Below, piece after piece: positions 1 through 64,000 of a DNA stretch of 64,000 nucleotides. A program made the translations under genes and the position numbers. The stretch is from Branchipolynoe longqiensis (Eukaryota > Annelida > Polychaeta > Phyllodocida > Polynoidae). Location: contig CM059186.1 in the NCBI GenBank assembly GCA_030323885.1, positions 150,262,407 to 150,326,406 of the forward strand, in the 5' to 3' direction. Below the pieces are notes generated by a model, which was not told the DNA's origin, did not search any database, and saw only the letters and a list, made by a program, of their open reading frames with translations. Numbering within the stretch: the first letter of the stretch is position 1; the number at the start of each line of letters is the position of its first letter.

Positions 1-244
1 AGTTAACTTTTTACATAGCGACGCGCGCTACGAACGGTATCTATGGTATTCGTAATATCAGCCCGTCGTCAGTGTTTTTGAATTATGCATGTTTCCGGCA
101 ACATGGACAATTAGAATCAGCAATAAAAGCGACGCATCCCAAAAACTCTGAATGCATATTATATAATGCATATTATATATATGTGATTTAGTTTATTACA
201 TATATTCTCATAATCAATTATAGTTATACATCCCATATGTACTG

Positions 245-480
245 TTATGGGGGTGTTTTTGAAAAATGAAGGGAAATACTATTCCTAAAGTGGGACTCGA
301 ACCCACGCTTCTGCATTCCTACCCATTAGTCTTTCTGGGCTCCCTGATGAAATCAACTTACCTATGCCCACCTGTCTTTGTGGGATTTCCCCGAGAGAAG
401 TCAGTGCACTTTACTACACTCGTCCCCATGGAAATAATTGTGAGTCTCTTACAATTACAAATATCCAGGTAGCGTACTTA
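245..480 (-). repeat. tRNA-derived SINE, family C, copy 1
   Basis: On the minus strand a tRNA-like B box (GGTTCGAGTCCC, complement of 292-304) follows a degenerate tRNA head, and the 3' side reads into a GTATTTCCCTTCATTTT-like tail. The same arrangement recurs at about 570-704, 32690-32880 and elsewhere. It is a short interspersed element and not a tRNA gene: the head does not fold as an intact acceptor stem and the flanking non-tRNA body is shared between copies. Confidence 0.6.
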
Positions 481-569
481 GACTAAGAGTACATACACAA
501 ACATGGTTACGCACTAGTCCGTGTATAGCTTGCACAATATCCTGATCACAAAAACATTATTATTTGTGG

Positions 570-990
570 TGGGGGGGTGCAAATGAAGGGAAACATTTCA
601 CCTAGAGTGGGATTCGAAGACGCACTTCTGCCATTCCGAAGACAGCGCCCTGACCATTAGACCATTGAGTTTCCTGGACGTATTCAACCTGCCCATATCT
701 GAGCCTGTCTCAAAAGGTGCTAGCTTTTCGTTTTTTTTGTCCATAGTAACGATTGACACAAAACAGCACAGAAACGGTTACACTGAAAACACAAGGACAT
801 TTGGTTCAAATCAATGTGTATTCTATTGGCATTATGAAACACCAGGTAAAAAACAAATCAGTTTATCCTGAGCAAATGTATAAGTAGATAGTGTGTTGAT
901 CGTTACTATGGACAAAGTTTTGTCCCATATTGCTTAGCACCTTTTGAGACAGTCTCATCTACCTGTGCATGTGGCATTTCACTTGGGAAG
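570..990 (-). repeat. tRNA-derived SINE, family C, copy 2, split by a MITE
   Basis: The minus strand carries a tRNA-like head (A-box-like TGGTCTAATGGTCAG, B-box-like CTTCGAATCCC) and the tail GAAATGTTTCCCTTCATTT. The body is interrupted at 705-952 by a terminal-inverted-repeat element and seems to resume at about 953 (catctacctgtgc..., comparable to the family C body at 345-395). Confidence 0.5.
705..952. mobile_element. MITE with CTGTCTCAAAAGGTGCTA terminal inverted repeats
   Basis: The left end CCTGTCTCAAAAGGTGCTA is matched by the reverse complement of the right end (ACTGTCTCAAAAGGTGCTA). Further in, GTCCATAGTAACGAT is also repeated in inverted orientation. The element is about 248 bp and has no coding capacity. 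No clean target-site duplication was found, so the superfamily is not assigned. Confidence 0.65.
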
Positions 991-999
991 CACAGATTT

Positions 1000-1625
1000 T
1001 ACAGTAGTAGTATTATTAGTAGTAATGCCAAGGATTTAAAGTACATTGTAGTAGTAAAGATAAGGTTTTACAGTAGGAGTAGTAGTAGTAGTATTAGTAG
1101 TAGTAATAGTAATAGTAAAGTGAAGGTTTTACTGTAGTAGTAAAGTAATGGTTTTACAGTAGTAGTAAAGCAAAGGTTTTACAGTAATAGTAGTAACACG
1201 AATGTCTTACAGTGGTAGTCATAAAGCGACGGTTTTGCAGTAGTAGTAAAGCAAAGATTTTACAGTAGTAGTAAAGTGAAGGTGTTACACTTACAGTATT
1301 ATTAGTTGTAACACAACTGTTTTAAAGTACATTGTAGTAGTAAAAATAAGGTTTTACAGTAGGAGTAGTAGTAGTAGTATTAGTATTAGTACTAGTACTA
1401 GTAATAGTAAAGCGAAGTAGTAGTAGTAGTAGTAGTAGTAATAGTAATAGCAAAGCGAAGGTTTCACTGCAGTAGTAAAGTAATGGTTTTACAGTAGTAG
1501 TAAATCAAATATTTTACAGTAGTAGTAACTCTATGGTTTTACAGTCGTACTAGTAAAGCGAAGGCTTTATAGTACTAGTAAAGTGAAGGTTTTACAGTAT
1601 TACTAGTAGTAGTAGAAGCAGCAGT
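1000..1625. repeat. AGTAGT-rich minisatellite
   Basis: A degenerate tandem array built from words such as gaaggttttacagtagtagtaaagc. AGT trinucleotide runs alternate with TTTTACAG blocks, and unit length drifts between about 20 and 35 bp. No coding signal. Confidence 0.85.
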
Positions 1626-1795
1626 TGTTCGGAGTTACATATTTCATGTAACAAAGGGAAACACGGGCAGTGTTTTCTGAGTGAATTCACGGCCTCAGGG
1701 GATTCCAACGGACGTCACGTCAACCACCTCATTAATGGTGCACGGTGTGCCTGCAGTGCCTACTGTTTATTTGTACCTGTGGGATTATCTGCACC

Positions 1796-2745
1796 GACCC
1801 AGTCAACTCCCCCCTCCCTACACATTCCTCTCACTCCCTCAATTTCCTTCACCCTCACCCATCCCGCTCATTCCCCCTCCCCGTCACCCCCCCCTCACTC
1901 CCGCCTTTTCTCACACCCTCTCCCTCTTCTCACTACCCTCTCCCATCACCTCCCTCCTTCTCTCCATCGATCTCATTCCATTTCTTCCCTCAGCACTCTT
2001 CTACTTTACTCTTTTCTCACTCCCTTTTATTCCTCTCTCCCACCATCCCCTTCCCCATCACTCTATCCCTCTCCTTCTCCCTCCCTGCCCCTCCCCCTCA
2101 CTCACTCCCATTCCTTCTTCCTCCCACTCCTCTGTAAGATCATTGGTTTCCAGTGTGGAAGGTTAGGGATTCGATTCTTGGCCAAGTTAAACCAATGATG
2201 TAGCAAATTTATACTTGTCGCTACCTAGCTTGGCGCACAGCATAACTAGGATAGGACAAGGATAGCTATTAGTGAGTGGGATATTGGGTGACTGTTCCAG
2301 CAGTGTGGTCTCCCAGTGGGGCAGCACTACAAATGAGTATGCACTGTCATAAGTTGGTATCGATCCTATATGTTGTTAGGACATAAAGCCCAAACAAACA
2401 AATAATCCCTCCACTCCTCTCCCTCACTTCGTCCAATTGCTTCTCCGCCCCCTCCCCCTTCTACCCCTCACTCTCACCCATTCCTTCTCCGTCACGTCCT
2501 TCTCCCTCACATCGCTCTCCCTTCTCTCTCCCCATCCCTCATTCCCTCAACCTCCCTTCTCCTCAGTCCCTCTCCGTCTTTTCCCCCTTCATCCATCCAC
2601 CCTCCCCTTTCATCGGCCTCCTTCCCCTTTCGCCTCACCTTTCCTCCCAATTCTTACCTCCCTGCCCATCCGTCCTCCCTCCTCCCACTCCCAATCCATT
2701 CCGCCCCCTCCTTCCGCATGCCTTCCCCTCCCTCCACCCTATGAT
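1796..2745. repeat. Polypyrimidine (C/T-rich) tract split by a SINE
   Basis: The + strand is almost only C and T (ccctcactccc words) at 1796-2133 and again at 2411-2745. The two parts were one tract. The SINE at 2134-2410 separates them and carries a 10-bp duplication of the tract (CCACTCCTCT) on each side. Long open frames here are composition artefacts. Confidence 0.85.
2134..2410 (+). repeat. tRNA-derived SINE, family A, with 10-bp TSD
   Basis: Contains the B-box-like GGATTCGATTC, the family A body (gatacttgtcgctacctagc, ggataggacaagga, gtctcccagtggggcagcac) and the tail ttgttaggacataaagcccaaacaaacaaa. Flanked by CCACTCCTCT at 2124-2133 and 2411-2420, a target-site duplication that fits LINE-driven retroposition. 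The tRNA 5' part is truncated. Confidence 0.8.
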
Positions 2746-2949
2746 TCAATAATATTGACCAATGCACAATGATGAGTAAACATGGGTAACTATGCTGAAA
2801 GGTGACTAAGCGTAAGGTATCCATTAAATGAGTCACGTGTAACTTAACCGGCGGTTCTGATTGGCTGTCATCACCAGATGATGTCATCACAAATGTTACA
2901 TCCTTAATCACTGCTGCGCTGGTTCTTGGAACCAGCTACTGCAAATGGA

Positions 2950-3290
2950 CCAGGTGACTATAAGCTATAACCTTTTGATTATATCCACCTTGCTGGACGT
3001 AGTGCGGAAGGTTAGGGGTTCGAATCCTAGACGAGTCAAACTAATGCCTTACAAAATTGATACTTGTCACTACCTAACCAGGTGCTCGACATTAATAGGA
3101 ATGGTCAAGGACTGGTTAGCTGAGTATCAGGATAAAGTAACTGAGTGGGATATTGGGTCATGATGCCAGTGGCCTGGTCTCCCAGTGGGGAGGCACTATA
3201 AAATCACCATAAGTGCACACTATCACAAGTCAGTACCCATTATTATATGACCTTTGATGTTGCTAGGACATCAAAGTCATCCTTGCACTA
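2950..3290 (+). repeat. tRNA-derived SINE, family A
   Basis: B box GGTTCGAATCC near 3015, then gagtcaaactaatg, attgatacttgtcactacctaac, ctggtctcccagtgggg and tagatgttgctagg-like 3' words. Same order as the full-length copy at 56103-56441 (there on the minus strand). Confidence 0.8.
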
Positions 3291-3409
3291 TGTTGAGTAT
3301 CTATACACTATACACCATAGACTGCTCCCCCACTTTTAATGTTCAGAATGGGGTGTGCTGCACACAATGCAGAACATTCCACTTCCCCATCACCATGTAT
3401 AAATCAAAT

Positions 3410-3515
3410 GTCATCGCTTCAACAGCTGGAAGACCAGTGCCTCGGCGCTAACCAAATATATGTTCAATTGAATCAAATATTTACGGACAAAAACAAACAA
3501 ATAACGGTTATATGC
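3410..3515 (+). repeat. Dispersed repeat fragment with A/C-rich tail
   Basis: gctggaagaccagtgcctcggcgct followed by an A-rich end (aaaacaaacaaa) recurs at 9062-9140 (gctggaagaccagtgccacggcact, then an aacaacaacaa tail). It is probably the 3' end of a retroposon; the family is not identified. Confidence 0.45.
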
Positions 3516-4110
3516 ATCAATATGGGCAGAATAGACATTTCGGTCTAATCCAGTTATTTTCATTGCTCATTAAGATCTTGCTCCGCTACTTTAATTGAAT
3601 TTACTTTCGTTTTCAAACTAACAGTAACAGTATATTACAGGTGCCACCATGAGAAACTTATCTAATTAATGTCAAGGTCTGCATTGCAAAGGATGTATTC
3701 ACCTGGTTGTTCAAAGAAACACTAATCATTACCTATAGAACATATGGCACCACAATTGGGTAGTCCATGCTATACTAGTTCAGTACTAGTTGCTGGCTCT
3801 GCGAGATACTTAAGGTCGATTCAAAATGGCGGTACGCACCTGACCCATTAGTAAGCTGGGTTTGTAAATCAGGTTACGTAACTCTCACCCATCGATCCAT
3901 CTGGCACTCACATATAGACTAGCACACCTCCCAAAAACTGGCTCAAATTTCGCCTGCCAGCCCTTCTTCCCCTCCCAGCCCTTCTTCCCCTCCCTTCTCA
4001 ACCTCCACCCCCTCACTAGCCACTTCCAGCCGCCAACACTCAACACCCCTTCCATTAGCGGAGGCCCTTCCTTCCGCCTCCCACACACGCTTGGTAAACC
4101 TGCTAATATA
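3515..4110. other. No gene seen
   Basis: AT-rich single-copy-looking DNA, followed from 3950 to 4085 by a pyrimidine-rich stretch (cccttcttcccctcc). No coding signal. Confidence 0.5.
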
Positions 4111-4111
4111 A

Positions 4112-4312
4112 CCAGAGGCGATGACTGAATGAGTTGAGTACCTGCTTCCTGTCTGGCCGGTCATGGGATTCAAGCCGCGGCCGAGTCAAACCACTGACTT
4201 AAATATTGATACCTGTTGCCACCTAGCCTGGCGCTTGGAATAATTAGGATAAAGCAAGGAGCCGTTGAATGAGGAAGACTAATTGTCCGCGATTGAAATT
4301 TTCCCACTTTAA
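4112..4312 (+). repeat. tRNA-derived SINE, family B
   Basis: A tRNA-like head (gactgaatgagttgag...ggtcatgggattcaa) and the middle shared with family A (cctagcctggcgct, aggataaagcaagga), then a different 3' half: gaatgaggaagactaattgtccgcgattgaaattttccc. That 3' half defines family B (see 9905, 19845, 24674, 31292, 35390). Confidence 0.75.
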
Positions 4313-4576
4313 TAAACGAATGCTAATATATAAAAGAAAAATTAATATGAAGTATTAAAAGCTTACTGATCTTGCCTGTAAGTCCTAACAAGTTATGTGA
4401 TGTATGCGTGGTAAACCAGGCTCCTTAAAAACCATGAATGACACCTTCCCTCGTGAGAGTGAGTGGCACAGAGCTTTCAACACCCACTCTTCTTACAGCC
4501 GCGCCCAAAACATGTAGGACACCCGAAACGCTATACCCATAAATAACACTGCCTCTCATAACACTCACAAAACCAG

Positions 4577-4905
4577 ACTCGCTGGCCGAATCGGTAGAGC
4601 ACAGGCTTCCCGTGGGGAAGGTCAGGAGTTCAAATCCAAGCCGATTCAAACCAATGACTTATACAAATTGATAGTTGTCGCTACCTAGCCTGGCATTCGG
4701 CATTAATGGGATAGAGCAAGGACTAGTTAGCACAGTATCAGGATAAATTCACTGTGTGGGATATCGGGTCATGGTGCCGGTGGCCTGGTCTCCCATTGGG
4801 ACAGCACTATAAAGTTGGCATGGGTGCACACTGTCACAAGTCGGTACCCATCCTGATATTATCTTAGATGTTGCTAGGATGCAAAACAACAACAAACAAT
4901 AAGAC
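4577..4905 (+). repeat. tRNA-derived SINE, family A, near full length
   Basis: A-box-like ctggccgaatcggtagagc, B-box-like ggagttcaaatcc, the complete family A body and the tail gatgttgctaggatgcaaaacaacaacaaac. Imperfect flanking repeats (ACACTCACAAAA before, ACACTCAGAAAT after) are a likely target duplication. Confidence 0.85.
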
Positions 4906-5214
4906 ACTCAGAAATAACCACCACTGCCTCTTCACCATGCTGCAACAACCCGAAATCTTCCCGTTATCCACATATATATGTAAGCTTCAAACATAACACA
5001 CGTCCGACACTGTGTGATCTACTCTGAAACATGACATCGCCATTATCTGCCTGTCGCTATAAGTGACACCCATATAGAACACCAACAAGGAATACTCATA
5101 TGGAACATGTACCTACAACTCACATGGAACACCACATGTTACACCCATATCATGTCACACTCAGATATCACACCCGCATATGACAAACACAAACATGCAA
5201 GACCCACACTTAAC

Positions 5215-6110
5215 TAACAGTTAGTAACACCCACATGTCACCCACACATGTAACCAACACCCACATGTAACCAACACCCATGTGTAACCAACACCCACAT
5301 GTAGCCAGCCCCATGTTTGACTAACACCCACATGTAACCAACACCCACATGTAGCCAACATCCATGTTTGACTAACACCCACATGTAAGCAACGCCCACA
5401 TGTAGCCAACACCCATGTGTAACCAACACCCATGTGTAACTACCACCCACATGTCACACCCATATGTAACCAACACCCACATGTCACACCCATATGTAAC
5501 CAACACCCACATGTCACACACATGTAACCAGCATCCACATGTAGCCAACACCCATGTGACTAACATCCACATATAACAAACACCCATGTTTGACTAACAC
5601 CCACATGTAACCAACACCCACATGTATCCAACACCCATGTTTGACTGACACCCACATGTAACCAACACCCATGTTTGACTAACACCCACATGTAAGCAAC
5701 ACCCACATGTCAGCAAGAGCCACATGTAACCAATACCCACAAGTAACCAACACCCACATGTAACCAACATCCACATGTAACACCCATATGTAACCAACAC
5801 CCACATGTCACACCCATATGTAACCAACACCCACATGTCACACACATGTAACCAGCATCCACATGTAGCCGACACCCATGTGACTAACATCCACATGTAA
5901 CCAACATCCATGTTTGACTAACACCCACATGTAACCAACACCCACATGTATCCAACGCCCATGTTTGACTGACACCCACATGTAACCAACACCCATGTTT
6001 GACTAACACCCACATGTAAGCAACACCCACATGTCAGCAAGAGCCACATGTAACCAATACCCACAAGTAACCAACACCCACATGTAACCAACATCCACAT
6101 GTAACACCCT
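5215..6110. repeat. Satellite with a 17-bp CACATGTAACCAACACC unit
   Basis: Tandem array of acccacatgtaaccaac with ACATGT palindromes and catgtttgactaac variants. A higher-order duplication is visible: the variant order at about 5586-5786 repeats at about 5908-6107, an offset near 322 bp. The matching minus-strand frames (GCWLHVGV-type repeats) are artefacts of a repeat that lacks stops. Confidence 0.9.
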
Positions 6111-6235
6111 AACACCCTGTGTCGTGCACTGGGACATCACCCCTCCACTTCCTGCTCGCCTAACACCAGAGGATGTCGGTCCGTGTTTGCTACTACATCA
6201 TCACATAGGATACAAACTTCAAAGGCCCGCAGCTT

Positions 6236-6712
6236 CCCACTAGGCCTGCCCACCCACCACACCCTCCCCATTCCCACCCACCACACCCTCCCCATTCCCA
6301 CCCACCACACCCTCCCCAGTCCCCATTCCCACCTACCACACCCTCCCCAGTCCCCATTCCCACCCACCACACCCTCCCCAGTCCCCATTCCCACCCACCA
6401 CACCATCCCCAGTCCCCATTCCCACCCACCACACCCTCCCCACCCACCACGCCCTCCCCAGTCCCCATTCCCACCCACCACACCCTCCCCATTCCCACCC
6501 ACCACACCCTCCCCAGTCCCCATTCCCACCCACCACACCCTCCCCATTCCCACCCACCACACCCTCCTCAGTCCCCATTCCCACCCACCACACCCTCCCC
6601 AGTCCCACCCACCACGCCCTCCCCAGTCCCCACCCACCACACCCTCCCCAGTCCCACCCACCACGCCCTCCCCAGTCCCCATTCCCACCCACCACGCCCT
6701 CCCCACTCCCAA
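6236..6712. repeat. C-rich minisatellite (CCCACCCACCACACCCTCCCCAGT-type unit)
   Basis: About 20 units made of cccacccaccacaccctcccc with an optional agtccccatt insert, giving alternating unit lengths. The array ends at a family A SINE (6713). The other strand is G-rich, with runs able to form G-quadruplexes. Confidence 0.9.
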
Positions 6713-6985
6713 CATCTAAGATCATACCAGGACAGGTACCTACTTGTGACAGTGCGCACTCATGGCGTCTTCATAGTGCTGCCCCACTGGAAGACCAGGC
6801 TGCCAGCACCATGACCTGAAATTCTACTCAGTCACATTATCCTGACACTGAGCCAACCAGTCCTTGCCACATCCTATTAATGCGACAAGTATCAATTTTT
6901 AAGTCATTGGTTTGACTCGACAAAGGTTCGAACCCCACGATCTACCAAAACGGACAGACGCTCAACTCATTCGATTGTAGGTAGG
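6713..6985 (-). repeat. tRNA-derived SINE, family A
   Basis: On the + strand the element reads backwards from catctaagatcataccaggacaggtacc to a B-box complement (ggttcgaaccccacgatc) and head (caactcattcg). The 3' tail is missing where it meets the C-rich minisatellite. Confidence 0.8.
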
Positions 6986-7175
6986 GACTAAACTGCCATT
7001 AGATGGGAGTACCACATGTAAACTCTTAGTAGTTGTCATGTAAGAGGGGAAAGGAAAGGGTGGTATTATTACATAGGCAGAGTGGAAATGGCTTCAGATT
7101 TACTATTAGATAATAGGGTTTGCACTACTCTCCTCTATTGCAATGAGCTACACATTTATAGTCCTTCTCTATTAT

Positions 7176-7497
7176 TTTGTTTGTCTGTTTGTTTGTTATT
7201 GTTTTACATCCTAGCAACATCTAAAGTCATATCAGGATGTGTACCGATTTGTGACAGGGCACACTCATTGTGAATTATAGTGCTGCCCCACCCTCGAGAT
7301 CAAGCCACCAGCACCATGACCTGATATTCCAGTCTCATAATCCTGACACTTGTCCTATCTTATTAATGCTGAGCGCCAGGCTAGGTAGTGACAAGTATCA
7401 ATTATATAAGTCATTGGTTTGACTTGGCTGGGATTCGAACTCCCGACCTTCCGCATGGGAAGGCAGCACTCTACCTATTCTGCCGCCGCATCCGGTT
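7176..7497 (-). repeat. tRNA-derived SINE, family A, near full length
   Basis: Starts on the + strand with tgtctgtttgtttgttattg (tail complement), then tacatcctagcaacatctaaagtcatatcagg, and ends with gggattcgaactcccgacc (B box) and gcggcagaatag-like head. A short stretch around 7330 is deleted relative to the reference copy. Confidence 0.85.
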
Positions 7498-7589
7498 TCT
7501 CTATTATTAAATTACCCATCAGAGCTATATAATTATTAATAGAGAAAGTGTACCCAACTGTGTAAGTATTCCCTGTCCTACGTCACTGC

Positions 7590-8540
7590 AAGAGGTGAGG
7601 ACAGTCATTAGGGTTGACTGACGCTAATACTAAAGGGGCTGTCACATTAGGTTTTTTTGCGGGAGTGTACGGCGGCGTAGGCGCGTTACGTCATATATGT
7701 CGGCATACGCTATGCAGATGCTACGCATATGCTATGCAGATGCTACGCATACGCTATGCATGCGCTACGCATATGCTATGCATACGCTATGCATAGGCCA
7801 TCATGTGCCGGCATATGCCGGCGTATGCCGTTGTACGCCGCCATACGCTTTCTCCCGTCCATCCGTCCAAATTTGTTTGTGCATGCTAAAAAAAATCTCG
7901 ACCTATGGGAGCGTATGGTTCATACGCTACTCATACGCCGGTGTACGCTCCTCGTATGCCGGTGTACGCTCCTCGTATGCTAGGGGTGCGCCGGCGTAGG
8001 TTACGCATACACTCAACTTGCGTCACCGGCGTATCTCTAGTGTATGTAGCATACGCATAACCTACAAGTTACGTATGGGAGCGTACTCCTAGTGTATGCA
8101 CAGCGTATTCCAAGCATATGCCATAGGTCTCGACATCGATCTTGACTCATACGCTACTCATATGCTCATACGCTACGCATATGCTACGCATATGCTATGC
8201 ATATGCTATGCATACAGTACGCATATGCTACGCATATGCTACACTACGCATATGTTCCATATGCCAATCAAAACCATCAAAAAATGTCACAGTACGCTCT
8301 CATATGCTCCTCATAGGTTCCACATACGCTCAAAACCACCCGAGAGGTCACCAAAGGTCATGATAGGCCAGCACATGCAGCTTTTACGTAGGTTTTCAAT
8401 ACGCTTCCACCATACACCGTAATGTGACAGGGCCTTAATAGCCACAACTTGACCACAGAGACCTTTGATTATGGTTAGTCCTAAATAAAACCAAGAGAAT
8501 AGGTTATTTCAAGATGTGAAAATTATGCCTGATTGTATGC
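7590..8540 (-). repeat. Dispersed repeat family E, split by a TIR element
   Basis: gtcattagggttgactgacgctaatac before 7634 and tagccacaacttgaccacagagacc...gagaataggttatttcaag after 8435 line up with an uninterrupted paralogue at about 39340-39470 (gtcattagggttgaatgacagtaac...agaaaataggttgtttcaa). Family E is an old, diverged repeat of unknown class, also at about 12380-13760, 21630-21790, 30940-31560 and 38870-39060. Confidence 0.55.
7634..8435. mobile_element. Harbinger-like non-autonomous TIR element (CTGTCACATTA type), copy 1
   Basis: Flanked by TAA (7631-7633 and 8436-8438). Termini AGGGGCTGTCACATTA and, on the other strand, AGGCCCTGTCACATTA. The 802-bp interior encodes nothing and is dominated by tacgcatatgc / gcatacgct words that are their own reverse complements. 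The element at 43062-43803 is a reverse-complement relative: both share a gtccaaatttgtttgtgcatgct core and a ctcgacctatgggagcgtatgg block. A 3-bp TWA duplication is typical of PIF/Harbinger; no transposase is present to confirm the class. Confidence 0.85.
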
Positions 8541-9900
8541 CATCATGAGACTTGTGAATAAGTAAGGTTGTATTGGTCATGTTCCGGCTTCTTTAATGAT
8601 GACCACACATTAACCAATTTTCCCTTGACTGCATGCGGTTGCGGTGCGGGTATCGACGTATGACAGTGTGCACTCATGTCGAGTAATACTTAAAGTTCTG
8701 AGTCAGGCTATAAAAAGAGTCCATGGCAGCAGTCTGACACACCCCATTCTGCCTTCAAATTCAACTGGTCTGTGCAGTATATCCCAATCTATATGGGCAA
8801 TTACCCTAGAACTAGTTAATTCTTCGTCCTTATAGTAGGCATACAAACCTATGAAGGGAAACTATGCACCTAACCACTCCGTAATGTAAAGGTCTAATCA
8901 ATACACATGTATGTATCAAGTGTGTAGGAATACAACATATAACTGCTATTTTTGTATGTGAATTCTCAAACTATACCATATGTAAGTCTTTGAATGTTTG
9001 ATATTGTTATTTCAGCTGATTTGGGCTAGCTGCATATATTGTAAATAACTGTATTGTCACATGGCTGGAAGACCAGTGCCACGGCACTGACAAAAGACTT
9101 TATTCAATGAATAAACTATATTTACAACAACAACAAAAAATTTTAGCTCCATGTCTTTATGAATGCTTAGTTAAAACAAATAGTTAGGTGTTTAGAAATA
9201 ATATGCTGCCTAATGGCTGTAAACAATAATTCTATACAATTTCAATCCAAATAGTCAAAACGAGTACTGCTCGTGATTGACAGGTCAGTAACCATGGCAA
9301 CTGTCCATTCCGTGTTTATAAATGGTTACCACATGGCCAGAAACCACATGGCGCCAATTACTAAGTGCCCTGATTGGTGAACACAAGAAAGGGCCATAAA
9401 TATCAACACTGGAGCCAGCACTATGTGACCTCCTGAAATAGGATACCTGTCTCGAATAACAGTGGGAGGGGTAAGGGGTCAGGGTCTTAATTGGCAGCTG
9501 ACCGATTTGTCATTTTAACTATAATTACAACCGATGTGATTTCATCTATAACTTCGCATTCTGCCAACACCGAATAGCGAGCGTTCGGACTCTATCAGAG
9601 CAGACAAGACTTTATCCTTTCAGATGAATTAAAAACGAAGTACCCATGGGTATTCTTTGTGAGTTTACCTGGCTCAATATCCAGATATAACCGTTTTCAA
9701 TCCAGAACAGCCACTAACAGAACCCCCGTCCCACATTACAACTAGTGAATAGATTGGATAAGTCACAGTATTTTCTACGAGTATTTCTCACATACCACCA
9801 TGTATCTAAATGTATAATGTATAATCTAGCCTCTTGTCAATTCATATAAAAATTCTTGCCTTTGCTGTTGACATTGCATCAAACAAATAAAAATCAATCA
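8541..9900. other. No gene seen
   Basis: AT-rich DNA with short chance frames only. Holds the repeat fragment at 9062-9140 with its (AAC)n tail. No exon-like signal was recognised. Confidence 0.5.
9062..9140 (+). repeat. Dispersed repeat fragment, second copy
   Basis: gctggaagaccagtgccacggcact, then an A/C-rich end aacaacaacaa. Same family as 3410-3515. Confidence 0.45.
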
Positions 9901-9904
9901 AACT

Positions 9905-10345
9905 AGACGGAATGGCCAAATGAGTTGAGCGTCCACTTCCCGTGTCGCAGGTCATGGGATTCAAACCCATGGAGGTCAACCCTTGCCATGTCAAACCAAT
10001 GACTTAAAGATTTATACTCTTCACTACCTAGCCTGGCCCTCGCATTATTAGGACAGAACAAGGAGACGTGGAATGAGGATTGTTGTTTGTTTGTTTGTTG
10101 TTGTTTTACGTCCTAGCAACAGCTAAGGTCATATCAGAACGGGTACCGACTTGTGACAGTGCGCACTCATAGCGACTTTATAGTGCTGTCTCACTGAGAA
10201 ACCAGGCCGCCGGCACCATGACCTGATATCCCACTCAGTCACATTATCCTGACACTGAGCACACCAGTATGGAATGAGGAAGACCAATTGTCTGCGATTG
10301 AAATTTTACCTGCTTAGCTAATGAATGTAACAACAAAAATATAAA
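9905..10345 (+). repeat. tRNA-derived SINE, family B, interrupted by another SINE
   Basis: Head gacggaatggccaaatgagttgagcg, B-box-like gggattcaaaccc, the shared middle, then gtggaatgagga. The rest of family B (agaccaattgtctgcgattgaaatttt) continues only after the inserted family A piece ending at 10269. Confidence 0.85.
10080..10269 (-). repeat. 5'-truncated family A SINE inserted in a family B SINE, 11-bp TSD
   Basis: On the + strand the insert runs from ttgttgtttgtttgttgttgttttacgtcctagc to gacactgagcacaccagta, which is the 3' half of family A reversed. TGGAATGAGGA is duplicated at 10069-10079 and 10270-10280. Lost 5' end, a tail at the correct side and a target duplication are the marks of target-primed reverse transcription. 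Confidence 0.9.
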
Positions 10346-10742
10346 TTTTACAAATTATGTTTTAACGGTAACTTTGCAGTAATTCAGCATTGACAAAAGT
10401 TGTCAACTAAATATACATATGTTTTACAATAAAATAGTAAAACGTAAATCAATAAGATTTTCAAACTCTGACTATTCTGTCGAGACATACCGCATGCTGA
10501 AATCACGTGACTGAGTCTGTAATGCGATAGGTGAAGGCTGTGGAGATGTATGTACACTGCCCTCTGCTTCACGGTGGCTGGGCGTTGTAAGCCGCCAGGT
10601 GGCGCTCCCTCTGCTGCCTGCCAAGTGACCAGCTCTTCCCGACGGCGCTAACACTAGTAACAGCAGTCAATGCCACGGCAGCGGTGGTGTGTGCACAGGG
10701 GATGGTGGCGGAGGAGGAGGATGCGCAGTATAACATACCTTA

Positions 10743-10917
10743 AGCTAAGATTCCATATATGCGGTATGTGGTATGCGAATGTCAATGCGAATGCGACAAA
10801 ACATGGAAAAGCATATAAATACACAATGGTGCTTCCATATGTCCGAATGCGAATGCGAATGCGAATGCGAATGCGGCAAGTGGATCAGCCCATGTACCGA
10901 TCAGTGGAATCTTAGCT
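10743..10917. mobile_element. Harbinger-like MITE (AGCTAAGATTCCA type), 175 bp
   Basis: Flanked by TTA (10740-10742, 10918-10920). Ends AGCTAAGATTCCA and TGGAATCTTAGCT are exact inverted repeats. The interior is (gaatgc)n-like. Smaller relative of the element at 42632-45747, which has the same ends and a TAA duplication. Confidence 0.85.
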
Positions 10918-10929
10918 TTAGACGTAAGC

Positions 10930-11745
10930 AAGCAAAGAGATATATGGTGGTGGTGGTGAGCGGTGGTGAGTGGTTGTAGTTGTGAGTGGTGGTGGTCATG
11001 ATGGTGAGTGGTGGTGGTCGTGGTGGTGCATGGTTGTCGTGATGGTAGTGGTGGTGATGTGTGAGGTGTGTGGTAGATATGTGGTGGTAGTGCTGAGTGA
11101 CAGTATGACAGTGGTAGTGGTGATGTGTGAGATGTGTCAGTATGACAGTGGTAGTGGTGATGTGGAAGGTGTGTGGTAGATATGTGGTGGTAGTGGTGGG
11201 TGACAGTATGACAGTGGTAGTGGTGATGTGGGAGGTGTGTGGTAGATATGTGGTGGTAGTGCTGAGTGACAGTATGACAGTGGTAGTGGTGATGTGTGAG
11301 ATGTGTCAGTATGACAGTGGTAGTGGTGATGTGGAAGGTGTGTGGTAGATATGTGGTGGTAGGTGACAGTATGACAGTGGTAGTGGTGATGTGGGAGGTG
11401 TGTGGTAGATATGTGGTGGTAGTGCTGAGTGACAGTATGACAGTGCTAGTGGTGATGTGTGAGATGTGTCAGTATGACAGTGGTAGTGGTGATGTGGGAG
11501 GTGTGTGGTAGATATGTGGTGGTAGTGGTGGGTGACAGTATGACAGTGGTAGTGGTGATGTGGGAGGTGGGTGGTAGATATGCGGTGGTAATGCTGGGTG
11601 ACAGTATGACAGTGGTAGTGGTGATGTGGGAGGTATGCAGTAGATATGTGGTGGTAGTGGTGGGTGACAGTATGACAGTGGTAGTGGTGATGTGGGAGGT
11701 GTGCGGTAAATATGTGGTGGTAGTGGTGGGTGACAGTGATACATG
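10930..11745. repeat. GT-rich minisatellite, units of roughly 60-70 bp
   Basis: From 11040 the unit gtggtagtggtgatgtgggaggtgtgtggtagatatgtggtggtag plus gtgacagtatgaca repeats about ten times with length variants, forming higher-order pairs. 10930-11040 is a simpler ggtggt repeat. Open frames on both strands are by-products. Confidence 0.9.
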
Positions 11746-12236
11746 AGGTTGGTGAGAGGTGTGTGTGGGTGTGTGTGGGTGTGGGTGGGGGGAGGGAGGG
11801 GTGGCGAAGAGTGGGTGCAGGGAGTGGGGATGCCAGATTTCCTTTGTCGCAAAGGTGGTATAAGCTATTAATAGCCGGTATGCGATCCTTTAATCTACGT
11901 CTGACGAATATAGCTATTGATTTACATTCTTGCCTGTCGAGCTACCTGACGCAGTCACGACGCAGGCTCGGCCTCGGTGTTTCCATGGAGGAGGATGTAC
12001 AGGAGACGGGAGGGGGTGCGGGGGCAGGGGGGGGGGGCTCCCGCGGGAGGGGGGAACAGTGCTGAGTGAATAAAGCCTCCTTCCCAGACCTAATTCAGCC
12101 GTTTTCATTGTGGCTAATTTGCCCCCCCCCCCATCCGTCAGACCCCACTATATCAGAGTATGAATGAGACATCAGTAGAGGGTTTATTTTCTTCTCTTTT
12201 TTTTAAATTTAAAAGAAGCTAAATTAGCATACTGAT

Positions 12237-12285
12237 TAGACGAATGGCCAAATGAGTTGAGTCCCAACTTTCCCTACGTGGCATA
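12237..12285 (+). repeat. SINE head fragment
   Basis: tagacgaatggccaaatgagttgag matches the tRNA-like 5' end of the SINE at 9905. Nothing of the body follows. Confidence 0.5.
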
Positions 12286-12379
12286 TATAAAAGGCTGCAT
12301 ATTCTGGCATTACCTGACTCTAAATAAGGCTCCGTCAAGCTTTACAAAAATATATGCCATTTAGAATGTTCGTCAGAAT

Positions 12380-13760
12380 CGGTGAGAAACAACTGGTTTA
12401 AAAGGGAAGTGACATGAGCAGCACAACTGTACTTATATACAATTATCATGAGCAAATGTGAGTAGTCATAATTTGCATAGCATGAAACAACCTATTCTCT
12501 GGGCGTCATTGTATTTGGATCTCTGTGCTCAAGCAGTGACTATTAATGCCATTCAGCCATAATGACTGTTCTCAACTGCCAGAGTGACGTAGGCCAAGAG
12601 CATACTTAGACTTTGAAAGTAGTGCAAAACCTATCACTGAAAGTAAATTTAAAGCCTTTTGAGTACTCTTCATAACCTATTGTAAAAATATACGGATTTT
12701 CAGTTTGCATTTATATATTGGCAAAGAACATTATTATTCTTGGGCGACGGAGTGGGGACCATGATTATGTAACAGAGAAGCAATGGGTGCCCCACTCGCT
12801 TTGTGAGATAAGCGCCTAAGTGGAAATGTGATAACACCTAGCGACCGAGATTGTGATGTGATGTTAATATTTAAGAGACAATTAACTATTATGGAAATGT
12901 TCCCTCCATGCACCAGAAAGAATGCAAGTGGAGGGGAAGGGCATTTTTAATATATGTTTATTGTAACTATCTGTTACCACGGGGTCGATGGTCAAGCACA
13001 CCCAGCCATCCTGCATACATTATGGACACCACCTGCAGCTGGGGGTTGAGTGACAGCTGCCCGCTATTAGGGCGTCGCCCACCCAGGCTGTCGAGGGTGT
13101 CTGATTGGCTGGCTGTGTGAGCCCAGTCACCTGCATTCCTTATACCTGACACACAGAGCCCAGAGGAAACACTCTTGGAGGCACTCTTGGAGAAGCACTC
13201 CTAGAGACAACTCCACTCTCTAGACTTGAACTAGCAACATCTATTCCAAAGACACTGAGCTGTGTGCAACAACCATTGGACTCAGGTTCAATGGGCTGTA
13301 TGCACTGATTCTGATATACACAAGCAAGAGTCATGAGGATCTGTGTGAGCAGTTGGTGAGGAGTGAGGGTGATAGGTCGCCAGTAGGTGAACAGGAGTTG
13401 ATGCCAATAAAGCACAACTTCTTCACTGTCAATCTTGCGCGACTTGTCTTCCTTTCTTCCTTATGAGTTGTTGAGAGTAAAGACAGGTGGGAAGTGACAG
13501 ACAGTTGTCAGAACACACCTGTGGAGACTAGTAATGTTTGGGGTTCAGACGGCCAAGTCCCGACATATTACACTATGTATATCCTTCCCTTCCCTGTGTG
13601 ACGTCACAAAACTATTAATAGTAAGCTATGGGGTAATCACTCTCAACCTAATTGTGCTGGAGAGATCAGTTCCTACCTATTGGGTTCGAGCTCAAATAGC
13701 CTATGCTAAGTAAAATGTGATTGACCTTTCTGGAATATGACTACTTTTTAAGCTATATCA
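12380..13760 (+). repeat. Dispersed repeat family E, split by a solo LTR
   Basis: tttgcatagcatgaaacaacctattctc, gtagtgcaaaacctatcac and cataacctat before the insertion, and ccttcccttccctgtgtgacgtcac and gggttcgagctcaaatagcctat after it, occur in the same order in the paralogue at 30940-31560. In that copy the joint is uninterrupted. Confidence 0.6.
12681..13572. mobile_element. Solo LTR of an LTR retrotransposon, 892 bp
   Basis: Begins TGTAA and ends TTACA (TG...CA with a 5-bp terminal inverted repeat). Flanked by CTAT at 12677-12680 and 13573-13576, a 4-bp target duplication. It interrupts repeat family E at a point that is continuous in the copy at about 31165. A polyadenylation signal AATAAA lies near 13409, so transcription would run on the + strand. 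There is no internal gag/pol sequence, as expected after LTR-LTR recombination. Ty3-like is plausible from the 4-bp duplication, but not proven. Confidence 0.8.
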
Positions 13761-15375
13761 AATAGTTATGCAAGGAATACATGTCTAAAATCAGGTGACG
13801 GGATTTTTAACGATGTTTCATGAAAACTGTGAACAATAAAAGGTTTTAAATCAAACAATATGGATCATTGACTATACCTTTAAGTCTTCTCTGGATTTCA
13901 TTATTTTCAGTTTGCTCAAGATTTTTCCGTGTACCTGGGGAGTAATAAGATACCGATGTGGGTTCTGTCTTGTTTTTAAGCAGTTAGGGAAAACAAAAAA
14001 TAGTAGCATACTTGTTTCTCATACATTGCATAAGTCCCGCCAAACCCTTTGTCAAACAAACGAAAATCCAGCCAAACCAAATGTCAAAGGCTGCTCCAGC
14101 AGGTTTGTGGTTTGTTCGGGGTTTTTACCACTTAGCAATATCTATGCTCCGTTTTGCGGTCAATACATAATTTCTGCGACGCATGCGCAGAGTATAATCC
14201 ATACTGGACTTGTGGGTCACAGCATCTGTCACCAGAGGCACCCTGTGTATCCTGAACTACTATAAGGCAGGAGTCGATACACATGCTGTCATTTATGAAC
14301 TGCCAGAAGTGCTTACTTTAAGTAGTAATATAAATAGATTTAACAGTTTATTATAAGAGTCACGGTGGCACTAAAAAAGAATAGTAGTTTGATATGTATA
14401 AGTGCCAACCCTCCAACTCTCACACTGTCGCCAACCTTGATCCACTAGAAAATAACACAAGGACACACTGTCGACCCACAACATGAGTGTTGTTGCCTAT
14501 CACCAGGTGTCATACTAGTCGCGGAAATCGTGTATTACCTGATAAATTTCTCTGACTTAACACAAACCACAATAATAGATTTGATATAAAAACATCAAAA
14601 ACGCCCACCCACACACCCCAAATTCCAACAAAATGTACATGAGAAACAAGTGTTTTTTGTTTGCCCTTAGTACTATGATTAGTATGAATGTCTTACTGAC
14701 TAATGTTAGCTGTAATTTTGGGTACAAGCTTGCAGGGTGAATTTGAATTAGGTTTTCTCGAGTTGGACTTAGTAATTTCTGCTTGTACTGTTAGTTAGTC
14801 GTGGCTTTCAGGTTACATGGGGTGTTCTTTTTCTGTGATTTACGATTAATGGCAAAAGGGAAGAGAGAATGATTTAAATATACCTGGATATCGTCTCACA
14901 CCGTTCTCGGCTATCTTTATTCACTGGCTGTGTGTGTAACCTGTAGGCTATGCTAACAAAAGACTTCAAATTATACTTGCAGGGTCCATCACAAGTGAAG
15001 ATATGGAATTCAGGGCTATTTCAAGGCTTTTCAAGGCTGTTTTTAATAGGAATTCAAGACTATTTTCATTTGGATTTAGTCCAAAATCGCTATTTGGCGA
15101 TTTCAGACTAACTTAGATCGGTGGGGACAGTTTAAAAGAATTCAAGACTTTTCAATACTAATTACATAAAATATGTTAAATTCAAGGCTTTTCAAAGCAT
15201 TGAAATGGGGCAAATGAAGTTTCAGATTTTTCAAGTCTGTCCATGCCCCGTACGAACCCTCCACTTGTCAAGACGCCCAAGTTCAGCTTGCGCGTGGTGC
15301 CAACAACCCTAAGGTAGGTTATGCCAAGACAGTAACTAAGTCTCTGAGCATGGCTCAGCATTCAATGAAAATAAA
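13761..15375. other. No gene seen
   Basis: AT-rich sequence. A block at about 15000-15245 repeats aattcaaggcttttcaa words in both tandem and diverged form and may be the end of an unrecognised repeat. Frames near 13912-14265 lack any recognisable domain. Confidence 0.45.
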
Positions 15376-15379
15376 TTAA

Positions 15380-15545
15380 TTTGATGTTAGTAGTATGTTG
15401 ACCATAGTAGTATATGATGACTGAAATAGTATGTTGACCTTAGTAATAAGGTGGCCTTAGTAGTTTGTCGGCATTAGTAATATGTTGACCTTAGTAGAAC
15501 GTTGACGTTAGTAGTTAGTTGACCTTAGTAACATTGTGATAGGCT
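15380..15545. repeat. 17-bp satellite, first block
   Basis: Degenerate copies of tatgttgaccttagtag. Separated from the main block by about 310 bp of unique or G-rich sequence (15546-15857). Confidence 0.8.
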
Positions 15546-15857
15546 ACAGACGGCCAGTTCCCCCTGGGCTGCAAGTTGGCGTATGCTTCACAGTTTAATT
15601 CCTTTATTCCGCCCATCACAGCGTCACAGAACCAAGTGACCAGCAGGAAACATCTCATGATGTGGGGTGGCTGCTAGCCAGCCGCAGCAGAGGTCGGAAA
15701 GGGGGTTGGGGAGAGGGAGGGAAGGAAGGGGGAGGGTGGTGCACCAGGGTTTCCCCTCCCCTTCTGGTTAACTCGCTGCCACCTGTCACCATAGATGGAA
15801 AACAGTGGTCAGCGCAATCCCTGCTGCCAATGCGTGGTGGTGAGGTTAATGTACGGA

Positions 15858-16296
15858 CTACTAAATTTTGTTGACCGTAGTAGTATGTTGACCTTAATAG
15901 TATGTTGATCTTAGTAGTATGTTGACCTTAGTAGTATGTTGACCGTAGCAGTATGTTGACCTCAGTAGTATGTTGACCTTAATAGTATGTTGACCTTAGT
16001 AGTATGTTGACCTTAGTAGTATGTTGACCTTAATAGTATGTTGACCGTAGTAGTATGTTGACCTTAGTAGTATGTTGACCTTAGTAGTATGTTGACCTTA
16101 TTAGTATGTTGACCATAGTAGTATGTTGACCTTAGTAGTATGTTGACCTTAGTAGTATGTTGACCTTAGTAGTATGTTGACCTTAGTAGTATGTTGACCT
16201 GAGTAGTATGTTGATCTTAGTAGTATGTTGACCTTAGTAGAATGTTGACCTTAGTAGTATGTTGACCATAGTAGTACGTTGACCTTAATATTATGC
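15858..16296. repeat. 17-bp satellite TATGTTGACCTTAGTAG, main block
   Basis: About 25 units with strict 17-bp spacing and mostly single-base variants (cttagt / cgtagt / cttaat). Each unit contains TGACC(T). The array ends in sequence without further repeats. Confidence 0.92.
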
Positions 16297-16554
16297 CTGT
16301 TATTTTGAATGCTTGATTATAGACCTTCTCGACTGCGATGGTGACCGTACAAAGAGTCGTCTCCAGGAAGTGTTTTTGCACCGATTGTTTCCACATGTTT
16401 GCCGCTGGTTTCATCGTAGCTGGCGGCGATCCTTGTTTCGAATGGCTTGAAATATAAAAAACACCGGCCCAACACCTATTAAGCCTTCACCGAGAGATAT
16501 CTGCTTGACAATCTGAGTACCATTCTTGTTCCCCAGCACTCGTTACTTATAAGT

Positions 16555-16940
16555 ATAGACATGTGAAAGAGGCCGACTTGCATAGTCCGATGGTTCTGAG
16601 TTTCTGCCATCTTTTCTGAGATAAATATATGAGATTGATAGTTATAATCTACTCTAATTTAATTAGAAGTAACTTTTATTTAAAATAACTAAGTTTGGGG
16701 ATATTTGTATTGAAAACATACCAAATTAATTTTGGCAAGCACGTCAAAATCCTGATACCACAGGCTTCAGCAGGAACAGGTTCTATTAAATTGGCTTAGT
16801 ATCTCCTTCTATTAACACATTCTTGATAAGTGTACCAGTATCTATAGTTTGATATGAAGGATCAAATCTAAGTGTTTTGGTTTTGAAAATCTGATGCCTT
16901 CATCGGAATATGTAGCTTTAATAGTAGTGTCTTTCAGAAA
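16555..16940 (+). repeat. Dispersed repeat family D, copy 1
   Basis: Words in order: cataccaaattaattttgg, caggttctattaaattggcttagta, ctccttctatta, accagtatctatag, ggttttgaaaatctgatgcc, ttcatcggaatatg. The same order occurs at about 30200-30500 and 57040-57600, and partly at 21930-22075, 46360-46430 and 47640-47775. No ORF; class unknown. Confidence 0.6.
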
Positions 16941-17110
16941 TATTTAAATCTGTCCAGTAATTCCCGATAGAGACTGAAGACTGGATACACAACCTAACGA
17001 TGACTAGGGCATACGTATTCCCATCTGCAGGTGATATCTCAAAGAACCTCACTTAGAAGACTGTGGTCTAGACATTTTGTCTAAAGCATTGCTTCAAACT
17101 GCTAAGCATG

Positions 17111-17168
17111 TAGCTATCAGCCAATGAACACATACTAAATATAGTATGTGCTCATTGGCTGATAGCTA
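17111..17168. other. Long near-perfect hairpin, 27-bp stem and 4-nt loop
   Basis: 17111-17137 and 17142-17168 are reverse complements with one mismatch; the loop is AATA. Each arm contains AGCCAATGA, an inverted CCAAT-box-like word. No flanking target duplication was recognised. It could be a tiny foldback element, a pre-miRNA-like hairpin or a chance palindrome; the length argues against chance. Confidence 0.9.
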
Positions 17169-17990
17169 GGCTGATAGTAGGTACTCCAAAGTGGGCATAT
17201 ACGGTGTCTGCAGGGCGAAATTTGACATATTTTAACCCTTTTTAAAACACTTCAATCTCCACTAATTCTGCTTCGTTTGAAATAAGAATTATATGAAATT
17301 AAAGCTTCTTCTTTTGTCTTTTAGGGTATCTGATTTTTAGTTAGCATTATGAAATAAATTAGACTCAATGGAAACTTGTTTGGGGGTACCATCGGCAGCT
17401 CTGTGCATGCTCGCCGAGTTTGTTTTCATCCAGTCTGAGCTACTCCCTTCCCTAAAATTGATAACTTGGTGAGCACAGTGACCTGAGCTAAAAATAACCA
17501 CCAATGAAAGACAGAGAAGAAACTAGGCTTCATTAGCATATCAAGCATGGATGTTTTTAAGTGGGAAATTTGATTGAACTGAAGGAGTGAAAACATTAAG
17601 ACATCAATCCTCCTTGAAAATTGATCAGGATCGTGCTGAAAATTTATATCATCAGAAAGCTCAAGTCTTCCTCTACCTAACCAGAACAATATTTCATTGA
17701 GATTTATATCATGCTCATCAAGGTTGGTCTGTGTTTGTTTGTTTAATAGTCTACACAAGAAAAACAGTAGGGAATCGAGGGGTAAAAGGGAGGGCAATTT
17801 AATATTTGGGTTGCTAAATAACGGCCCACATCGCATCAATACCCCCCCCCTTGATTCTCCCCTCCCCACTCCACCACCACCATCACCTCAAAGCCCCCAC
17901 CCCACCCCTTAACCATACCCCACCCCTAGTCACCAGTGCGATGCAAGTCAACAGCGGGACTGCAAATGTAAATAAGGCCCATATCGATCA
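17169..17990. other. Mostly no gene; one unexplained minus-strand ORF
   Basis: A 147-codon frame on the minus strand (17869-17426) is not low complexity over its central part (residues about 40-130, with an acidic stretch and hydrophobic C-terminal run). It resembles no family I know, has no clear splice sites and may be chance. Confidence 0.2.
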
Positions 17991-17994
17991 ACTT

Positions 17995-18800
17995 GCGGGC
18001 GGTGTCTAGTCCTGGTGGGTGGAGGTGACAAGTGGTGCATGGTCATGGTGTGTGGTGACAGGTGGTGCATGGTCGTGGTGTGGTGACAGGTGGTGCATGG
18101 TCGTGGTGGGTGGTGACAAGTGGTACATGGAAGTGGTGGGTGGAGGCAGGCGGTGTAGGGTGGTGCCGGGCAGTGCACAGTCGCGGTATATGGTGACAGG
18201 CGGTGCATGGTCGGGGTGAGTGGAGGTGGCAGGCGACGCCTGCCGCCCGCCACCCGTCGACTGCTGCTGGTCGCCTGCCTCTTACCTCCTACCGACCTTG
18301 CCTCCTGCCTCCCACCTCTTGCCACCTCCCGCCTCCAACCGCTTCCCTCCTACCCTCCGCCTCTTACCTTCCACCTATTGTATCCCGATGCCCGCCGCCC
18401 GTCACCCGCCGCCCGGCGCCCGGCATCCAAATCCTCCTGCTTTGCGCCTTCTGCCGTAACCACCTGCTTCCCACCTCCTACTTCCCACTACGTGTCACCT
18501 ACCTCCCACCACCCGCCTCCTGCCGCCTTTTACCAACCACCCATCACCCACCACCCCTCGGTCTACCTGCCTCTTGTCACCTGCTGCCTGTCGTCCACGC
18601 CCTCCCGCCTACCACCCGCCCACCGCCCGCCATCCTCCACCCGGCGCCCGCCGCCAGCCCGCTACCCTCGACCCTCCACCTGCCGCCGCCCCTCGGCGCC
18701 TCCCCCCCCCCCTGCGCCTGCTGCCCACCCTCCACCTGCCGCCCGCCGCCCGCCTGCCGCCCGCCCTCCACCCTCCACCCGCCGCCCTAGCACTCTCTAT
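17995..18800. repeat. GGTGGTGACAGGTGGTGCATGG-type minisatellite passing into a C-rich CCGCC/CCACC tract
   Basis: 17995-18240 repeats a roughly 30-bp unit (gtggtgacaggtggtgcatggtc). From 18241 to 18800 the + strand becomes ctcccgcctacc / cgcccgcc words without a fixed period. Several overlapping proline/serine-rich frames are artefacts. Confidence 0.85.
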
Positions 18801-18904
18801 TCGCCCGCGCGCACTGACGTCCTTCTCCGCCTGCCAAAGGTAAACACGGCCGCATGCACGGCGGCCCGCTAGGGGGCGCCTCTGTGCGGCGGGCGGCGGT
18901 GGCA

Positions 18905-18952
18905 GGTGGGTGCGTGTGTGTGTGCTTTACTTGTGCACGCAAATAGGTGTGT

Positions 18953-18989
<37 letters not shown>

Positions 18990-19400
18990 GTGCACCGGTA
19001 TGCTTCAGTGAGTGTGTGTGATTATTGGTGGTGTACATACACATGTGTTTGTGTATGTCTGTCTGTCTGAATGTGTGTGCTTGTGTTTGTGTGTTCACTA
19101 ATATATTACTATTAGTACATGTGTAGGTGGGTGTTGACTTGGGGGGAGGAGAGTGGGTGCAGGAGTGGGAGATGGGGTGGGAGATGGGGTGGGAGTGGGA
19201 TGGGAGAGGGAGTAGGGTGGGACTGGGAGTGGGTGCGGGAGTGGGACTGGGAGTGGGGTGGTGTGGGGGTGTGGGTGGGAGTGGAAGTGGGGTAGTGGTG
19301 GGAGTGGGGCTGTGAGTGGGAGTGGGGCGGGGTGGGGTGGAGTGAGACTGGGTTTGGGAGTGAGAGTGAGGGTGGGGCAGGGTAGGGTGGTGCGGGTTCT
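18905..19400. repeat. (GT)n microsatellite and GGGAGTGGG purine-rich tract
   Basis: 18910-19115 is GT-rich with a pure run at about 18957-18988. 19135-19400 is built of gggagtgggg words on the + strand. Confidence 0.9.
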
Positions 19401-19824
19401 GAGGAGATAGTATTGGAAAGCACTTCACAAGAGCAGTTCAGCCAGCAGCAGCAGCAGCGGCAGTTGAGGGGACGGCGGCCCATTCCGCTGGTTAAGGCTG
19501 GTGGGGAGAGCAGCTGGTAGGTGTGGGGGCGGGGTGGTGGTTGGTGGTTGTTGGTGGTGGTGGTGGTGGGTGGGTTGGACTACATGGCCGACTGCTACCC
19601 ATCCGTCTCTGTCACGAGTCTATAGAGCGCTGCACCACATATTATATAATCAGCTCCAGGTTGACGAGGTGAATAGCAGCACAGTGACATCCCATAATGG
19701 TACACCACATCAATATAACTGCATATGGCACACTACCATAATTGATTTATGCTTTGCATTTGTTTGTTTTGCAGTGTGTTTTTTTCCCTAGATAATATCG
19801 ATTTCATAGACTTTAGAATCTGAT

Positions 19825-20145
19825 AATATTTTTATTACATTCAATGATTGGGAGGGAAAATTTCAATCACGGATATTTGGTCTTCCACATGCCACTGATC
19901 TTTGCCCTATCGTAATTATACACAGCACCAGGCTAGGTAGTGACAAGTATCAAGTTTTCAAGTCACTGGCTTGATTTAGCCATGTTTTTAACTCCACGGG
20001 TTCGATTCCCATGACTTGCCACACAGAAAGCAGATTCGTTGTTTGGTTGTTGGAGTTTTACATCTTGGCAACATCTACCGTCATATCATGACGTATGCAA
20101 AACAGATGCCCAACTCATTTGGCCATCCCACCGTGCATATTTGAT
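19825..20145 (-). repeat. tRNA-derived SINE, family B, interrupted by a family A fragment
   Basis: The + strand starts ttacattcaatgattgggagggaaaatttcaatcacgg (family B tail complement), passes gccctatcgtaattatacacagcaccaggctagg and the B-box complement ggttcgattccc. The head complement (acagatgcccaactcatttggccatccc) is displaced to 20102-20130 by an insert. Confidence 0.8.
20036..20098 (-). repeat. Short 5'-truncated family A SINE inserted in a family B SINE
   Basis: ttgtttggttgttggagttttacatcttggcaacatctaccgtcatatcatgacg is the last ~60 bp of family A reversed. It is flanked by AAAGCAGAT (20027-20035) and AAAACAGAT (20099-20107), an 8/9 target duplication. Confidence 0.75.
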
Positions 20146-20371
20146 CAGTTGGCTAAAGTTGCTCAGAAGAACAAGTGTATGTATCGTATTGGTTGGTGTT
20201 TTTTTTAACTACTGGAAATATTTAACAGAATGTGCGAAGTGTATTTGCAACAAACACAAAGTTTCCCCTAATAAAATTTGAAAATAAAGTTATCATTATG
20301 GCAACACAGTCTGCATAAATAAATGCAATGCTACTCGGTGTGTAACACATACAGGTGCACATTTACACAAT

Positions 20372-20945
20372 TATACATGACACTGCCTTGCCTGGTGCTG
20401 GGTATTAATTAGATACAAGATTCACCCCATACTGCTGCAGTAGGGGTGCAAACCAACCCTATGTAAAAGCTGTCGAAAATGCGGGTCAAAGAATTGAGAG
20501 CCTAATTTCACAATCTAAGAAGCAACATTTATTCTTTACATATGTATTATTGATAGCCCACTAACTTTGAGTTGAAAAATATAATATATCTAGTTTAATG
20601 CAATTTAAAAGTGAAATCGACGGCGTTCTGCAGCCGCCATGTTGTCTTTTTGCATTCTCTCCCATTTCACCAACTCTGTGCCTATATGGGTAGCCATTTG
20701 ATACTGGAGCCACAGTTTCTAGGTCATGTTCCATACTAACGCTATTTTCGCCCATATTTATATAAGGCTGGTCTTCACCCGTGTACTACAAGTACCGGGT
20801 GAATCTTTTATCTAGGTATTAATAGGATAGAACAAGGACTGGTTGTCTCGCAGTCAGGTTAATGTAGCTGGGAGAGATTTTCTTCTACAGTTCCAGCAGC
20901 AAAGTATCTATTAAAACTGACATAAGTCTGCACTGTCACAAATGC
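20372..20945 (+). repeat. Decayed SINE (family A middle), split by a MITE
   Basis: actgccttgcctggtgctgggtattaat before 20410 and ggtattaataggatagaacaaggactggtt...tctgcactgtcaca after 20814 match cctggcgctcggcattaataggatagggcaaggac in family A, interrupted exactly at a 9-bp duplication. Confidence 0.65.
20410..20814. mobile_element. MITE with TAGATA(C/A)AAGATTCACCC ends and 9-bp TSD, copy 1
   Basis: 405 bp. Left end TAGATACAAGATTCACCC; right end, reversed, TAGATAAAAGATTCACCC. Just inside each end is a palindrome (CACCCC..TACTGCTGCAGTA..GGGGTG left, CACCCG.GTACTTGTAGTAC.CGGGTG right). GGTATTAAT flanks both sides (20401-20409, 20815-20823). Copies at 35707-36115 and 45917-46319. A 9-bp duplication fits Mutator- or Merlin-like elements; no transposase here. 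Confidence 0.9.
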
Positions 20946-21929
20946 ATCACATCAGACGCTTTGCTTAATATAAAAACCCCAATCAAATGAAAAGAATTGA
21001 ACATCACATGAATGTTACATCAGTACATACACCGATGTAATCGAATATGTGGTCATATTATTTACAGGTATTAAAATTAGTGGTGTCTGTAAAATCCATA
21101 GCAGTCAATACACAGAATTAAATATGCATAATCCAATATAACTTCTACTGGAATATGCTCATTTAGAAGCATACAGTTTTCGAAACCGAAACACTTTCTT
21201 AGATTCTATCCCACACATCCAACTAAATACAGGTGCATTAATTAAAACATTTAGTGCAGTTTGGTGCTTCTGTGCTATGTATGCTGCTGCTCTCGAAAAT
21301 GGGTAAAACAATGCTTATGTCCAGCATTTTGGTGTGTACACCAACATTAATTTGACATGTTTTCACTTCAAATATCTGCAAAGTTAACCTTTTGAAATAA
21401 CTGTAACTTCGAAGTAAAGTAAAGTAGATTATAATGATCAACCTAATATATTTATCAAATAAATATGGCAGAAACTCAATACCATCATATGTAACTTAAT
21501 ACAACCATGAAAGACAGCAAAACTGATCACACAACACACTTTGTATGTACTACTAACATAATGTTAATGATCTGCTGTCAGAAGTTTACTATGGATTCTT
21601 TACATGAATCGTCTATATATCGTGTTGAGAGATCACTATTTGAGCTCAAACTTAGTAGGTTGTGATTGCTCAGCACCATTCCACTCTGAGTAAACCATGG
21701 ATATAGTTCTGTGATATCACACATGGAAAGGAAGGGTGGACAAGCATAGGTTATATGGCATATTCAAAAACCTTCAAATTTAGGGGCCGTCCAAAGTTGT
21801 CAACATTTTCATGGTCGTACAAAGCGCACGACAGGGGGGAGGGGAGCTGAAAGTAAAGTACGACTTTCATCATTTAATAAGAACGTTGATATATATTTCG
21901 GCAACGGTGTTTTTTGTTTGTTGTGTACA
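20946..21929. other. No gene seen
   Basis: AT-rich. Includes a minus-strand fragment of repeat family E at about 21630-21790 (complement of tttgagctcaaatag, and a catggaaaggaagggtgg word). No coding evidence. Confidence 0.5.
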
Positions 21930-22490
21930 TTAGACATGTGGTAACAAATGTTTATAATAAGTGCATCATTTTCTAAGTTAGATATGTAGAATCAATTTTA
22001 GATAATTGGTTTGGTTTTGACAAATTAAATGCTTCATTGGACTATGCAGCTTTAAGCACGTTCAGTAGCAGTCAGGTCAAATCAGAATTTAAAAAATATA
22101 TATATAGAAGTAGGTAGGGAAGGTGGGTGGAAAATTGTCACCATCGCTGGCTCACCAAAAAGTGAAGAGAGAGGGGAAAGCTACAGTTGATGTCAGAAAA
22201 GGTGTGAAAGACCACTGGCCAATTGAATGGACAGAAGATGTACCCGTTCATCCACTCAAACTAGAGTCCAAAGTGTAGTGGGTAGAGGAGGAAATGTGTC
22301 GTCCCCAGCGAATCAAACACATTAGAGCTTTCCTCTATTCAGTCCCTAATAACACTACCTAAAGGCCAAAGTTCTGTGATTAGAATGCAAATTTATATTT
22401 TTTTCTAATATTTCAATCATTAGTTGGAGAGATTGTAATTTGAGTAATTGGTGTCGCTTCACAGGTAAACACATCATTTTTTTTTTTTTA
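21930..22490. other. Repeat family D fragment, then no gene seen
   Basis: 21930-22075 carries family D words (tctaagttagatatgtagaatcaa, ggttttgacaaattaaatgcttcattggactatgcagctttaag). The remainder to 22490 is AT-rich, with a T-run (about 22477-22489) next to the TIR element. Confidence 0.5.
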
Positions 22491-22493
22491 TTA

Positions 22494-24670
22494 TGTAGCT
22501 GTCACACTACGACGACAAGCAGCGGCGACAGCCCTGCGACACCCACTCCCCTTTGTCGCTGATTGTCGCGCAGGTGTCGCGCAGGTGCCGCACAAGTGCC
22601 GCCGCGACACCTCCGCGGCAGCTCCAGTTTCTCCACTATTTCTCGATGGTCGCCGAGTTGTCGCGGGGATTTTGGACATGTTGAAAAACTTCGGCGACAG
22701 CGGACGACAGCCCAGGTTGTGGCACTGTCGCGGCACTGTCGCGGCACTGTCGCGGCACTGTCGCGGCACTGTTGCGGCACTGTCGCACTGTCGCAGCACT
22801 GTGGCGGCACTGTCGTCTTGTCGTTAAGCTGTAGTTGCTTCTCTCTCCATGTAGGTGTCTCTGTGTGTCTCTGTGTGTGTATATGTGTGTCTATGTGTCT
22901 ATGTGTGTGTCTGTGTCTATGTGTGTGTCTGTGTGTGTGTATATGTGTGTATATATGTGTGTGTGTCTCTGTGTGTCTGTGTGTGTCTGTGTGTGGCTGT
23001 GTCTATGTGTGTGTATGTGTATATGTGTGTATGTGTCTATGTGTGTGTCTGTGTGTGTATATGTGTGTCTATGTGTGTCTGTGTTTGTGTGTGTATGTGT
23101 GTGTCTGTGTATATGTGTGTGTATGTGTCTATGTGTGTGTCTGTGTGTGTATATGTGTGTCTATGTGTGTATCTGTGTGTGTGTCTATGTGTGTGTCTGT
23201 GTGTGTGTCTGTGTGTGTGTCTGTGTGTGTGTGTCTGTGTATATGTGTATATGTGTATATGTATATGTGTGTGTCTGTGTCTATGTGTGTGTATGTGTGT
23301 GTATATGTGTGTCTATGTGTGTGTGTCTGTGTCTGTGTGTGTATGTGTGTGTGTCTGTGTATCTGTGTATATGTGTGTGTCTGTGTCTATGTGTGTGTCT
23401 GTGTGTGTGTATATGTGTGTCTGTGTGTGTATGTGCCTCTGTGTGTGTGTCTGTGTATGTGTGTGTGTATGTATGTGTCTCTGTGTGTGCCTCACTCTGA
23501 CTCTCAGTCTGACTCTCACTCTCACTCTCACTCTCAGTCTGATTCTGACTCTCACTCTCAGTCTGACTCTCAGTCTGACTCTGACTCACTATCAGTCTGT
23601 CTCTCACTCTGAGTCTGACTCTGACTCTCAGTCTGACTCTCACTCTCAGTCTGACTCTCACTCTCACTCTCAGTCTGTCTCTCAGTCTGACTCTGACTCT
23701 CAGTCTGACTCTGACTCTCAGTCTGACTCTCACTCTCAGTCTGTCTCTCAGTCTGACTCTCACTCTCAGTCTGACTCTCACTCTCACTCTCAGAGTGAGA
23801 GTGAGAGTCAGACTGAGAGTGAGAGTCAGACTGAGAGTCAGAGTCAGACTGAGAGTGAGAGTCAGAGTCAGACTGACTCTGACTCTCAGTCTGACTCTCA
23901 CTCTGACTCTCAGTCTGACTCTCACTCTCAGTCTGACTCTCACTCTCAGTCTGACTCTCACTCTCACTCTCAGTCTGACTCTCACTCTCACTCTGACTCT
24001 GACTCTCAGAGACACACAGAAACAGAGAGACACACACAGAGACACACACATAGACACAGACACACAGAGACACAGACACACACATAGAGACACACACAGA
24101 GACACAGAGTCACACACACAGACACACACACACAGACACACACACATAGACACATACACACACAGACACACATATACACAGACACACACATATACACAGA
24201 CACACAGACACACACATATACACAGACACACAGACACACATACACACACAGACACACACAAACACACACACAGACACACACACACAGACACATACACACA
24301 CATACACACATATACATACATATACACACATAGACAGACACACACATAGACACACACATAGACACACATAGACACATACACACACATAGACACACACATA
24401 GACACAGACACACAGACACACACATAGAGACACACACAGACACAGACACACACATAGAGACACACACAGAGACACAGAGTCACACACACACAGACACAGA
24501 CACACAGACACTGTCGTCCCGCTGTCGTCCCGTCTGTGGTCCCGATGTCGTCGGGCTGTCGTCCGATTGTCGTCCAAATCGGCCCGAATTTGCATATGTC
24601 GTCCTGATTTCATAAAATACCAGTTGCCGGGCTGTCGTCACCCCCTTGTCGTCGTAGTGTGACAGCCACA
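22494..24670. mobile_element. Harbinger-like TIR element (CTGTCACACTACGACG type), 2.2 kb, microsatellite-filled
   Basis: Ends TGTAGCTGTCACACTACGAC and, reversed, TGTGGCTGTCACACTACGAC; flanks TTA (22491-22493) and TAA (24671-24673). The right junction lies in a family B SINE tail whose intact form is seen at 19825 and 35389 (ttacattc). Inside: gtcgcggcact repeats (22555-22820), then (tgtgtgtct)n, then ctctcagtctgactctcact to about 23790, then the complementary strand of the same words, ending in (acacacaga)n. Very long frames rich in VC, SDSQ or HTHT are microsatellite translations, not proteins. Confidence 0.85.
22850..24510. repeat. Strand-flipping microsatellite array
   Basis: GT/CT-rich words occupy the + strand to about 23795, where ctctcactctcagagtgagagtgag marks the switch. 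CA/GA-rich words follow, with a further ctctcagtctg block at 23880-24005. The two halves are complementary at word level, so the array could fold into an extended imperfect hairpin. Confidence 0.9.
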
Positions 24671-24898
24671 TAACATTCATTGATTAAGCGGGGGAAATTT
24701 CAATCATGGACAATTGCTCTTCCTCATTCCTCTGCTTCTCGCCCTATCCTAATAATGTCGAGTACCAGGCTAGGCAGTGACAAGTATCAATTCTTAAGTC
24801 ATTGGTTTGACTCAGCCAGGGCTTGAACACAACATGTTCGAATCCCATGACCTGCCACATGGGAAGCGGATGCTCAACATCTGGTTAATTGAACCACA
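24671..24898 (-). repeat. tRNA-derived SINE, family B
   Basis: The + strand reads cattcattgattaagcgggggaaatttcaatcatggacaattg...ccaggctaggcagtgacaagtatcaa...ttcgaatcccatgacctgcc...gcggatgctcaac. Its outer tail is cut by the TIR element ending at 24670. Confidence 0.85.
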
Positions 24899-25589
24899 CA
24901 AACACGATATCAATTTAAAAGTTGGTTTTATTTTTCCCCTGACATGTTGGTTTAACGTTCATGAGTAAGTATATGTATACATATATCTTGTGTAAATGTA
25001 AGGCCTAAGATGTGCATTAAAAGTGCAATAAAAACTTAGTGTCATGGGTGAAACATGCGTAACGACAAAAATTTATTTTGCGATACAAAATCCAACAATG
25101 GATCAAATCTCTTCTCGCCACGATTTTAAAATATACCGTGGGCATCTACACACCTACTGATGATGTGGTGTCAAGTCATAAACAGGATATTGTACTATGA
25201 TGCTATTACTGTGGCATGTCACACATCGATGAAGAAGAAACACGCGTTCACCTGTTGTCATCCTCCTCCTCTAAGTCATCACAATATCTTTTTCTACATA
25301 AGAAAACTTATAACACTCAAAAGAAATATTTGCATACATGTAATATGTGCAAATAATTCCCTGAACAAATACATGTTTTGCATGCTATTAGCTTGATTGA
25401 TTGGTGGTTGCTTTACGCCGTGTCGGCAGCATAGGCCATATTCACGGCGAGAAATGTTTGTTTTTTGTTCAAACCATCACTTTTACATGTAAAAGCAAAT
25501 AATCAATTATGTGCCAATAGACACTGATTAAATTAGAAAGCTCACAATCATATATTTGTGGTCAAGGGAAACAAATTCCCATAGAAAAA
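24899..25589. other. No gene seen
   Basis: AT-rich. gtgtcatgggtgaaacatgcgtaacgacaaaa at about 25040 recurs near 28797, 28985 and 29145. A short word cluster at 25396-25470 (tttacgccgtgtcggcagcataggccatattcacggcgag) looks like a fragment of a further dispersed repeat. Confidence 0.45.
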
Positions 25590-28500
25590 GAAAAGTTTTA
25601 TTAATAATTGATAGAATCCATTTAGTAAACTATATAAGGTGGTAGAGTCCAGCTGCCCTCAAAAAGGCTAAAATGTTTTCCTGTTTTACTTTAGTAAAAA
25701 GGTCATGCATACTGTCTGCAGTGTAGAACCGTTGGCGCAGGGCCAAAAAATCAACGCAACTTAGTAAAATGTGTTTGAGTGTCAGTGGGGACTGACACCC
25801 AATACATTCAGGGGGAGGTTCCCCCTTGAGCAGAAAAGCATGTGTAAGCCACGAGTGGCCAATACGGCAGCGGCTAAGGACCACTTGGTCCCGCCGACCT
25901 CCCGCATGAGTATGTGGTGGCTTTCCCACAGATGGTTCAATTTCTTTAAGTTTATTAATGTTTTCATCCCACTCATGTTGCCATTTGAATTTTATGTGGG
26001 TGGCTATTAGTGGTTTCAGATCAGAGTGAGGGATCAGACACGGTTCAAGATCACAGTTCAGGGCCTTCTTCGCAGCCCGATCAGCTCGTTCGTTTCCTTG
26101 TATGCCAGCATAGCCAGGCACCCAGCACAGGTGGATATCATACCCGTCCGTTGTCAGTTGGTTCATTTTATAAATGACCGTTGCTAGAATAGGGCGATTC
26201 GTTTTCAGTCCAGCAACAGCCAGGAGGCAAGAGAACGAATCACTGTATATAACATAGTTAGTGTGGTTGGATACCTCGATACACTCCAAAGCGAGAAGGA
26301 GTGCTCGGGCTTCTGCAGTGAAAATCGAGCTCTGATCGGGCAAACGTACACCAAATTTGTCCCGTTGGCAGACTGCCGCAGCAGCTACCCGGCTTTGGTC
26401 TTTCGAACCATCAGTGTATATGGAGAGGTGGTCTGCAAACTGGCCTTGAATCTCTGCATGCAGTCCTTGGTACTCGAGTGGATGTGTCCCAGACTTCCTC
26501 AGTTCCGTGAGTCGGAGGATAACCGATGGCTTTCTCAACGACCACGGGGGATGTTCTGGGCGTTTGGCATCCTCCAACACGTCCAAATCCACACCCAAGG
26601 CCTCCAAATGAGGTTTCATTCGTAGCCTCAGTGGCCGGATGTAATTTGGCCTGGCTTCATACCTGGATTCGTCATGTTGCTCGAATAGACAATTGTGTGC
26701 AGGATTCAATGCATTAGTTTTTATCTTGACTACATATTGCATGGCCAGTTTGATTCTCCTGTTGTTAAGTGATGGTTCATTGGCTTCGACATAAAGGCTC
26801 TGAACTGGTGAGGTGCGGAAGGCCCCAAGGGCCAGGCGCAGTCCCTGGTCGTGGATCGTGTCCAGCAGCCCAATATATGATTTCCTTGCGGAACCGTATA
26901 CTGTGCTGCCGTAATCCACTCGTGAACGAACCAAGGTTCTGTACACGGAGAGCAGAACATCTCTGTCCGCTCCCCACTCTGAGCTGGACAGCACCCTCAG
27001 AATATCCAGCGCTTTCAGGCATCTTGTTTTCAGGTACTTTATATGTGGCACAAAAGACAGTTTTGCGTCGAGAATGAGGCCCAGAAATTTGGTTTTCTCA
27101 ACGACTTTAATGGGATCCCCATCCAGGGTCAGCTCCGGTTCCGCATGCATTCTACGCACCAGGCAGAAGTGCATGCAGACTGTTTTGGTCTTGGAAAATT
27201 TGAAACCGTTCAGAACTGACCATCGATGGATCCCATTTATGCTTGGTTGTAGCTGTCTCTCTATGACATTCATGTTAGCACCGCTGTAATATAAAACAAA
27301 GTCATCCACGAAAAGACTACAGGAGACCCCCCGCTTTACAGCAGCAGCAATACCATTGACCTTGACCCGGAAAAGGGTCACGGCCAGTATGCTGCCTTGA
27401 GGTACTACTAGTTCCTGTGAGTGTAGACGGGAATAGGTAGTCTTGACACGGACGCGGAAATGCCTGAAGGCTAGAAAGTTCCTGATGAAAATTGGCAAGT
27501 GGCCACGAAGGCCAATCGCATGAAGATCCTCCATGATGCCATGCTGCCACGTTGTGTCATAGGCTTTTTCGAGGTCGAAAAAGACAGCCACAACGTGCTC
27601 TTTCTTAAGGAAAGCATCTCTTATGAAGGTCTCCATGCGCACCAAATGGTTGAGGGTGCTGCGGCCCCGTCTGAAGCCACATTGAAGGTTGGACAGGTGG
27701 TGTCCTGACTCCAGTAGCCAGACGAGGCGGTTGTTTACCATGCGCTCCATGGTTTTACAGATGCAGCTTGTAAGGGCTATGGGACGATAGTTGTGGGCTT
27801 CATTCTGGTCTTTACCAGGTTTGGGAATCGGTATTACTGTCGCCTCCCGCCAAGAGGCGGGGACGACACCCGACTCCCAGATGTTGTTGAAAAGTTGAAG
27901 CAACAGTCTCAGTGCATGTTCAGGGAGATGTTTCAAAAATTGATAATGAATTCCAACAGGTCCAACTGCTGTGTCATGCAAGCTTTCCAAAGAACACCTC
28001 AACTCACCCATACTGAATGGGGAGTTGTAGTGCTCCTCGCCATCGGAAGAAAAGTCCAAGAGCTTTTGCTCTTGGCGTTCCTTGACCACCCGAAAGCCCG
28101 GGAGGCAGTTTGACAAAGACGAGTTTCCAGCAAAGGTGCGAGCCAATTCTTCACTTATTTCGTCGAGTGATGTGAGAATGGTGCCATTGTGTTTCAAGTG
28201 CTGGACTACAGAAGAATCACCTCCCCTTCGTTTGATTCTCCTGATCATTGTCCATACTTTGCCCAACGGTGTGTGCATGGTGATGCTAGAAACAAATTGT
28301 CTCCAACACTGCCTCCGCGCTTCTTTGATTGTTCTGCGAGCGCGAGCGCGCAGAATTCTAAAGAGCGCCAGATTTTCAGCAGTCGGTCTCCTGTGGAATT
28401 TACGCTGAGCTTTCTTTCGTTCCTTAATAGCCCTCCTACAGCCGTCATCTAACCATGGAGGCGTCAAACGCTTGGGAGTTGCCGAGGTCTTCGGAACAGT

Positions 28501-28775
28501 TTTCTCCGCGATCCATCTCAGCATCTCAGTGAAGGCATCGATGTCACTGATGTCTGGGGTGAACTCCTCGCGACATAGGGTCTGGAAGGTGGGCCAGTCG
28601 GCTTTACAAAGCCGCCAGCTCCTCTGTCGCTCTACGGGAGATGCCCCTCCGCAATTAAGAATAATTGGGAAGTGGTCGCTCCCGCAGAGGTCATCCCAGA
28701 CCCTCCACGAAAAGTCCAGCACCAGTTCTGGTTCTACAATGCTGAGATCGATGGCGGAATATGCTATTAGCAGTT
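25590..28775 (-). mobile_element. I/Nimb-like LINE, 5'-truncated inside the endonuclease
   Basis: GC-richer than its AT-rich flanks. Coding sequence runs from about 28765 to 25630; the short 3' UTR ends in AT-rich sequence with AATAAAACTTTTC. The 5' boundary lies just upstream of the endonuclease SDH motif, so ORF1 and most of the apurinic endonuclease are missing. The open frame reaches a TAG at 25630-25632, so the copy is fairly young. Clear target-site duplications were not identified. Confidence 0.85.
25630..28722 (-). CDS. LINE ORF2 fragment: endonuclease C-terminus, reverse transcriptase, RNase H, zinc knuckle
   Basis: At least 1030 codons without a stop; the frame continues a little upstream to a stop near 28770, and the first codon taken here is GTG, so this is a truncated frame and not a real start. 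In order: endonuclease end with GSDHFPI (residues 14-20); reverse transcriptase with motif A FFDLEKAYD (381-389), motif B PQGS (441-444) and motif C FVDD (471-474); RNase H with D771 (TDGS), E804 and D828; PGYAGIQGNERAD (869-881) where most relatives have PGHVGI; C-terminal C-x2-C-x7-H-x4-C knuckle (973-989). The product would copy its own RNA at nicked chromosomal DNA. RNase H plus the knuckle points to the I group (I/Nimb). Missing parts mean it cannot act alone. Confidence 0.92.
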   Translation of the reverse strand: MLDFSWRVWDDLCGSDHFPIILNCGGASPVERQRSWRLCKADWPTFQTLCREEFTPDISDIDAFTEMLRWIAEKTVPKTSATPKRLTPPWLDDGCRRAIKERKKAQRKFHRRPTAENLALFRILRARARRTIKEARRQCWRQFVSSITMHTPLGKVWTMIRRIKRRGGDSSVVQHLKHNGTILTSLDEISEELARTFAGNSSLSNCLPGFRVVKERQEQKLLDFSSDGEEHYNSPFSMGELRCSLESLHDTAVGPVGIHYQFLKHLPEHALRLLLQLFNNIWESGVVPASWREATVIPIPKPGKDQNEAHNYRPIALTSCICKTMERMVNNRLVWLLESGHHLSNLQCGFRRGRSTLNHLVRMETFIRDAFLKKEHVVAVFFDLEKAYDTTWQHGIMEDLHAIGLRGHLPIFIRNFLAFRHFRVRVKTTYSRLHSQELVVPQGSILAVTLFRVKVNGIAAAVKRGVSCSLFVDDFVLYYSGANMNVIERQLQPSINGIHRWSVLNGFKFSKTKTVCMHFCLVRRMHAEPELTLDGDPIKVVEKTKFLGLILDAKLSFVPHIKYLKTRCLKALDILRVLSSSEWGADRDVLLSVYRTLVRSRVDYGSTVYGSARKSYIGLLDTIHDQGLRLALGAFRTSPVQSLYVEANEPSLNNRRIKLAMQYVVKIKTNALNPAHNCLFEQHDESRYEARPNYIRPLRLRMKPHLEALGVDLDVLEDAKRPEHPPWSLRKPSVILRLTELRKSGTHPLEYQGLHAEIQGQFADHLSIYTDGSKDQSRVAAAAVCQRDKFGVRLPDQSSIFTAEARALLLALECIEVSNHTNYVIYSDSFSCLLAVAGLKTNRPILATVIYKMNQLTTDGYDIHLCWVPGYAGIQGNERADRAAKKALNCDLEPCLIPHSDLKPLIATHIKFKWQHEWDENINKLKEIEPSVGKPPHTHAGGRRDQVVLSRCRIGHSWLTHAFLLKGEPPPECIGCQSPLTLKHILLSCVDFLALRQRFYTADSMHDLFTKVKQENILAFLRAAGLYHLI

Positions 28776-28794
28776 TCTAACATAAGTCATTACT

Positions 28795-29010
28795 GAGTGT
28801 CATATGAAACATGCGTTAAATATTACATGAAACATGTGTTACAATTCCAAAAACATCAGAAGTTAGGGAAGTGTTACAAGATTACATTGAAATATGTCCA
28901 CAGCATCAGAAACTAAGAAGCATAAATAATTTGTCATCATCTGTGGTGCTTGTTTCATCATGAAGGAACAACTTTTCCTTCCATGTAACGCATGTTTCAG
29001 TGTCACAATT
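28795..29010. repeat. Inverted-repeat element, about 215 bp
   Basis: gagtgtcatatgaaacatgcgtt at the left and, on the other strand, gtgacactgaaacatgcgttacatgg at the right. The same word occurs at 25040 and 29145 (gtgtcaggccgaaacacgcgtaacg), so the LINE may sit inside or beside a larger element with these ends. Confidence 0.4.
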
Positions 29011-30195
29011 TTATATGTTCTGTTCTACTCTCAAGTGGACGACCACTCATAAAATTGCACTTAGTTACTCCTAGTGACTGCTGTTCAAAACCTAACTAGG
29101 AAATAATAAGGGTCTTGTTCTAAATATTACATAATGAGGGTTTTTGTGTCAGGCCGAAACACGCGTAACGTTCTCCACTTGGTCATGTTTGAAGCCACCC
29201 TGACTTGCAGGCGGGGTCCAAACTGCTTTTTTTTAAATTGTGTCTTAAAATTGGATGTATGTGGAACACAACAGGCCTAATTTGGATAGGATGTAACATA
29301 TTTCAGTTTTGACTTCCGATTCCCCCTTTTTAGGACCAGCACTGAAGAACAACCCAGTTACATGTAAGAGATAAACACAGGCTAAAGTACATTAGTCAGA
29401 GAGAATAGTTCACACAGAGGCATAGATCGGTGTCGGCCCGTTTCAGGTTTCAGTGTTCTGCGGGATGTGTAGTATATAGAAAGAGGCCTAGCTTCACGGC
29501 AGGGGATACGAGTTTGAGTGGCCAATTACCCATGTTCCAGTCAACATGGACAATGTGGCTGACATTTACGTTTTATGCACAGTTAACTGGTGTAATATTC
29601 GGTAAAAAGACAAAATGGTTGACATTTTCATGTCTATTCATAAAGTTGAGTAGTGTGATGACCATGTCCTACTCTGCCTGAGGAATAATAAATAATGCTG
29701 AAATTGCTTTACACCCTGGGTGTTCCTTGGTTTATTGCACTAAGGACAGAATAGGAGTGACCTGTCATTGCCCAGCCTGGTAGCATATAACCTCCCGCGA
29801 GCAGTGGCTGTGAGCCATGAGTGGAACAGTACACCATGGGGACTGTTCCTGCTAGCCTGCTGCCATCTGTCAATAATTGCTATCAACAGGGTCGATGTAG
29901 CCAAGCTACTACTGTGTGGTAACGGGGTTCATGACAGACTATTAGTATTAGTAATAAGAAAACACACTGGTGAAGGCTAAAACAACGTTTACCCCAGTAT
30001 TCATGTTTTATGATGACAGCACAAACATATATGAGCATGTACATTAAAATATAAAACAGGGTTCATTTAATTGAAGACAGCAAATTGAAGCATAGGAATC
30101 TGTGAAGGTGTTACAATCTTAGTACCTAGAGTATGGGGTTGGCCTACAAAGTTAAATTCGATCAACTTAGTGTTGCATAGTTCCCCTAGTTTTGA
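29011..30195. other. No gene seen
   Basis: AT-rich to mixed sequence, no domain recognised in any frame. A CG-poor block at 29740-29960 has a short open frame without other support. Confidence 0.45.
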
Positions 30196-30199
30196 GTAA

Positions 30200-30500
30200 T
30201 CATGTTTTAAAGATACATATATTAGGTTAATTCTTATAAGCTGTCTTACTTTAGTTTAAAGTTACCTTTATTATAATTGGGTAACTTTGGAGATATTCGA
30301 AGGAAAACCAGGCAAAATTAATGTTGGCATGTACACCAAAATTATGACAACAGGCTTCGACAGTAACAGGTTTTATTAAATTGATTTAGTACTCCCTTCT
30401 ATGCAGCAACTGATGGTTAATAAGTGCACCCGTGCATAAGTTTGATATGTTAGAGAAAATGCTTTGGTTTTGAAAATTTGATACTTCCTCAGGCTATGCG
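30200..30500 (+). repeat. Dispersed repeat family D, copy 2
   Basis: Same word order as 16555-16940: ccaggcaaaattaatgttgg, aacaggttttattaaattgatttagtactcccttctatgcagcaac, ggttttgaaaatttgatac. Confidence 0.6.
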
Positions 30501-30939
30501 ACTTTAATTTTGACATTACATGAAGTCGAGTAGTCTTATCCAGTTGTTGTTATTGTTTTTGCTGGGGGTTTTTGTTGTTTTTCTTTGGTGGGGGAAATTT
30601 CTAGATTAACTGTGGGTTCAATGACCAATAACACCACCACCTTCCTAAGTCAGACGCAGATATTAATGCTATTTATCAGATTACAGGTCACAATCCAACT
30701 GATATTGTGACGAATTTGATTTAGGAATTAAGTAACAGTAGCGGTGTCGAGTAACACGCAGCTTAGCTGCTGCCATCTAAATGGAAGCTTGGAATCTGAC
30801 ACTCACTCTCATAACACATAGTTGGCTCAAAATCAGATGAGACCAAGTTTATCTCTAGACATGCAGAAGAGCATTAATCAGTGCACATTGTCACCCTAGT
30901 CAACAGCAGTCCTTAATAGGAATTGACTTATGATCAACT

Positions 30940-31560
30940 ATGACTATTCATGGCTTGCATAGCCTGAAATAACCTATTTTCTAGGAGTTACTTATGGCCC
31001 AACCATGGGCTGGGGATCTCTGTGATCTTGCTGTTGCTGTTGCTGTTAATTGTCATTCAGTTCTAATGGCTCTCCTCCGGGATGTAGACATGGGAATACT
31101 TCCAGACTTGTAAAGTAGTGCAAACCCTATCGCTTAACGTAAATTTGAAGCCTTTGGGGCATGTCTTAGGACCTATGAGAAGACCATACTTCCGTTCCCT
31201 TCCTTGTGTGACATCAGAGAACTAATAATAATAGTTGTTGCGTACTCAGTATACATTATATTGGTGTTGGGCAGACCAATCCTAACCTAAAGGGATGGCT
31301 GAATGAACCGGGGAGTTCGAATCCCACAACTTACCAAAACGGGAGGTAGGCGCTCAACTCATTGATTTGAATCGGCCTCAAACCAATGACTTAACAATTG
31401 ATATGTATTGCTATCCAGGATAGGGCAATTACCAGTGGAATGAGCAAGACCAATTGTCCACAATTAAAATTTCCCCTGGTCAATCAACTTTATGTACACA
31501 CAAAAAGGAAAAAAAGGGTTTGAGCTCAAATATCGCATTCTAAGTGTGTTCTTCTATTAA
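30940..31560 (+). repeat. Dispersed repeat family E, split by a family B SINE
   Basis: gcttgcatagcctgaaataacctattttctagg, gtagtgcaaaccctatcgctt, gacctatgagaagaccatacttcc, then after the SINE gggtttgagctcaaatatcgcattctaag. This is the uninterrupted comparator for the solo LTR site at 12681. Confidence 0.6.
31292..31485 (+). repeat. tRNA-derived SINE, family B, rearranged
   Basis: gggatggctgaatgaacc, B box gagttcgaatccc, then caaaccaatgacttaacaattg and gaatgagcaagaccaattgtccacaattaaaatttcccc. Part of the head is duplicated or out of order (caactcattgatttg after the B box). Confidence 0.7.
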
Positions 31561-31583
31561 GATACAATGTATATATAAACATT

Positions 31584-31616
31584 GCGCGTATATATATATA
31601 TATATATATATATCTG
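31584..31616. repeat. (TA)n microsatellite
   Basis: Pure ta run followed by tctgtgtgtg. Confidence 0.95.
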
Positions 31617-31909
31617 TGTGTGTGATGCATAAGTATAAATTTATATATTTAACATGTATTATACATAATTCTGTACCGAACCTCCATATCAAACAGATAT
31701 GCTGTTTTTCGGGATTGAAACAAAACTAAATCCACAAGACTACGGAATTATTTCATGTCATTTGAAAACAAGCAGAATATTCATCTGAGACTTCATTAAA
31801 TGTGACTGGCAGCCAATGCAACAAAATTCACGAATTGACTTGTCCAGTCGAAAACTACGAAAGGTTACTCTGTTTGTCTGAGCATGAAAAGCCACAACAC
31901 AGACAATAT

Positions 31910-32150
31910 TTTCTGGCTTGTGACAATGCACACTCATGTGATTTTAAAGTACTTCCCCACTGGGTAACCAGGCCACTGGCACCATGACCAGATTTCCTAC
32001 TCAGTCATATTATCCTGATACTAAGCTAACCAGTCCTTGCCCTATCCTAGTAATGCCGAGAGCCAGGCTAGATAGCGACAAGTATCAATTTTCTAAGTCA
32101 TTGGTTTGGCTCAACCAGGAATGGAACTCTCAACCTTCTGTATGGGTACC
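31910..32150 (-). repeat. tRNA-derived SINE, family A, 3' part missing
   Basis: The + strand reads cttgtgacaatgcacactcatg...ccactgggtaaccaggccactggcaccatgaccag...cagtccttgccctatcctagtaatgccgag...tcattggtttggctcaaccaggaatggaactctcaacc. Confidence 0.8.
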
Positions 32151-32689
32151 TTTTTACACAGAGAATGCTGCTCAGTGGAGATACTACCCACAACATTAGT
32201 TCTTGCCACTTCCCTCAGAGGGAGGACATAGCTATTTTTGCCTGTTGTGTGTTTTGTAAATGCTTGTAAGTTGTAGTGTCTTCTATTAATTGCGTATATA
32301 TAATTTACTTAATCTATTATGTAAGTGTAAACAAACCGTAGTTAGTACTATTCGCTGCTAGTTATATAGTCTAGAACTGTAGTCTCCTAATCGTGAAATA
32401 AGCGATGTCATGCAAAATCATAGGTTCAGTTGACTGAATTACCTTTGAAATAAAGAATTTCGGGTCTAATGAATCATTACGTTATATTCAAATTCGCGTT
32501 AAATCTGGGCCCGTGGAAAGACGACACTATTTACGTTATTGTAATTGAAAGTCTTTTAAATGGTTTACGTCCATAAGTTGTTTAATGACATACATACAGG
32601 CAATGAACTTACATATATATGCATACACAGTGTAGGTTCAACCATACAGCGCGCAGCTTGCTCAGGTTCCTGGTCATGGAAACCAGTGT
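32151..32689. other. No gene seen
   Basis: AT-rich, no coding or repeat signal recognised. Confidence 0.5.
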
Positions 32690-32880
32690 CATGGAGGTGA
32701 TGAAAATGGGAAATGTTGTGCCTAGAGCAGGAATTTAACCCACATCTCTGGCACTCTGGACGAGAGTGCTAACAATTACACCACCTAGGCTCCCTGATGT
32801 CATTGCCTGATCCACACCAACCTGTCTCTATGGCTCCTTGCCTGATAGGTCAGTGCAGACCACTACATATATATTGCGAG
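32690..32880 (-). repeat. tRNA-derived SINE, family C
   Basis: The minus strand reads GGGAGCCTAGGTGGTGTAAT, TGTTAGCACTC, GGGTTAAATTCCTGC, then a CATTTTCATCACC tail. The best-preserved tRNA-like head of family C in the window, but the B box has lost its TTCGA core. Confidence 0.65.
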
Positions 32881-33464
32881 CTGCCTACCCTAGGCGCTAA
32901 CGGGTTAATTTGACAAATAATATTTATATAAGCTGTTGTATTATATTTCATATATATATATATATACATCGCTTGATATATACAGGTTAACTATGAGATT
33001 TTCATCCAGTGAAACGCAATTAAATGATGACACTACAACTTTATAAGTAGTAAAAATGAAGAGAAGGTGAGACAAGCAAATCAGAAACTGCATGGTGATA
33101 CCTTAGTCCTTCTTATCACTCACCCAACACATGTTTGGTTATATAACAGCGGAAATTATGCAAATAGAAGCAGTGACTTTATGCAAAGATGTGCTGGAAA
33201 GCATTTGGCTGGAGTACAGAAGTGCCTATCTTAGTCCATACCCAGTGCCTTTACTGTGCGTATGTCCATACTAACACGTACGTCCATACTGACCGCTCAT
33301 ACATGGAATAACAACACGCACTGTGCCTAGTCAAGTACACCAGCACACACACACCTACAAAGGGGGGAGGGGTAAGGATGATTTCTCAGTGCAGCCTGAT
33401 TGATATAAGGCAATGAGTAGATGGAGGTTCGACACCTCCCCGCCTCAAACTCACCCCCCCCCCC

Positions 33465-34408
33465 CACAACCAGAGGCACACTCACACACACGCGCTCACA
33501 AACACGCACTCTCACACATTCACACACAAATACGCACACATACATACATTAACTCACCTATATATATATATATATATATGCACTCACACTCACATGTCTA
33601 CACACACTCACACAATACACCCAAACACAAAAGAAAACGTATTTTATTTAACGACGTCGCTTGAGCACATTGATTGTTATCATCGGCTATTGGACGTCAA
33701 AACAATACTCACACATACACAGACACTCACTCACGCATACTCACACATTCACACACATATATCACTCACCTAACCATTCATATTTCACGCTCACAAACAT
33801 ATATACTCACACCAACACTCATGGTCACATATATTTGCGTTCTGACTCACTCACACTTACACACACTCACCCAACCAATCACACAGTCGCATAGACTCAC
33901 CCACACTAGCATACACACTCACTGGCACACAAACATACTAAGAATAAGTAAGATACTCATCTACTCCCACATATCCATTCACTCATCCACACTTACTCAC
34001 ACACTCACGCATACACTAGAGTTGTACCAGTTATACTAGAATCACTTGTGAGTTGAAGTACATGTATTACTGAGATTCTTCCGATTATACGAATACGAAG
34101 GTAAGGATCACACAGTGTACATATACAACCACTCACACATATACAGATACATACACCAACTTACACCCACCCACTCACATATATACACATACATACACAC
34201 ACTTATGCATACACATACTTCCACCCACCCACACATACACAGACATATACACATACATACACCCATCCACTCACACAAATACACATATATATATATACAC
34301 ACTCATACTCACCGACACACATACACACTTCCACTCACACACATACACACACCTACTTACACATACACACATACATACACCCACCCACTCACATACATAC
34401 ACATACCG
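33465..34408. repeat. CA/ACTC-rich microsatellite array with an embedded repeat fragment
   Basis: cacactcacacatacac words on the + strand. At 33636-33710, tttaacgacgtcgcttgagcacattgattg...tcatcggctattggacgtcaaaacaa interrupts the array; it resembles the fragment inserted at 51520-51589 (gtttaacgacacccag...tatcggttattgggg). Confidence 0.85.
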
Positions 34409-34917
34409 AGTGCGGTGGCCGAATCGGTAGAGTGCGGGCCTCGCGTGCGGGAAATCGGGAGAGTTCAGTTCCCGGTCGAGTCAAACCAATGACTTATAAA
34501 ATTGATACTTGTCGCTACCTCGCCTGGCGCTCGGCATTTATAGAGGGGGTGTAATGACGTCACAAGACAACTTTCGGTGGCCATATTGGATGACATACAG
34601 AAGGCTTGCAACTGCCTACACTGTGCTTATTTACTGATTTGTTGGTTAATTTGTCACTGTTTTGAGCAGTTTGGCCCCAGAAGTTGTTGCTAAAGTGCTG
34701 TAAGTAAACACATTGGAAGTAAACTGCCCAGAACCTCCCATAACACAAGAAAACTCTGTTTTACTGCATCTGCATGCATTCACAACATGGCTAGGGAGGG
34801 TGCTTGTAATCCAAGATGGCAGCTCGCTGACCGCTGATTGCTAAGTAATGACGTCACATGCACTCCCTCTATAGGATAGGGCAAGGAATGGTCGGCTCAG
34901 TGTCAGGATAATGTGAC
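34409..34917 (+). repeat. tRNA-derived SINE, family A, in a microsatellite and split by a MITE
   Basis: gagtgcggtggccgaatcggtagagtgcggg, a B-box-like gagttcagttccc, attgatacttgtcgctacctcgcctggcgctcggcattta, then after the MITE ggatagggcaaggaatggtcggctcagtgtcaggataatgtgac. Both outer flanks are the same CA-type microsatellite. Confidence 0.85.
34543..34869. mobile_element. MITE with GAGGG(G/A)GTG ends and TATA target duplication, 327 bp
   Basis: TATA at 34539-34542 and 34870-34873. The left end has gagggggtgtaatgacgtca; the reversed right end has gagggagtgcatgtgacgtca. Further in, gccatattggatgaca matches the reversed gccatcttggattaca, so the imperfect inverted repeat reaches about 60 bp. TA duplication with TAGAGGG ends (Tc1/mariner-like) is an equally valid reading. 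Confidence 0.88.
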
Positions 34918-35389
34918 ATACACACTTCCACTCACACATACACACACATTTACACATACACCCACCGACCCACACACACACCATTACGTCAGGAGGTGAC
35001 CCAGATTGCCAGCCGGCCGGCCGGACTCCTGCACAAATCAATGCTGTCCGGCGAGAGGCGATTCGGCGCGGTCTCAGCACGCGAACATACAAACGAGTGC
35101 CGCCAGTCCCCTTGTCAGAGAGTGGATGGTGTCCAGAACGAGGCTGTGACAGCCTGACGTGACGGCAAGACTGATGTGACAGCGGGACAAAGGGCGGGTG
35201 CCACGGCAGAGCGCCAGTCAGTGTGACAGCAGCACAACGCCTCCTGACAGCAGGAAGCGAGGTGATGTGACAGCGGCTTACTGGCACGTGACTGTCAGTG
35301 CGGCTTTTTCTTTAAATCAACCCTTTACAATGTGCTGCTGGAGCTCGGAATCTCCAAAGTAGCTCAACCTTTTTGGTTAGGTTTTGTTA
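34918..35389. other. CA microsatellite remnant and a GC-rich block with GTGACAGC words
   Basis: 34918-34985 continues the CA array. 34986-35300 is GC-rich and repeats gtgacagc / tgacgtgac words irregularly; a 148-codon minus-strand frame covers it but shows no domain. Confidence 0.45.
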
Positions 35390-35612
35390 CATTCGTTGAT
35401 TCAGCGGGGATAAAGTCAACCGTAGTCAATTGGTCTTCCTCATTCCACTGCCCCTTGCTTTATCTACGTAATGCCAAGTGCCAGGCTAGGTAGTGGCAAT
35501 TATTAATTCTTAAGTCATTGGTTTGACTCAGCCGTGGTTCAAACCTAGGGTTCGAATCCCACGACCTGCCAAACAGGAAGTAAGTGATGAACTCATTGAG
35601 CCATCCCATTAA
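35389..35612 (-). repeat. tRNA-derived SINE, family B
   Basis: The + strand reads ttacattcgttgattcagcggggataaagtcaacc, cattccactgccccttgctttatc, gccaggctaggtagtggc, gggttcgaatcccacgacctgcc, tgaactcattgagccatccc. Near full length. Confidence 0.85.
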
Positions 35613-35706
35613 GTCCGTCCATTCATAATGTAGCCGGCTTCACTGTCCTCAACGATACGGAACCACATACAGGTAGGTGTGGACCGGTAGAGTGCATCAG
35701 GGATCC

Positions 35707-36115
35707 TAGATACAAGATTCACCCCCATACTGCTGCAGTAGGGGTGCAAACCAACCCTATGTAAAAGCTGTCGAAAATGCGGGTCAAAGAATTGAGAGCC
35801 TAATTTCACAATCTAAGAAGCAACAATTATTCTTTACATCTGTTTTATTATTAGCCCGCTACCTTTGAGTTGAAAAATATAATATATTATCTAGTTTAAT
35901 AAGATTTAAAAGTGAAATCGACGGCGTTCTGTGGCCGCCATCTTGTCTTTTTGCATTCTCTCCCATTTCACCAAATCTGTGCCGATATAAGTAGCCATTT
36001 GATACTGGAGCCACAGTTTCTAGTTCAGGTTCCATACTAAACCTATTTTCGCCCGTATTTACACTACGTTGTCCATCACCCGTGTACTACAAGTACCGGG
36101 TGAATCTTTTATCTA
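35707..36115. mobile_element. MITE with TAGATA(C/A)AAGATTCACCC ends, copy 2
   Basis: 409 bp, same ends and subterminal palindromes as 20410-20814. Flanks CAGGGATCC (35698-35706) and CAGGAATCC (36116-36124), an 8/9 match. Confidence 0.9.
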
Positions 36116-36635
36116 CAGGAATCCTAGAGAGCCTTAGGATGCTCGTTCCAGAACAGCATAAATGTGGGTTCGAGTCCCGCCCTGGACAGAATATCTCATT
36201 TGTCTGCTACACCTTCATTAGTACATTTTGTCACTTGAGAAGGGCTGGTTGACTTAAGAGGGTCAGATAGGTGACCTACAATGGATGAATGACCTAGAAT
36301 TATCATACCATCGCTCGACCCTTCAATTGCAACTCCTCAAGTTGTGGGGACATAATTATTTTTAAAAAGGCATATGGATTCGGAATGAATAGATCAATGC
36401 ATATGAATTGCCGACTTGGTAATTTTCTTTTCGGGAGAGGGTTATTTGTGGCATTGTTAAAACACAATAAAATGTTAAATAATCAAATCGTGTATTGATT
36501 GCGTTACTGAATTTCGTTCTAGGGTCCATCACTAGATCTGGCCAATCCTTCAGCTGCATGTTCAGATGGGGGGAAAAAATTAATATTCGTCACTTCACCG
36601 ACTAAAACTAAAGAAAAGGCAAAGTACAGTCCTGA
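36116..36635. other. SINE family C fragment, then no gene seen
   Basis: 36126-36190 reads tagagagccttaggatgctcgttccagaacagcataaatgtgggttcgagtcccgccctggac, a tRNA-like family C head with a good B box. The rest is AT-rich without signal. Confidence 0.5.
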
Positions 36636-36639
36636 ATGC

Positions 36640-37215
36640 AAATTACCAGCTGTAGTCCTAAGCAGTCTGTACCGTCCTAATGTCAGCTATCAACAGAACC
36701 TGTGGCTAACCCAGTTCTGTATGGTCCTACTATCAGCTACTAGCACCAACTGTGGCTAAACCAGTCCTATACCATCTTAATATCAGCTACCAGCATCAGT
36801 TGCACCTAAAACCAGTTCTCTACAGCCCTGATGACCAGCGGCTGCTGCTAAATCAGTCTTGCAAGTCCAAATGTCAGCTACCAGCAGCAGCTGTGGCTAA
36901 GCAAGTTCTGCATAGTCCTAAAGTTAGCTACCAGCAGCAGCTGTGGCTAAACCAGTTCTGAACAGTCCTAACGTCAGCTACCAGCAACAGCTATGGCTAA
37001 ACCAGTTCTGAATAGTCCTAACGTCAGCTACCAGCAACAGCTGTGGCTAAACCAGTTCTGAACAGTCCTAACATCAGCTACCAGCAGCAGCTGTGGCTAA
37101 ACTAGTTCTGAACAATCCTAATGTCAGTTACCAGCAACAGCTGTGGCTAAACCAGTTCTGTACCATCCTAATGTCAGCTACCAGCACCAGTTCTATACAC
37201 TCCTAAACGTCAGCT
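36640..37215. repeat. 50-bp minisatellite
   Basis: gtcctaacgtcagctaccagcaacagctgtggctaaaccagttctgaaca repeats with an exact 50-bp step in the centre (36961, 37011, 37061) and drifts at the edges, about 11 units. Carries CAGCTG in most units. Confidence 0.95.
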
Positions 37216-37267
37216 ATCACTATCAGCAGCAGCTCCATTTCAAACCTAGAGTTGTAACATGCTATAT

Positions 37268-37497
37268 ACCACCGTGAGCCGCTGCGTAGAGCCACGAGCA
37301 GCAGCGTACAGCCACAAGCAGCTGCGTACAGCCACGAGCAGCTGCGTAGAGCCACGAGCAGCTGCGTACAGCCACGAGCAGCTCCGTACAGCCAGACGCA
37401 GCTCCAAGAGCAACTCCGTACAGCCACGAGCAGCTCCATACAGCTACGAGCAGCTCCGTACAGCCACGAGCAGCTCCGTACAGCCACAAGCGCTCCC
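37268..37497. repeat. 20-bp minisatellite GCGTACAGCCACGAGCAGCT
   Basis: Exact 20-bp steps at 37321-37380, then a variant series with tccg in place of tgcg. Alanine/valine/serine-rich frames on both strands are artefacts. Confidence 0.95.
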
Positions 37498-38870
37498 AAG
37501 TTCCGCTAGCGACTGTTAAATGTGTTGCACAACGTATGAGCGCGTAGTGCCAGCGCATGAGTGATGCATGTCCAATGACAGTCGAGAGCATTTCGGCATT
37601 CCTCCAACAAGTGTCTAATGTATCTCGACGTATGCCCAACGTAGGCGCAACGTAAGCACCCATGCATTGTTGTACGTCGAAGGTTTTGTGCATGCACAAA
37701 ACTTCGCCGATCCCTTGATGCACGCCGCCATATGTCGACGAACGTCGACGTACATTGACGTATACCAATGCGCGCATAAGCACGCGTAACGCATAATGAT
37801 GTAGCAGCAAAAAATCACATATGTCGCCGTACATTTGCGCAATGCATCGATATGTGGTCTTTTGTCACCGCCATGGCACCGGTCTTCTGGGCATTTCACA
37901 ATACAGTTATTTAATATATATATATATATAGTCTGATATTGCCTGATATATAGTCTGATATTTCTATCAGCAGATAGTTCTAGCCTACTGAAATGGTTAT
38001 ATTATTAATTTCAAGACTTACTTATGGAATCACTTGAAAATGTACATATGAGATAGTAATTATATATTGTTGCATAGAGATAGTAATTATATATTGTTGT
38101 ATACATTAATATTAAGTTAATGTTGGGTATGATTATTGAGGTCTACAAATGACATAATCTGTTATGGACATGTGTGTGAGGCTGAGCATGCTGGGGTGGG
38201 TTGTGGGAGGGGGTATGGATGGATTAAAATCTGTGAATATGTGTACTGCTTAGATCATTCAGTTATGGAGTGCTTAGGTGTATGGTTTCCCTTCACATGT
38301 TTGCATTCCTGCCGTGTGAATTGTTTAATGTTCATGCCTATGCCTATTATCTTGGTACTGAGCCCACCCACCCAGCCCCCCACCCCCTTCATTAGTGTCT
38401 GGTCAGCAACAAAGTTCCAGTATCACTGAACATGTTCGCAAAAGAAACATTGATCAATAGTTAGAAATGACAGTCTACCTGTCTTCAGCGGACAATTCTG
38501 CATCCAGATCAGTGCCGTCCTTACAGCGGCGTGGGCTTGTCATCAGGGGTAATCAAATGAAGCAAAAGCAGTTTGTACATTGAAAATATTGTCTGCTTAT
38601 AGTAAGGGTTTACCAAGCATAAGGGTCGTTGAAGACATGTACCATTGTATGTTCTTTCCTCATTTGCCTACAGGGGTTTTGTAGTTAGATTACTCGAGTT
38701 CAAGGAAAGAGTTACCTAGCTGTCAGTCCAAGGCAAGACACATGTGGAGATGGCATGTTATTATTTCACTATCAAATTTCAAGATCTGGTCATGGGATTT
38801 TACCAGGTTTTCCTTACATGAATATTATATATTATATCTTACTGGAAGATCACATTTAGAACAGGCTATT
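37498..38870. other. Short-word CG-containing block, then no gene seen
   Basis: 37498-37900 repeats cgtatg, acgtcgacg and gcgtaacgc words in both orientations, much like the interiors of the TIR elements in this window, but no clear CTGTCACA or AGCT ends were found. The rest is AT-rich without coding signal. Confidence 0.4.
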
Positions 38871-38934
38871 TCAGCTCGAACCTAGTAGGCTGGGGTTGGA
38901 TTTCAGCTCGAACCTAGTAGGCTGGGGTTGGACT
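38871..38934. repeat. Two-copy 32-bp tandem duplication
   Basis: tcagctcgaacctagtaggctggggttgg occurs at 38871 and 38903, 32 bp apart and almost identical. It lies in a minus-strand copy of repeat family E (38870-39060). Confidence 0.85.
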
Positions 38935-39059
38935 TCTCAGTATTATTAATAGCTATGTAACTTCACACAGAGAAGAAAAGAGTGGTCTTACATAGGTTAT
39001 AAGGGATAGTCAAAAAGCTTCGAATTTACTTTAAGTGATAGTAGGATTTGCACTGTTTT

Positions 39060-42000
39060 ATATTTATGTACGGTCAAAAAGAAAAATATTCATGTTTCCG
39101 GTTGCAGGGGAAAATAAATTTGGATCGGTAGATAGGGTTTTAGTTTTAGTTTTTTGTTTGTTTTTTAATTCTTTGTCAAACTGCAGACTTGTTCTCAAAA
39201 CCACGTAAGAGTGCGATTTCCTTTTTCTCAAAGCAGAAAAAACAATCGAGTGGGGTGAGGGGGGGTTCTAAACAGGGTCGGTCAGCAACCAGAAACATCT
39301 TCTTCTTTTTTCTTTAAGGCCTAATGTGCCCTACCCTGTCACCGAGTCATTAGGGTTGAATGACAGTAACAAATGGTCACAGATACCCACGGACCATCGT
39401 TTGGGCTCTAAATAACTCCTAGAAAATAGGTTGTTTCAATCTATACCAATTATGACTAGTCCTTTAGAGTTGCATAACCCAATGAAATCATATTATTCTG
39501 AACACAAAGACTGCTAGCTAGATTTGATCCTACATAGCCACTTACTGTACTCATTCATTTCCATAACGGTTTTCCCACCTAAGAACATTAAAACTATCTG
39601 GCTCCGACATGACCCTAACAATAGCGTATTGTACTTAGCTTCAACTGGTGTGCACCGACAAATTATGTTGCATGCTTACACCCCGAATGTCTCCAATGTT
39701 AGTCAATTCTCATAAAGATCATGCTGATTCATATGATCTAATTAACTCAAAAATAAGAATTTCCTTTATACCAATGGATTATGCAACTTTTTTCCATAGA
39801 TGATGAAAACAATTGTTTTCCAAACGCTTGCAAAGAAATTACAGTTCTGATAGAATTCAATACATGCATATTACCTTAACTCATCATTCGACTACCAAAG
39901 AAGCACAGAAGCTGAAAACACAGGTTTCTCCAAGTTCAAAACATTGTTTTTATTCAATGGTACCCTATGATCGATTAACCACTGCTATGTGTGAACTATT
40001 TTCAATATTCAAACTGTACGTTGTATCATCTCAATGGTCAGCCGATGACAGGACACCTGCTATGTAAAGATAGCATTGGTCTGGATACAGAAGTGTTTTC
40101 TGAAGCCAGGTAATGCTGTCTTTCCGTTCCTAAGCTCTATATTTGCTAATAATATAGCTAATGACCTGACTACTGGTCAGATAGGCCCAGAGGCATTCCA
40201 TTTCCAATTTCAATTCAAGCCCAGTTGAAATCATCCACGATTTGAATTATTGCTCAAATAATATCTGAATCAATACAATTTCAATTCTTCTATCGCCATT
40301 TTGTCATTTCTCTAGATAAAGGTATTTACTGTGCATTTCGCAAAAGTTTCTACTCTCAGTTCAACTTGTGTATATATATTCAAACAACAAGGATCCAGAA
40401 AAACATATAACATTGTTGATACTTTTTTATCTGGGTTCGGAAACACAAGCTGAAATGGTTAAGAAATTGAGGTATTAAAACAACTTCTAAATCGATATAA
40501 ACTTGATTTCTCTTTACCTGCATTTTATCAATAGTCTATACCATGTGACCTAAATATTGCATTGCAATTGGATAAAGTGGACATGAATCATGTCATTAAC
40601 CAGAATACGTACCCATCATGGACTGACTGGCTCAAATTCGCCATCTCGACAGTATGCTTAATTTCTCAGACACCGACGTCTACCTGGAAAATTGATTTTT
40701 AATTGGCTTCTTGTTAATCGGGACCTTCCCTTTGCATTGTCAGTTATATGTGGACAGGTATAACAAGTTCGGCTTCTACTGGATCATAATTGCAAGATTT
40801 GAAGGAAAAGACATTGAACCCGCTGAAATTATTACTGGCCCTTAATTGTTTCATGAACCCTCCTAACCTCTGAAGACCTTTCTAGAGTCGGGTGGTAGGG
40901 AAAGCCAGACAGCTATGAATTGAAATTAACATCTGAACCAATATGCGGACTGGGTATTTAATAAATGCGTTATCGCCATACCACAACAGGAATCACTTGA
41001 GGTTTAACATTTTGCACATAAGAAATCTGCATGGCGCACTTAATTTATGAGTAGGGGCCAATATTGCTCAACTAGACCCTGATTTTCTCATATATGGACA
41101 CTACGGGCCCATGCAACGCTTACTTTTAATTTCATAAAATAAGAAATCAGCCCACTCTTTTAGATTTCCCTCAGGAATCCCTGCCATAACAAGCGGTTTG
41201 AGTCACTTTTATCTCTGGAATGTGCATGGCTTCAGCTCAGTTCATACCTTCCATTAAGACAGTCCCAAAGAGGGGTAAAAACTGCTTAATATTACAAATA
41301 TTTCCTAGCTGACTGAGTAGGCCTAAATAGAGAAGTACAGAACATGCACCCTACACATCATTGAGAAATTAAGTATGTTATTAGGAGATATTTATATATA
41401 TATAAATATATAGCACAGTGATATATATTTATATATGCTTGAAAGTTGAAGAACTGAAAAGAGTATACAAAGTTGTGTACCGGGATTAGCCAGGAGCGGG
41501 AGTGAACTGTCACCGCGCGCTCTGCATTGAAGCCTGTGTTAAATACGTCAAGTTCAACCCGTTCCAGTACCTGTCAACCATCAAGAATTGCTATGAAAGT
41601 ATCGGGACTGTCTCCATCGTGTTTAATTAAGAACAATATTAACTCTTGGCTTGTTTGACAGCATCGGCCTGCGTTCTACCTCCCCCGGAGTATGCTTTGC
41701 AAGTAACAGCGCTGTGCTTGTGGTCGTGTTGACTCATCTTGCTATATATATTAGGTTCAACTCACACAAAAAGGAGTGGTATTTGTGTATTCAGGCCGAA
41801 AATACCATGTGTAACGATCATTGTCCAAAGAGCTATTAGAAACCGTATAATACCAATCTCCGAGAGTGCAGTGCCGTTATAATATGTACATTAATTATAT
41901 ACATATAATTTCCAAGGCAGCTCAGCTGAATTAGAACAACATTGAAGATGACTATTTACTGAGTTAACTTGACACGTAAACAACCCATATGCAAACGTCA

Positions 42001-42630
42001 GTATGTTTCTTTCTTTCCTTTAAAATATGCATATAGATACACATTTAAATATAAACAATATAAATAACAATCAACTTAGACATGCAGTCACACAAGCACG
42101 CACATACAATAGTGGATAGTACTACTACTAGGGGGCACCATAGTTTCGTATCCTAAAACTAGTAGTAGGACTACACAATTGTTGTTCGTTGCACAATTGC
42201 TGTGCGCCTGCTAGTTATTACATAACCTTCCTACTATATCATGGTTATCAAATTCTGACTATGTAGATCAGATAGTTACCCATAGCCTGACATTTTTAAT
42301 TCAGGTGGTACAAGTAGAGTAGGCCTGCCATCACATCAGTATTGTGTGATAACGCTGGGTCGCTTCCAATAATTTCCCGTAATGATGAAAGGCAAACGGA
42401 GTCAGGGATATGTTTTTGAGCTTAGTTTCGCATCCTAGAAAAATCAACAAATGGGCGCTGTCTAGTGCTGCTAAGATATTACTGCTCGTCAATTATTCAC
42501 CAGTTTATGCTATACTGTCACTATTTTCTTACATTCCTAGATAACCTTTTAATCAAATGGATCTTTCAACCAAAACCGAAGCTACGAAACCTCTAGAAAA
42601 TGTGTGGCTGCTAGGTCTATTCATTGGGTA
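39060..42630. other. No gene recognised in 3.5 kb
   Basis: AT-rich DNA. 39335-39480 is a minus-strand family E fragment. At 41500-41630 a + frame reading CIEACVKYVKFNPFQYL and onward is compositionally protein-like but is only about 45 codons and ends at a stop; no family was recognised. 42118-42176 holds a short inverted repeat (agtactactactag ... ctagtagtaggact). Confidence 0.4.
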
Positions 42631-43061
42631 AAGCTAAGATTCCATATACGTGGTATGCGGTATGCGAATGCGAATGCGGCAAAAAATGGAAAAGCATATA
42701 AATATACATGGGTGCTTACATATGTCCGAATCCGAATGCGAACTCGAATGCGAATGCAGCAAATGGATTGACCCATGGACTGATCGGTGCGAATGCGAAT
42801 GCTGCTGCGTTTTCCATAGAAAACAATAGTAACTTTGACTTTCCTTCACAAATTTGGAGCAAAAAAACTCCAAAAATGGGATGGGTATCTTTTTTTTGGG
42901 GGGGGGGGGTTGTTTCGCAACCCCCAACACAAAAAGAAGACATCGACTATTGGAGGTCAGCATGGGTATATATGCCGCATTGTAAGCTGTGAACACACTG
43001 GACGCGTTTCTGGCGCGGGCATCAAGCGTCGCGCGGGCGTAAAAAATCATAATGTATGTAA

Positions 43062-43803
43062 CTCCCCCTGTCACATTACGGCGTATGGCGGGAGCGTATT
43101 GAAAACATACGTAAAAGCTTCACGTGCCGGCCTATCATGACCTTTGGTGACCTCTCGGGTGGTTTTGAGCATATGTGGAACCTATGAGGAGCGTACGAGG
43201 AGCGTATGAGAGCGTACTGTGACATTTTTTGACAGTTTTGATTGGCATATGGAACCTATGCGTAGCATATGTGTAGCATATGCGTAGTGTATGCGTAGCA
43301 TATGCATAGCGTATGCATAGCATATGAGGTTATGAGTAGCGTATGAGTCAAGATCGATGTCGAGACCTATGGCATACGCTTGGAATACGCTGTGCATACA
43401 CTGTGCATACGCTAGGAGTACGCTCCCATAAGTAACTCGTAGGTTATGCGTACGCTACATACGCTAGAGATACACCGGTGACGCAAGTTGAGCGTATGCG
43501 TAACCTATGCCGGCGCACCCCTAGCGTACGAGGAGCGTACACCGGCGTACAAGGAGCATACACCGGCATATGAGTAACGTATGAACCATACGCTCCCATA
43601 GGTCGAGATTTTTTTAGCATGCACAAAAAAATTTGGACGGAAGGACGGGAGAAAGCATATGGTGGCGTACAACGGTATAGGCTGGCACATGATGGCCTAT
43701 GCGTAGCATATGCATAGCGTATGGCGGCATATGCCGACGTATATGACGTAACGTGCCTACGCCGCCGTACGCTCCCGCAAAAAACCATAATGTGACAGCC
43801 CCT
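43062..43803. mobile_element. Harbinger-like TIR element (CTGTCACATTA type), copy 2, innermost of the nest
   Basis: 742 bp, reverse orientation of 7634-8435. Flanks TAA (43059-43061) and TTA (43804-43806). The right end, reversed, reads AGGGGCTGTCACATTA. The interior is gcgtatgcatagc words in both orientations. Confidence 0.85.
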
Positions 43804-44097
43804 TTATAAAGAGAAGCCGAACACACTGGCGCGGGCGGTTCTTGTGCGGGCGTCACGAATCGCTTTTGGAGTGATTTTTTACGCATGACGCGTGGTGACG
43901 CTTGGCTTTTGACCGACTTTGCCTGATTTTGCCCGACTTTGCCTGACTTTGCCCAACTCGACTCAACTCTACTTGACTTTACTCGACTGTACTTGACTGT
44001 ACTTGACTATACCCGACTCTACTCGAATCGATTCGAGTCTACCTGACTCGACTCTATCCAACTCGACTCTATCCAACTCGACTCTACCTGAATCCAC

Positions 44098-44990
44098 TAT
44101 GTTATGTGTGTGTACCACACAGTGTGTTATGTGTGTGTACCACACAGTGGGGTATGTGTGTGTACCACACAGTGTGTTATGTGTGTGTAACACACAGTGT
44201 GTTATGTGTGTGTGTACCACACAGTGTTATGTGTGTGTACCACACTGTGTTATGTGTGTGTACCACACAGTGGGTTATGTATGTGTACCACACATTGTGT
44301 TATGTGTGTATACCACACAGTGTGTTATGTGTGTGTGTACCACACAGTGTGTTATGTGTGTACCACACAGTGTGTTATGTGTGTACCACACAGTGTGTTA
44401 TGTGTGTGTACCACAGTGTGTTATGTGTGTACCACACAGTGTGTTATGTGTGTGTACCACACAGTGTGTTATGTGTGTGTACCACAGTGTGTTATGTGTG
44501 TACCACACAGTGTGTTATGGGTGTGTACCACACAGTGTGTTATGTGTGTACCACACAGTGTATTATGTGTGTGTACCACACAGCATGGTATGTGTGTACC
44601 ACACAGTGTGTTATGTGCATGTACCACACAGTGTGTTATGTGTGTGTACCACACAGTGTGTTATGTGTGTGTAACACACAGTGTTTTATGTGGGTATCAC
44701 ACAGTGTGTTATGTGTGTAACACACAGTGTGTTATGCGTGTACCACACAATGTTATGTGTGTGTACCACACAGTGTGTTATGTGTGTACCACACAGTGTG
44801 GTATGTGTGTACCACACAGTGTGTTATGTGCGTGTACCACACAGTGTGTTATGTGCGTGTACCACACAGTGTGGTATGTGTGTGTACCACACAGTGTGGT
44901 ATGTGTGTACCACACACTGTGTTATGTGTGTACCACACAGTGTGTTATGTGTGTACCACACAGTGTTATGTGTGTACCACACAATGGCGT
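44098..44990. repeat. About 25-bp satellite GTGTTATGTGTGTGTACCACACA
   Basis: About 36 units; each contains tgtgtgtaccacaca, a partial palindrome. It forms the middle of the element 42985-45114, in the position where the 53.6-kb relative has GTGTCT/AGACAC arrays. Before it, 43910-44097 is an actcgactctac-type short tandem. Confidence 0.92.
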
Positions 44991-45160
44991 TATTTGCCGC
45001 GTGCAGACGCGTGGCAGACGCATCCAGTGTGTTCGCTATTTGCGCGTGAGAACCGCATGAGGCCCGCTTGTACTTGACGCCTGGGCGACGCACGCGTCCT
45101 GTCTGTCCGTAGCTTAGACTACCGCATTCGCATGCCGCATACGGCATATATGGAATCTTA

Positions 45161-45741
45161 AGCTGCGTTTACACAGGCGAGTTGAAACGTCCTAGGTAGA
45201 ACCAGTTGCCTAGATCGTTTTAAATGTGTCCGTGTAAATGCGCCACTGTGGTGTTTTAGGGCTGAAACGTTTCAGCTGGAACGTTCCGCATATACCACCT
45301 CTGGAGGTGGTTTACAGGAAACGTTTCAGCTGGTTCCCGGGCGGTGATAGTGTACAATAGCAGTGCTCGCCGGATACAGGCTCAGGTGTAACTATTCACT
45401 GGTGCCCAGCAGTGTTAGGGACCGATTAGGCCGAAATCTATTGAATGCGATCATATTTAACAGAATCACATACTCTAATAATGAAATTTAATTAAATTAA
45501 CACTAAATTCCAAGCGATATTAACGTAGCAGCTAGATCGGCGTCAAATCGCCGAGTGTAAACAAAACAAATAGCAGTGCTCGCCGCAACATACGTAAATC
45601 CGCGCATGCGCAGAAGCCACGGCAGGGCGCTGAAACTGACCGGGCGCTGAAACTGCCACACCGTGTAAACGTGCCACTAAAACACCTCAGGTAAAACGCT
45701 TTGCCTAGATCGTTTTACTTTTTGCCCGTGTAAACGCAGCT
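45161..45741. mobile_element. Harbinger-like TIR element (AGCTGCGTTTACAC type), inserted in a terminal repeat
   Basis: TTA at 45158-45160 and 45742-45744. Ends AGCTGCGTTTACAC on both strands. Subterminal inverted words: gcctagatcgtttta, ggtgttttag, gctgaaac. Contains ccgcgcatgcgcagaagcc and gctgaaactgccacacc, shared with the inverted-repeat cluster at 48.57-49.02 kb. No ORF. Confidence 0.9.
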
Positions 45742-45916
45742 TTAGCTTAAGACGTGTAACTTGTTTCCACTGTCAGTGACGTACAACCATGATGTTAGTG
45801 ACAGTATACCGAGTGGTTGTGGACATGTGTACAAAGTCAGTACCCGAGCTAAGTACAATGCGTAATTAGTACTAGTATGACCCAGAATTAATTTTAAATC
45901 CGATCATAGGTATTTA

Positions 45917-46319
45917 TAGGTACAAGATTCACCCCGTACTGCTGCAGTAGGGGTGCAAATCAACCCTATGTAAAAGGTGGCGAAAATGCGGGTCAAAGAA
46001 TTGAGAGCCTAATTTCACAATCTAAGAAGCAACAATTATTCTTTACATATATCTTATTGATAGCCCGCTACCTTTGCGTTGAAAAATATGATATATAGTT
46101 TAATAAGATTTAAAAGTGAAATCGACGGCGTTCTGCGGCCGCCATCTTGTCTTTTTGCATTCTCTCCCATTTCACCAAATCTGTGCCAATGTAAGTAGCC
46201 ATTTGATACTGGAGCCACAGTTTCTAGGTGATGTTCCATACTAACGCTATTTTCGCCCGTATTTATATAAGGCTGATCTTCATCCGTGTACTACAAGTAC
46301 CGGGTGAATCTTTTATCTA
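45917..46319. mobile_element. MITE with TAGATA(C/A)AAGATTCACCC ends, copy 3
   Basis: 403 bp; the left end has decayed to taggtacaagattcaccc. Interior is close to copies 1 and 2. Flanks do not show a convincing duplication, unlike the other two copies. Confidence 0.85.
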
Positions 46320-46800
46320 GTGGTTGCAGTGCATTTGAATTTTTGTCTTATTTTTTAGATAGATATATCAAATTGATCGTTATGAGCTACTAATCATTAG
46401 TCTGGAGTCATTTTCATGAAACGTGACTAGTTTTGAAGCAATTTGAGCTGAAAGAACCCAAAATAATTTCGACAAGCTTGCCCAAAGTCATGTAGCTATG
46501 ACCCAGATGGTCATCTCTCAGTGACCATGTGATGTGAGATGACCTACTAATCCTGGAACCTGACAGGGCTGTAGGTGGGTATTTATGTTTGGGTTGTGAA
46601 CATTCTGGGAACGTATTGGTGCCATAGGCCCGTGGCACTAGGGTTTTTAACTAAATATTATTTTGTAGAAAGGTTAATTTGATTTATATCTATCGAATTG
46701 ACCGAGTGGCATCGAATATCCAACATCACATATACATCGGTATATGATTGACATCATCCCAATGGCACAAATTTGTTTTGCGCGCAAAAAAAAAAGATAT
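46320..46800. other. Repeat family D fragment; otherwise no gene
   Basis: 46360-46430 (tagatagatatatcaaattgatcgttatgagctact) matches the start of family D, and 47640-47775 matches its end, so the foldback element between them may have split one copy. Confidence 0.4.
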
Positions 46801-46804
46801 GTGC

Positions 46805-47515
46805 ATTTGAAAGTTTTTGACTTTCAGATCTTTTGTATTAGCTAATGCAGCAGCCGTTCCATGCTGGCCACATCAGCCTGGCCTTAGCATTAATAGTTTG
46901 ATGGGATCCTCCGCAAATACACAGGTTTCCCGTTTTAATGCTATGATGCCAGCAGCCATTCTAGTTGTGCCTATGTGTTATCATTTGGACAGGATCCATT
47001 GCAAATGCGCCGTTCCACAGCATATATGCCACCTCTAACGAACTGCACGCTCTGCGATCCCGAGCCGCCCGCCGGCACATACGCTGCAGAATGGCTGCTG
47101 CCATCATAGCTTTAAGCCCAGAACCCGGTGCATTTGCGATGGATCCCGTCCAAACGATAACGCATGACCAGAACAGTTGCTGCCATCATAGCATTAAACC
47201 TGGAGATCTATGCATTTGTGGTGGATCCCATCAAGCCATTAATGCTCAGGTCCGGCTGGATCGTAGAATATGGCTGCTGCCATCATAGAATTAAACGCAG
47301 AACCCGGCACATTTGCGATGGATCCCGTCCAAATGATAACGCATAGACACAACCAGAACGGCTCCTGCCATCATAGCATTAAAACTGGAAACCTCTGTAT
47401 TTGCGGTGGATCCCATCAAACTATTAATGCTCAGACCCGGCTGATGTGGCCAGCATGGAACAGCTGCTGCATTAGCTATTACAAAAGATCTGAAAGTCAA
47501 AAACTTTCAAAGATT
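46805..47515. mobile_element. Foldback element, about 700 bp, with internal tandem units
   Basis: The left arm from gaaagtttttgactttcagatcttttgta...gctaatgcagcagcc to gtgttatcatttggacaggatcc (46810-47000) is the reverse complement of 47505-47315 with few mismatches. Between and inside the arms a unit of about 181 bp (ccatcatag...gaacccgg...gcgatggatcccgtcc...) repeats. No protein frame. Confidence 0.85.
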
Positions 47516-47912
47516 TCCCCTTCCCCTCTATGGCCCTGCACAGATCACAAGATTGGCCTAATTGGTTAATGGTCTCCCTGCATAATGGTTGTTTCAAAGT
47601 GAGTGTCCAAAGGGGTGAGATTATAAATTCACGGGTTATTCTAATATATGCTGTCCCAAATCATTAGCTAATGCACCAGTATCTAAGTTGGATATATAGG
47701 ATCAAATGTAAGTAGTTTTAATTTTGACAAAATTATATTTCATCATACCACGCAACTTTAAAGCTGATAAATTGAGATGGGGGGGGGGGGGAGAAAGAAA
47801 AACAAGATAGTGGTCACTAGATGCTCATGATTCGACTTTTAAAGCCTAAAAATAGTAATATGAATAAGCAATGCTTAGGACTGACCTCCCTTGGTGGCCG
47901 TATTCGATTAAA
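47516..47912. other. No gene seen
   Basis: Repeat family D end at about 47640-47775, followed by a G-run (about 47779-47791). Confidence 0.45.
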
Positions 47913-48948
47913 CAACTCGGGTCACCCGAGCCACCTCTTGGCGCATGCACAGAACCTACATCCCGTCCTGATATGACCTTAGATGTTGCTAGGACGTAAA
48001 ACAACAAACAAACAAAAAACAACCTCGGGTGGCATAAAGAAATACACTCTGGGTGGAAGAAATGGAGGCCTAACCCAAAACATTTTTTTGTAATAACCGA
48101 TATAACTACAACAAAATAGGATTTAAAGTATTTTATTGTTGCGCGTGTATTTTTCTACTCCACTCGCGGTGTTCGATTTGAAATTCTAGCAACTCGGGCG
48201 ACTAATCGAGAAGGGTCCACAGTGACGAAAGGAGGAAAAACGGCTGACCACTGGGTCATATTGAGCATACCCTTGCAGAAATAGTTTCCCATTCTTTAAG
48301 TCCTGATATTGTGTGATTTAAAGAGAAGTTGATGTAGATAAATTAAAAATATACTTCAAGCACTTTAATCTGTGCAAAAGATAAATAAATATGTGATAAT
48401 GTCTGAACAATAAACTATGTTGTTGTTGTTGTTGTAGTCAAATAATATTTGACTAGACTGCTAGCTCTGTGGAGGTCTAGCCTGGTCCCCTGGCATTCAT
48501 TTGCTCCGGCAGAGGCATCAAAGTTTTCTGCTATTATCGCTCAGTTTCCAACCTGGTCCCCTAGCCTTTGTACCGGTGTGGCGGTTTCAGCTCGTTCCCG
48601 TGCTCAGCCGTGTCCCTTGCTTCTGCGCATGCGTCAGAATCTAATAAACATGGCCGTAATCGATTAACACGACCCGGGCCACTCGGGTCATCCAAATTTC
48701 AAATAGAACACAGCGAGTGGAGTCGACAAATACACGTGCCGTGTGCAAAAAAAGAATAACTTAGAATAATGAAATGGAAATATAGCTAAACTAGGCCATC
48801 ATAAAATACTTTAAATCCTATTTTGCTGTACTTTTATCGGTTATTAAAAAAAAAAAAAAAGATTGTCCACCCGAGCGTATTCGATTATTCGACCCGAGTT
48901 TGTAGGATGTGTGCATGCGCCAATAAGTGGCTCGGGTGACCCGAGTTG
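47913..48948. mobile_element. Inverted-repeat element with ACTCGGGTCACCCGAGCC ends
   Basis: The ends at 47913 and 48948 share an inverted repeat of about 22 bp containing ACTCGGGTCACCCGAGCC, then ggcgcatgcac/gtgcatgcgcc. Inside, 48085-48205 and 48665-48855 are also inverted copies (accgata..., ggatttaaagtatttta, cactcgc.gtgttc). A 3' SINE fragment sits in the left arm (47969-48026). The order is complex and may record two elements. Confidence 0.7.
47969..48026 (+). repeat. 5'-truncated family A SINE fragment
   Basis: tcccgtcctgatatgaccttagatgttgctaggacgtaaaacaacaaacaaac is the last ~55 bp of family A plus its tail. It interrupts the left arm of the inverted-repeat element; the right arm is continuous there. 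Confidence 0.8.
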
Positions 48949-49021
48949 ATGCGAAATCCGCGCATGCGCAGAAGCAACGGGACACGGCTGAGCACGGGAA
49001 CGAGCTGAAACCGCCACACCG
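48571..49021. repeat. 60-bp inverted repeat pair enclosing 325 bp
   Basis: 48571-48632 (ccggtgtggcggtttcagctcg ... cttctgcgcatgcg) is the reverse complement of 48959-49021 apart from one indel. It overlaps the element 47913-48948 and shares words with 45161-45741. Confidence 0.85.
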
Positions 49022-49098
49022 GAAACAAGTTTAAACGGGCTGAAACGAGTTCAACCGTGGCTGGTTGGGTCGCACCATGGCTAGTTGGGTCGCTCCAT

Positions 49099-49925
49099 CA
49101 GGGAGCGTGTATATAAACAGATGAGAGGGACAACTCTCATACTAGACCGTGTAACACCTGCCGACTGTGGCGCTCCAAGTGGTGGTTGTTGAACAAATGG
49201 GCTAACTCAAGGCATTGTCAATGGCAATGAGCAATCTTGTACAGAAAACGTTAAATATCTCTAAAACTATAACACCTAGAAAACAAACTGATTGGAATAC
49301 ACATAGAAAACATGTTTACCAACAAGATTATATTAAATTGATATGGTTAGGGTTCTGGATTTCTATTAATTTGGAATAAAACTGATGTTTTTCACTATGC
49401 GTACGGCAAACTCAAGGCATTGTCAATGGTCGTGTGCAATCTTCCTACAGAAAACGTTAAATATCTCTAAAACTACAACACCTAGAAACAAACTGATTGG
49501 AATACACATAGAAAACATGTTTACCAACAAGATTATATTAAATTGATATGGTTAGGGTTCTGGATTTCTATTAATTTGGAATAAAACTGACGTTTTTCAA
49601 TACGCGTACGGCAAACTCAAGGCATTGTCAATGGTCGTGTGCAATCTTCCTACAGAAAAAGTGAAATATCTCTAAAACTACACCAAATAGAAACAAGCCA
49701 CTTAGTACACATATAGAAAACATGTTTACCAACAAGATTATATTGAATTTATAAGGTTAGGGTTCTGGATTTCTATTAAACTTTTAAGAAAATTAATGTT
49801 TTGCACTGAGCGTACCATCAAACTCAAGGCTTGTTCAACACTAACCGCCAGGAACGGCACTGTAGCCTGTGTTACCGATTTTCGCGGGAGTTGTCCCTAT
49901 CATCTGTTTATATACACGCTCTCTG
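49099..49925. mobile_element. Inverted arms with TATATAAACAGATGA around a 206-bp tandem array
   Basis: gagcgtgtatataaacagatgagagggacaactc (49101-49134) is the reverse complement of 49889-49922 with two or three mismatches. Between them a unit of about 206 bp starting actcaaggcattgtcaatgg occurs at 49205, 49411, 49616 and (partial) 49812, each carrying a ctctaaaactacaacacctagaaac and catgtttaccaacaagattatatt block. A piece of the unit's end recurs at 50085-50155. Confidence 0.85.
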
Positions 49926-50620
49926 GCTCCATATAGCGCTGAATATGCTTATGTGATAATCGAATATGGTCGTCGTTTCCGCGGAATAGGAGGGGGGCGC
50001 GTTCACGTCACTTCCGGTTGTCAACGCAATCCGCCATATTGACAATTATATTGCATTTGTGCATCAATGTTTATGCAAATTGTTCTTTATTTCTATTAAT
50101 TTTGAATAAAATCGAAGTTTTTCCACTGCGGTTATCGGCAAATTCAATGCAGCGGGCATTTGTTTTGCTCTTGACTATATTATTAACCAATCGCTGTCAT
50201 CAACCCTATTCCGTTTCAGTTTGCTGGATTTTGGTGATTTAATGTTCCACCTCTATAAGTACGGGTATTGTCTATGTATATATACACGTGTTAGTCCTTA
50301 GCCTCCCCCTTGGTGGGGGGGGGGGGGGGGGAGGTATTAAAATCCATGATTTCATCTAAAAAATAATGGGCTATGGTATGAGTATGATAGACAAGCATTG
50401 GAACCATATATTTAGCATATTCAATTGCAAATCCATCGGATTATAGCTTATATCCAAACCAATTCTTCCAACACTTTTTCTAATGAGTTGTTCAGCAGAC
50501 GTGCTCTGGAAACTACTAGGCTCTACTAGTAGTAATTATGCCTACTCGTAGCCTACTAGACCTGGTGAGGCCAACCGTGCACAGTAGGCCCTACTGGTAG
50601 GCCCACAAGTGGTATGTTAT
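49926..50620. other. No gene seen
   Basis: gataatcgaatatggtcg at 49950 mirrors ggccgtattcgatta at 47897, so a composite element may span 47.9-49.97 kb. A G-run lies at about 50317-50331. Short palindromic ctactagtagtaatt words lie at 50515-50570. Confidence 0.4.
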
Positions 50621-50624
50621 CTAA

Positions 50625-51241
50625 TACCCCTGTCACACTATGACGTAACGAGCCAACGTGAGGCTAACGTGGTCATTTTTCGTCATTACTTTGGGTTACG
50701 TCATGATGACGTCAGAATGACGTTAGAATGACGTCGAGCTACGTCACATTACGTTGAGGTTTTGGACATGTTCAAAAATGTTGACGTAGCTCGAACGTAA
50801 GGGTTTACGTTCGCCGTACATTCTGTTCACGTTCAGTGAACGTAAATGACGTTAAACGGACGTTTTTCCAACGCTGCTCACTACGTTCAACTACGTTCCA
50901 CTACGTTGACCAACATTAAACCGAGTGCAAATGCCCACGTGGCGTAATGGGAACGTCAGGAGAACGTGCATTCAACGTATGTTCAACGTCTCATGACGTA
51001 GGTAACGTCACGTAACGTTCTTCTGGCGATGGAATAACGTTCATAACGTTCTGTGAGCGTAATGACGTTGTCCTCTCTCGTTGAATGACGGTATCACTAG
51101 GCTTTACCGAGGTTACGCTCTCGTCCACTACGCTGCATCCATGTTCAACTTGTGCCCAAATTTGCATACTACGCCCAGAAGTTCAACGTTCTTCACGTTC
51201 TCCCTATGCTGACGTCATTACGTCGTAGTGTGACAGTACCA
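50625..51241. mobile_element. Harbinger-like TIR element (CTGTCACACTA type), ACGT-rich, copy 3
   Basis: 617 bp. Ends TACCCCTGTCACACTATGAC and, reversed, TGGTACTGTCACACTACGAC; flanks TAA (50622-50624) and TTA (51242-51244). The interior is almost wholly made of acgtaacgt, tgacgt and acgttc words. No ORF. Confidence 0.85.
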
Positions 51242-51389
51242 TTATGTAGAATATTTGTCACTGCTCGTTGAAACAGCATTAAAGTTAACTGCGCGATTTT
51301 GTACAGGTACAGCCTTCCCACACACCAACATTGGCAACACACAAAAACGGCACCTCTAACTTAGTCTAAGCAATTTGGAGTGGAAGGAA

Positions 51390-51730
51390 CCAGCGGGATG
51401 GCCGAGTGTGTATGGTGACCGCTTCCCATGCGGGAGGTCATGGTTTCTATTTCGGAAACAAAGAATTACAAAGATCGCACATTATCCTGATAATGTGACT
51501 GAGTGGGATACTATGTCATAGATCTAATACTTGTTTGTTTGTTTAACGACACCCAGCACAAAAACTAAATATCGGTTATTGGGGTTATCATGTCATGATA
51601 CTGACAGCAAAATATTTCAATGGAGGGGTGCTATAAATCGACCATGAGTGTAAATTCTGACAAGTCGGTATATATCTATGTTCTGATAGCACCTTAGATG
51701 TTGCTGTAGTGTAGCCTAAAACTCTAGTCA
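51390..51730 (+). repeat. tRNA-derived SINE, family A, carrying a 70-bp insertion
   Basis: Head gcgggatggccgagtgtgtatggtgaccgcttcc, then the body is shortened and resumes at acattatcctgataatgtgactgagtgggatactatgtcat; after the insert (51520-51589), catgtcatgatactgacag...agatgttgctgtag. Confidence 0.7.
51520..51589 (-). repeat. Fragment of another SINE inserted in a SINE
   Basis: agatctaatacttgtttgtttgtttaacgacacccagc...tatcggttattggggttatc is foreign to family A and is flanked by ATGTCAT (51513-51519, 51590-51596). The tttgtttgtttaacgac edge suggests the 3' tail end, so the fragment lies on the minus strand. Confidence 0.6.
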
Positions 51731-51879
51731 GTCATTTAATGTACACTCGTAAGGCCAACTATTCACAGTACAGGGTGTCAAAACTTGGCATGTACATTGC
51801 ATCTTCAATCATTACTGATAGGGGTGCACTGATGGAAAGATGGGAATAATATTGCAGTGAATTACACTCACCTCTCCAA

Positions 51880-52310
51880 GTGGCACATGTATTTATGGAT
51901 AGGTGGAATACGTCAGTGAGCCTAGATAAATTAATGGATTGGATGTTTAGACTTTGTATTAGAATAATAAGAAATGTGGGCTCAATTCCCACCCTAGGCT
52001 GGCTAGGCATGATATCCCTGTTTATTCGCATCACCCCCACACTACTGCTTCCGTGACTAGGATAATGTACACACTGAGCACTGTATGGTGCTGAACCTGC
52101 CTTGTGTATATAATGGAATAGAGATATTTGTTATAGTAAGGATTAGACTATGATTCCATGGGGGACGAGGATAGTGAAGTGCACTCAACCTTTCTAGGTA
52201 GGTGTAGGTGAGTGGATTGAATCGGGAAGCATAGATAGCCTAATGGTTATGACATTAAACCCCGAATGGCATAAATGTGGATTCGATTCCCACTCTAGGC
52301 ATGTTCCTGA
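51880..52310 (+). repeat. Two tRNA-derived SINE family C copies
   Basis: The first ends in aatgtgggctcaattcccaccctaggc (about 51968-51994); the second has tagcctaatggttatgacatt, aatgtggattcgattcccactctaggc (about 52230-52300). Both have A- and B-box-like words in the right order on the + strand. Between and after is AT-rich sequence. Confidence 0.55.
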
Positions 52311-52639
52311 TTGTTTTCAGCACCCTCCAACGATAACCCTAAGCACAAAATAAAGACTGCTTTAAATAATAGTAGTACTTGTCTACCCAATGCAAAGATT
52401 CTGCCACAAAACCAGGGGACATACAGTTGTTTCTGTCAGTGTCCAGGCGTATGCTTGGTTATATAATCATGGAGGCTATGCAAAGATCTGCTGGGAGTGC
52501 GAATTGCCGTTTCTAGTAGATCACCAGAAACTGTAATGGAAGCAATGGTTTGTATTCTGGACTTTTAATGAAGACACAAGTAGATCTATGGCAAAACTGG
52601 GTTGAAATTTCTATTAGGTTTTCCTAAAGGATTCTTTAA

Positions 52640-53377
52640 TACCCCTGTCACACTACGACGTAATGAGCGAACGTGACCCTAACGTGGTGATATTTCGTCA
52701 TTACGTTGATGTACGTTGGATTACGTTATGATGACGTCATAATGACGTTAGACTGACGTCGAGCTACGTCATGTTACGTCGTGTTACGTCGGCGCGCGTC
52801 GAGGTTTTGAACCTGTTCAAAACTTTCAACGTATCTCAACGTGAAGCCGTTACGTTGGGATGACGTGACAATGACGTTAGGTTGACGTTCCGCGATCGTT
52901 ATAGCAGCGTAAATGACGTTAGAGTCACGTTATGTCACGTCAGACCGACGGCCCGGGTGGGAGCAACGTGTGGGCAGCGTTTTGCACGTTACGGTCACGT
53001 TACGGTCACGTTACGGTCACGGTTACGGTCACGTTACGGTCACGTTACGGTCACGTTACGGTCACGTTACGGTCACGTTACGGTCACGTTACGGTCAAGT
53101 TATGGTCACGTTACGTTCACGTCACACCCGTTACGGCGACGTTACGCTCACGTTACACTAACGCCCGGTCACGTCGCCAATTACCCCTCCCCTCTAACGT
53201 TGTCACGTTACAGCTAACGTCATGACGTACACCCACGTTACTTTCACGTTACGCTCACGTCAACTACGTTGCATTCACGTCCACAATTTGCATATTACGC
53301 CGATAACTTCGACGTGATATCATTATTTTCACGTTGTGGTTACGCTGACGTAGTCACGTCGTAGTGTGACAGGGCCA
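52640..53377. mobile_element. Harbinger-like TIR element (CTGTCACACTACGACG type), ACGT-rich, copy 4
   Basis: 738 bp. Flanked by TAA on both sides (52637-52639, 53378-53380). Ends TACCCCTGTCACACTACGAC and, reversed, TGGCCCTGTCACACTACGAC. Interior words acgttacggtc (a pure 11-bp tandem at about 52985-53105), tgacgt and cacgtt. Same family as 50625-51241 but different in length and array. Confidence 0.9.
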
Positions 53378-53608
53378 TAAGACTGATCTGTAAATTGAAA
53401 GTATCAGGAGTAGATACTCGGAGCTGATAGTGATACTACAGTAAAACCTCTCTAACCGACCAGACATTAGTTCTTCCACTGACATCAAAGGGCGGATCGG
53501 TGGTGAAAATGCTATATGTATTTGCAAATATCGGATGCAACTTCCATTGAACTTCCATTCAAGCAAACATTTTGTTTGGATTCACGCCACGAATCGTAAT
53601 ACAAGTTA

Positions 53609-55478
53609 AGCTGCGGACAGACAGGACGCGTGCGTCGGGCGTGCGTAAAGTACAAGTGAGCGTCATGCAGTTTTCGCACGCAAATAGCGAACACACTGGA
53701 TGCGTCTGCCACGCGTATGCGTCATTGGTTTGACTCTCTGTGTCTCGGTGTGTCTGTGTGTGTCTGTGTGTTACTCTGTGTCTGTGTGTGTCTCTGTGTC
53801 TCTGTGTCTGTGTGTGTGTCTCGGTGTGTCTGTGTGTGTCTGTGTGTGTGACTCTGTGTCTCTGTGTGTGTATCTATGTGTGTGCTGTGTCTCTGTGTGC
53901 ATGTGTCTCTGAGAGAGACACACACAGACACTCTCCCTCCCTCCCTCCCTCCTGTATGTGTGTGTGTTACTCTGTGTCTCTGTGTGTCTCTGTGTGTCTG
54001 TGTGTGTGACTCTGTGTCTGTGTGTGTCTCTATGTGTGTGTCTGTGTCTGTGTGTGTGTGTGTGTCTCTGAGAGAGAGACACACAGACACTCTCCCTCCC
54101 TCCCTCCATCCTTCCCTCCCTCTCTCCCTCCCTGTGTCTGTGTGTGTGTGTCTGTGTGTGTGTTACTCTGTGTCTGTGTGTGTGTCTGTGTGTGTGTGTC
54201 TGTGTGTGTGTGTCTCTGTGTGTGTCTCAATGTGTCTGTGTGTGTGAATCTGTGTCTCTGTGTGTGTCTCTGTGTGTTCTGTGCCTCTGTGTATGTGTCT
54301 CTGAGAGAGGCACACAGACAATCTCCCTCCCGCTTTCCCTCCCTGTGTCTCGGTGTGTCTGTGTGTCTCTGTGTGTGTCTCTGTGTGTGTGTCTCTGTGT
54401 GTCTGTGTGTGTGACTCTGTGTGTGTGACTCTGTGTGTGTCTCTATGTGTGTGTCTGTGTCTCTGTTTGTGTGTCTCTGAGAGAGACACACAAAGACACT
54501 CTCCCTCCCTGCCTGCCTCCCTCTCTCCCTCCCTCTCTCTCTCTCTCTCTGCCTCCCTCCATCCCACACAGAGACACACAGATACATGCAGAGAGACACA
54601 CACAGAGACACACAGAGATGCAGAGACACACACAGAGACACACACACAGATACAGACACAAAGACACACAGACACACACACAGACACACACACAGACACA
54701 CACATAGAGACACACACAGAGACAGAGACACACACACAGACACACACAGATACAGAGATACACACACACAGACACACACACAGACACACAAACACAGACA
54801 CACACAGACACATACAGAGACACACACAGAGACACACACAGCCAAAGAGACACACACAGAGACACACACAGATACAGACACAAAGACACACACATACACA
54901 GAGACACACACAGACACGGAGACACACACAGACACAGAGACACACACACAGACACACCTACAGGCACAGAGACACACACAGAGACACACACACAGACACA
55001 CACACACACAGAGACACACACATAGACACAGAGTCACACATACAGACACAGAGACACACACACAGACACACACAGAGACACACACAGACACAAACACACA
55101 GAGACACACACATAGACACACACATAGACACAGAGACACACATACAGACACAGAGACACACACATAGAGACACACACACAGACACACACATAGACACAGA
55201 TACACACATACAGACACAGAGACACAGACACAGAGACACAGACACAGACACACACACACAGACATAGAGACACACGCAAAGTCAGGCAACGTCAGGCAAA
55301 AGCCAAGCGTAACCACGCGTCAAGCGTAAATAATCGCTCCAAAAGCGATTCGTGACGCACGCGCGATAAACGCACGCGCCAGTGTGTTCGGGTTCTCTTT
55401 ATTACATACATTTTGATTTTTTACGCACGCGCGACGCTTGACGCACGTGCGAGATACGCGTCCAGTGTGTTCGCAGCT
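53609..55478. mobile_element. Harbinger-like TIR element (AGCTGCG(A/G)ACA type), 1.9 kb, microsatellite-filled
   Basis: TTA at 53606-53608 and 55479-55481. Ends AGCTGCGGACAGACAGGACG and, reversed, AGCTGCGAACACACTGGACG. Flanking arms carry gacgcacgcgcg words; the middle (53735-55275) is microsatellite. Relative of 42985-45114. No coding sequence. Confidence 0.9.
53735..55275. repeat. Strand-flipping GTGTCT / AGACAC microsatellite with CTCCCTCC spacers
   Basis: (tgtgtctctgtg)n on the + strand to about 54480, with four intervals of gagagacacacagacactctccctccctcc (about 53905, 54065, 54300, 54475); after about 54560 only the complementary words (cacagagacaca)n. Cysteine/valine- or histidine/threonine-only frames are artefacts. 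Confidence 0.92.
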
Positions 55479-55481
55479 TTA

Positions 55482-55889
55482 CAGTGATCGTTATACAATA
55501 ATAAAACGCATCAAATAACATTGTAGATCATATCTGATGGAATCTGTTAATTGATTCACAAAATGAGCAATTACTAACCAATTTTAAAATTGATTAGCAA
55601 TTGTAGGTAACTAAAGTGTTCAAAACAAAATGCCTATGGTGCTTTATAGTAGTAACATTACGCTATTCTAAATCTAACAATTGATTGATTTTCTTTGGTT
55701 TATTTCCGTAATTATCTCTACCGTCTCACTTACAATGCTACATGCACAAAATAATAGATCTCTCTGAACTGTCTATAAAAGAGCTGATTACACACACTCG
55801 TTCTTCTAATTAACATAGGTTGTCAACCTAGAATCATTGAGCAACGTATATATATTACAAAGCCCTGATATATATTTGCACATATACAC

Positions 55890-55932
<43 letters not shown>

Positions 55933-56087
55933 TACACATATATATACATACATATATATTTTACATATACATATATATATATACCTATAAATACATATAT
56001 GTATACATATATGGGTGTGTACATATATAATATATAGATCTACGTATAAACTGATATACAGTTACGCTATATATACTTTTGTGATGC
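55482..56087. other. AT-rich DNA and TA/ATAC microsatellites
   Basis: No gene seen; 55860-56040 is a compound tatata/catacatat microsatellite. Confidence 0.6.
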
Positions 56088-56102
56088 ATATATAATTATA
56101 CT

Positions 56103-56441
56103 TGTTTGTTTGTTGTTGTTTTACGTCCTAGCAACATCTAAGGTCATATCAGGACGGGTACCGACTTGTGACAGTGCGCACTCATGGCGACTTTATAGTG
56201 CTGTCCCACTGGGAAACCAGGCCGCCGGCACCATGACCTGGTATCCCACTCACTCACATTATCCTGACACTGAGCACACCAGTCCTTGCCCTATCCTAAT
56301 AATGCCGATCGCCTGGCTAGGAAGCGACAAGTATCAATTTTAAAGTCATTGGTTTGACTCGACCGGGACTCGAACCCACGACCCCACGATCTACCAGCAC
56401 GGGAGACGGACGCTCTAACTCATTCGGCCATCCCGTCTGGT
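56103..56441 (-). repeat. Full-length tRNA-derived SINE, family A, with a perfect 15-bp TSD (reference copy)
   Basis: Flanked by ATATATAATTATACT at 56088-56102 and 56442-56456. On the minus strand: tRNA-like head with GGATGGCCGAATGAGTT (A box region), GGGTTCGAGTCCC (B box, a Pol III promoter element), GAGTCAAACCAATGACTT, the GGTGCCGGCGGCCTGGTTTCCC body and the tail GATGTTGCTAGGACGTAAAACAACAACAAACAAACA. Perfect duplication and intact boxes mark it as the youngest copy here. Confidence 0.95.
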
Positions 56442-56586
56442 ATATATAATTATACTAGTATAAATAACGAAACTTGTCTGATTTCACTATAGTATTTATC
56501 TATTTTACCAAACATGACTGGTGGCGCCGCCACCGCGCAGCTACCACAATGACCGCTCCCAACTGCCTGAGTAGTCATACATACTT

Positions 56587-56591
56587 ATATG

Positions 56592-56640
<49 letters not shown>
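56587..56640. repeat. (AT)n microsatellite
   Basis: gtatatgtatatgtatatatat... run. Confidence 0.95.
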
Positions 56641-56641
<1 letters not shown>

Positions 56642-57039
56642 TGTATAATTATCAATATATATGTGTATATGCTTATATGCATATATAGTGTAGATCTATT
56701 TGTAATTTATAAAGTCCTGATAAAGTTTAAATAATTCGAAGCATTCGAGCTGCAATAAATAAAGTATCAAACTAATCCTAGAACAACAATTACAAAACAT
56801 AAGGCATGCTTCCTGGTAAACAAACATGGAAAATACACTCACGGATATGTTATGTATGATGTGACGAGGGTGGGATTGATTATAGGCAAACACTCCACTG
56901 GAATAGAAACATATCACGAAGCCCCTGAATAACCTATTAGTATTAGTATTACACAGCATTCGTGGAGAAATTGTGAATTTGAATGGTTTTTCGTGTACCT
57001 TAAATATTAGCTGTGATTCCGGCTAATCCTTCCATCAAA

Positions 57040-57600
57040 GATATTCAAAGTTGCATAGTCCGAAGGTTTTGAGTTTCTGTTATTATTTCAGATAAATATA
57101 TTAGGTTGCTTGTTATAATCTACTTAATTTTGGTTAACTCTGTAGCTATTGACTGGGAAGGGGTGCCCAAATCGGTAGAGCGCAGGCCTCCCAATTGAGA
57201 GATCAGGAGTTTCATTCCCGGTCGAGTCAAACCAAGGACTTATCAGAGTTATACTTGTCGCTTCCTAACCTAGCGCTCAGCATTAATAGGATAGGACAAG
57301 GACTGGTTAACTCAGTGTCAGGATAATGTGACAGTGGGATATTGGGTCATGGCGTCAACAGCCTGATTTCCCAGTTGGGCAGCACTATAAAGCCACCATA
57401 CCAAATTTATTTTGGTGCAAACATCAGAATTCTGACATCATAGGCTTAACCAGTAACTGGTTCTATTAAATTGTTTCAGTATTCCCTTCTATGCAGCAAC
57501 AAATGTTTAATAAGTACACTAGTATCTAAGTCGGATACTTAGAATCAAATCTAGATGAGTATCCGTTAACCTTTCATTGGACTACGCAGCTTTAAGCTAC
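57040..57600 (+). repeat. Dispersed repeat family D, copy 3, split by a SINE
   Basis: gcatagtccgaaggttttgagtttctg and ataaatatattaggttgcttg before 57155; accaaatttattttggtgc, ggttctattaaattgtttcagtattcccttctatgcagcaac and tttcattggactacgcagctttaag after 57397. Colinear with 16555-16940. Confidence 0.65.
57158..57397 (+). repeat. tRNA-derived SINE, family A, lacking its 3' end
   Basis: ggggtgcccaaatcggtagagcgcaggcc, B-box-like gtttcattcccgg, body through gggcagcactataaagccaccat, then it stops without the ttgctaggacg tail. Loss of the 3' end is unusual for a retroposon and suggests a later deletion. Confidence 0.75.
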
Positions 57601-58029
57601 AAAACCCAGCTTCCGATTGCGTTTGGATGACTAGCTCACTGCTATCGTTAACAGTTTCTTAGAACTTATAGAAGTTTGTATTATAAATTTAACAAACTTA
57701 AAATTGGTATTTCTAGGATATAAATATGTGGTTATGTGCTAGGCTACACTGAGTAATCGCGGATGAAATGAGTGATTTATTTTTATCGGTTGTAGGGGGG
57801 GGGCTTTTTTTAATTTTTTTATTAATCAGGTGACCTGGTCTCTTTTTATCTTTGTCTTTTTAATCACGTGACCGGATCTTGAGTAGCTGTGTGGGGTTCG
57901 GATAGTAGCGCAACGGATGGTGGTTGGGTGGCCAGACGCGAAAGAGGGGTGGGAGGTGGGGGTCAGCAACACGCGCGCACCCACACACCCACACACCCAC
58001 ACACACCACATGGCGGCGCGCGGACGTAC

Positions 58030-58158
58030 CTTCTTGTAGATGATCATGTTGGGGTTCTCCTCTCCCTCGCGGACGTGCTGGCTGGGTGTGGTGGGCTGCT
58101 CGCCGTTCGACGTTTTGCTGCTGGTGGACTCTGTGCGCTTACTACAGCGATGTGCCAT
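58030..58158 (-). CDS. RGS7: R7-family RGS protein (RGS6/RGS7-like), first coding exon
   Basis: ATG at 58158 in a strong context (ACCATGG), 43 codons, ending in NPNMIIYKK at a donor AAG|GTACGT (GT at 58029-58028), phase 0. R7 RGS proteins begin with a short variable segment and then (S/N)PNM-(L/I/V)-(V/I)-Y-x-K just before the DEP domain; the TSNG word at residues 16-19 also resembles vertebrate RGS7. R7 RGS proteins speed GTP hydrolysis on Go-type alpha subunits, as a complex with G-beta-5, at neuronal membranes. No upstream acceptor is obvious, so 58159 and up is read as 5' UTR; a frame start 11 codons earlier (58191) is possible but poorer. The DEP exon should lie at lower coordinates and was not found here. 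Recognition rests on a short motif plus the exon boundary. Confidence 0.62.
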
Positions 58159-58532
58159 GGTTCTGGACGCACCGCTCCAGTACCCTCCCACCAGCTGCTT
58201 CCCGACCTAGCCGAGGGGTGGAGGTGGGGGTGGGGCCGATAGATGGAAGGGGGGGGGGTGGTTTGCCGCTGCCACACACGGCAGTTCGTCTATCCGTCCA
58301 CACACAGACACACACGCACGCACGCACGCACGCACGCACGCGCCTGCGCGCAGACACAACCTTGGGACTGTTTGTTCCCACGCTTAGCGTATTGCTCGCT
58401 CACTTAGGGCTCCTGACGACGGCGTTGTGGTTCACATGGACATGCGTATTGTTATGGACATGAGAGCGGAGTAGCGGAGGTGTCCCCGGAGACCCGCACA
58501 GTACACGGGGATCCATTTAGCGGTTTGCTCAC

Positions 58533-58609
58533 CGAGCTGCGCATAGTTAATGCTTCGGGCCGCCTCCTCCTTCTCCTTGTCCTGCTTCTCCCAGCGGATG
58601 TCAACAGAA
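58533..58609 (-). CDS. Possible exon of unknown gene (weak)
   Basis: A minus-strand open frame (58641-58432) contains VDIRWEKQDKEKEEAAR and a donor-like CTCG|GTGAGC at 58533/58532, preceded by AACCAG at 58615-58610. The charged, non-repetitive composition looks coding. It matches no family I recognise and could equally be untranslated leader of the RGS transcript. Included because it lies in the gene-start region. Confidence 0.2.
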
Positions 58610-60244
58610 CTGGTTAGCCACCCCAGAGGCCCGCCATGCAAACGGGAGGTACTCGGCAGGTAGTCTGCGGCACGCCGTGGTGGCGACAGGGCGTGTCAGG
58701 TTTTGGGCGGGAGGGGGGGGGGGGGACTGGTAAAGGGGGGTGGGTTTAGGGGAAGAGGGGATGGGGATGGGGTGAGAGGGAGGGGGTTCAACTCCCGACA
58801 GATCACACACAGTCACACTCACGTGCACACACTCACACACGGGGGAAACGGGGGGGGGGGGGGGGGGGGGTTCGACCACTGCACAGCGTCGCAGTGATTC
58901 AGGCAGCAGCCGAGTGTGGAGTAAGCAGAATAGGGTGGGGCGGCCAGCAGTGTGGGAACATGACTGTATTGGGTGCTGGATTGGGCTGCTAGTAGGGGCC
59001 AGGAGAGTCTAGACTGGGCGCTGAATGATTGGGGCAGGCTCGTGCTGCTGCTGCTTCTGCTGCTGCTTGCTCGGCCATCGTAGAGGCTGCTGCTGCTGTT
59101 GAGGTAGGTAGGCAGAACGATGGGAAGTAAGGAGGGAGGGAGTAAGGGGTGCGGGGCCGTCGGTTAGTACGAGCAGGCCCCTGACCGCCTATTATACTGT
59201 GGCAGACTATATTATATAGACAAACAGTAGTAGAGTATAGGCGCTGGTCGATTGGTCAGTCGCCCGGTGTTGGAAGGGAATCCACATGTAAAAGGCATCA
59301 ACACTACGGCTGCCGACTCACAAACCATGTCTTGTTTATTTCCAACGAATCCACCGAGACAGGACGCAGCTTGACGGGGCATGGGGACGGCGGCACCAGC
59401 ATCATGCTGCGGATGGGGCCCCGACCCAGTGTCCGGGGCGGGCGCTCGTCGTCATGCTCAGTCCTCTAGCTCCATCAGGGGGCGGCAGCAGCCCCAGTCG
59501 CCGCCACACACAAACAGACATCCAGCCTCAGCGTGCAGGGGGGCAGCAGCCATGCTCCGGCGCCTACTTCTGCTGCTGCTGCCGCCGCTGCTGCTGCTGC
59601 TGCTGCCGCTTGTGGTTTTTTCTGCTTCTGCTGCTGCTTCTGCTGCTGTTGCTGCTCCTGCTGCTCCTGCTGCTATCGTGATAACGGGGGTGCCCCATCT
59701 AGACTCTCGGAGAGCCCAGCCTCACGTAATAATTCCTCCCCTTATCCGAACAGGGCGGGCAAACTGAGTCGACACGGGCCTCGGCACCGGGTAACCCTGG
59801 GCGTCTCCTTAGTTACGGCGACTGTCCGACAAGACCCTATCCATGTCGCTCGCTCCTCTCCCCACAAAACGCTGCACTTGACAGCCCGACTTTGCTCAGT
59901 CTGTCCGGCCGTGCATCTGCTGCTCGACCGGGCTGCTGCGGCTGCTGTGGCCGCCGACCACCGCTGCCAGGCGCGGCGGCGGCCTGCCTACCGTGGCCAA
60001 CCTGCCCGTGTGGTTTTCAGGGTCCGAGAGGCGGGGAGACGGCGGGCGGGGCAAGGGTAAGGGTTCTCCCGCTCGGGCCACGGCTCCCTACCGCGTCACT
60101 CGCCTTGGCCGCGGCCGGTGCCACGCATTCCCACGGCGACGGTGGCCCTACACGCCCCGGGCGCCACGCTCACCAGACTGTGGCCGCTGTGAAATCGGGT
60201 GTGTTTGGTAATGAATGTAACTCTGCCTGCTGGCTGCAGGCTTC

Positions 60245-60330
60245 CATGTTGAATAAGGAGGCACCGGCCAATAAGACAGCGATGACGTGCGCCCGCTGAT
60301 TGGTAAATGCAGGCACCATGCCACCTGGTG
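60245..60330. promoter_or_regulatory. Cluster of CCAAT and CRE-like boxes
   Basis: Within 45 bp: ggCCAATaag, gaTGACGTgcg (CRE-like half site) and gATTGGt (CCAAT on the other strand), next to the edge of the CpG-rich block. CCAAT boxes in both orientations flanking a CRE are common in TATA-less animal promoters. It could drive the minus-strand RGS transcript from about 2.1 kb upstream; this is inference. Confidence 0.35.
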
Positions 60331-60379
60331 CAAAACACATACACTAGCAGACGACGCAGCACGCATATTTCTCTATTCT

Positions 60380-60410
<31 letters not shown>
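60380..60410. repeat. Poly-C run
   Basis: About 28 consecutive C residues followed by ttctcctcccc. Length is likely unreliable in assemblies. Confidence 0.9.
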
Positions 60411-60854
60411 TTCTCCTCCCCCTCTTCTTCTTCTCCTCTGCCACTATTTCCCGTTAGGAGGCATGTATGTGAGGGGTATTTTAGGTGTAGCGGATTGCAA
60501 GCGGTGCACAGGCCTACTGTATTAAATCCAGCTTCCGACAGTTACGGGTTTACACTGTAGGGGCACACTGACTCGACATTGAGAAACAGATAGAACTCTA
60601 TCCCTGGTCAACTCCACCCGCATCCTTTCCCCGATACAATACAGGGTGTTTGTATTTATTATATATCTATATACCATCCCATCTGGTGTACAATTAGCAC
60701 CATGGGCCTATATAATGTTTCACCGCGATTGACACTGGTCGCAGGCAGGTGGTAGTAAGTTTGGATGTTGCTTGGGGGCGCCACCTGCAACTTCAGACAA
60801 ATCGGTAATGAAATGTGTAAGAACATACGTTATTTATATTTGTGTAAGTCCTTA

Positions 60855-60900
60855 TTCAGCACACACACACACACACACACATTATATATATGTGTGTATG

Positions 60901-60952
<52 letters not shown>
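60855..60952. repeat. (CA)n and (TA)n microsatellites
   Basis: A ca run at 60860-60881 and a long ta run at 60904-60952. The latter abuts the 3' end of the RTE-like LINE, where such tails are often templated. Confidence 0.92.
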
Positions 60953-60955
<3 letters not shown>

Positions 60956-62605
60956 ATCAATAGTTCCGTCCTCTAGTCGAGGGTTGGATGCAACGGTTCT
61001 CCACTTGTCCCGATGTTGTGCTGTTCTGATAGACTCTGAATAATTCAAGCCTGTCCACTGTGAAATATTTGTAAACCATGATGTTCTTGGTCTCCCTCTC
61101 CCTCTGCTGCCATTTACCTTCCCTTCCAACAATGTACGGTATATTGAACTCTGATGAATGATGTGGCCAAAATAAATAAGTTTCTTTGTCTGTATAGTGG
61201 CAAACAAGCGTTTCTTATTTTTAATTTTTCTGAGAACTTCTTTGTTGGTGATCTTCTTTGTCCATGATATTTTCATCATCCTTCGATAAGTCCACATCTC
61301 AAATGCTGCTAAACGTTTATACATTTTCTTAGAGATTGTCCATGTCTCTGCCCCATACATTAGAGTAGACCACACATAACACTGAAGAATACGCTTCCTT
61401 GTTTGTATTAATATCTTACTTGATGTTAACACTCTATACATTTTGGAGAATGTTGTTCGGGCTATTGTTATCCTTCTTTTAATTTCTTCCTCACATCTCC
61501 CATCATTTGTAATCTTTTGTCCGAGATATATGAATTGGATACTTGTTCTATGTTTGTGCCATCTATGGTTATATTGACATTTGGTTTATCTGTCTTTTTA
61601 CTTATAACCATTGTTTTGGTCTTCCTGGCATTCATCTTCATGTTGAATAGTATTCCAGCTTTATTGATTCTATTCACTATATCTTGTAGGTTTTTCTCAC
61701 TGTCTGCTAGTATTACACTGTCATCGGCATATCTAAGATTGTTGTCGTTCATGCCACCTATTGTCACTCCCTTGCAATCTTCAATGTGTCTGAAAATCAT
61801 CTCTGTGTACAGGTTAAATAGACATGGTGACAATACACACCCCTGTCGAACTCCTCGTTTAATCATAACTTCATCCGATAGGCCCTGCTCCATTTTTATA
61901 AATGCACGTTGTGTCCAGTATAAGTTCACAATTAGTTTAATGTCTTTGCCATTGACACCAATATCTTGTAAACATTTGATTAACAGTTCATGATTGACTC
62001 GGTCGAAGGCCTTCTCATAGTCAATAAAGCAGGCATAAACATCCTGGTTCACTTCACAATAACGTTCACAAATCATTCTCATATTGAAAATCCCTTCACG
62101 TGTACCTCTCCCAGATATAAACCCACTTTGTACGTTACTGATTTGTTCTTCAATTTTCTGTCTGTTTCTCAGTAAAATTATTTTCAGGATCATCTTCAAC
62201 ATATGACTCATCAGGCTTAGTGTTCTGTACTCAGTACACAATGTTGGTTTTAGCTTCTTTGGGAGTCGTACAAATATGGATTCATTCATATTCAATGGTA
62301 TAAATCCAGTCTCATAGATGTCATTTACTAGCTTATGAATGATTTGAATCCCCACTTCATCTAGTCCTTTTATCATTTCTGATGTTATCTGGTCACTTCC
62401 AGGAGCCTTACCTGACTTTAGATCATTGATAGCCTTCTCAACCTCTGATACTAATATAATATTCCCATCTTCTTTCTCAATTGTGGGTGGGTTTCCCTCT
62501 GTCATCATTGTATAGTTCGTTTACATATTCTTCCCATCTGGACTTTATTTCATCTTCTTCAAAGAGCATTTTGCCGTCTTTGTTCTTGATACATTTACTG
62601 CTATA
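60953..62605 (-). pseudogene. RTE-like LINE reverse transcriptase, frameshifted
   Basis: Reads in three frames on the minus strand. 62605 to about 62490: linker with RWEEYVNELYND. About 62490 to 61545: the main reverse transcriptase (346-codon frame 62508-61468) with FIDYEKAFD (161-169), GVRQGCVLSP (219-228) and RYADD (259-263). From about 61545 to 60953: the C-terminal part with CYVWSTLMYGAETWT, WTYRRMMKISW, GRGRPRTSW and DKWRTVAS. At least two frameshifts break it (near 62490 and 61545). The endonuclease is missing; both ends are microsatellites. C-terminal motifs are those of RTE-type and related elements; the clade is not certain. Confidence 0.85.
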
Positions 62606-62720
62606 ATATATATATATGTATATATATATATATGTATATATATACATACATACCTTTAATTAAGAGTGGCTAACAGGTCCAAGACCTATTATAGCTGTAT
62701 CCTATTGATTGATTGATTGA
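62598..62720. repeat. Compound TATA microsatellite and (ATTG)n run
   Basis: tatatatatgtata to about 62655; then taattaagagtggctaacaggtcc...tagctgtatcct and (attg)5 at 62702-62722. The unique piece ending in a tetranucleotide run looks like the 3' end of a LINE lying on the + strand, adjacent to the next fragment. Confidence 0.6.
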
Positions 62721-63394
62721 TTGATACATAGGTTCGGTCGATACGGATTTGAATGGAGGGTAATTAATGATATAGCTCCAGCACCTGCACAGACAGTGGG
62801 AAATCTAACCAATGAATTGACTGGTGACAAAATACCTAGGGGAGAGTTAGCAACTTTCATAAATAACTACTTTGTCGACATTGGTGAAAAACTAGCAAAT
62901 CAATTAGAGGATATACCACTGAATGACAAAATATACCTCCCCAAAGTTAATAAATTTGAACTACACCCACTCACAGAGCAAGAACTTATCAAGAAAGTGC
63001 AGTTACTCTCTGAATACAAGTCATCAGGGCTACAAGACCTAAGTTCCAGGCTCATCAAAGATGCCATGCTAGCACTGGCTACTGAATTCACATATCTAAC
63101 TAATCTAATTATTGATACAGGTATCTACCCAGATGCATGGAAAATGGCAATGATTATGCCAATCCCGAAAACGTCGAACCCTAAAACGTGTAATGAACTA
63201 AGACCTATATCACTTCTTCCAATACCATGCAAAATAGTAGAGCAACTAATCCATGACCAAATAACAGAATTTTTTTAAAGTACAGGTTACCTAGCAATAG
63301 AGCAAAATGGTTTCAGGAAGAACCACTCCACAACCAAAGCATTGGCATGTGTGCTAGACACACTAATGACAGGGATGGATCAAGGAAGATTATC
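62721..63394 (+). pseudogene. LINE reverse transcriptase fragment (CR1/L2-like), with an in-frame stop, cut at its 3' side
   Basis: An open frame of 185 codons to a TAA at 63276-63278. It shows an N-terminal connection (INNYFVDIGEKLANQL) and early RT motifs: SSGLQDLSSRLIKDAM, YPDAWKMAMIMPIPK, ELRPISLLPIPCKIVEQLI. After the stop the same frame continues (EQNGFRKNHSTTKA) to about 63394, where another LINE begins on the opposite strand. The catalytic YADD is absent. Endonuclease and upstream parts are missing. Confidence 0.8.
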
Positions 63395-64000
63395 TCATCA
63401 TCATCATCATCATGCTATCGGTCGTGATGCGACAAAGACTGCTTTCATTACTTGACTGCCACTCTCCATTTAGCTTTCTGCTGTGAGAGTTGCGTCCATG
63501 AGTCGGTCTTAATGTCTCTCAGCTTCAGGTTTCTCTTGATGGTATCCTTGAACCGGAGACGAGGGTGCCCTCTCTTTCTGTAACCAGAAGACAGTTGAGA
63601 ATAGAGGATCTGCTTTGGTAGCCTGTCTGATGACATCCTCATGAGGTGTCCAGTCCACCGGAGATTCTTTTTGATCAGAAGATCTTCCATAGAGGGGAAC
63701 CTCGTCCGTTTGAGTATTTCCTTATTTGTCACTTTGTCCTTCCAGGTTAGCCTCATGATTGAACGCAGATGTCGCATCATGAAGGCATGCAGCTTTTTCA
63801 CCTGTCGTCTGTACACTGTCCAGGCCTCGGCTCCGTATAGTAGGGTGGATAGCACGATTGCACGGTAGATCTTACCTTTGACCCAAATGGACACATGGTG
63901 GTTGTTCCAGAGTCTCTGGCGTAGTCGGCTGAAAGATGCGCTAGCCTTGGCCATCCTCCTCTGTATTTCAGCATCAATGCGTCCATCACTTGATATAGTG
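63395..64000 (-). mobile_element. LINE 3' end (C-terminal RT part) with (ATG)n tail, runs off the window
   Basis: On the minus strand an open frame enters at 64000 (DGRIDAEIQRRMAKASASF) and ends at 63448. Motifs: STLLYGAEAWT, KVTNKEIL, LRWTGHLMRMS, RKRGHPRLRFKD. After the stop a 40-bp 3' UTR leads to an ATG trinucleotide run (63395-63414 on the + strand as atcatcatc), a templated tail typical of RTE- and CR1-like elements. The catalytic half must lie beyond 64000. The tail abuts the + strand RT fragment directly. Confidence 0.85.

Follow-up and report, generated by a model that had tools for sequence, protein, structure and literature searches.

VANDAL elements are Mutator-like transposons of plants that encode their own proteins and make target-site duplications of 9-10 bp. 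Spm and Ac/Ds differ from the elements described here in their ends and duplications. Ac/Ds reportedly carries multiple short transposase-binding words inside its ends, and mollusc MITEs with tandem repeats are said to hold the array inside a non-autonomous element, as is the case here. How animal non-autonomous transposons keep or change their allegiance to the mobilising protein is, to our knowledge, largely open. In the sections of the published accounts cited here, the VANDAL/VANC system is described as having word arrays in non-coding DNA that are bound by a family-specific protein of the element (PMC5735166, PMC10398659), with VANC motifs evolving via tandem repeat formation (PMC5735166). 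The corresponding sections report a short word, bound by the transposase and repeated several times inside the ends, for Spm, a CACTA element (PMC9921582), and, for Harbinger, conserved transposases with diverging Myb-like partners that bind the terminal inverted repeats (PMC9179366). They also describe Tm1 as making 9-bp duplications and having a redundant motif ~14 bp long (PMC3169594), and give the Tetris units as about 220 bp (PMC4079207).

We analysed a 64-kb stretch of DNA (64,000 nucleotides; the window), for which the VANC/VANDAL system of Arabidopsis appears to be the closest working analogue. Like that system, the elements in the window carry family-specific arrays of short words in non-coding DNA that change together and differ between relatives. 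Unlike VANDALs, they are short elements without genes, bear TWA flanks and probably belong to an animal, and a word-binding protein is a prediction. A literature search found no paper on concerted word swaps in Harbinger-like elements, which is not proof of absence, and a search with the end sequences returned only papers unrelated by title.

Element ends, flanks and insertion sites

All ten candidate elements have matching ends, and TTA or TAA is present on 18 of their 20 flanks (Table 1); the TWA trinucleotide frequency is 0.036. Five of the elements, the C family, end in CTGTCACAYTA. Counting both strands, there are exactly 11 copies of this 11-mer, ten as C ends and one (57324-57334) in a stretch read as SINE-like. 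The outer bases are conserved in the C elements and are mostly followed by CG; the C end GGSSCTGTCACAYTA presumably resembles the mPing end. The preliminary description had reported these five elements, and both ends of each were found where it placed them, with TTA/TAA on all ten flanks. Its proposed 3-bp TWA duplication holds in part. A clean 3-bp repeat, identical TTA or TAA on the two sides, borders A1, A2, B2 and D (4/4), but left and right triplets are identical in just two of the five C elements, differing in the central base in the other three, and B1, flanked by GTA/TAG, has no TWA duplication. The AGCT-ended elements, which it had treated as one mostly TTA/TAA-flanked set, fall into separate groups, A (A1 and A2), B (B1 and B2) and D; the flanks are as claimed in all of them except B1. 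B and D ends are alike by eye.

C1b lies within B1, B1 within A1, and D within the right end of A1. For two of these nested insertions (C1b and D) the unoccupied form of the site is present in the window, and at most 3 bp are repeated at the two sites, which, together with the TWA flanks, differs from the 9-10 bp duplication of VANDAL. The members of the sister pairs C1a/C1b and B1/B2 have opposite orientations. Flanks are not shared between the sisters C1a/C1b, C2a/C2b, B1/B2 and A1/A2. Comparison of the 300-bp flanks of nine elements (without D) gave only two short matches, of 71 and 25 bp and at non-sister places, and two trivial overlaps of neighbours; a segmental duplication was therefore rejected. 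A blind scan for inverted ends with TWA flanks (16-bp ends, up to 3 mismatches) found 45 pairs, many of which overlap or fall in SINE-like or E sequence, versus 1-5 pairs in five shuffles. It recovered six of the ten elements (C1a, A2, C3, D, C2b and B2); C1b, C2a, A1 and B1 were not recovered as full pairs.

The matching ends, the TWA flanks, the two internal unoccupied sites and the unshared sister flanks support the conclusion that these are real transposable elements. The transposon reading of the preliminary description thus stands, the ends being fixed and the flanks of sister copies distinct. It had also stated that the elements encode nothing, and a Pfam scan of eight ORFs inside them gave no match above the cut-off. 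A transposase match was found in none of the 22 distinct ORFs scanned (74 ORFs are listed in the window). The best RT matches are 73-74% identical, and among the 120 of 1571 matches listed the only one carrying an organism name is from a sea spider, at 50%. The elements resemble PIF/Harbinger and Tourist-like MITEs (mPing/Ping) in the 3-bp TWA repeat at the flanks of A1, A2, B2 and D, the terminal inverted repeats and the non-coding copies. Unlike PIF/Harbinger, they come with no DDE or Myb-like gene among the scanned ORFs of the window, and the flank triplets of C elements are centrally mismatched as described above. The subfamily-specific word arrays also set them apart from the superfamily, for which the cited sections of its description report none (PMC9179366). 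Membership in PIF/Harbinger is plausible but unproven because the transposase was not found. Viral contigs gave four matches to the C end, none of the four with TGTGACAG within 4 kb, and we read them as chance rather than as relatives.

Table 1. Coordinates and characteristics of the elements and their parts in the window
Feature	Position	Strand	Description
C1a	7634..8435	-	CTGTCACATTA-ended; flanks TAA/TAA; word GCGTATG (also GCATATG)
C1b	43062..43803	+	Full-length sister of C1a, inside B1; flanks TAA/TTA; unoccupied site seen
C2a	50625..51241	+	Word RACGTR; flanks TAA/TTA
C2b	52640..53377	+	Sister of C2a; flanks TAA/TAA; homogeneous 11-bp array near centre
11-bp tandem array CACGTTACGGT	52985..53156	n/a	15.7 copies, within C2b
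C3	22494..24670	+	Flanks TTA/TAA; word GCGACAG outside middle; GT arm, CTCACT core and CA arm in middle
C3 middle	22862..24511	n/a	No CpG and none of the words
C3 middle parts	GT arm 22862-23489; CTCACT/AGTGAG core 23491-24008; CA arm 24012-24511		
Scaffold anchor TTTTGGACATGTT in C2a	50760..50772	+	Exact in C2a and C3; C2a position 136
Scaffold anchor TTTTGGACATGTT in C3	22670..22682	+	C3 position 177
B1	42985..45114	-	AGCT-ended; carries C1b; flanks GTA/TAG; 25-bp array 44100-44983
B2	53609..55478	+	Sister of B1, reversed; flanks TTA/TTA; GT arm, CTCCC blocks and CA arm in middle
B1 right-type end, CGGGC words 1-2	43016..43038	+	43016-43020, 43034-43038
B1 right-type end, CGGGC words 3-4	43832..43851	+	43832-43836, 43847-43851
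B2 homologous CGTGC words (n=4)	55357..55447	-	55443-55447, 55425-55429, 55372-55376, 55357-55361
A1	42632..45747	+	AGCTAAGATTCCA-ended; flanks TAA/TAA; CGAATG repeats; hosts B1 and D
A2	10743..10917	+	Short relative of A1 left part (by eye); flanks TTA/TTA
D	45161..45741	n/a	AGCTGCGTTTACAC-ended; no strong arrays; inserted at TTA in A1 right end
E	46806..47511	n/a	Large foldback palindrome, unrelated to the others; TTTGAAAGTTTTTGAC at the start of the arms; TWA flanks absent

Words, spacing and copy-to-copy change in the C and B families

The C family (five copies) consists of three subfamilies, each with its own word: GCGTATG in C1, RACGTR in C2 and GCGACAG in C3. The words are almost mutually exclusive. 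GCGTAT matches 15 times in C1a and 12 times in C1b, and never in C2a, C2b or C3; AACGTR matches 13 times in C2a, 27 times in C2b, twice in C1b and never in C1a or C3; GCGACA matches 14 times in C3 (middle left out) and never in the other four. The first word sits directly inside the conserved end. Repeated short words inside the ends are a likeness to Spm and Ac/Ds, unlike which the words here span the whole element in C1 and C2. Their spacing is mostly about 11 bp, and 11 was the best autocorrelation lag in six of six C segments versus 2 of 143 overlapping windows of background. In Fourier analysis the peaks of these six segments range from 10.25 to 11.30 bp. The Rayleigh peak of C2b was 17.7 at 10.66 bp versus 10.7 (sd 3.2) for shuffled intervals, a weak signal; the value for C2a, 7.2, lies within the shuffled range (8.4, sd 2.3), and helical phasing is therefore not claimed.

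Word positions near one end are common across subfamilies. Counted from the left end, word CpGs are found at offsets 15 and 28 in C1b, C2a, C2b and C3 and at offset 39 in C2a, C2b and C3, the ‘left’ end of C1 being the one picked because it matched. The right ends of C1 have no site at offset 15, and between C2 and C3 the right ends coincide at offsets 12 and 15 only. The strings of word orientations start with FFF-R in both C2 and C3 and read FF after the common anchor in both; ACGT orientation is ambiguous in 16 of 35 cases in C2a and 9 of 50 in C2b. Between C2b and C3, identity is 3/12 for non-CpG word bases and 8/10 for spacer bases (Fisher p 0.03), with word, spacer and segment boundaries fixed after the alignments had been seen. 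Full-length homology of C1 with C2 or C3 was rejected, as local scores are in the block-shuffle range. The C2/C3 interiors score 34 and 40, where shuffles average 25.7 and 26.2 and reach at most 39 and 44, which leaves two anchors as the basis of scaffold homology. A 12-mer is shared with C2a by 11 of 500 shuffled C3 sequences; the anchors therefore lend moderate support to a putative scaffold homology of C2 and C3.

The main rival explanation, close to the view of the preliminary description, is that repetitive filler arises in the middle of the elements when replication slips or when the gap left by excision is repaired aberrantly, the word being whichever unit was amplified in each lineage. 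We regard it as a serious contender, if probably not the right one. Indels in C1 and C2 include several of 10, 11, 20 or 22 bp, and the spacers repeat at lag 11 too. In C1 whole 11-mers repeat, with lag-11 identity about equal for core and spacer, and the core excess in C2 is small (about 0.43 core versus 0.35 spacer in C2a). Other parts of the window, too, are rich in tandem arrays. In C2 the centre has been rewritten: those of C2a and C2b align with a score of 55, not above 11-bp-block shuffles (mean 51.7, sd 7.5), and the flanking parts do align (left 170 versus 52.5, right 66 versus 29.9). Blastn matches between B1 and B2 are confined to the ends (112 and 206 bp) and the terminal inverted repeat, and their middles therefore differ. 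Slippage leaves unexplained, however, why word positions are common across subfamilies, why spacers are conserved better than words, and why the rewritten C2 centres retain the words, with ACGT counts of 21 and 29 versus 1.3 and 1.5 expected (about 16-19x). Nor does it explain why, in the B family, four sites that are scattered rather than in tandem differ by an identical base change. Tandem duplication by slippage does fit part of the data, the indels and the lag-11 spacer repeats. The suggestion that hairpin-rich filler is itself a property of the family is not supported for the C elements: the interiors carry the subfamily-specific word, mostly ~11 bp apart, at positions partly common across subfamilies near one end.

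In the B family (two copies), all four dispersed CGGGC words of the right-type end of B1 are CGTGC at the same places in B2, within 206 bp that differ by 25 changes; only 2 of 20,000 simulations with the same mutation spectrum, run on the 5-mer, reach four. Three of the B2 words are GCGTGC and the first is ACGTGC. In the left-type end, the single GCGGGC of B1 is GTGAGC in B2, and the B1 end already has two GCGTGC/GCACGC words, one of which B2 has in the same position. None of the words is present in the middles of C3, B2 and B1. Repeats in A are limited to 6/12-bp CGAATG, and no strong array was seen in D, where the best lag is 14 (z 3.5). Mutational hot spots set by sequence context, such as CpG decay or oxidised G runs, could strike the same word at many sites. 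Differences of the CpG to TpG/CpA type make up 35 of 62 between C1a and C1b, where the repeated-context statistic is 9-10 in both directions, and the B change, in a GGG run, replaces G by T or T by G. CpG decay is nevertheless unable to turn RACGTR into GCGACAG, and the B change is a transversion at 4/4 sites against a total divergence of 25/206. We consider such hot spots a very improbable explanation.

Inverted repeats and GT/CA arms

Pairs of 9-mers were counted in 800-bp windows over the elements and compared with a first-order Markov expectation. Direct and inverted pairs numbered 280/34 in C1a (expected 2.8/6.3), 454/16 in C2b (4.1/3.1), 17/14 in C2a (2.1/2.8), 3638/1218 in the C3 centre (356/27) and 2435/2213 in the B2 centre (123/48). 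The 47 inverted pairs of the B1 array are below the 172.6 expected, and six large arrays outside the elements have 0 to 10. The self-complementary interiors of the preliminary description were borne out in part: inverted pairs are in excess over C1a, C2a, C2b and the C3 and B2 centres, but not over the B1 array. Many inverted pairs also occur in other windows, 125 at 32801 and 106 at 46801 (element E), as well as 282 at 55201 and 401 at 60401 in TA-microsatellite windows outside the elements; inverted repeats as such are therefore not confined to the elements. Hairpin energy is not special to arrays, with fold energy z of -6.6 in C1a and C2b, -7.8 in C2a and -4.9 in the array-poor D. Element E is absent from the element list of the preliminary description.

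The C3 and B2 middles have a GT arm on the left and a CA arm on the right, and with E they resemble the composite inverted repeats with tandem repeats of FB, Tetris and Tm1. Foldback (FB-type) transposons would have long inverted repeats whose tandem-repeat arms are homogenised by conversion, and their arrays would have no binding role. The cited sections on Tetris (PMC4079207) and Tm1 (PMC3169594) describe FB-like elements whose arms contain tandem repeats, E is a large palindrome (fold z -25.7, 20 shuffles), and the B2 arm score of 148 exceeds the Markov-3 null maximum of 138. The interiors of C1 and C2, unlike such elements, are not mirror arms and have a mixed word order; neither these two subfamilies nor A and D have GT/CA arms. 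Between arms, inverted exact matches reach at most 31 in C3 and 32 in B2; these lengths and the alignment scores are within Markov-5/6 nulls, and direct repeats inside a single C3 arm are longer (55 and 53). A foldback origin of the arrays seems unlikely to us. Markov-5/6 arrays resemble each other as much as the GT and CA arms do, and we therefore rejected a recent copying of the GT arm into the CA arm by snap-back. The result also counts against slippage or gap repair as the source of the filler.

Words as predicted binding sites

As the best explanation, held tentatively and at a little short of even chances, we propose by analogy with VANC/VANDAL that the C and B words are predicted recognition sites of a fast-changing, element-encoded DNA-binding protein, multiplied by tandem duplication. 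The elements would be non-autonomous cut-and-paste DNA transposons, with mobilising proteins supplied from elsewhere in the genome. The conserved outer CTGTCACAYTA bases may be read by a slowly evolving transposase, and the word just inside the ends, every ~11 bp, by a fast-evolving partner; candidates for this reader are the Myb-like partner of a PIF/Harbinger transposase and an anti-silencing protein. Tandem duplication would multiply and spread the word. When the specificity of the partner shifts, copies with matching words would transpose more, so that words would change together while spacers and scaffold persist. What we observe are the elements and their insertions, the nearly exclusive words, the positions common at one end, the turnover of the C2 centres with their word retained and the concerted difference at 4/4 sites in one B end, in a small sample of five C and two B copies; the protein, its binding to the words and the selection are components that we infer.

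A broader version of this binding-site proposal is that an arms race like that of VANC/VANDAL in plants has a counterpart in an animal. Two unrelated terminal-repeat families of small DNA transposons would rewrite their short recognition word in concert at fixed, dispersed positions, each subfamily answering to its own helper protein. This seems to us possible but doubtful.

If the words are binding sites, gene-less copies would record the past DNA specificities of partner proteins. The splitting of families would then be directly testable, by pairing each word class with a partner and measuring the binding. Repeat-filled transposons, otherwise put down as satellites or foldback debris, would also have a simple explanation.

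Elements, flanks and mobility

All conclusions below rest on ten elements in a single 64-kb window. TTA or TAA (TWA), a class with a frequency of 0.036 in the window, stands on 18 of their 20 flanks, and the two exceptions both belong to B1. The preliminary description had reported at least five CTGTCACAYTA elements with such flanks, which is borne out by 10 of 10 C flanks; of the elements starting with AGCT, most of which it credited with these flanks, A1, A2, B2 and D have them and B1 does not. The outer T and A are retained on all ten C flanks, and the central base is mismatched in three of the five C elements. The unequal pairs are TTA/TAA in C3 and TAA/TTA in C1b and C2a. Exact CTGTCACAYTA occurs 11 times in the window, ten of these being the termini of the C elements; the eleventh was rejected as a false end. 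Membership of the PIF/Harbinger superfamily, suggested by the TWA flanks and by a resemblance of the C-family end to that of mPing, is plausible.

Features in the window, with strand and ends or content
Feature	Position	Strand	Ends or content
C1a	7634-8435	-	CTGTCACAYTA at both ends
C1b	43062-43803	+	CTGTCACAYTA at both ends
C2a	50625-51241	+	CTGTCACAYTA at both ends
C2b	52640-53377	+	CTGTCACAYTA at both ends
C3	22494-24670	+	CTGTCACAYTA at both ends
A1	42632-45747		AGCTAAGATTCCA
A2	10743-10917		AGCTAAGATTCCA
B1	42985-45114	-	AGCT...GG.CGCG
B2	53609-55478	+	AGCT...GG.CGCG
D	45161-45741		AGCTGCGTTTACAC
E	46806-47511		large palindromic foldback, family distinct from the others; arms TTTGAAAGTTTTTGACTTTCAGATC...; repeats inside it run in both orientations; without TWA flanks
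Probably another non-coding DNA transposon	48094-48843		inverted ends TAACCGATA...TATCGGTTA, ~750 bp apart
False C end	57324-57334		CTGTCACATTA; surrounding stretch read as SINE-like
Two reverse transcriptase ORFs, probably non-LTR	25630-28776 and 61468-62520	minus	first with RNase H too

The elements moved. D interrupts the right end of A1, and deleting D plus one TTA regenerates TGGAATCTTAGCT, the reverse complement of the A1 left end. C1b lies inside B1. The unoccupied counterpart in the sister copy B2 is TATGTAATAAAGAG, versus the occupied TATGTAA[C1b]TTATAAAGAG, and the right flank copy of C1b differs from the TAA of the unoccupied site. Because of the nesting, the insertion order reads A1 first, B1 into A1 and C1b into B1, with D entering A1 separately. 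The oppositely oriented C1a and C1b are related over their full length (90% mean column identity), and B1 and B2, also in opposite orientation, have ends 87% identical over 112 and 206 bp. In 300-bp flanks of nine elements (D excluded), sister copies share no flanks; there are two short matches, one of 71 bp and one of 25 bp, and both connect non-sister places. Shared flanks, which had been held to speak against transposons, were thus not seen, and the transposon reading stands.

No Pfam match above the cut-off was found in eight ORFs that lie within the elements or overlap them, in agreement, for these ORFs, with the earlier claim that nothing is encoded; in one simple-repeat frame among them, DUF6603 scored below threshold (19.4 bits, cut-off 27). 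Of 74 ORFs listed for the window, 22 distinct ones were scanned; above cut-off they gave only domains of reverse transcriptase and RNase H type, located in two ORFs that belong to none of the elements. Together with the repeats, the type of these RT ORFs suggests an animal genome.

Words and spacers in the C family

The strongest autocorrelation lag was 11 in all six C segments tested (C1a, C1b, C2a, C2b and the two parts of C3 to either side of its omitted middle), compared with 2 of 143 overlapping background windows. Fourier peaks were less sharp, at 10.25 to 11.30 bp. The repeated word is subfamily-specific: GCGTATG in C1, RACGTR in C2 and GCGACAG in C3. GCGTAT matches 15 times in C1a, 12 in C1b and never in C2 or C3; AACGTR matches 13 times in C2a, 27 in C2b, twice in C1b and never in C1a or C3; GCGACA matches 14 times in C3 and never in the remaining four elements. 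Their density in the rest of the window is 0.3-0.4 per kb. The observed/expected ratio of CpG ranges from 1.18 to 1.99 among the C elements (C3 without its middle), compared with 0.58 in the window outside the listed elements.

The first word of each subfamily starts directly inside the conserved end. With offsets counted from CTGTCACA, the left ends of C1b, C2a, C2b and C3 all have word CpGs at 15 and 28, the C1 'left' end being whichever end matched and selected for that reason; the opposite C1 end has no site at 15. The left end of C1a retains the CpG at 28 and has TG for CG at 15. C2a, C2b and C3 share a further left-end site at offset 39, and the C2 and C3 right ends agree at offsets 12 and 15 only. 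Word orientation strings near the left end match between C2 and C3, including the FF after the anchor TTTTGGACATGTT that they share, with orientation ambiguous at 16 of 35 ACGT sites in C2a and 9 of 50 in C2b. Another anchor, AATTTGCATA, is found in C2a, C2b and C3 at distances of 83, 93 and 84 bp, respectively, from their right ends.

With words bracketed, the left end of C2b is [GACGTAA]TGAGCG[AACGTGA]CCCT[AACGTGG] and that of C3 is [ACGACAA]GCAGCG[GCGACAG]CCCT[GCGACAC]. Identity is 3/12 for non-CpG word bases and 8/10 for spacer bases (Fisher p 0.03; boundaries set by eye). In this comparison of C2b with C3, words appear to change while spacers persist. C2a and C2b, split in three after their alignment was seen, are clearly homologous in their outer parts (scores of 170 and 66 versus shuffle means of 52.5 and 29.9), and their centres score 55 versus a shuffle mean of 51.7 (sd 7.5). 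These centres carry 21 and 29 ACGT, with 1.3 and 1.5 expected from base composition.

Slippage and hairpins

It is possible, if less likely than a binding role, that simple slippage made the repetitive interiors with no role for the word. C1 repeats whole 11-mers, core and spacer about equally, and the core excess over spacer in C2 is modest. Indels of 10, 11, 20 and 22 bp fit such a process, although sizes of 1, 5, 6, 8, 9, 16, 24 and 56 bp occur as well. CpG decay accounts for 35 of the 62 C1a/C1b differences, the B1 middle (a 25-bp array) has no blastn match to the B2 middle (GT/CA), and the middles of B1, B2 and C3 contain zero occurrences of any word. We conclude that tandem duplication provides the starting repeats, the word and its positions being preserved by some other factor. 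Replication slippage, which the preliminary description had suggested, is consistent with the 10/11/20/22-bp indels as a source of repeats but would not by itself keep word and positions.

C1a, C2b and C2a fold better than their shuffles (z -6.6, -6.6 and -7.8; 20 shuffles each), as do D, which lacks strong arrays (z -4.9; 100 shuffles), and E, a third, unrelated foldback (z -25.7; 20 shuffles). C3 and B2 do have the layout of large GT/CA hairpins, but in neither is one arm a recent copy of its partner. With E also a foldback, this layout recurs here in unrelated elements and is not family-specific. The suggestion that hairpin-rich filler is a family property is not upheld for the C elements, whose interiors carry subfamily-specific words. 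The left arm of B2 (53735-54560) has GTCTCTGAGAGAG at 53905, 54064, 54297 and 54473, each a short turn leading into sequence rich in CTCCC, a pattern that looks like repeated formation of short inverted copies.

Word differences in the B family and known parallels

With C1b and one TWA copy removed, the right-type ends of B1 and B2 align without gaps over 206 bp with 25 substitutions. All four CGGGC of B1 correspond to CGTGC in B2 (aligned positions 32, 50, 103 and 118), dispersed among otherwise alignable stretches. Three of the sites read GCGGGC versus GCGTGC; the first is ACGTGC in B2, the preceding G differing too. A repeated context change of 4 was reached in 2 of 20,000 random placements of the same substitution spectrum. 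As controls, C2a/C2b yielded at most 2 for this statistic over their first 165 ungapped columns, and C1a/C1b yielded 9-10 in either direction, a result explained by CpG decay within arrays. In the left-type end, the lone GCGGGC of B1 is GTGAGC in B2, and this site therefore departs from the CGGGC/CGTGC rule. The same end of B1 carries two GCGTGC/GCACGC, one co-located with a B2 site. The B family shows something like the C-family word change.

Harbinger elements have, besides the transposase, a far more divergent second protein that carries a Myb/SANT-like domain and binds their terminal repeats (PMC9179366). In VANDAL elements, a family-specific protein binds arrays of short motifs, relatives carry different motifs, and the motifs are reported to accumulate and change jointly via tandem repeats (PMC5735166, PMC10398659). 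The elements here match this logic: their ends are conserved, the word varies, and it changes in concert. By analogy, a putative binding protein may read the words of the C and B elements.
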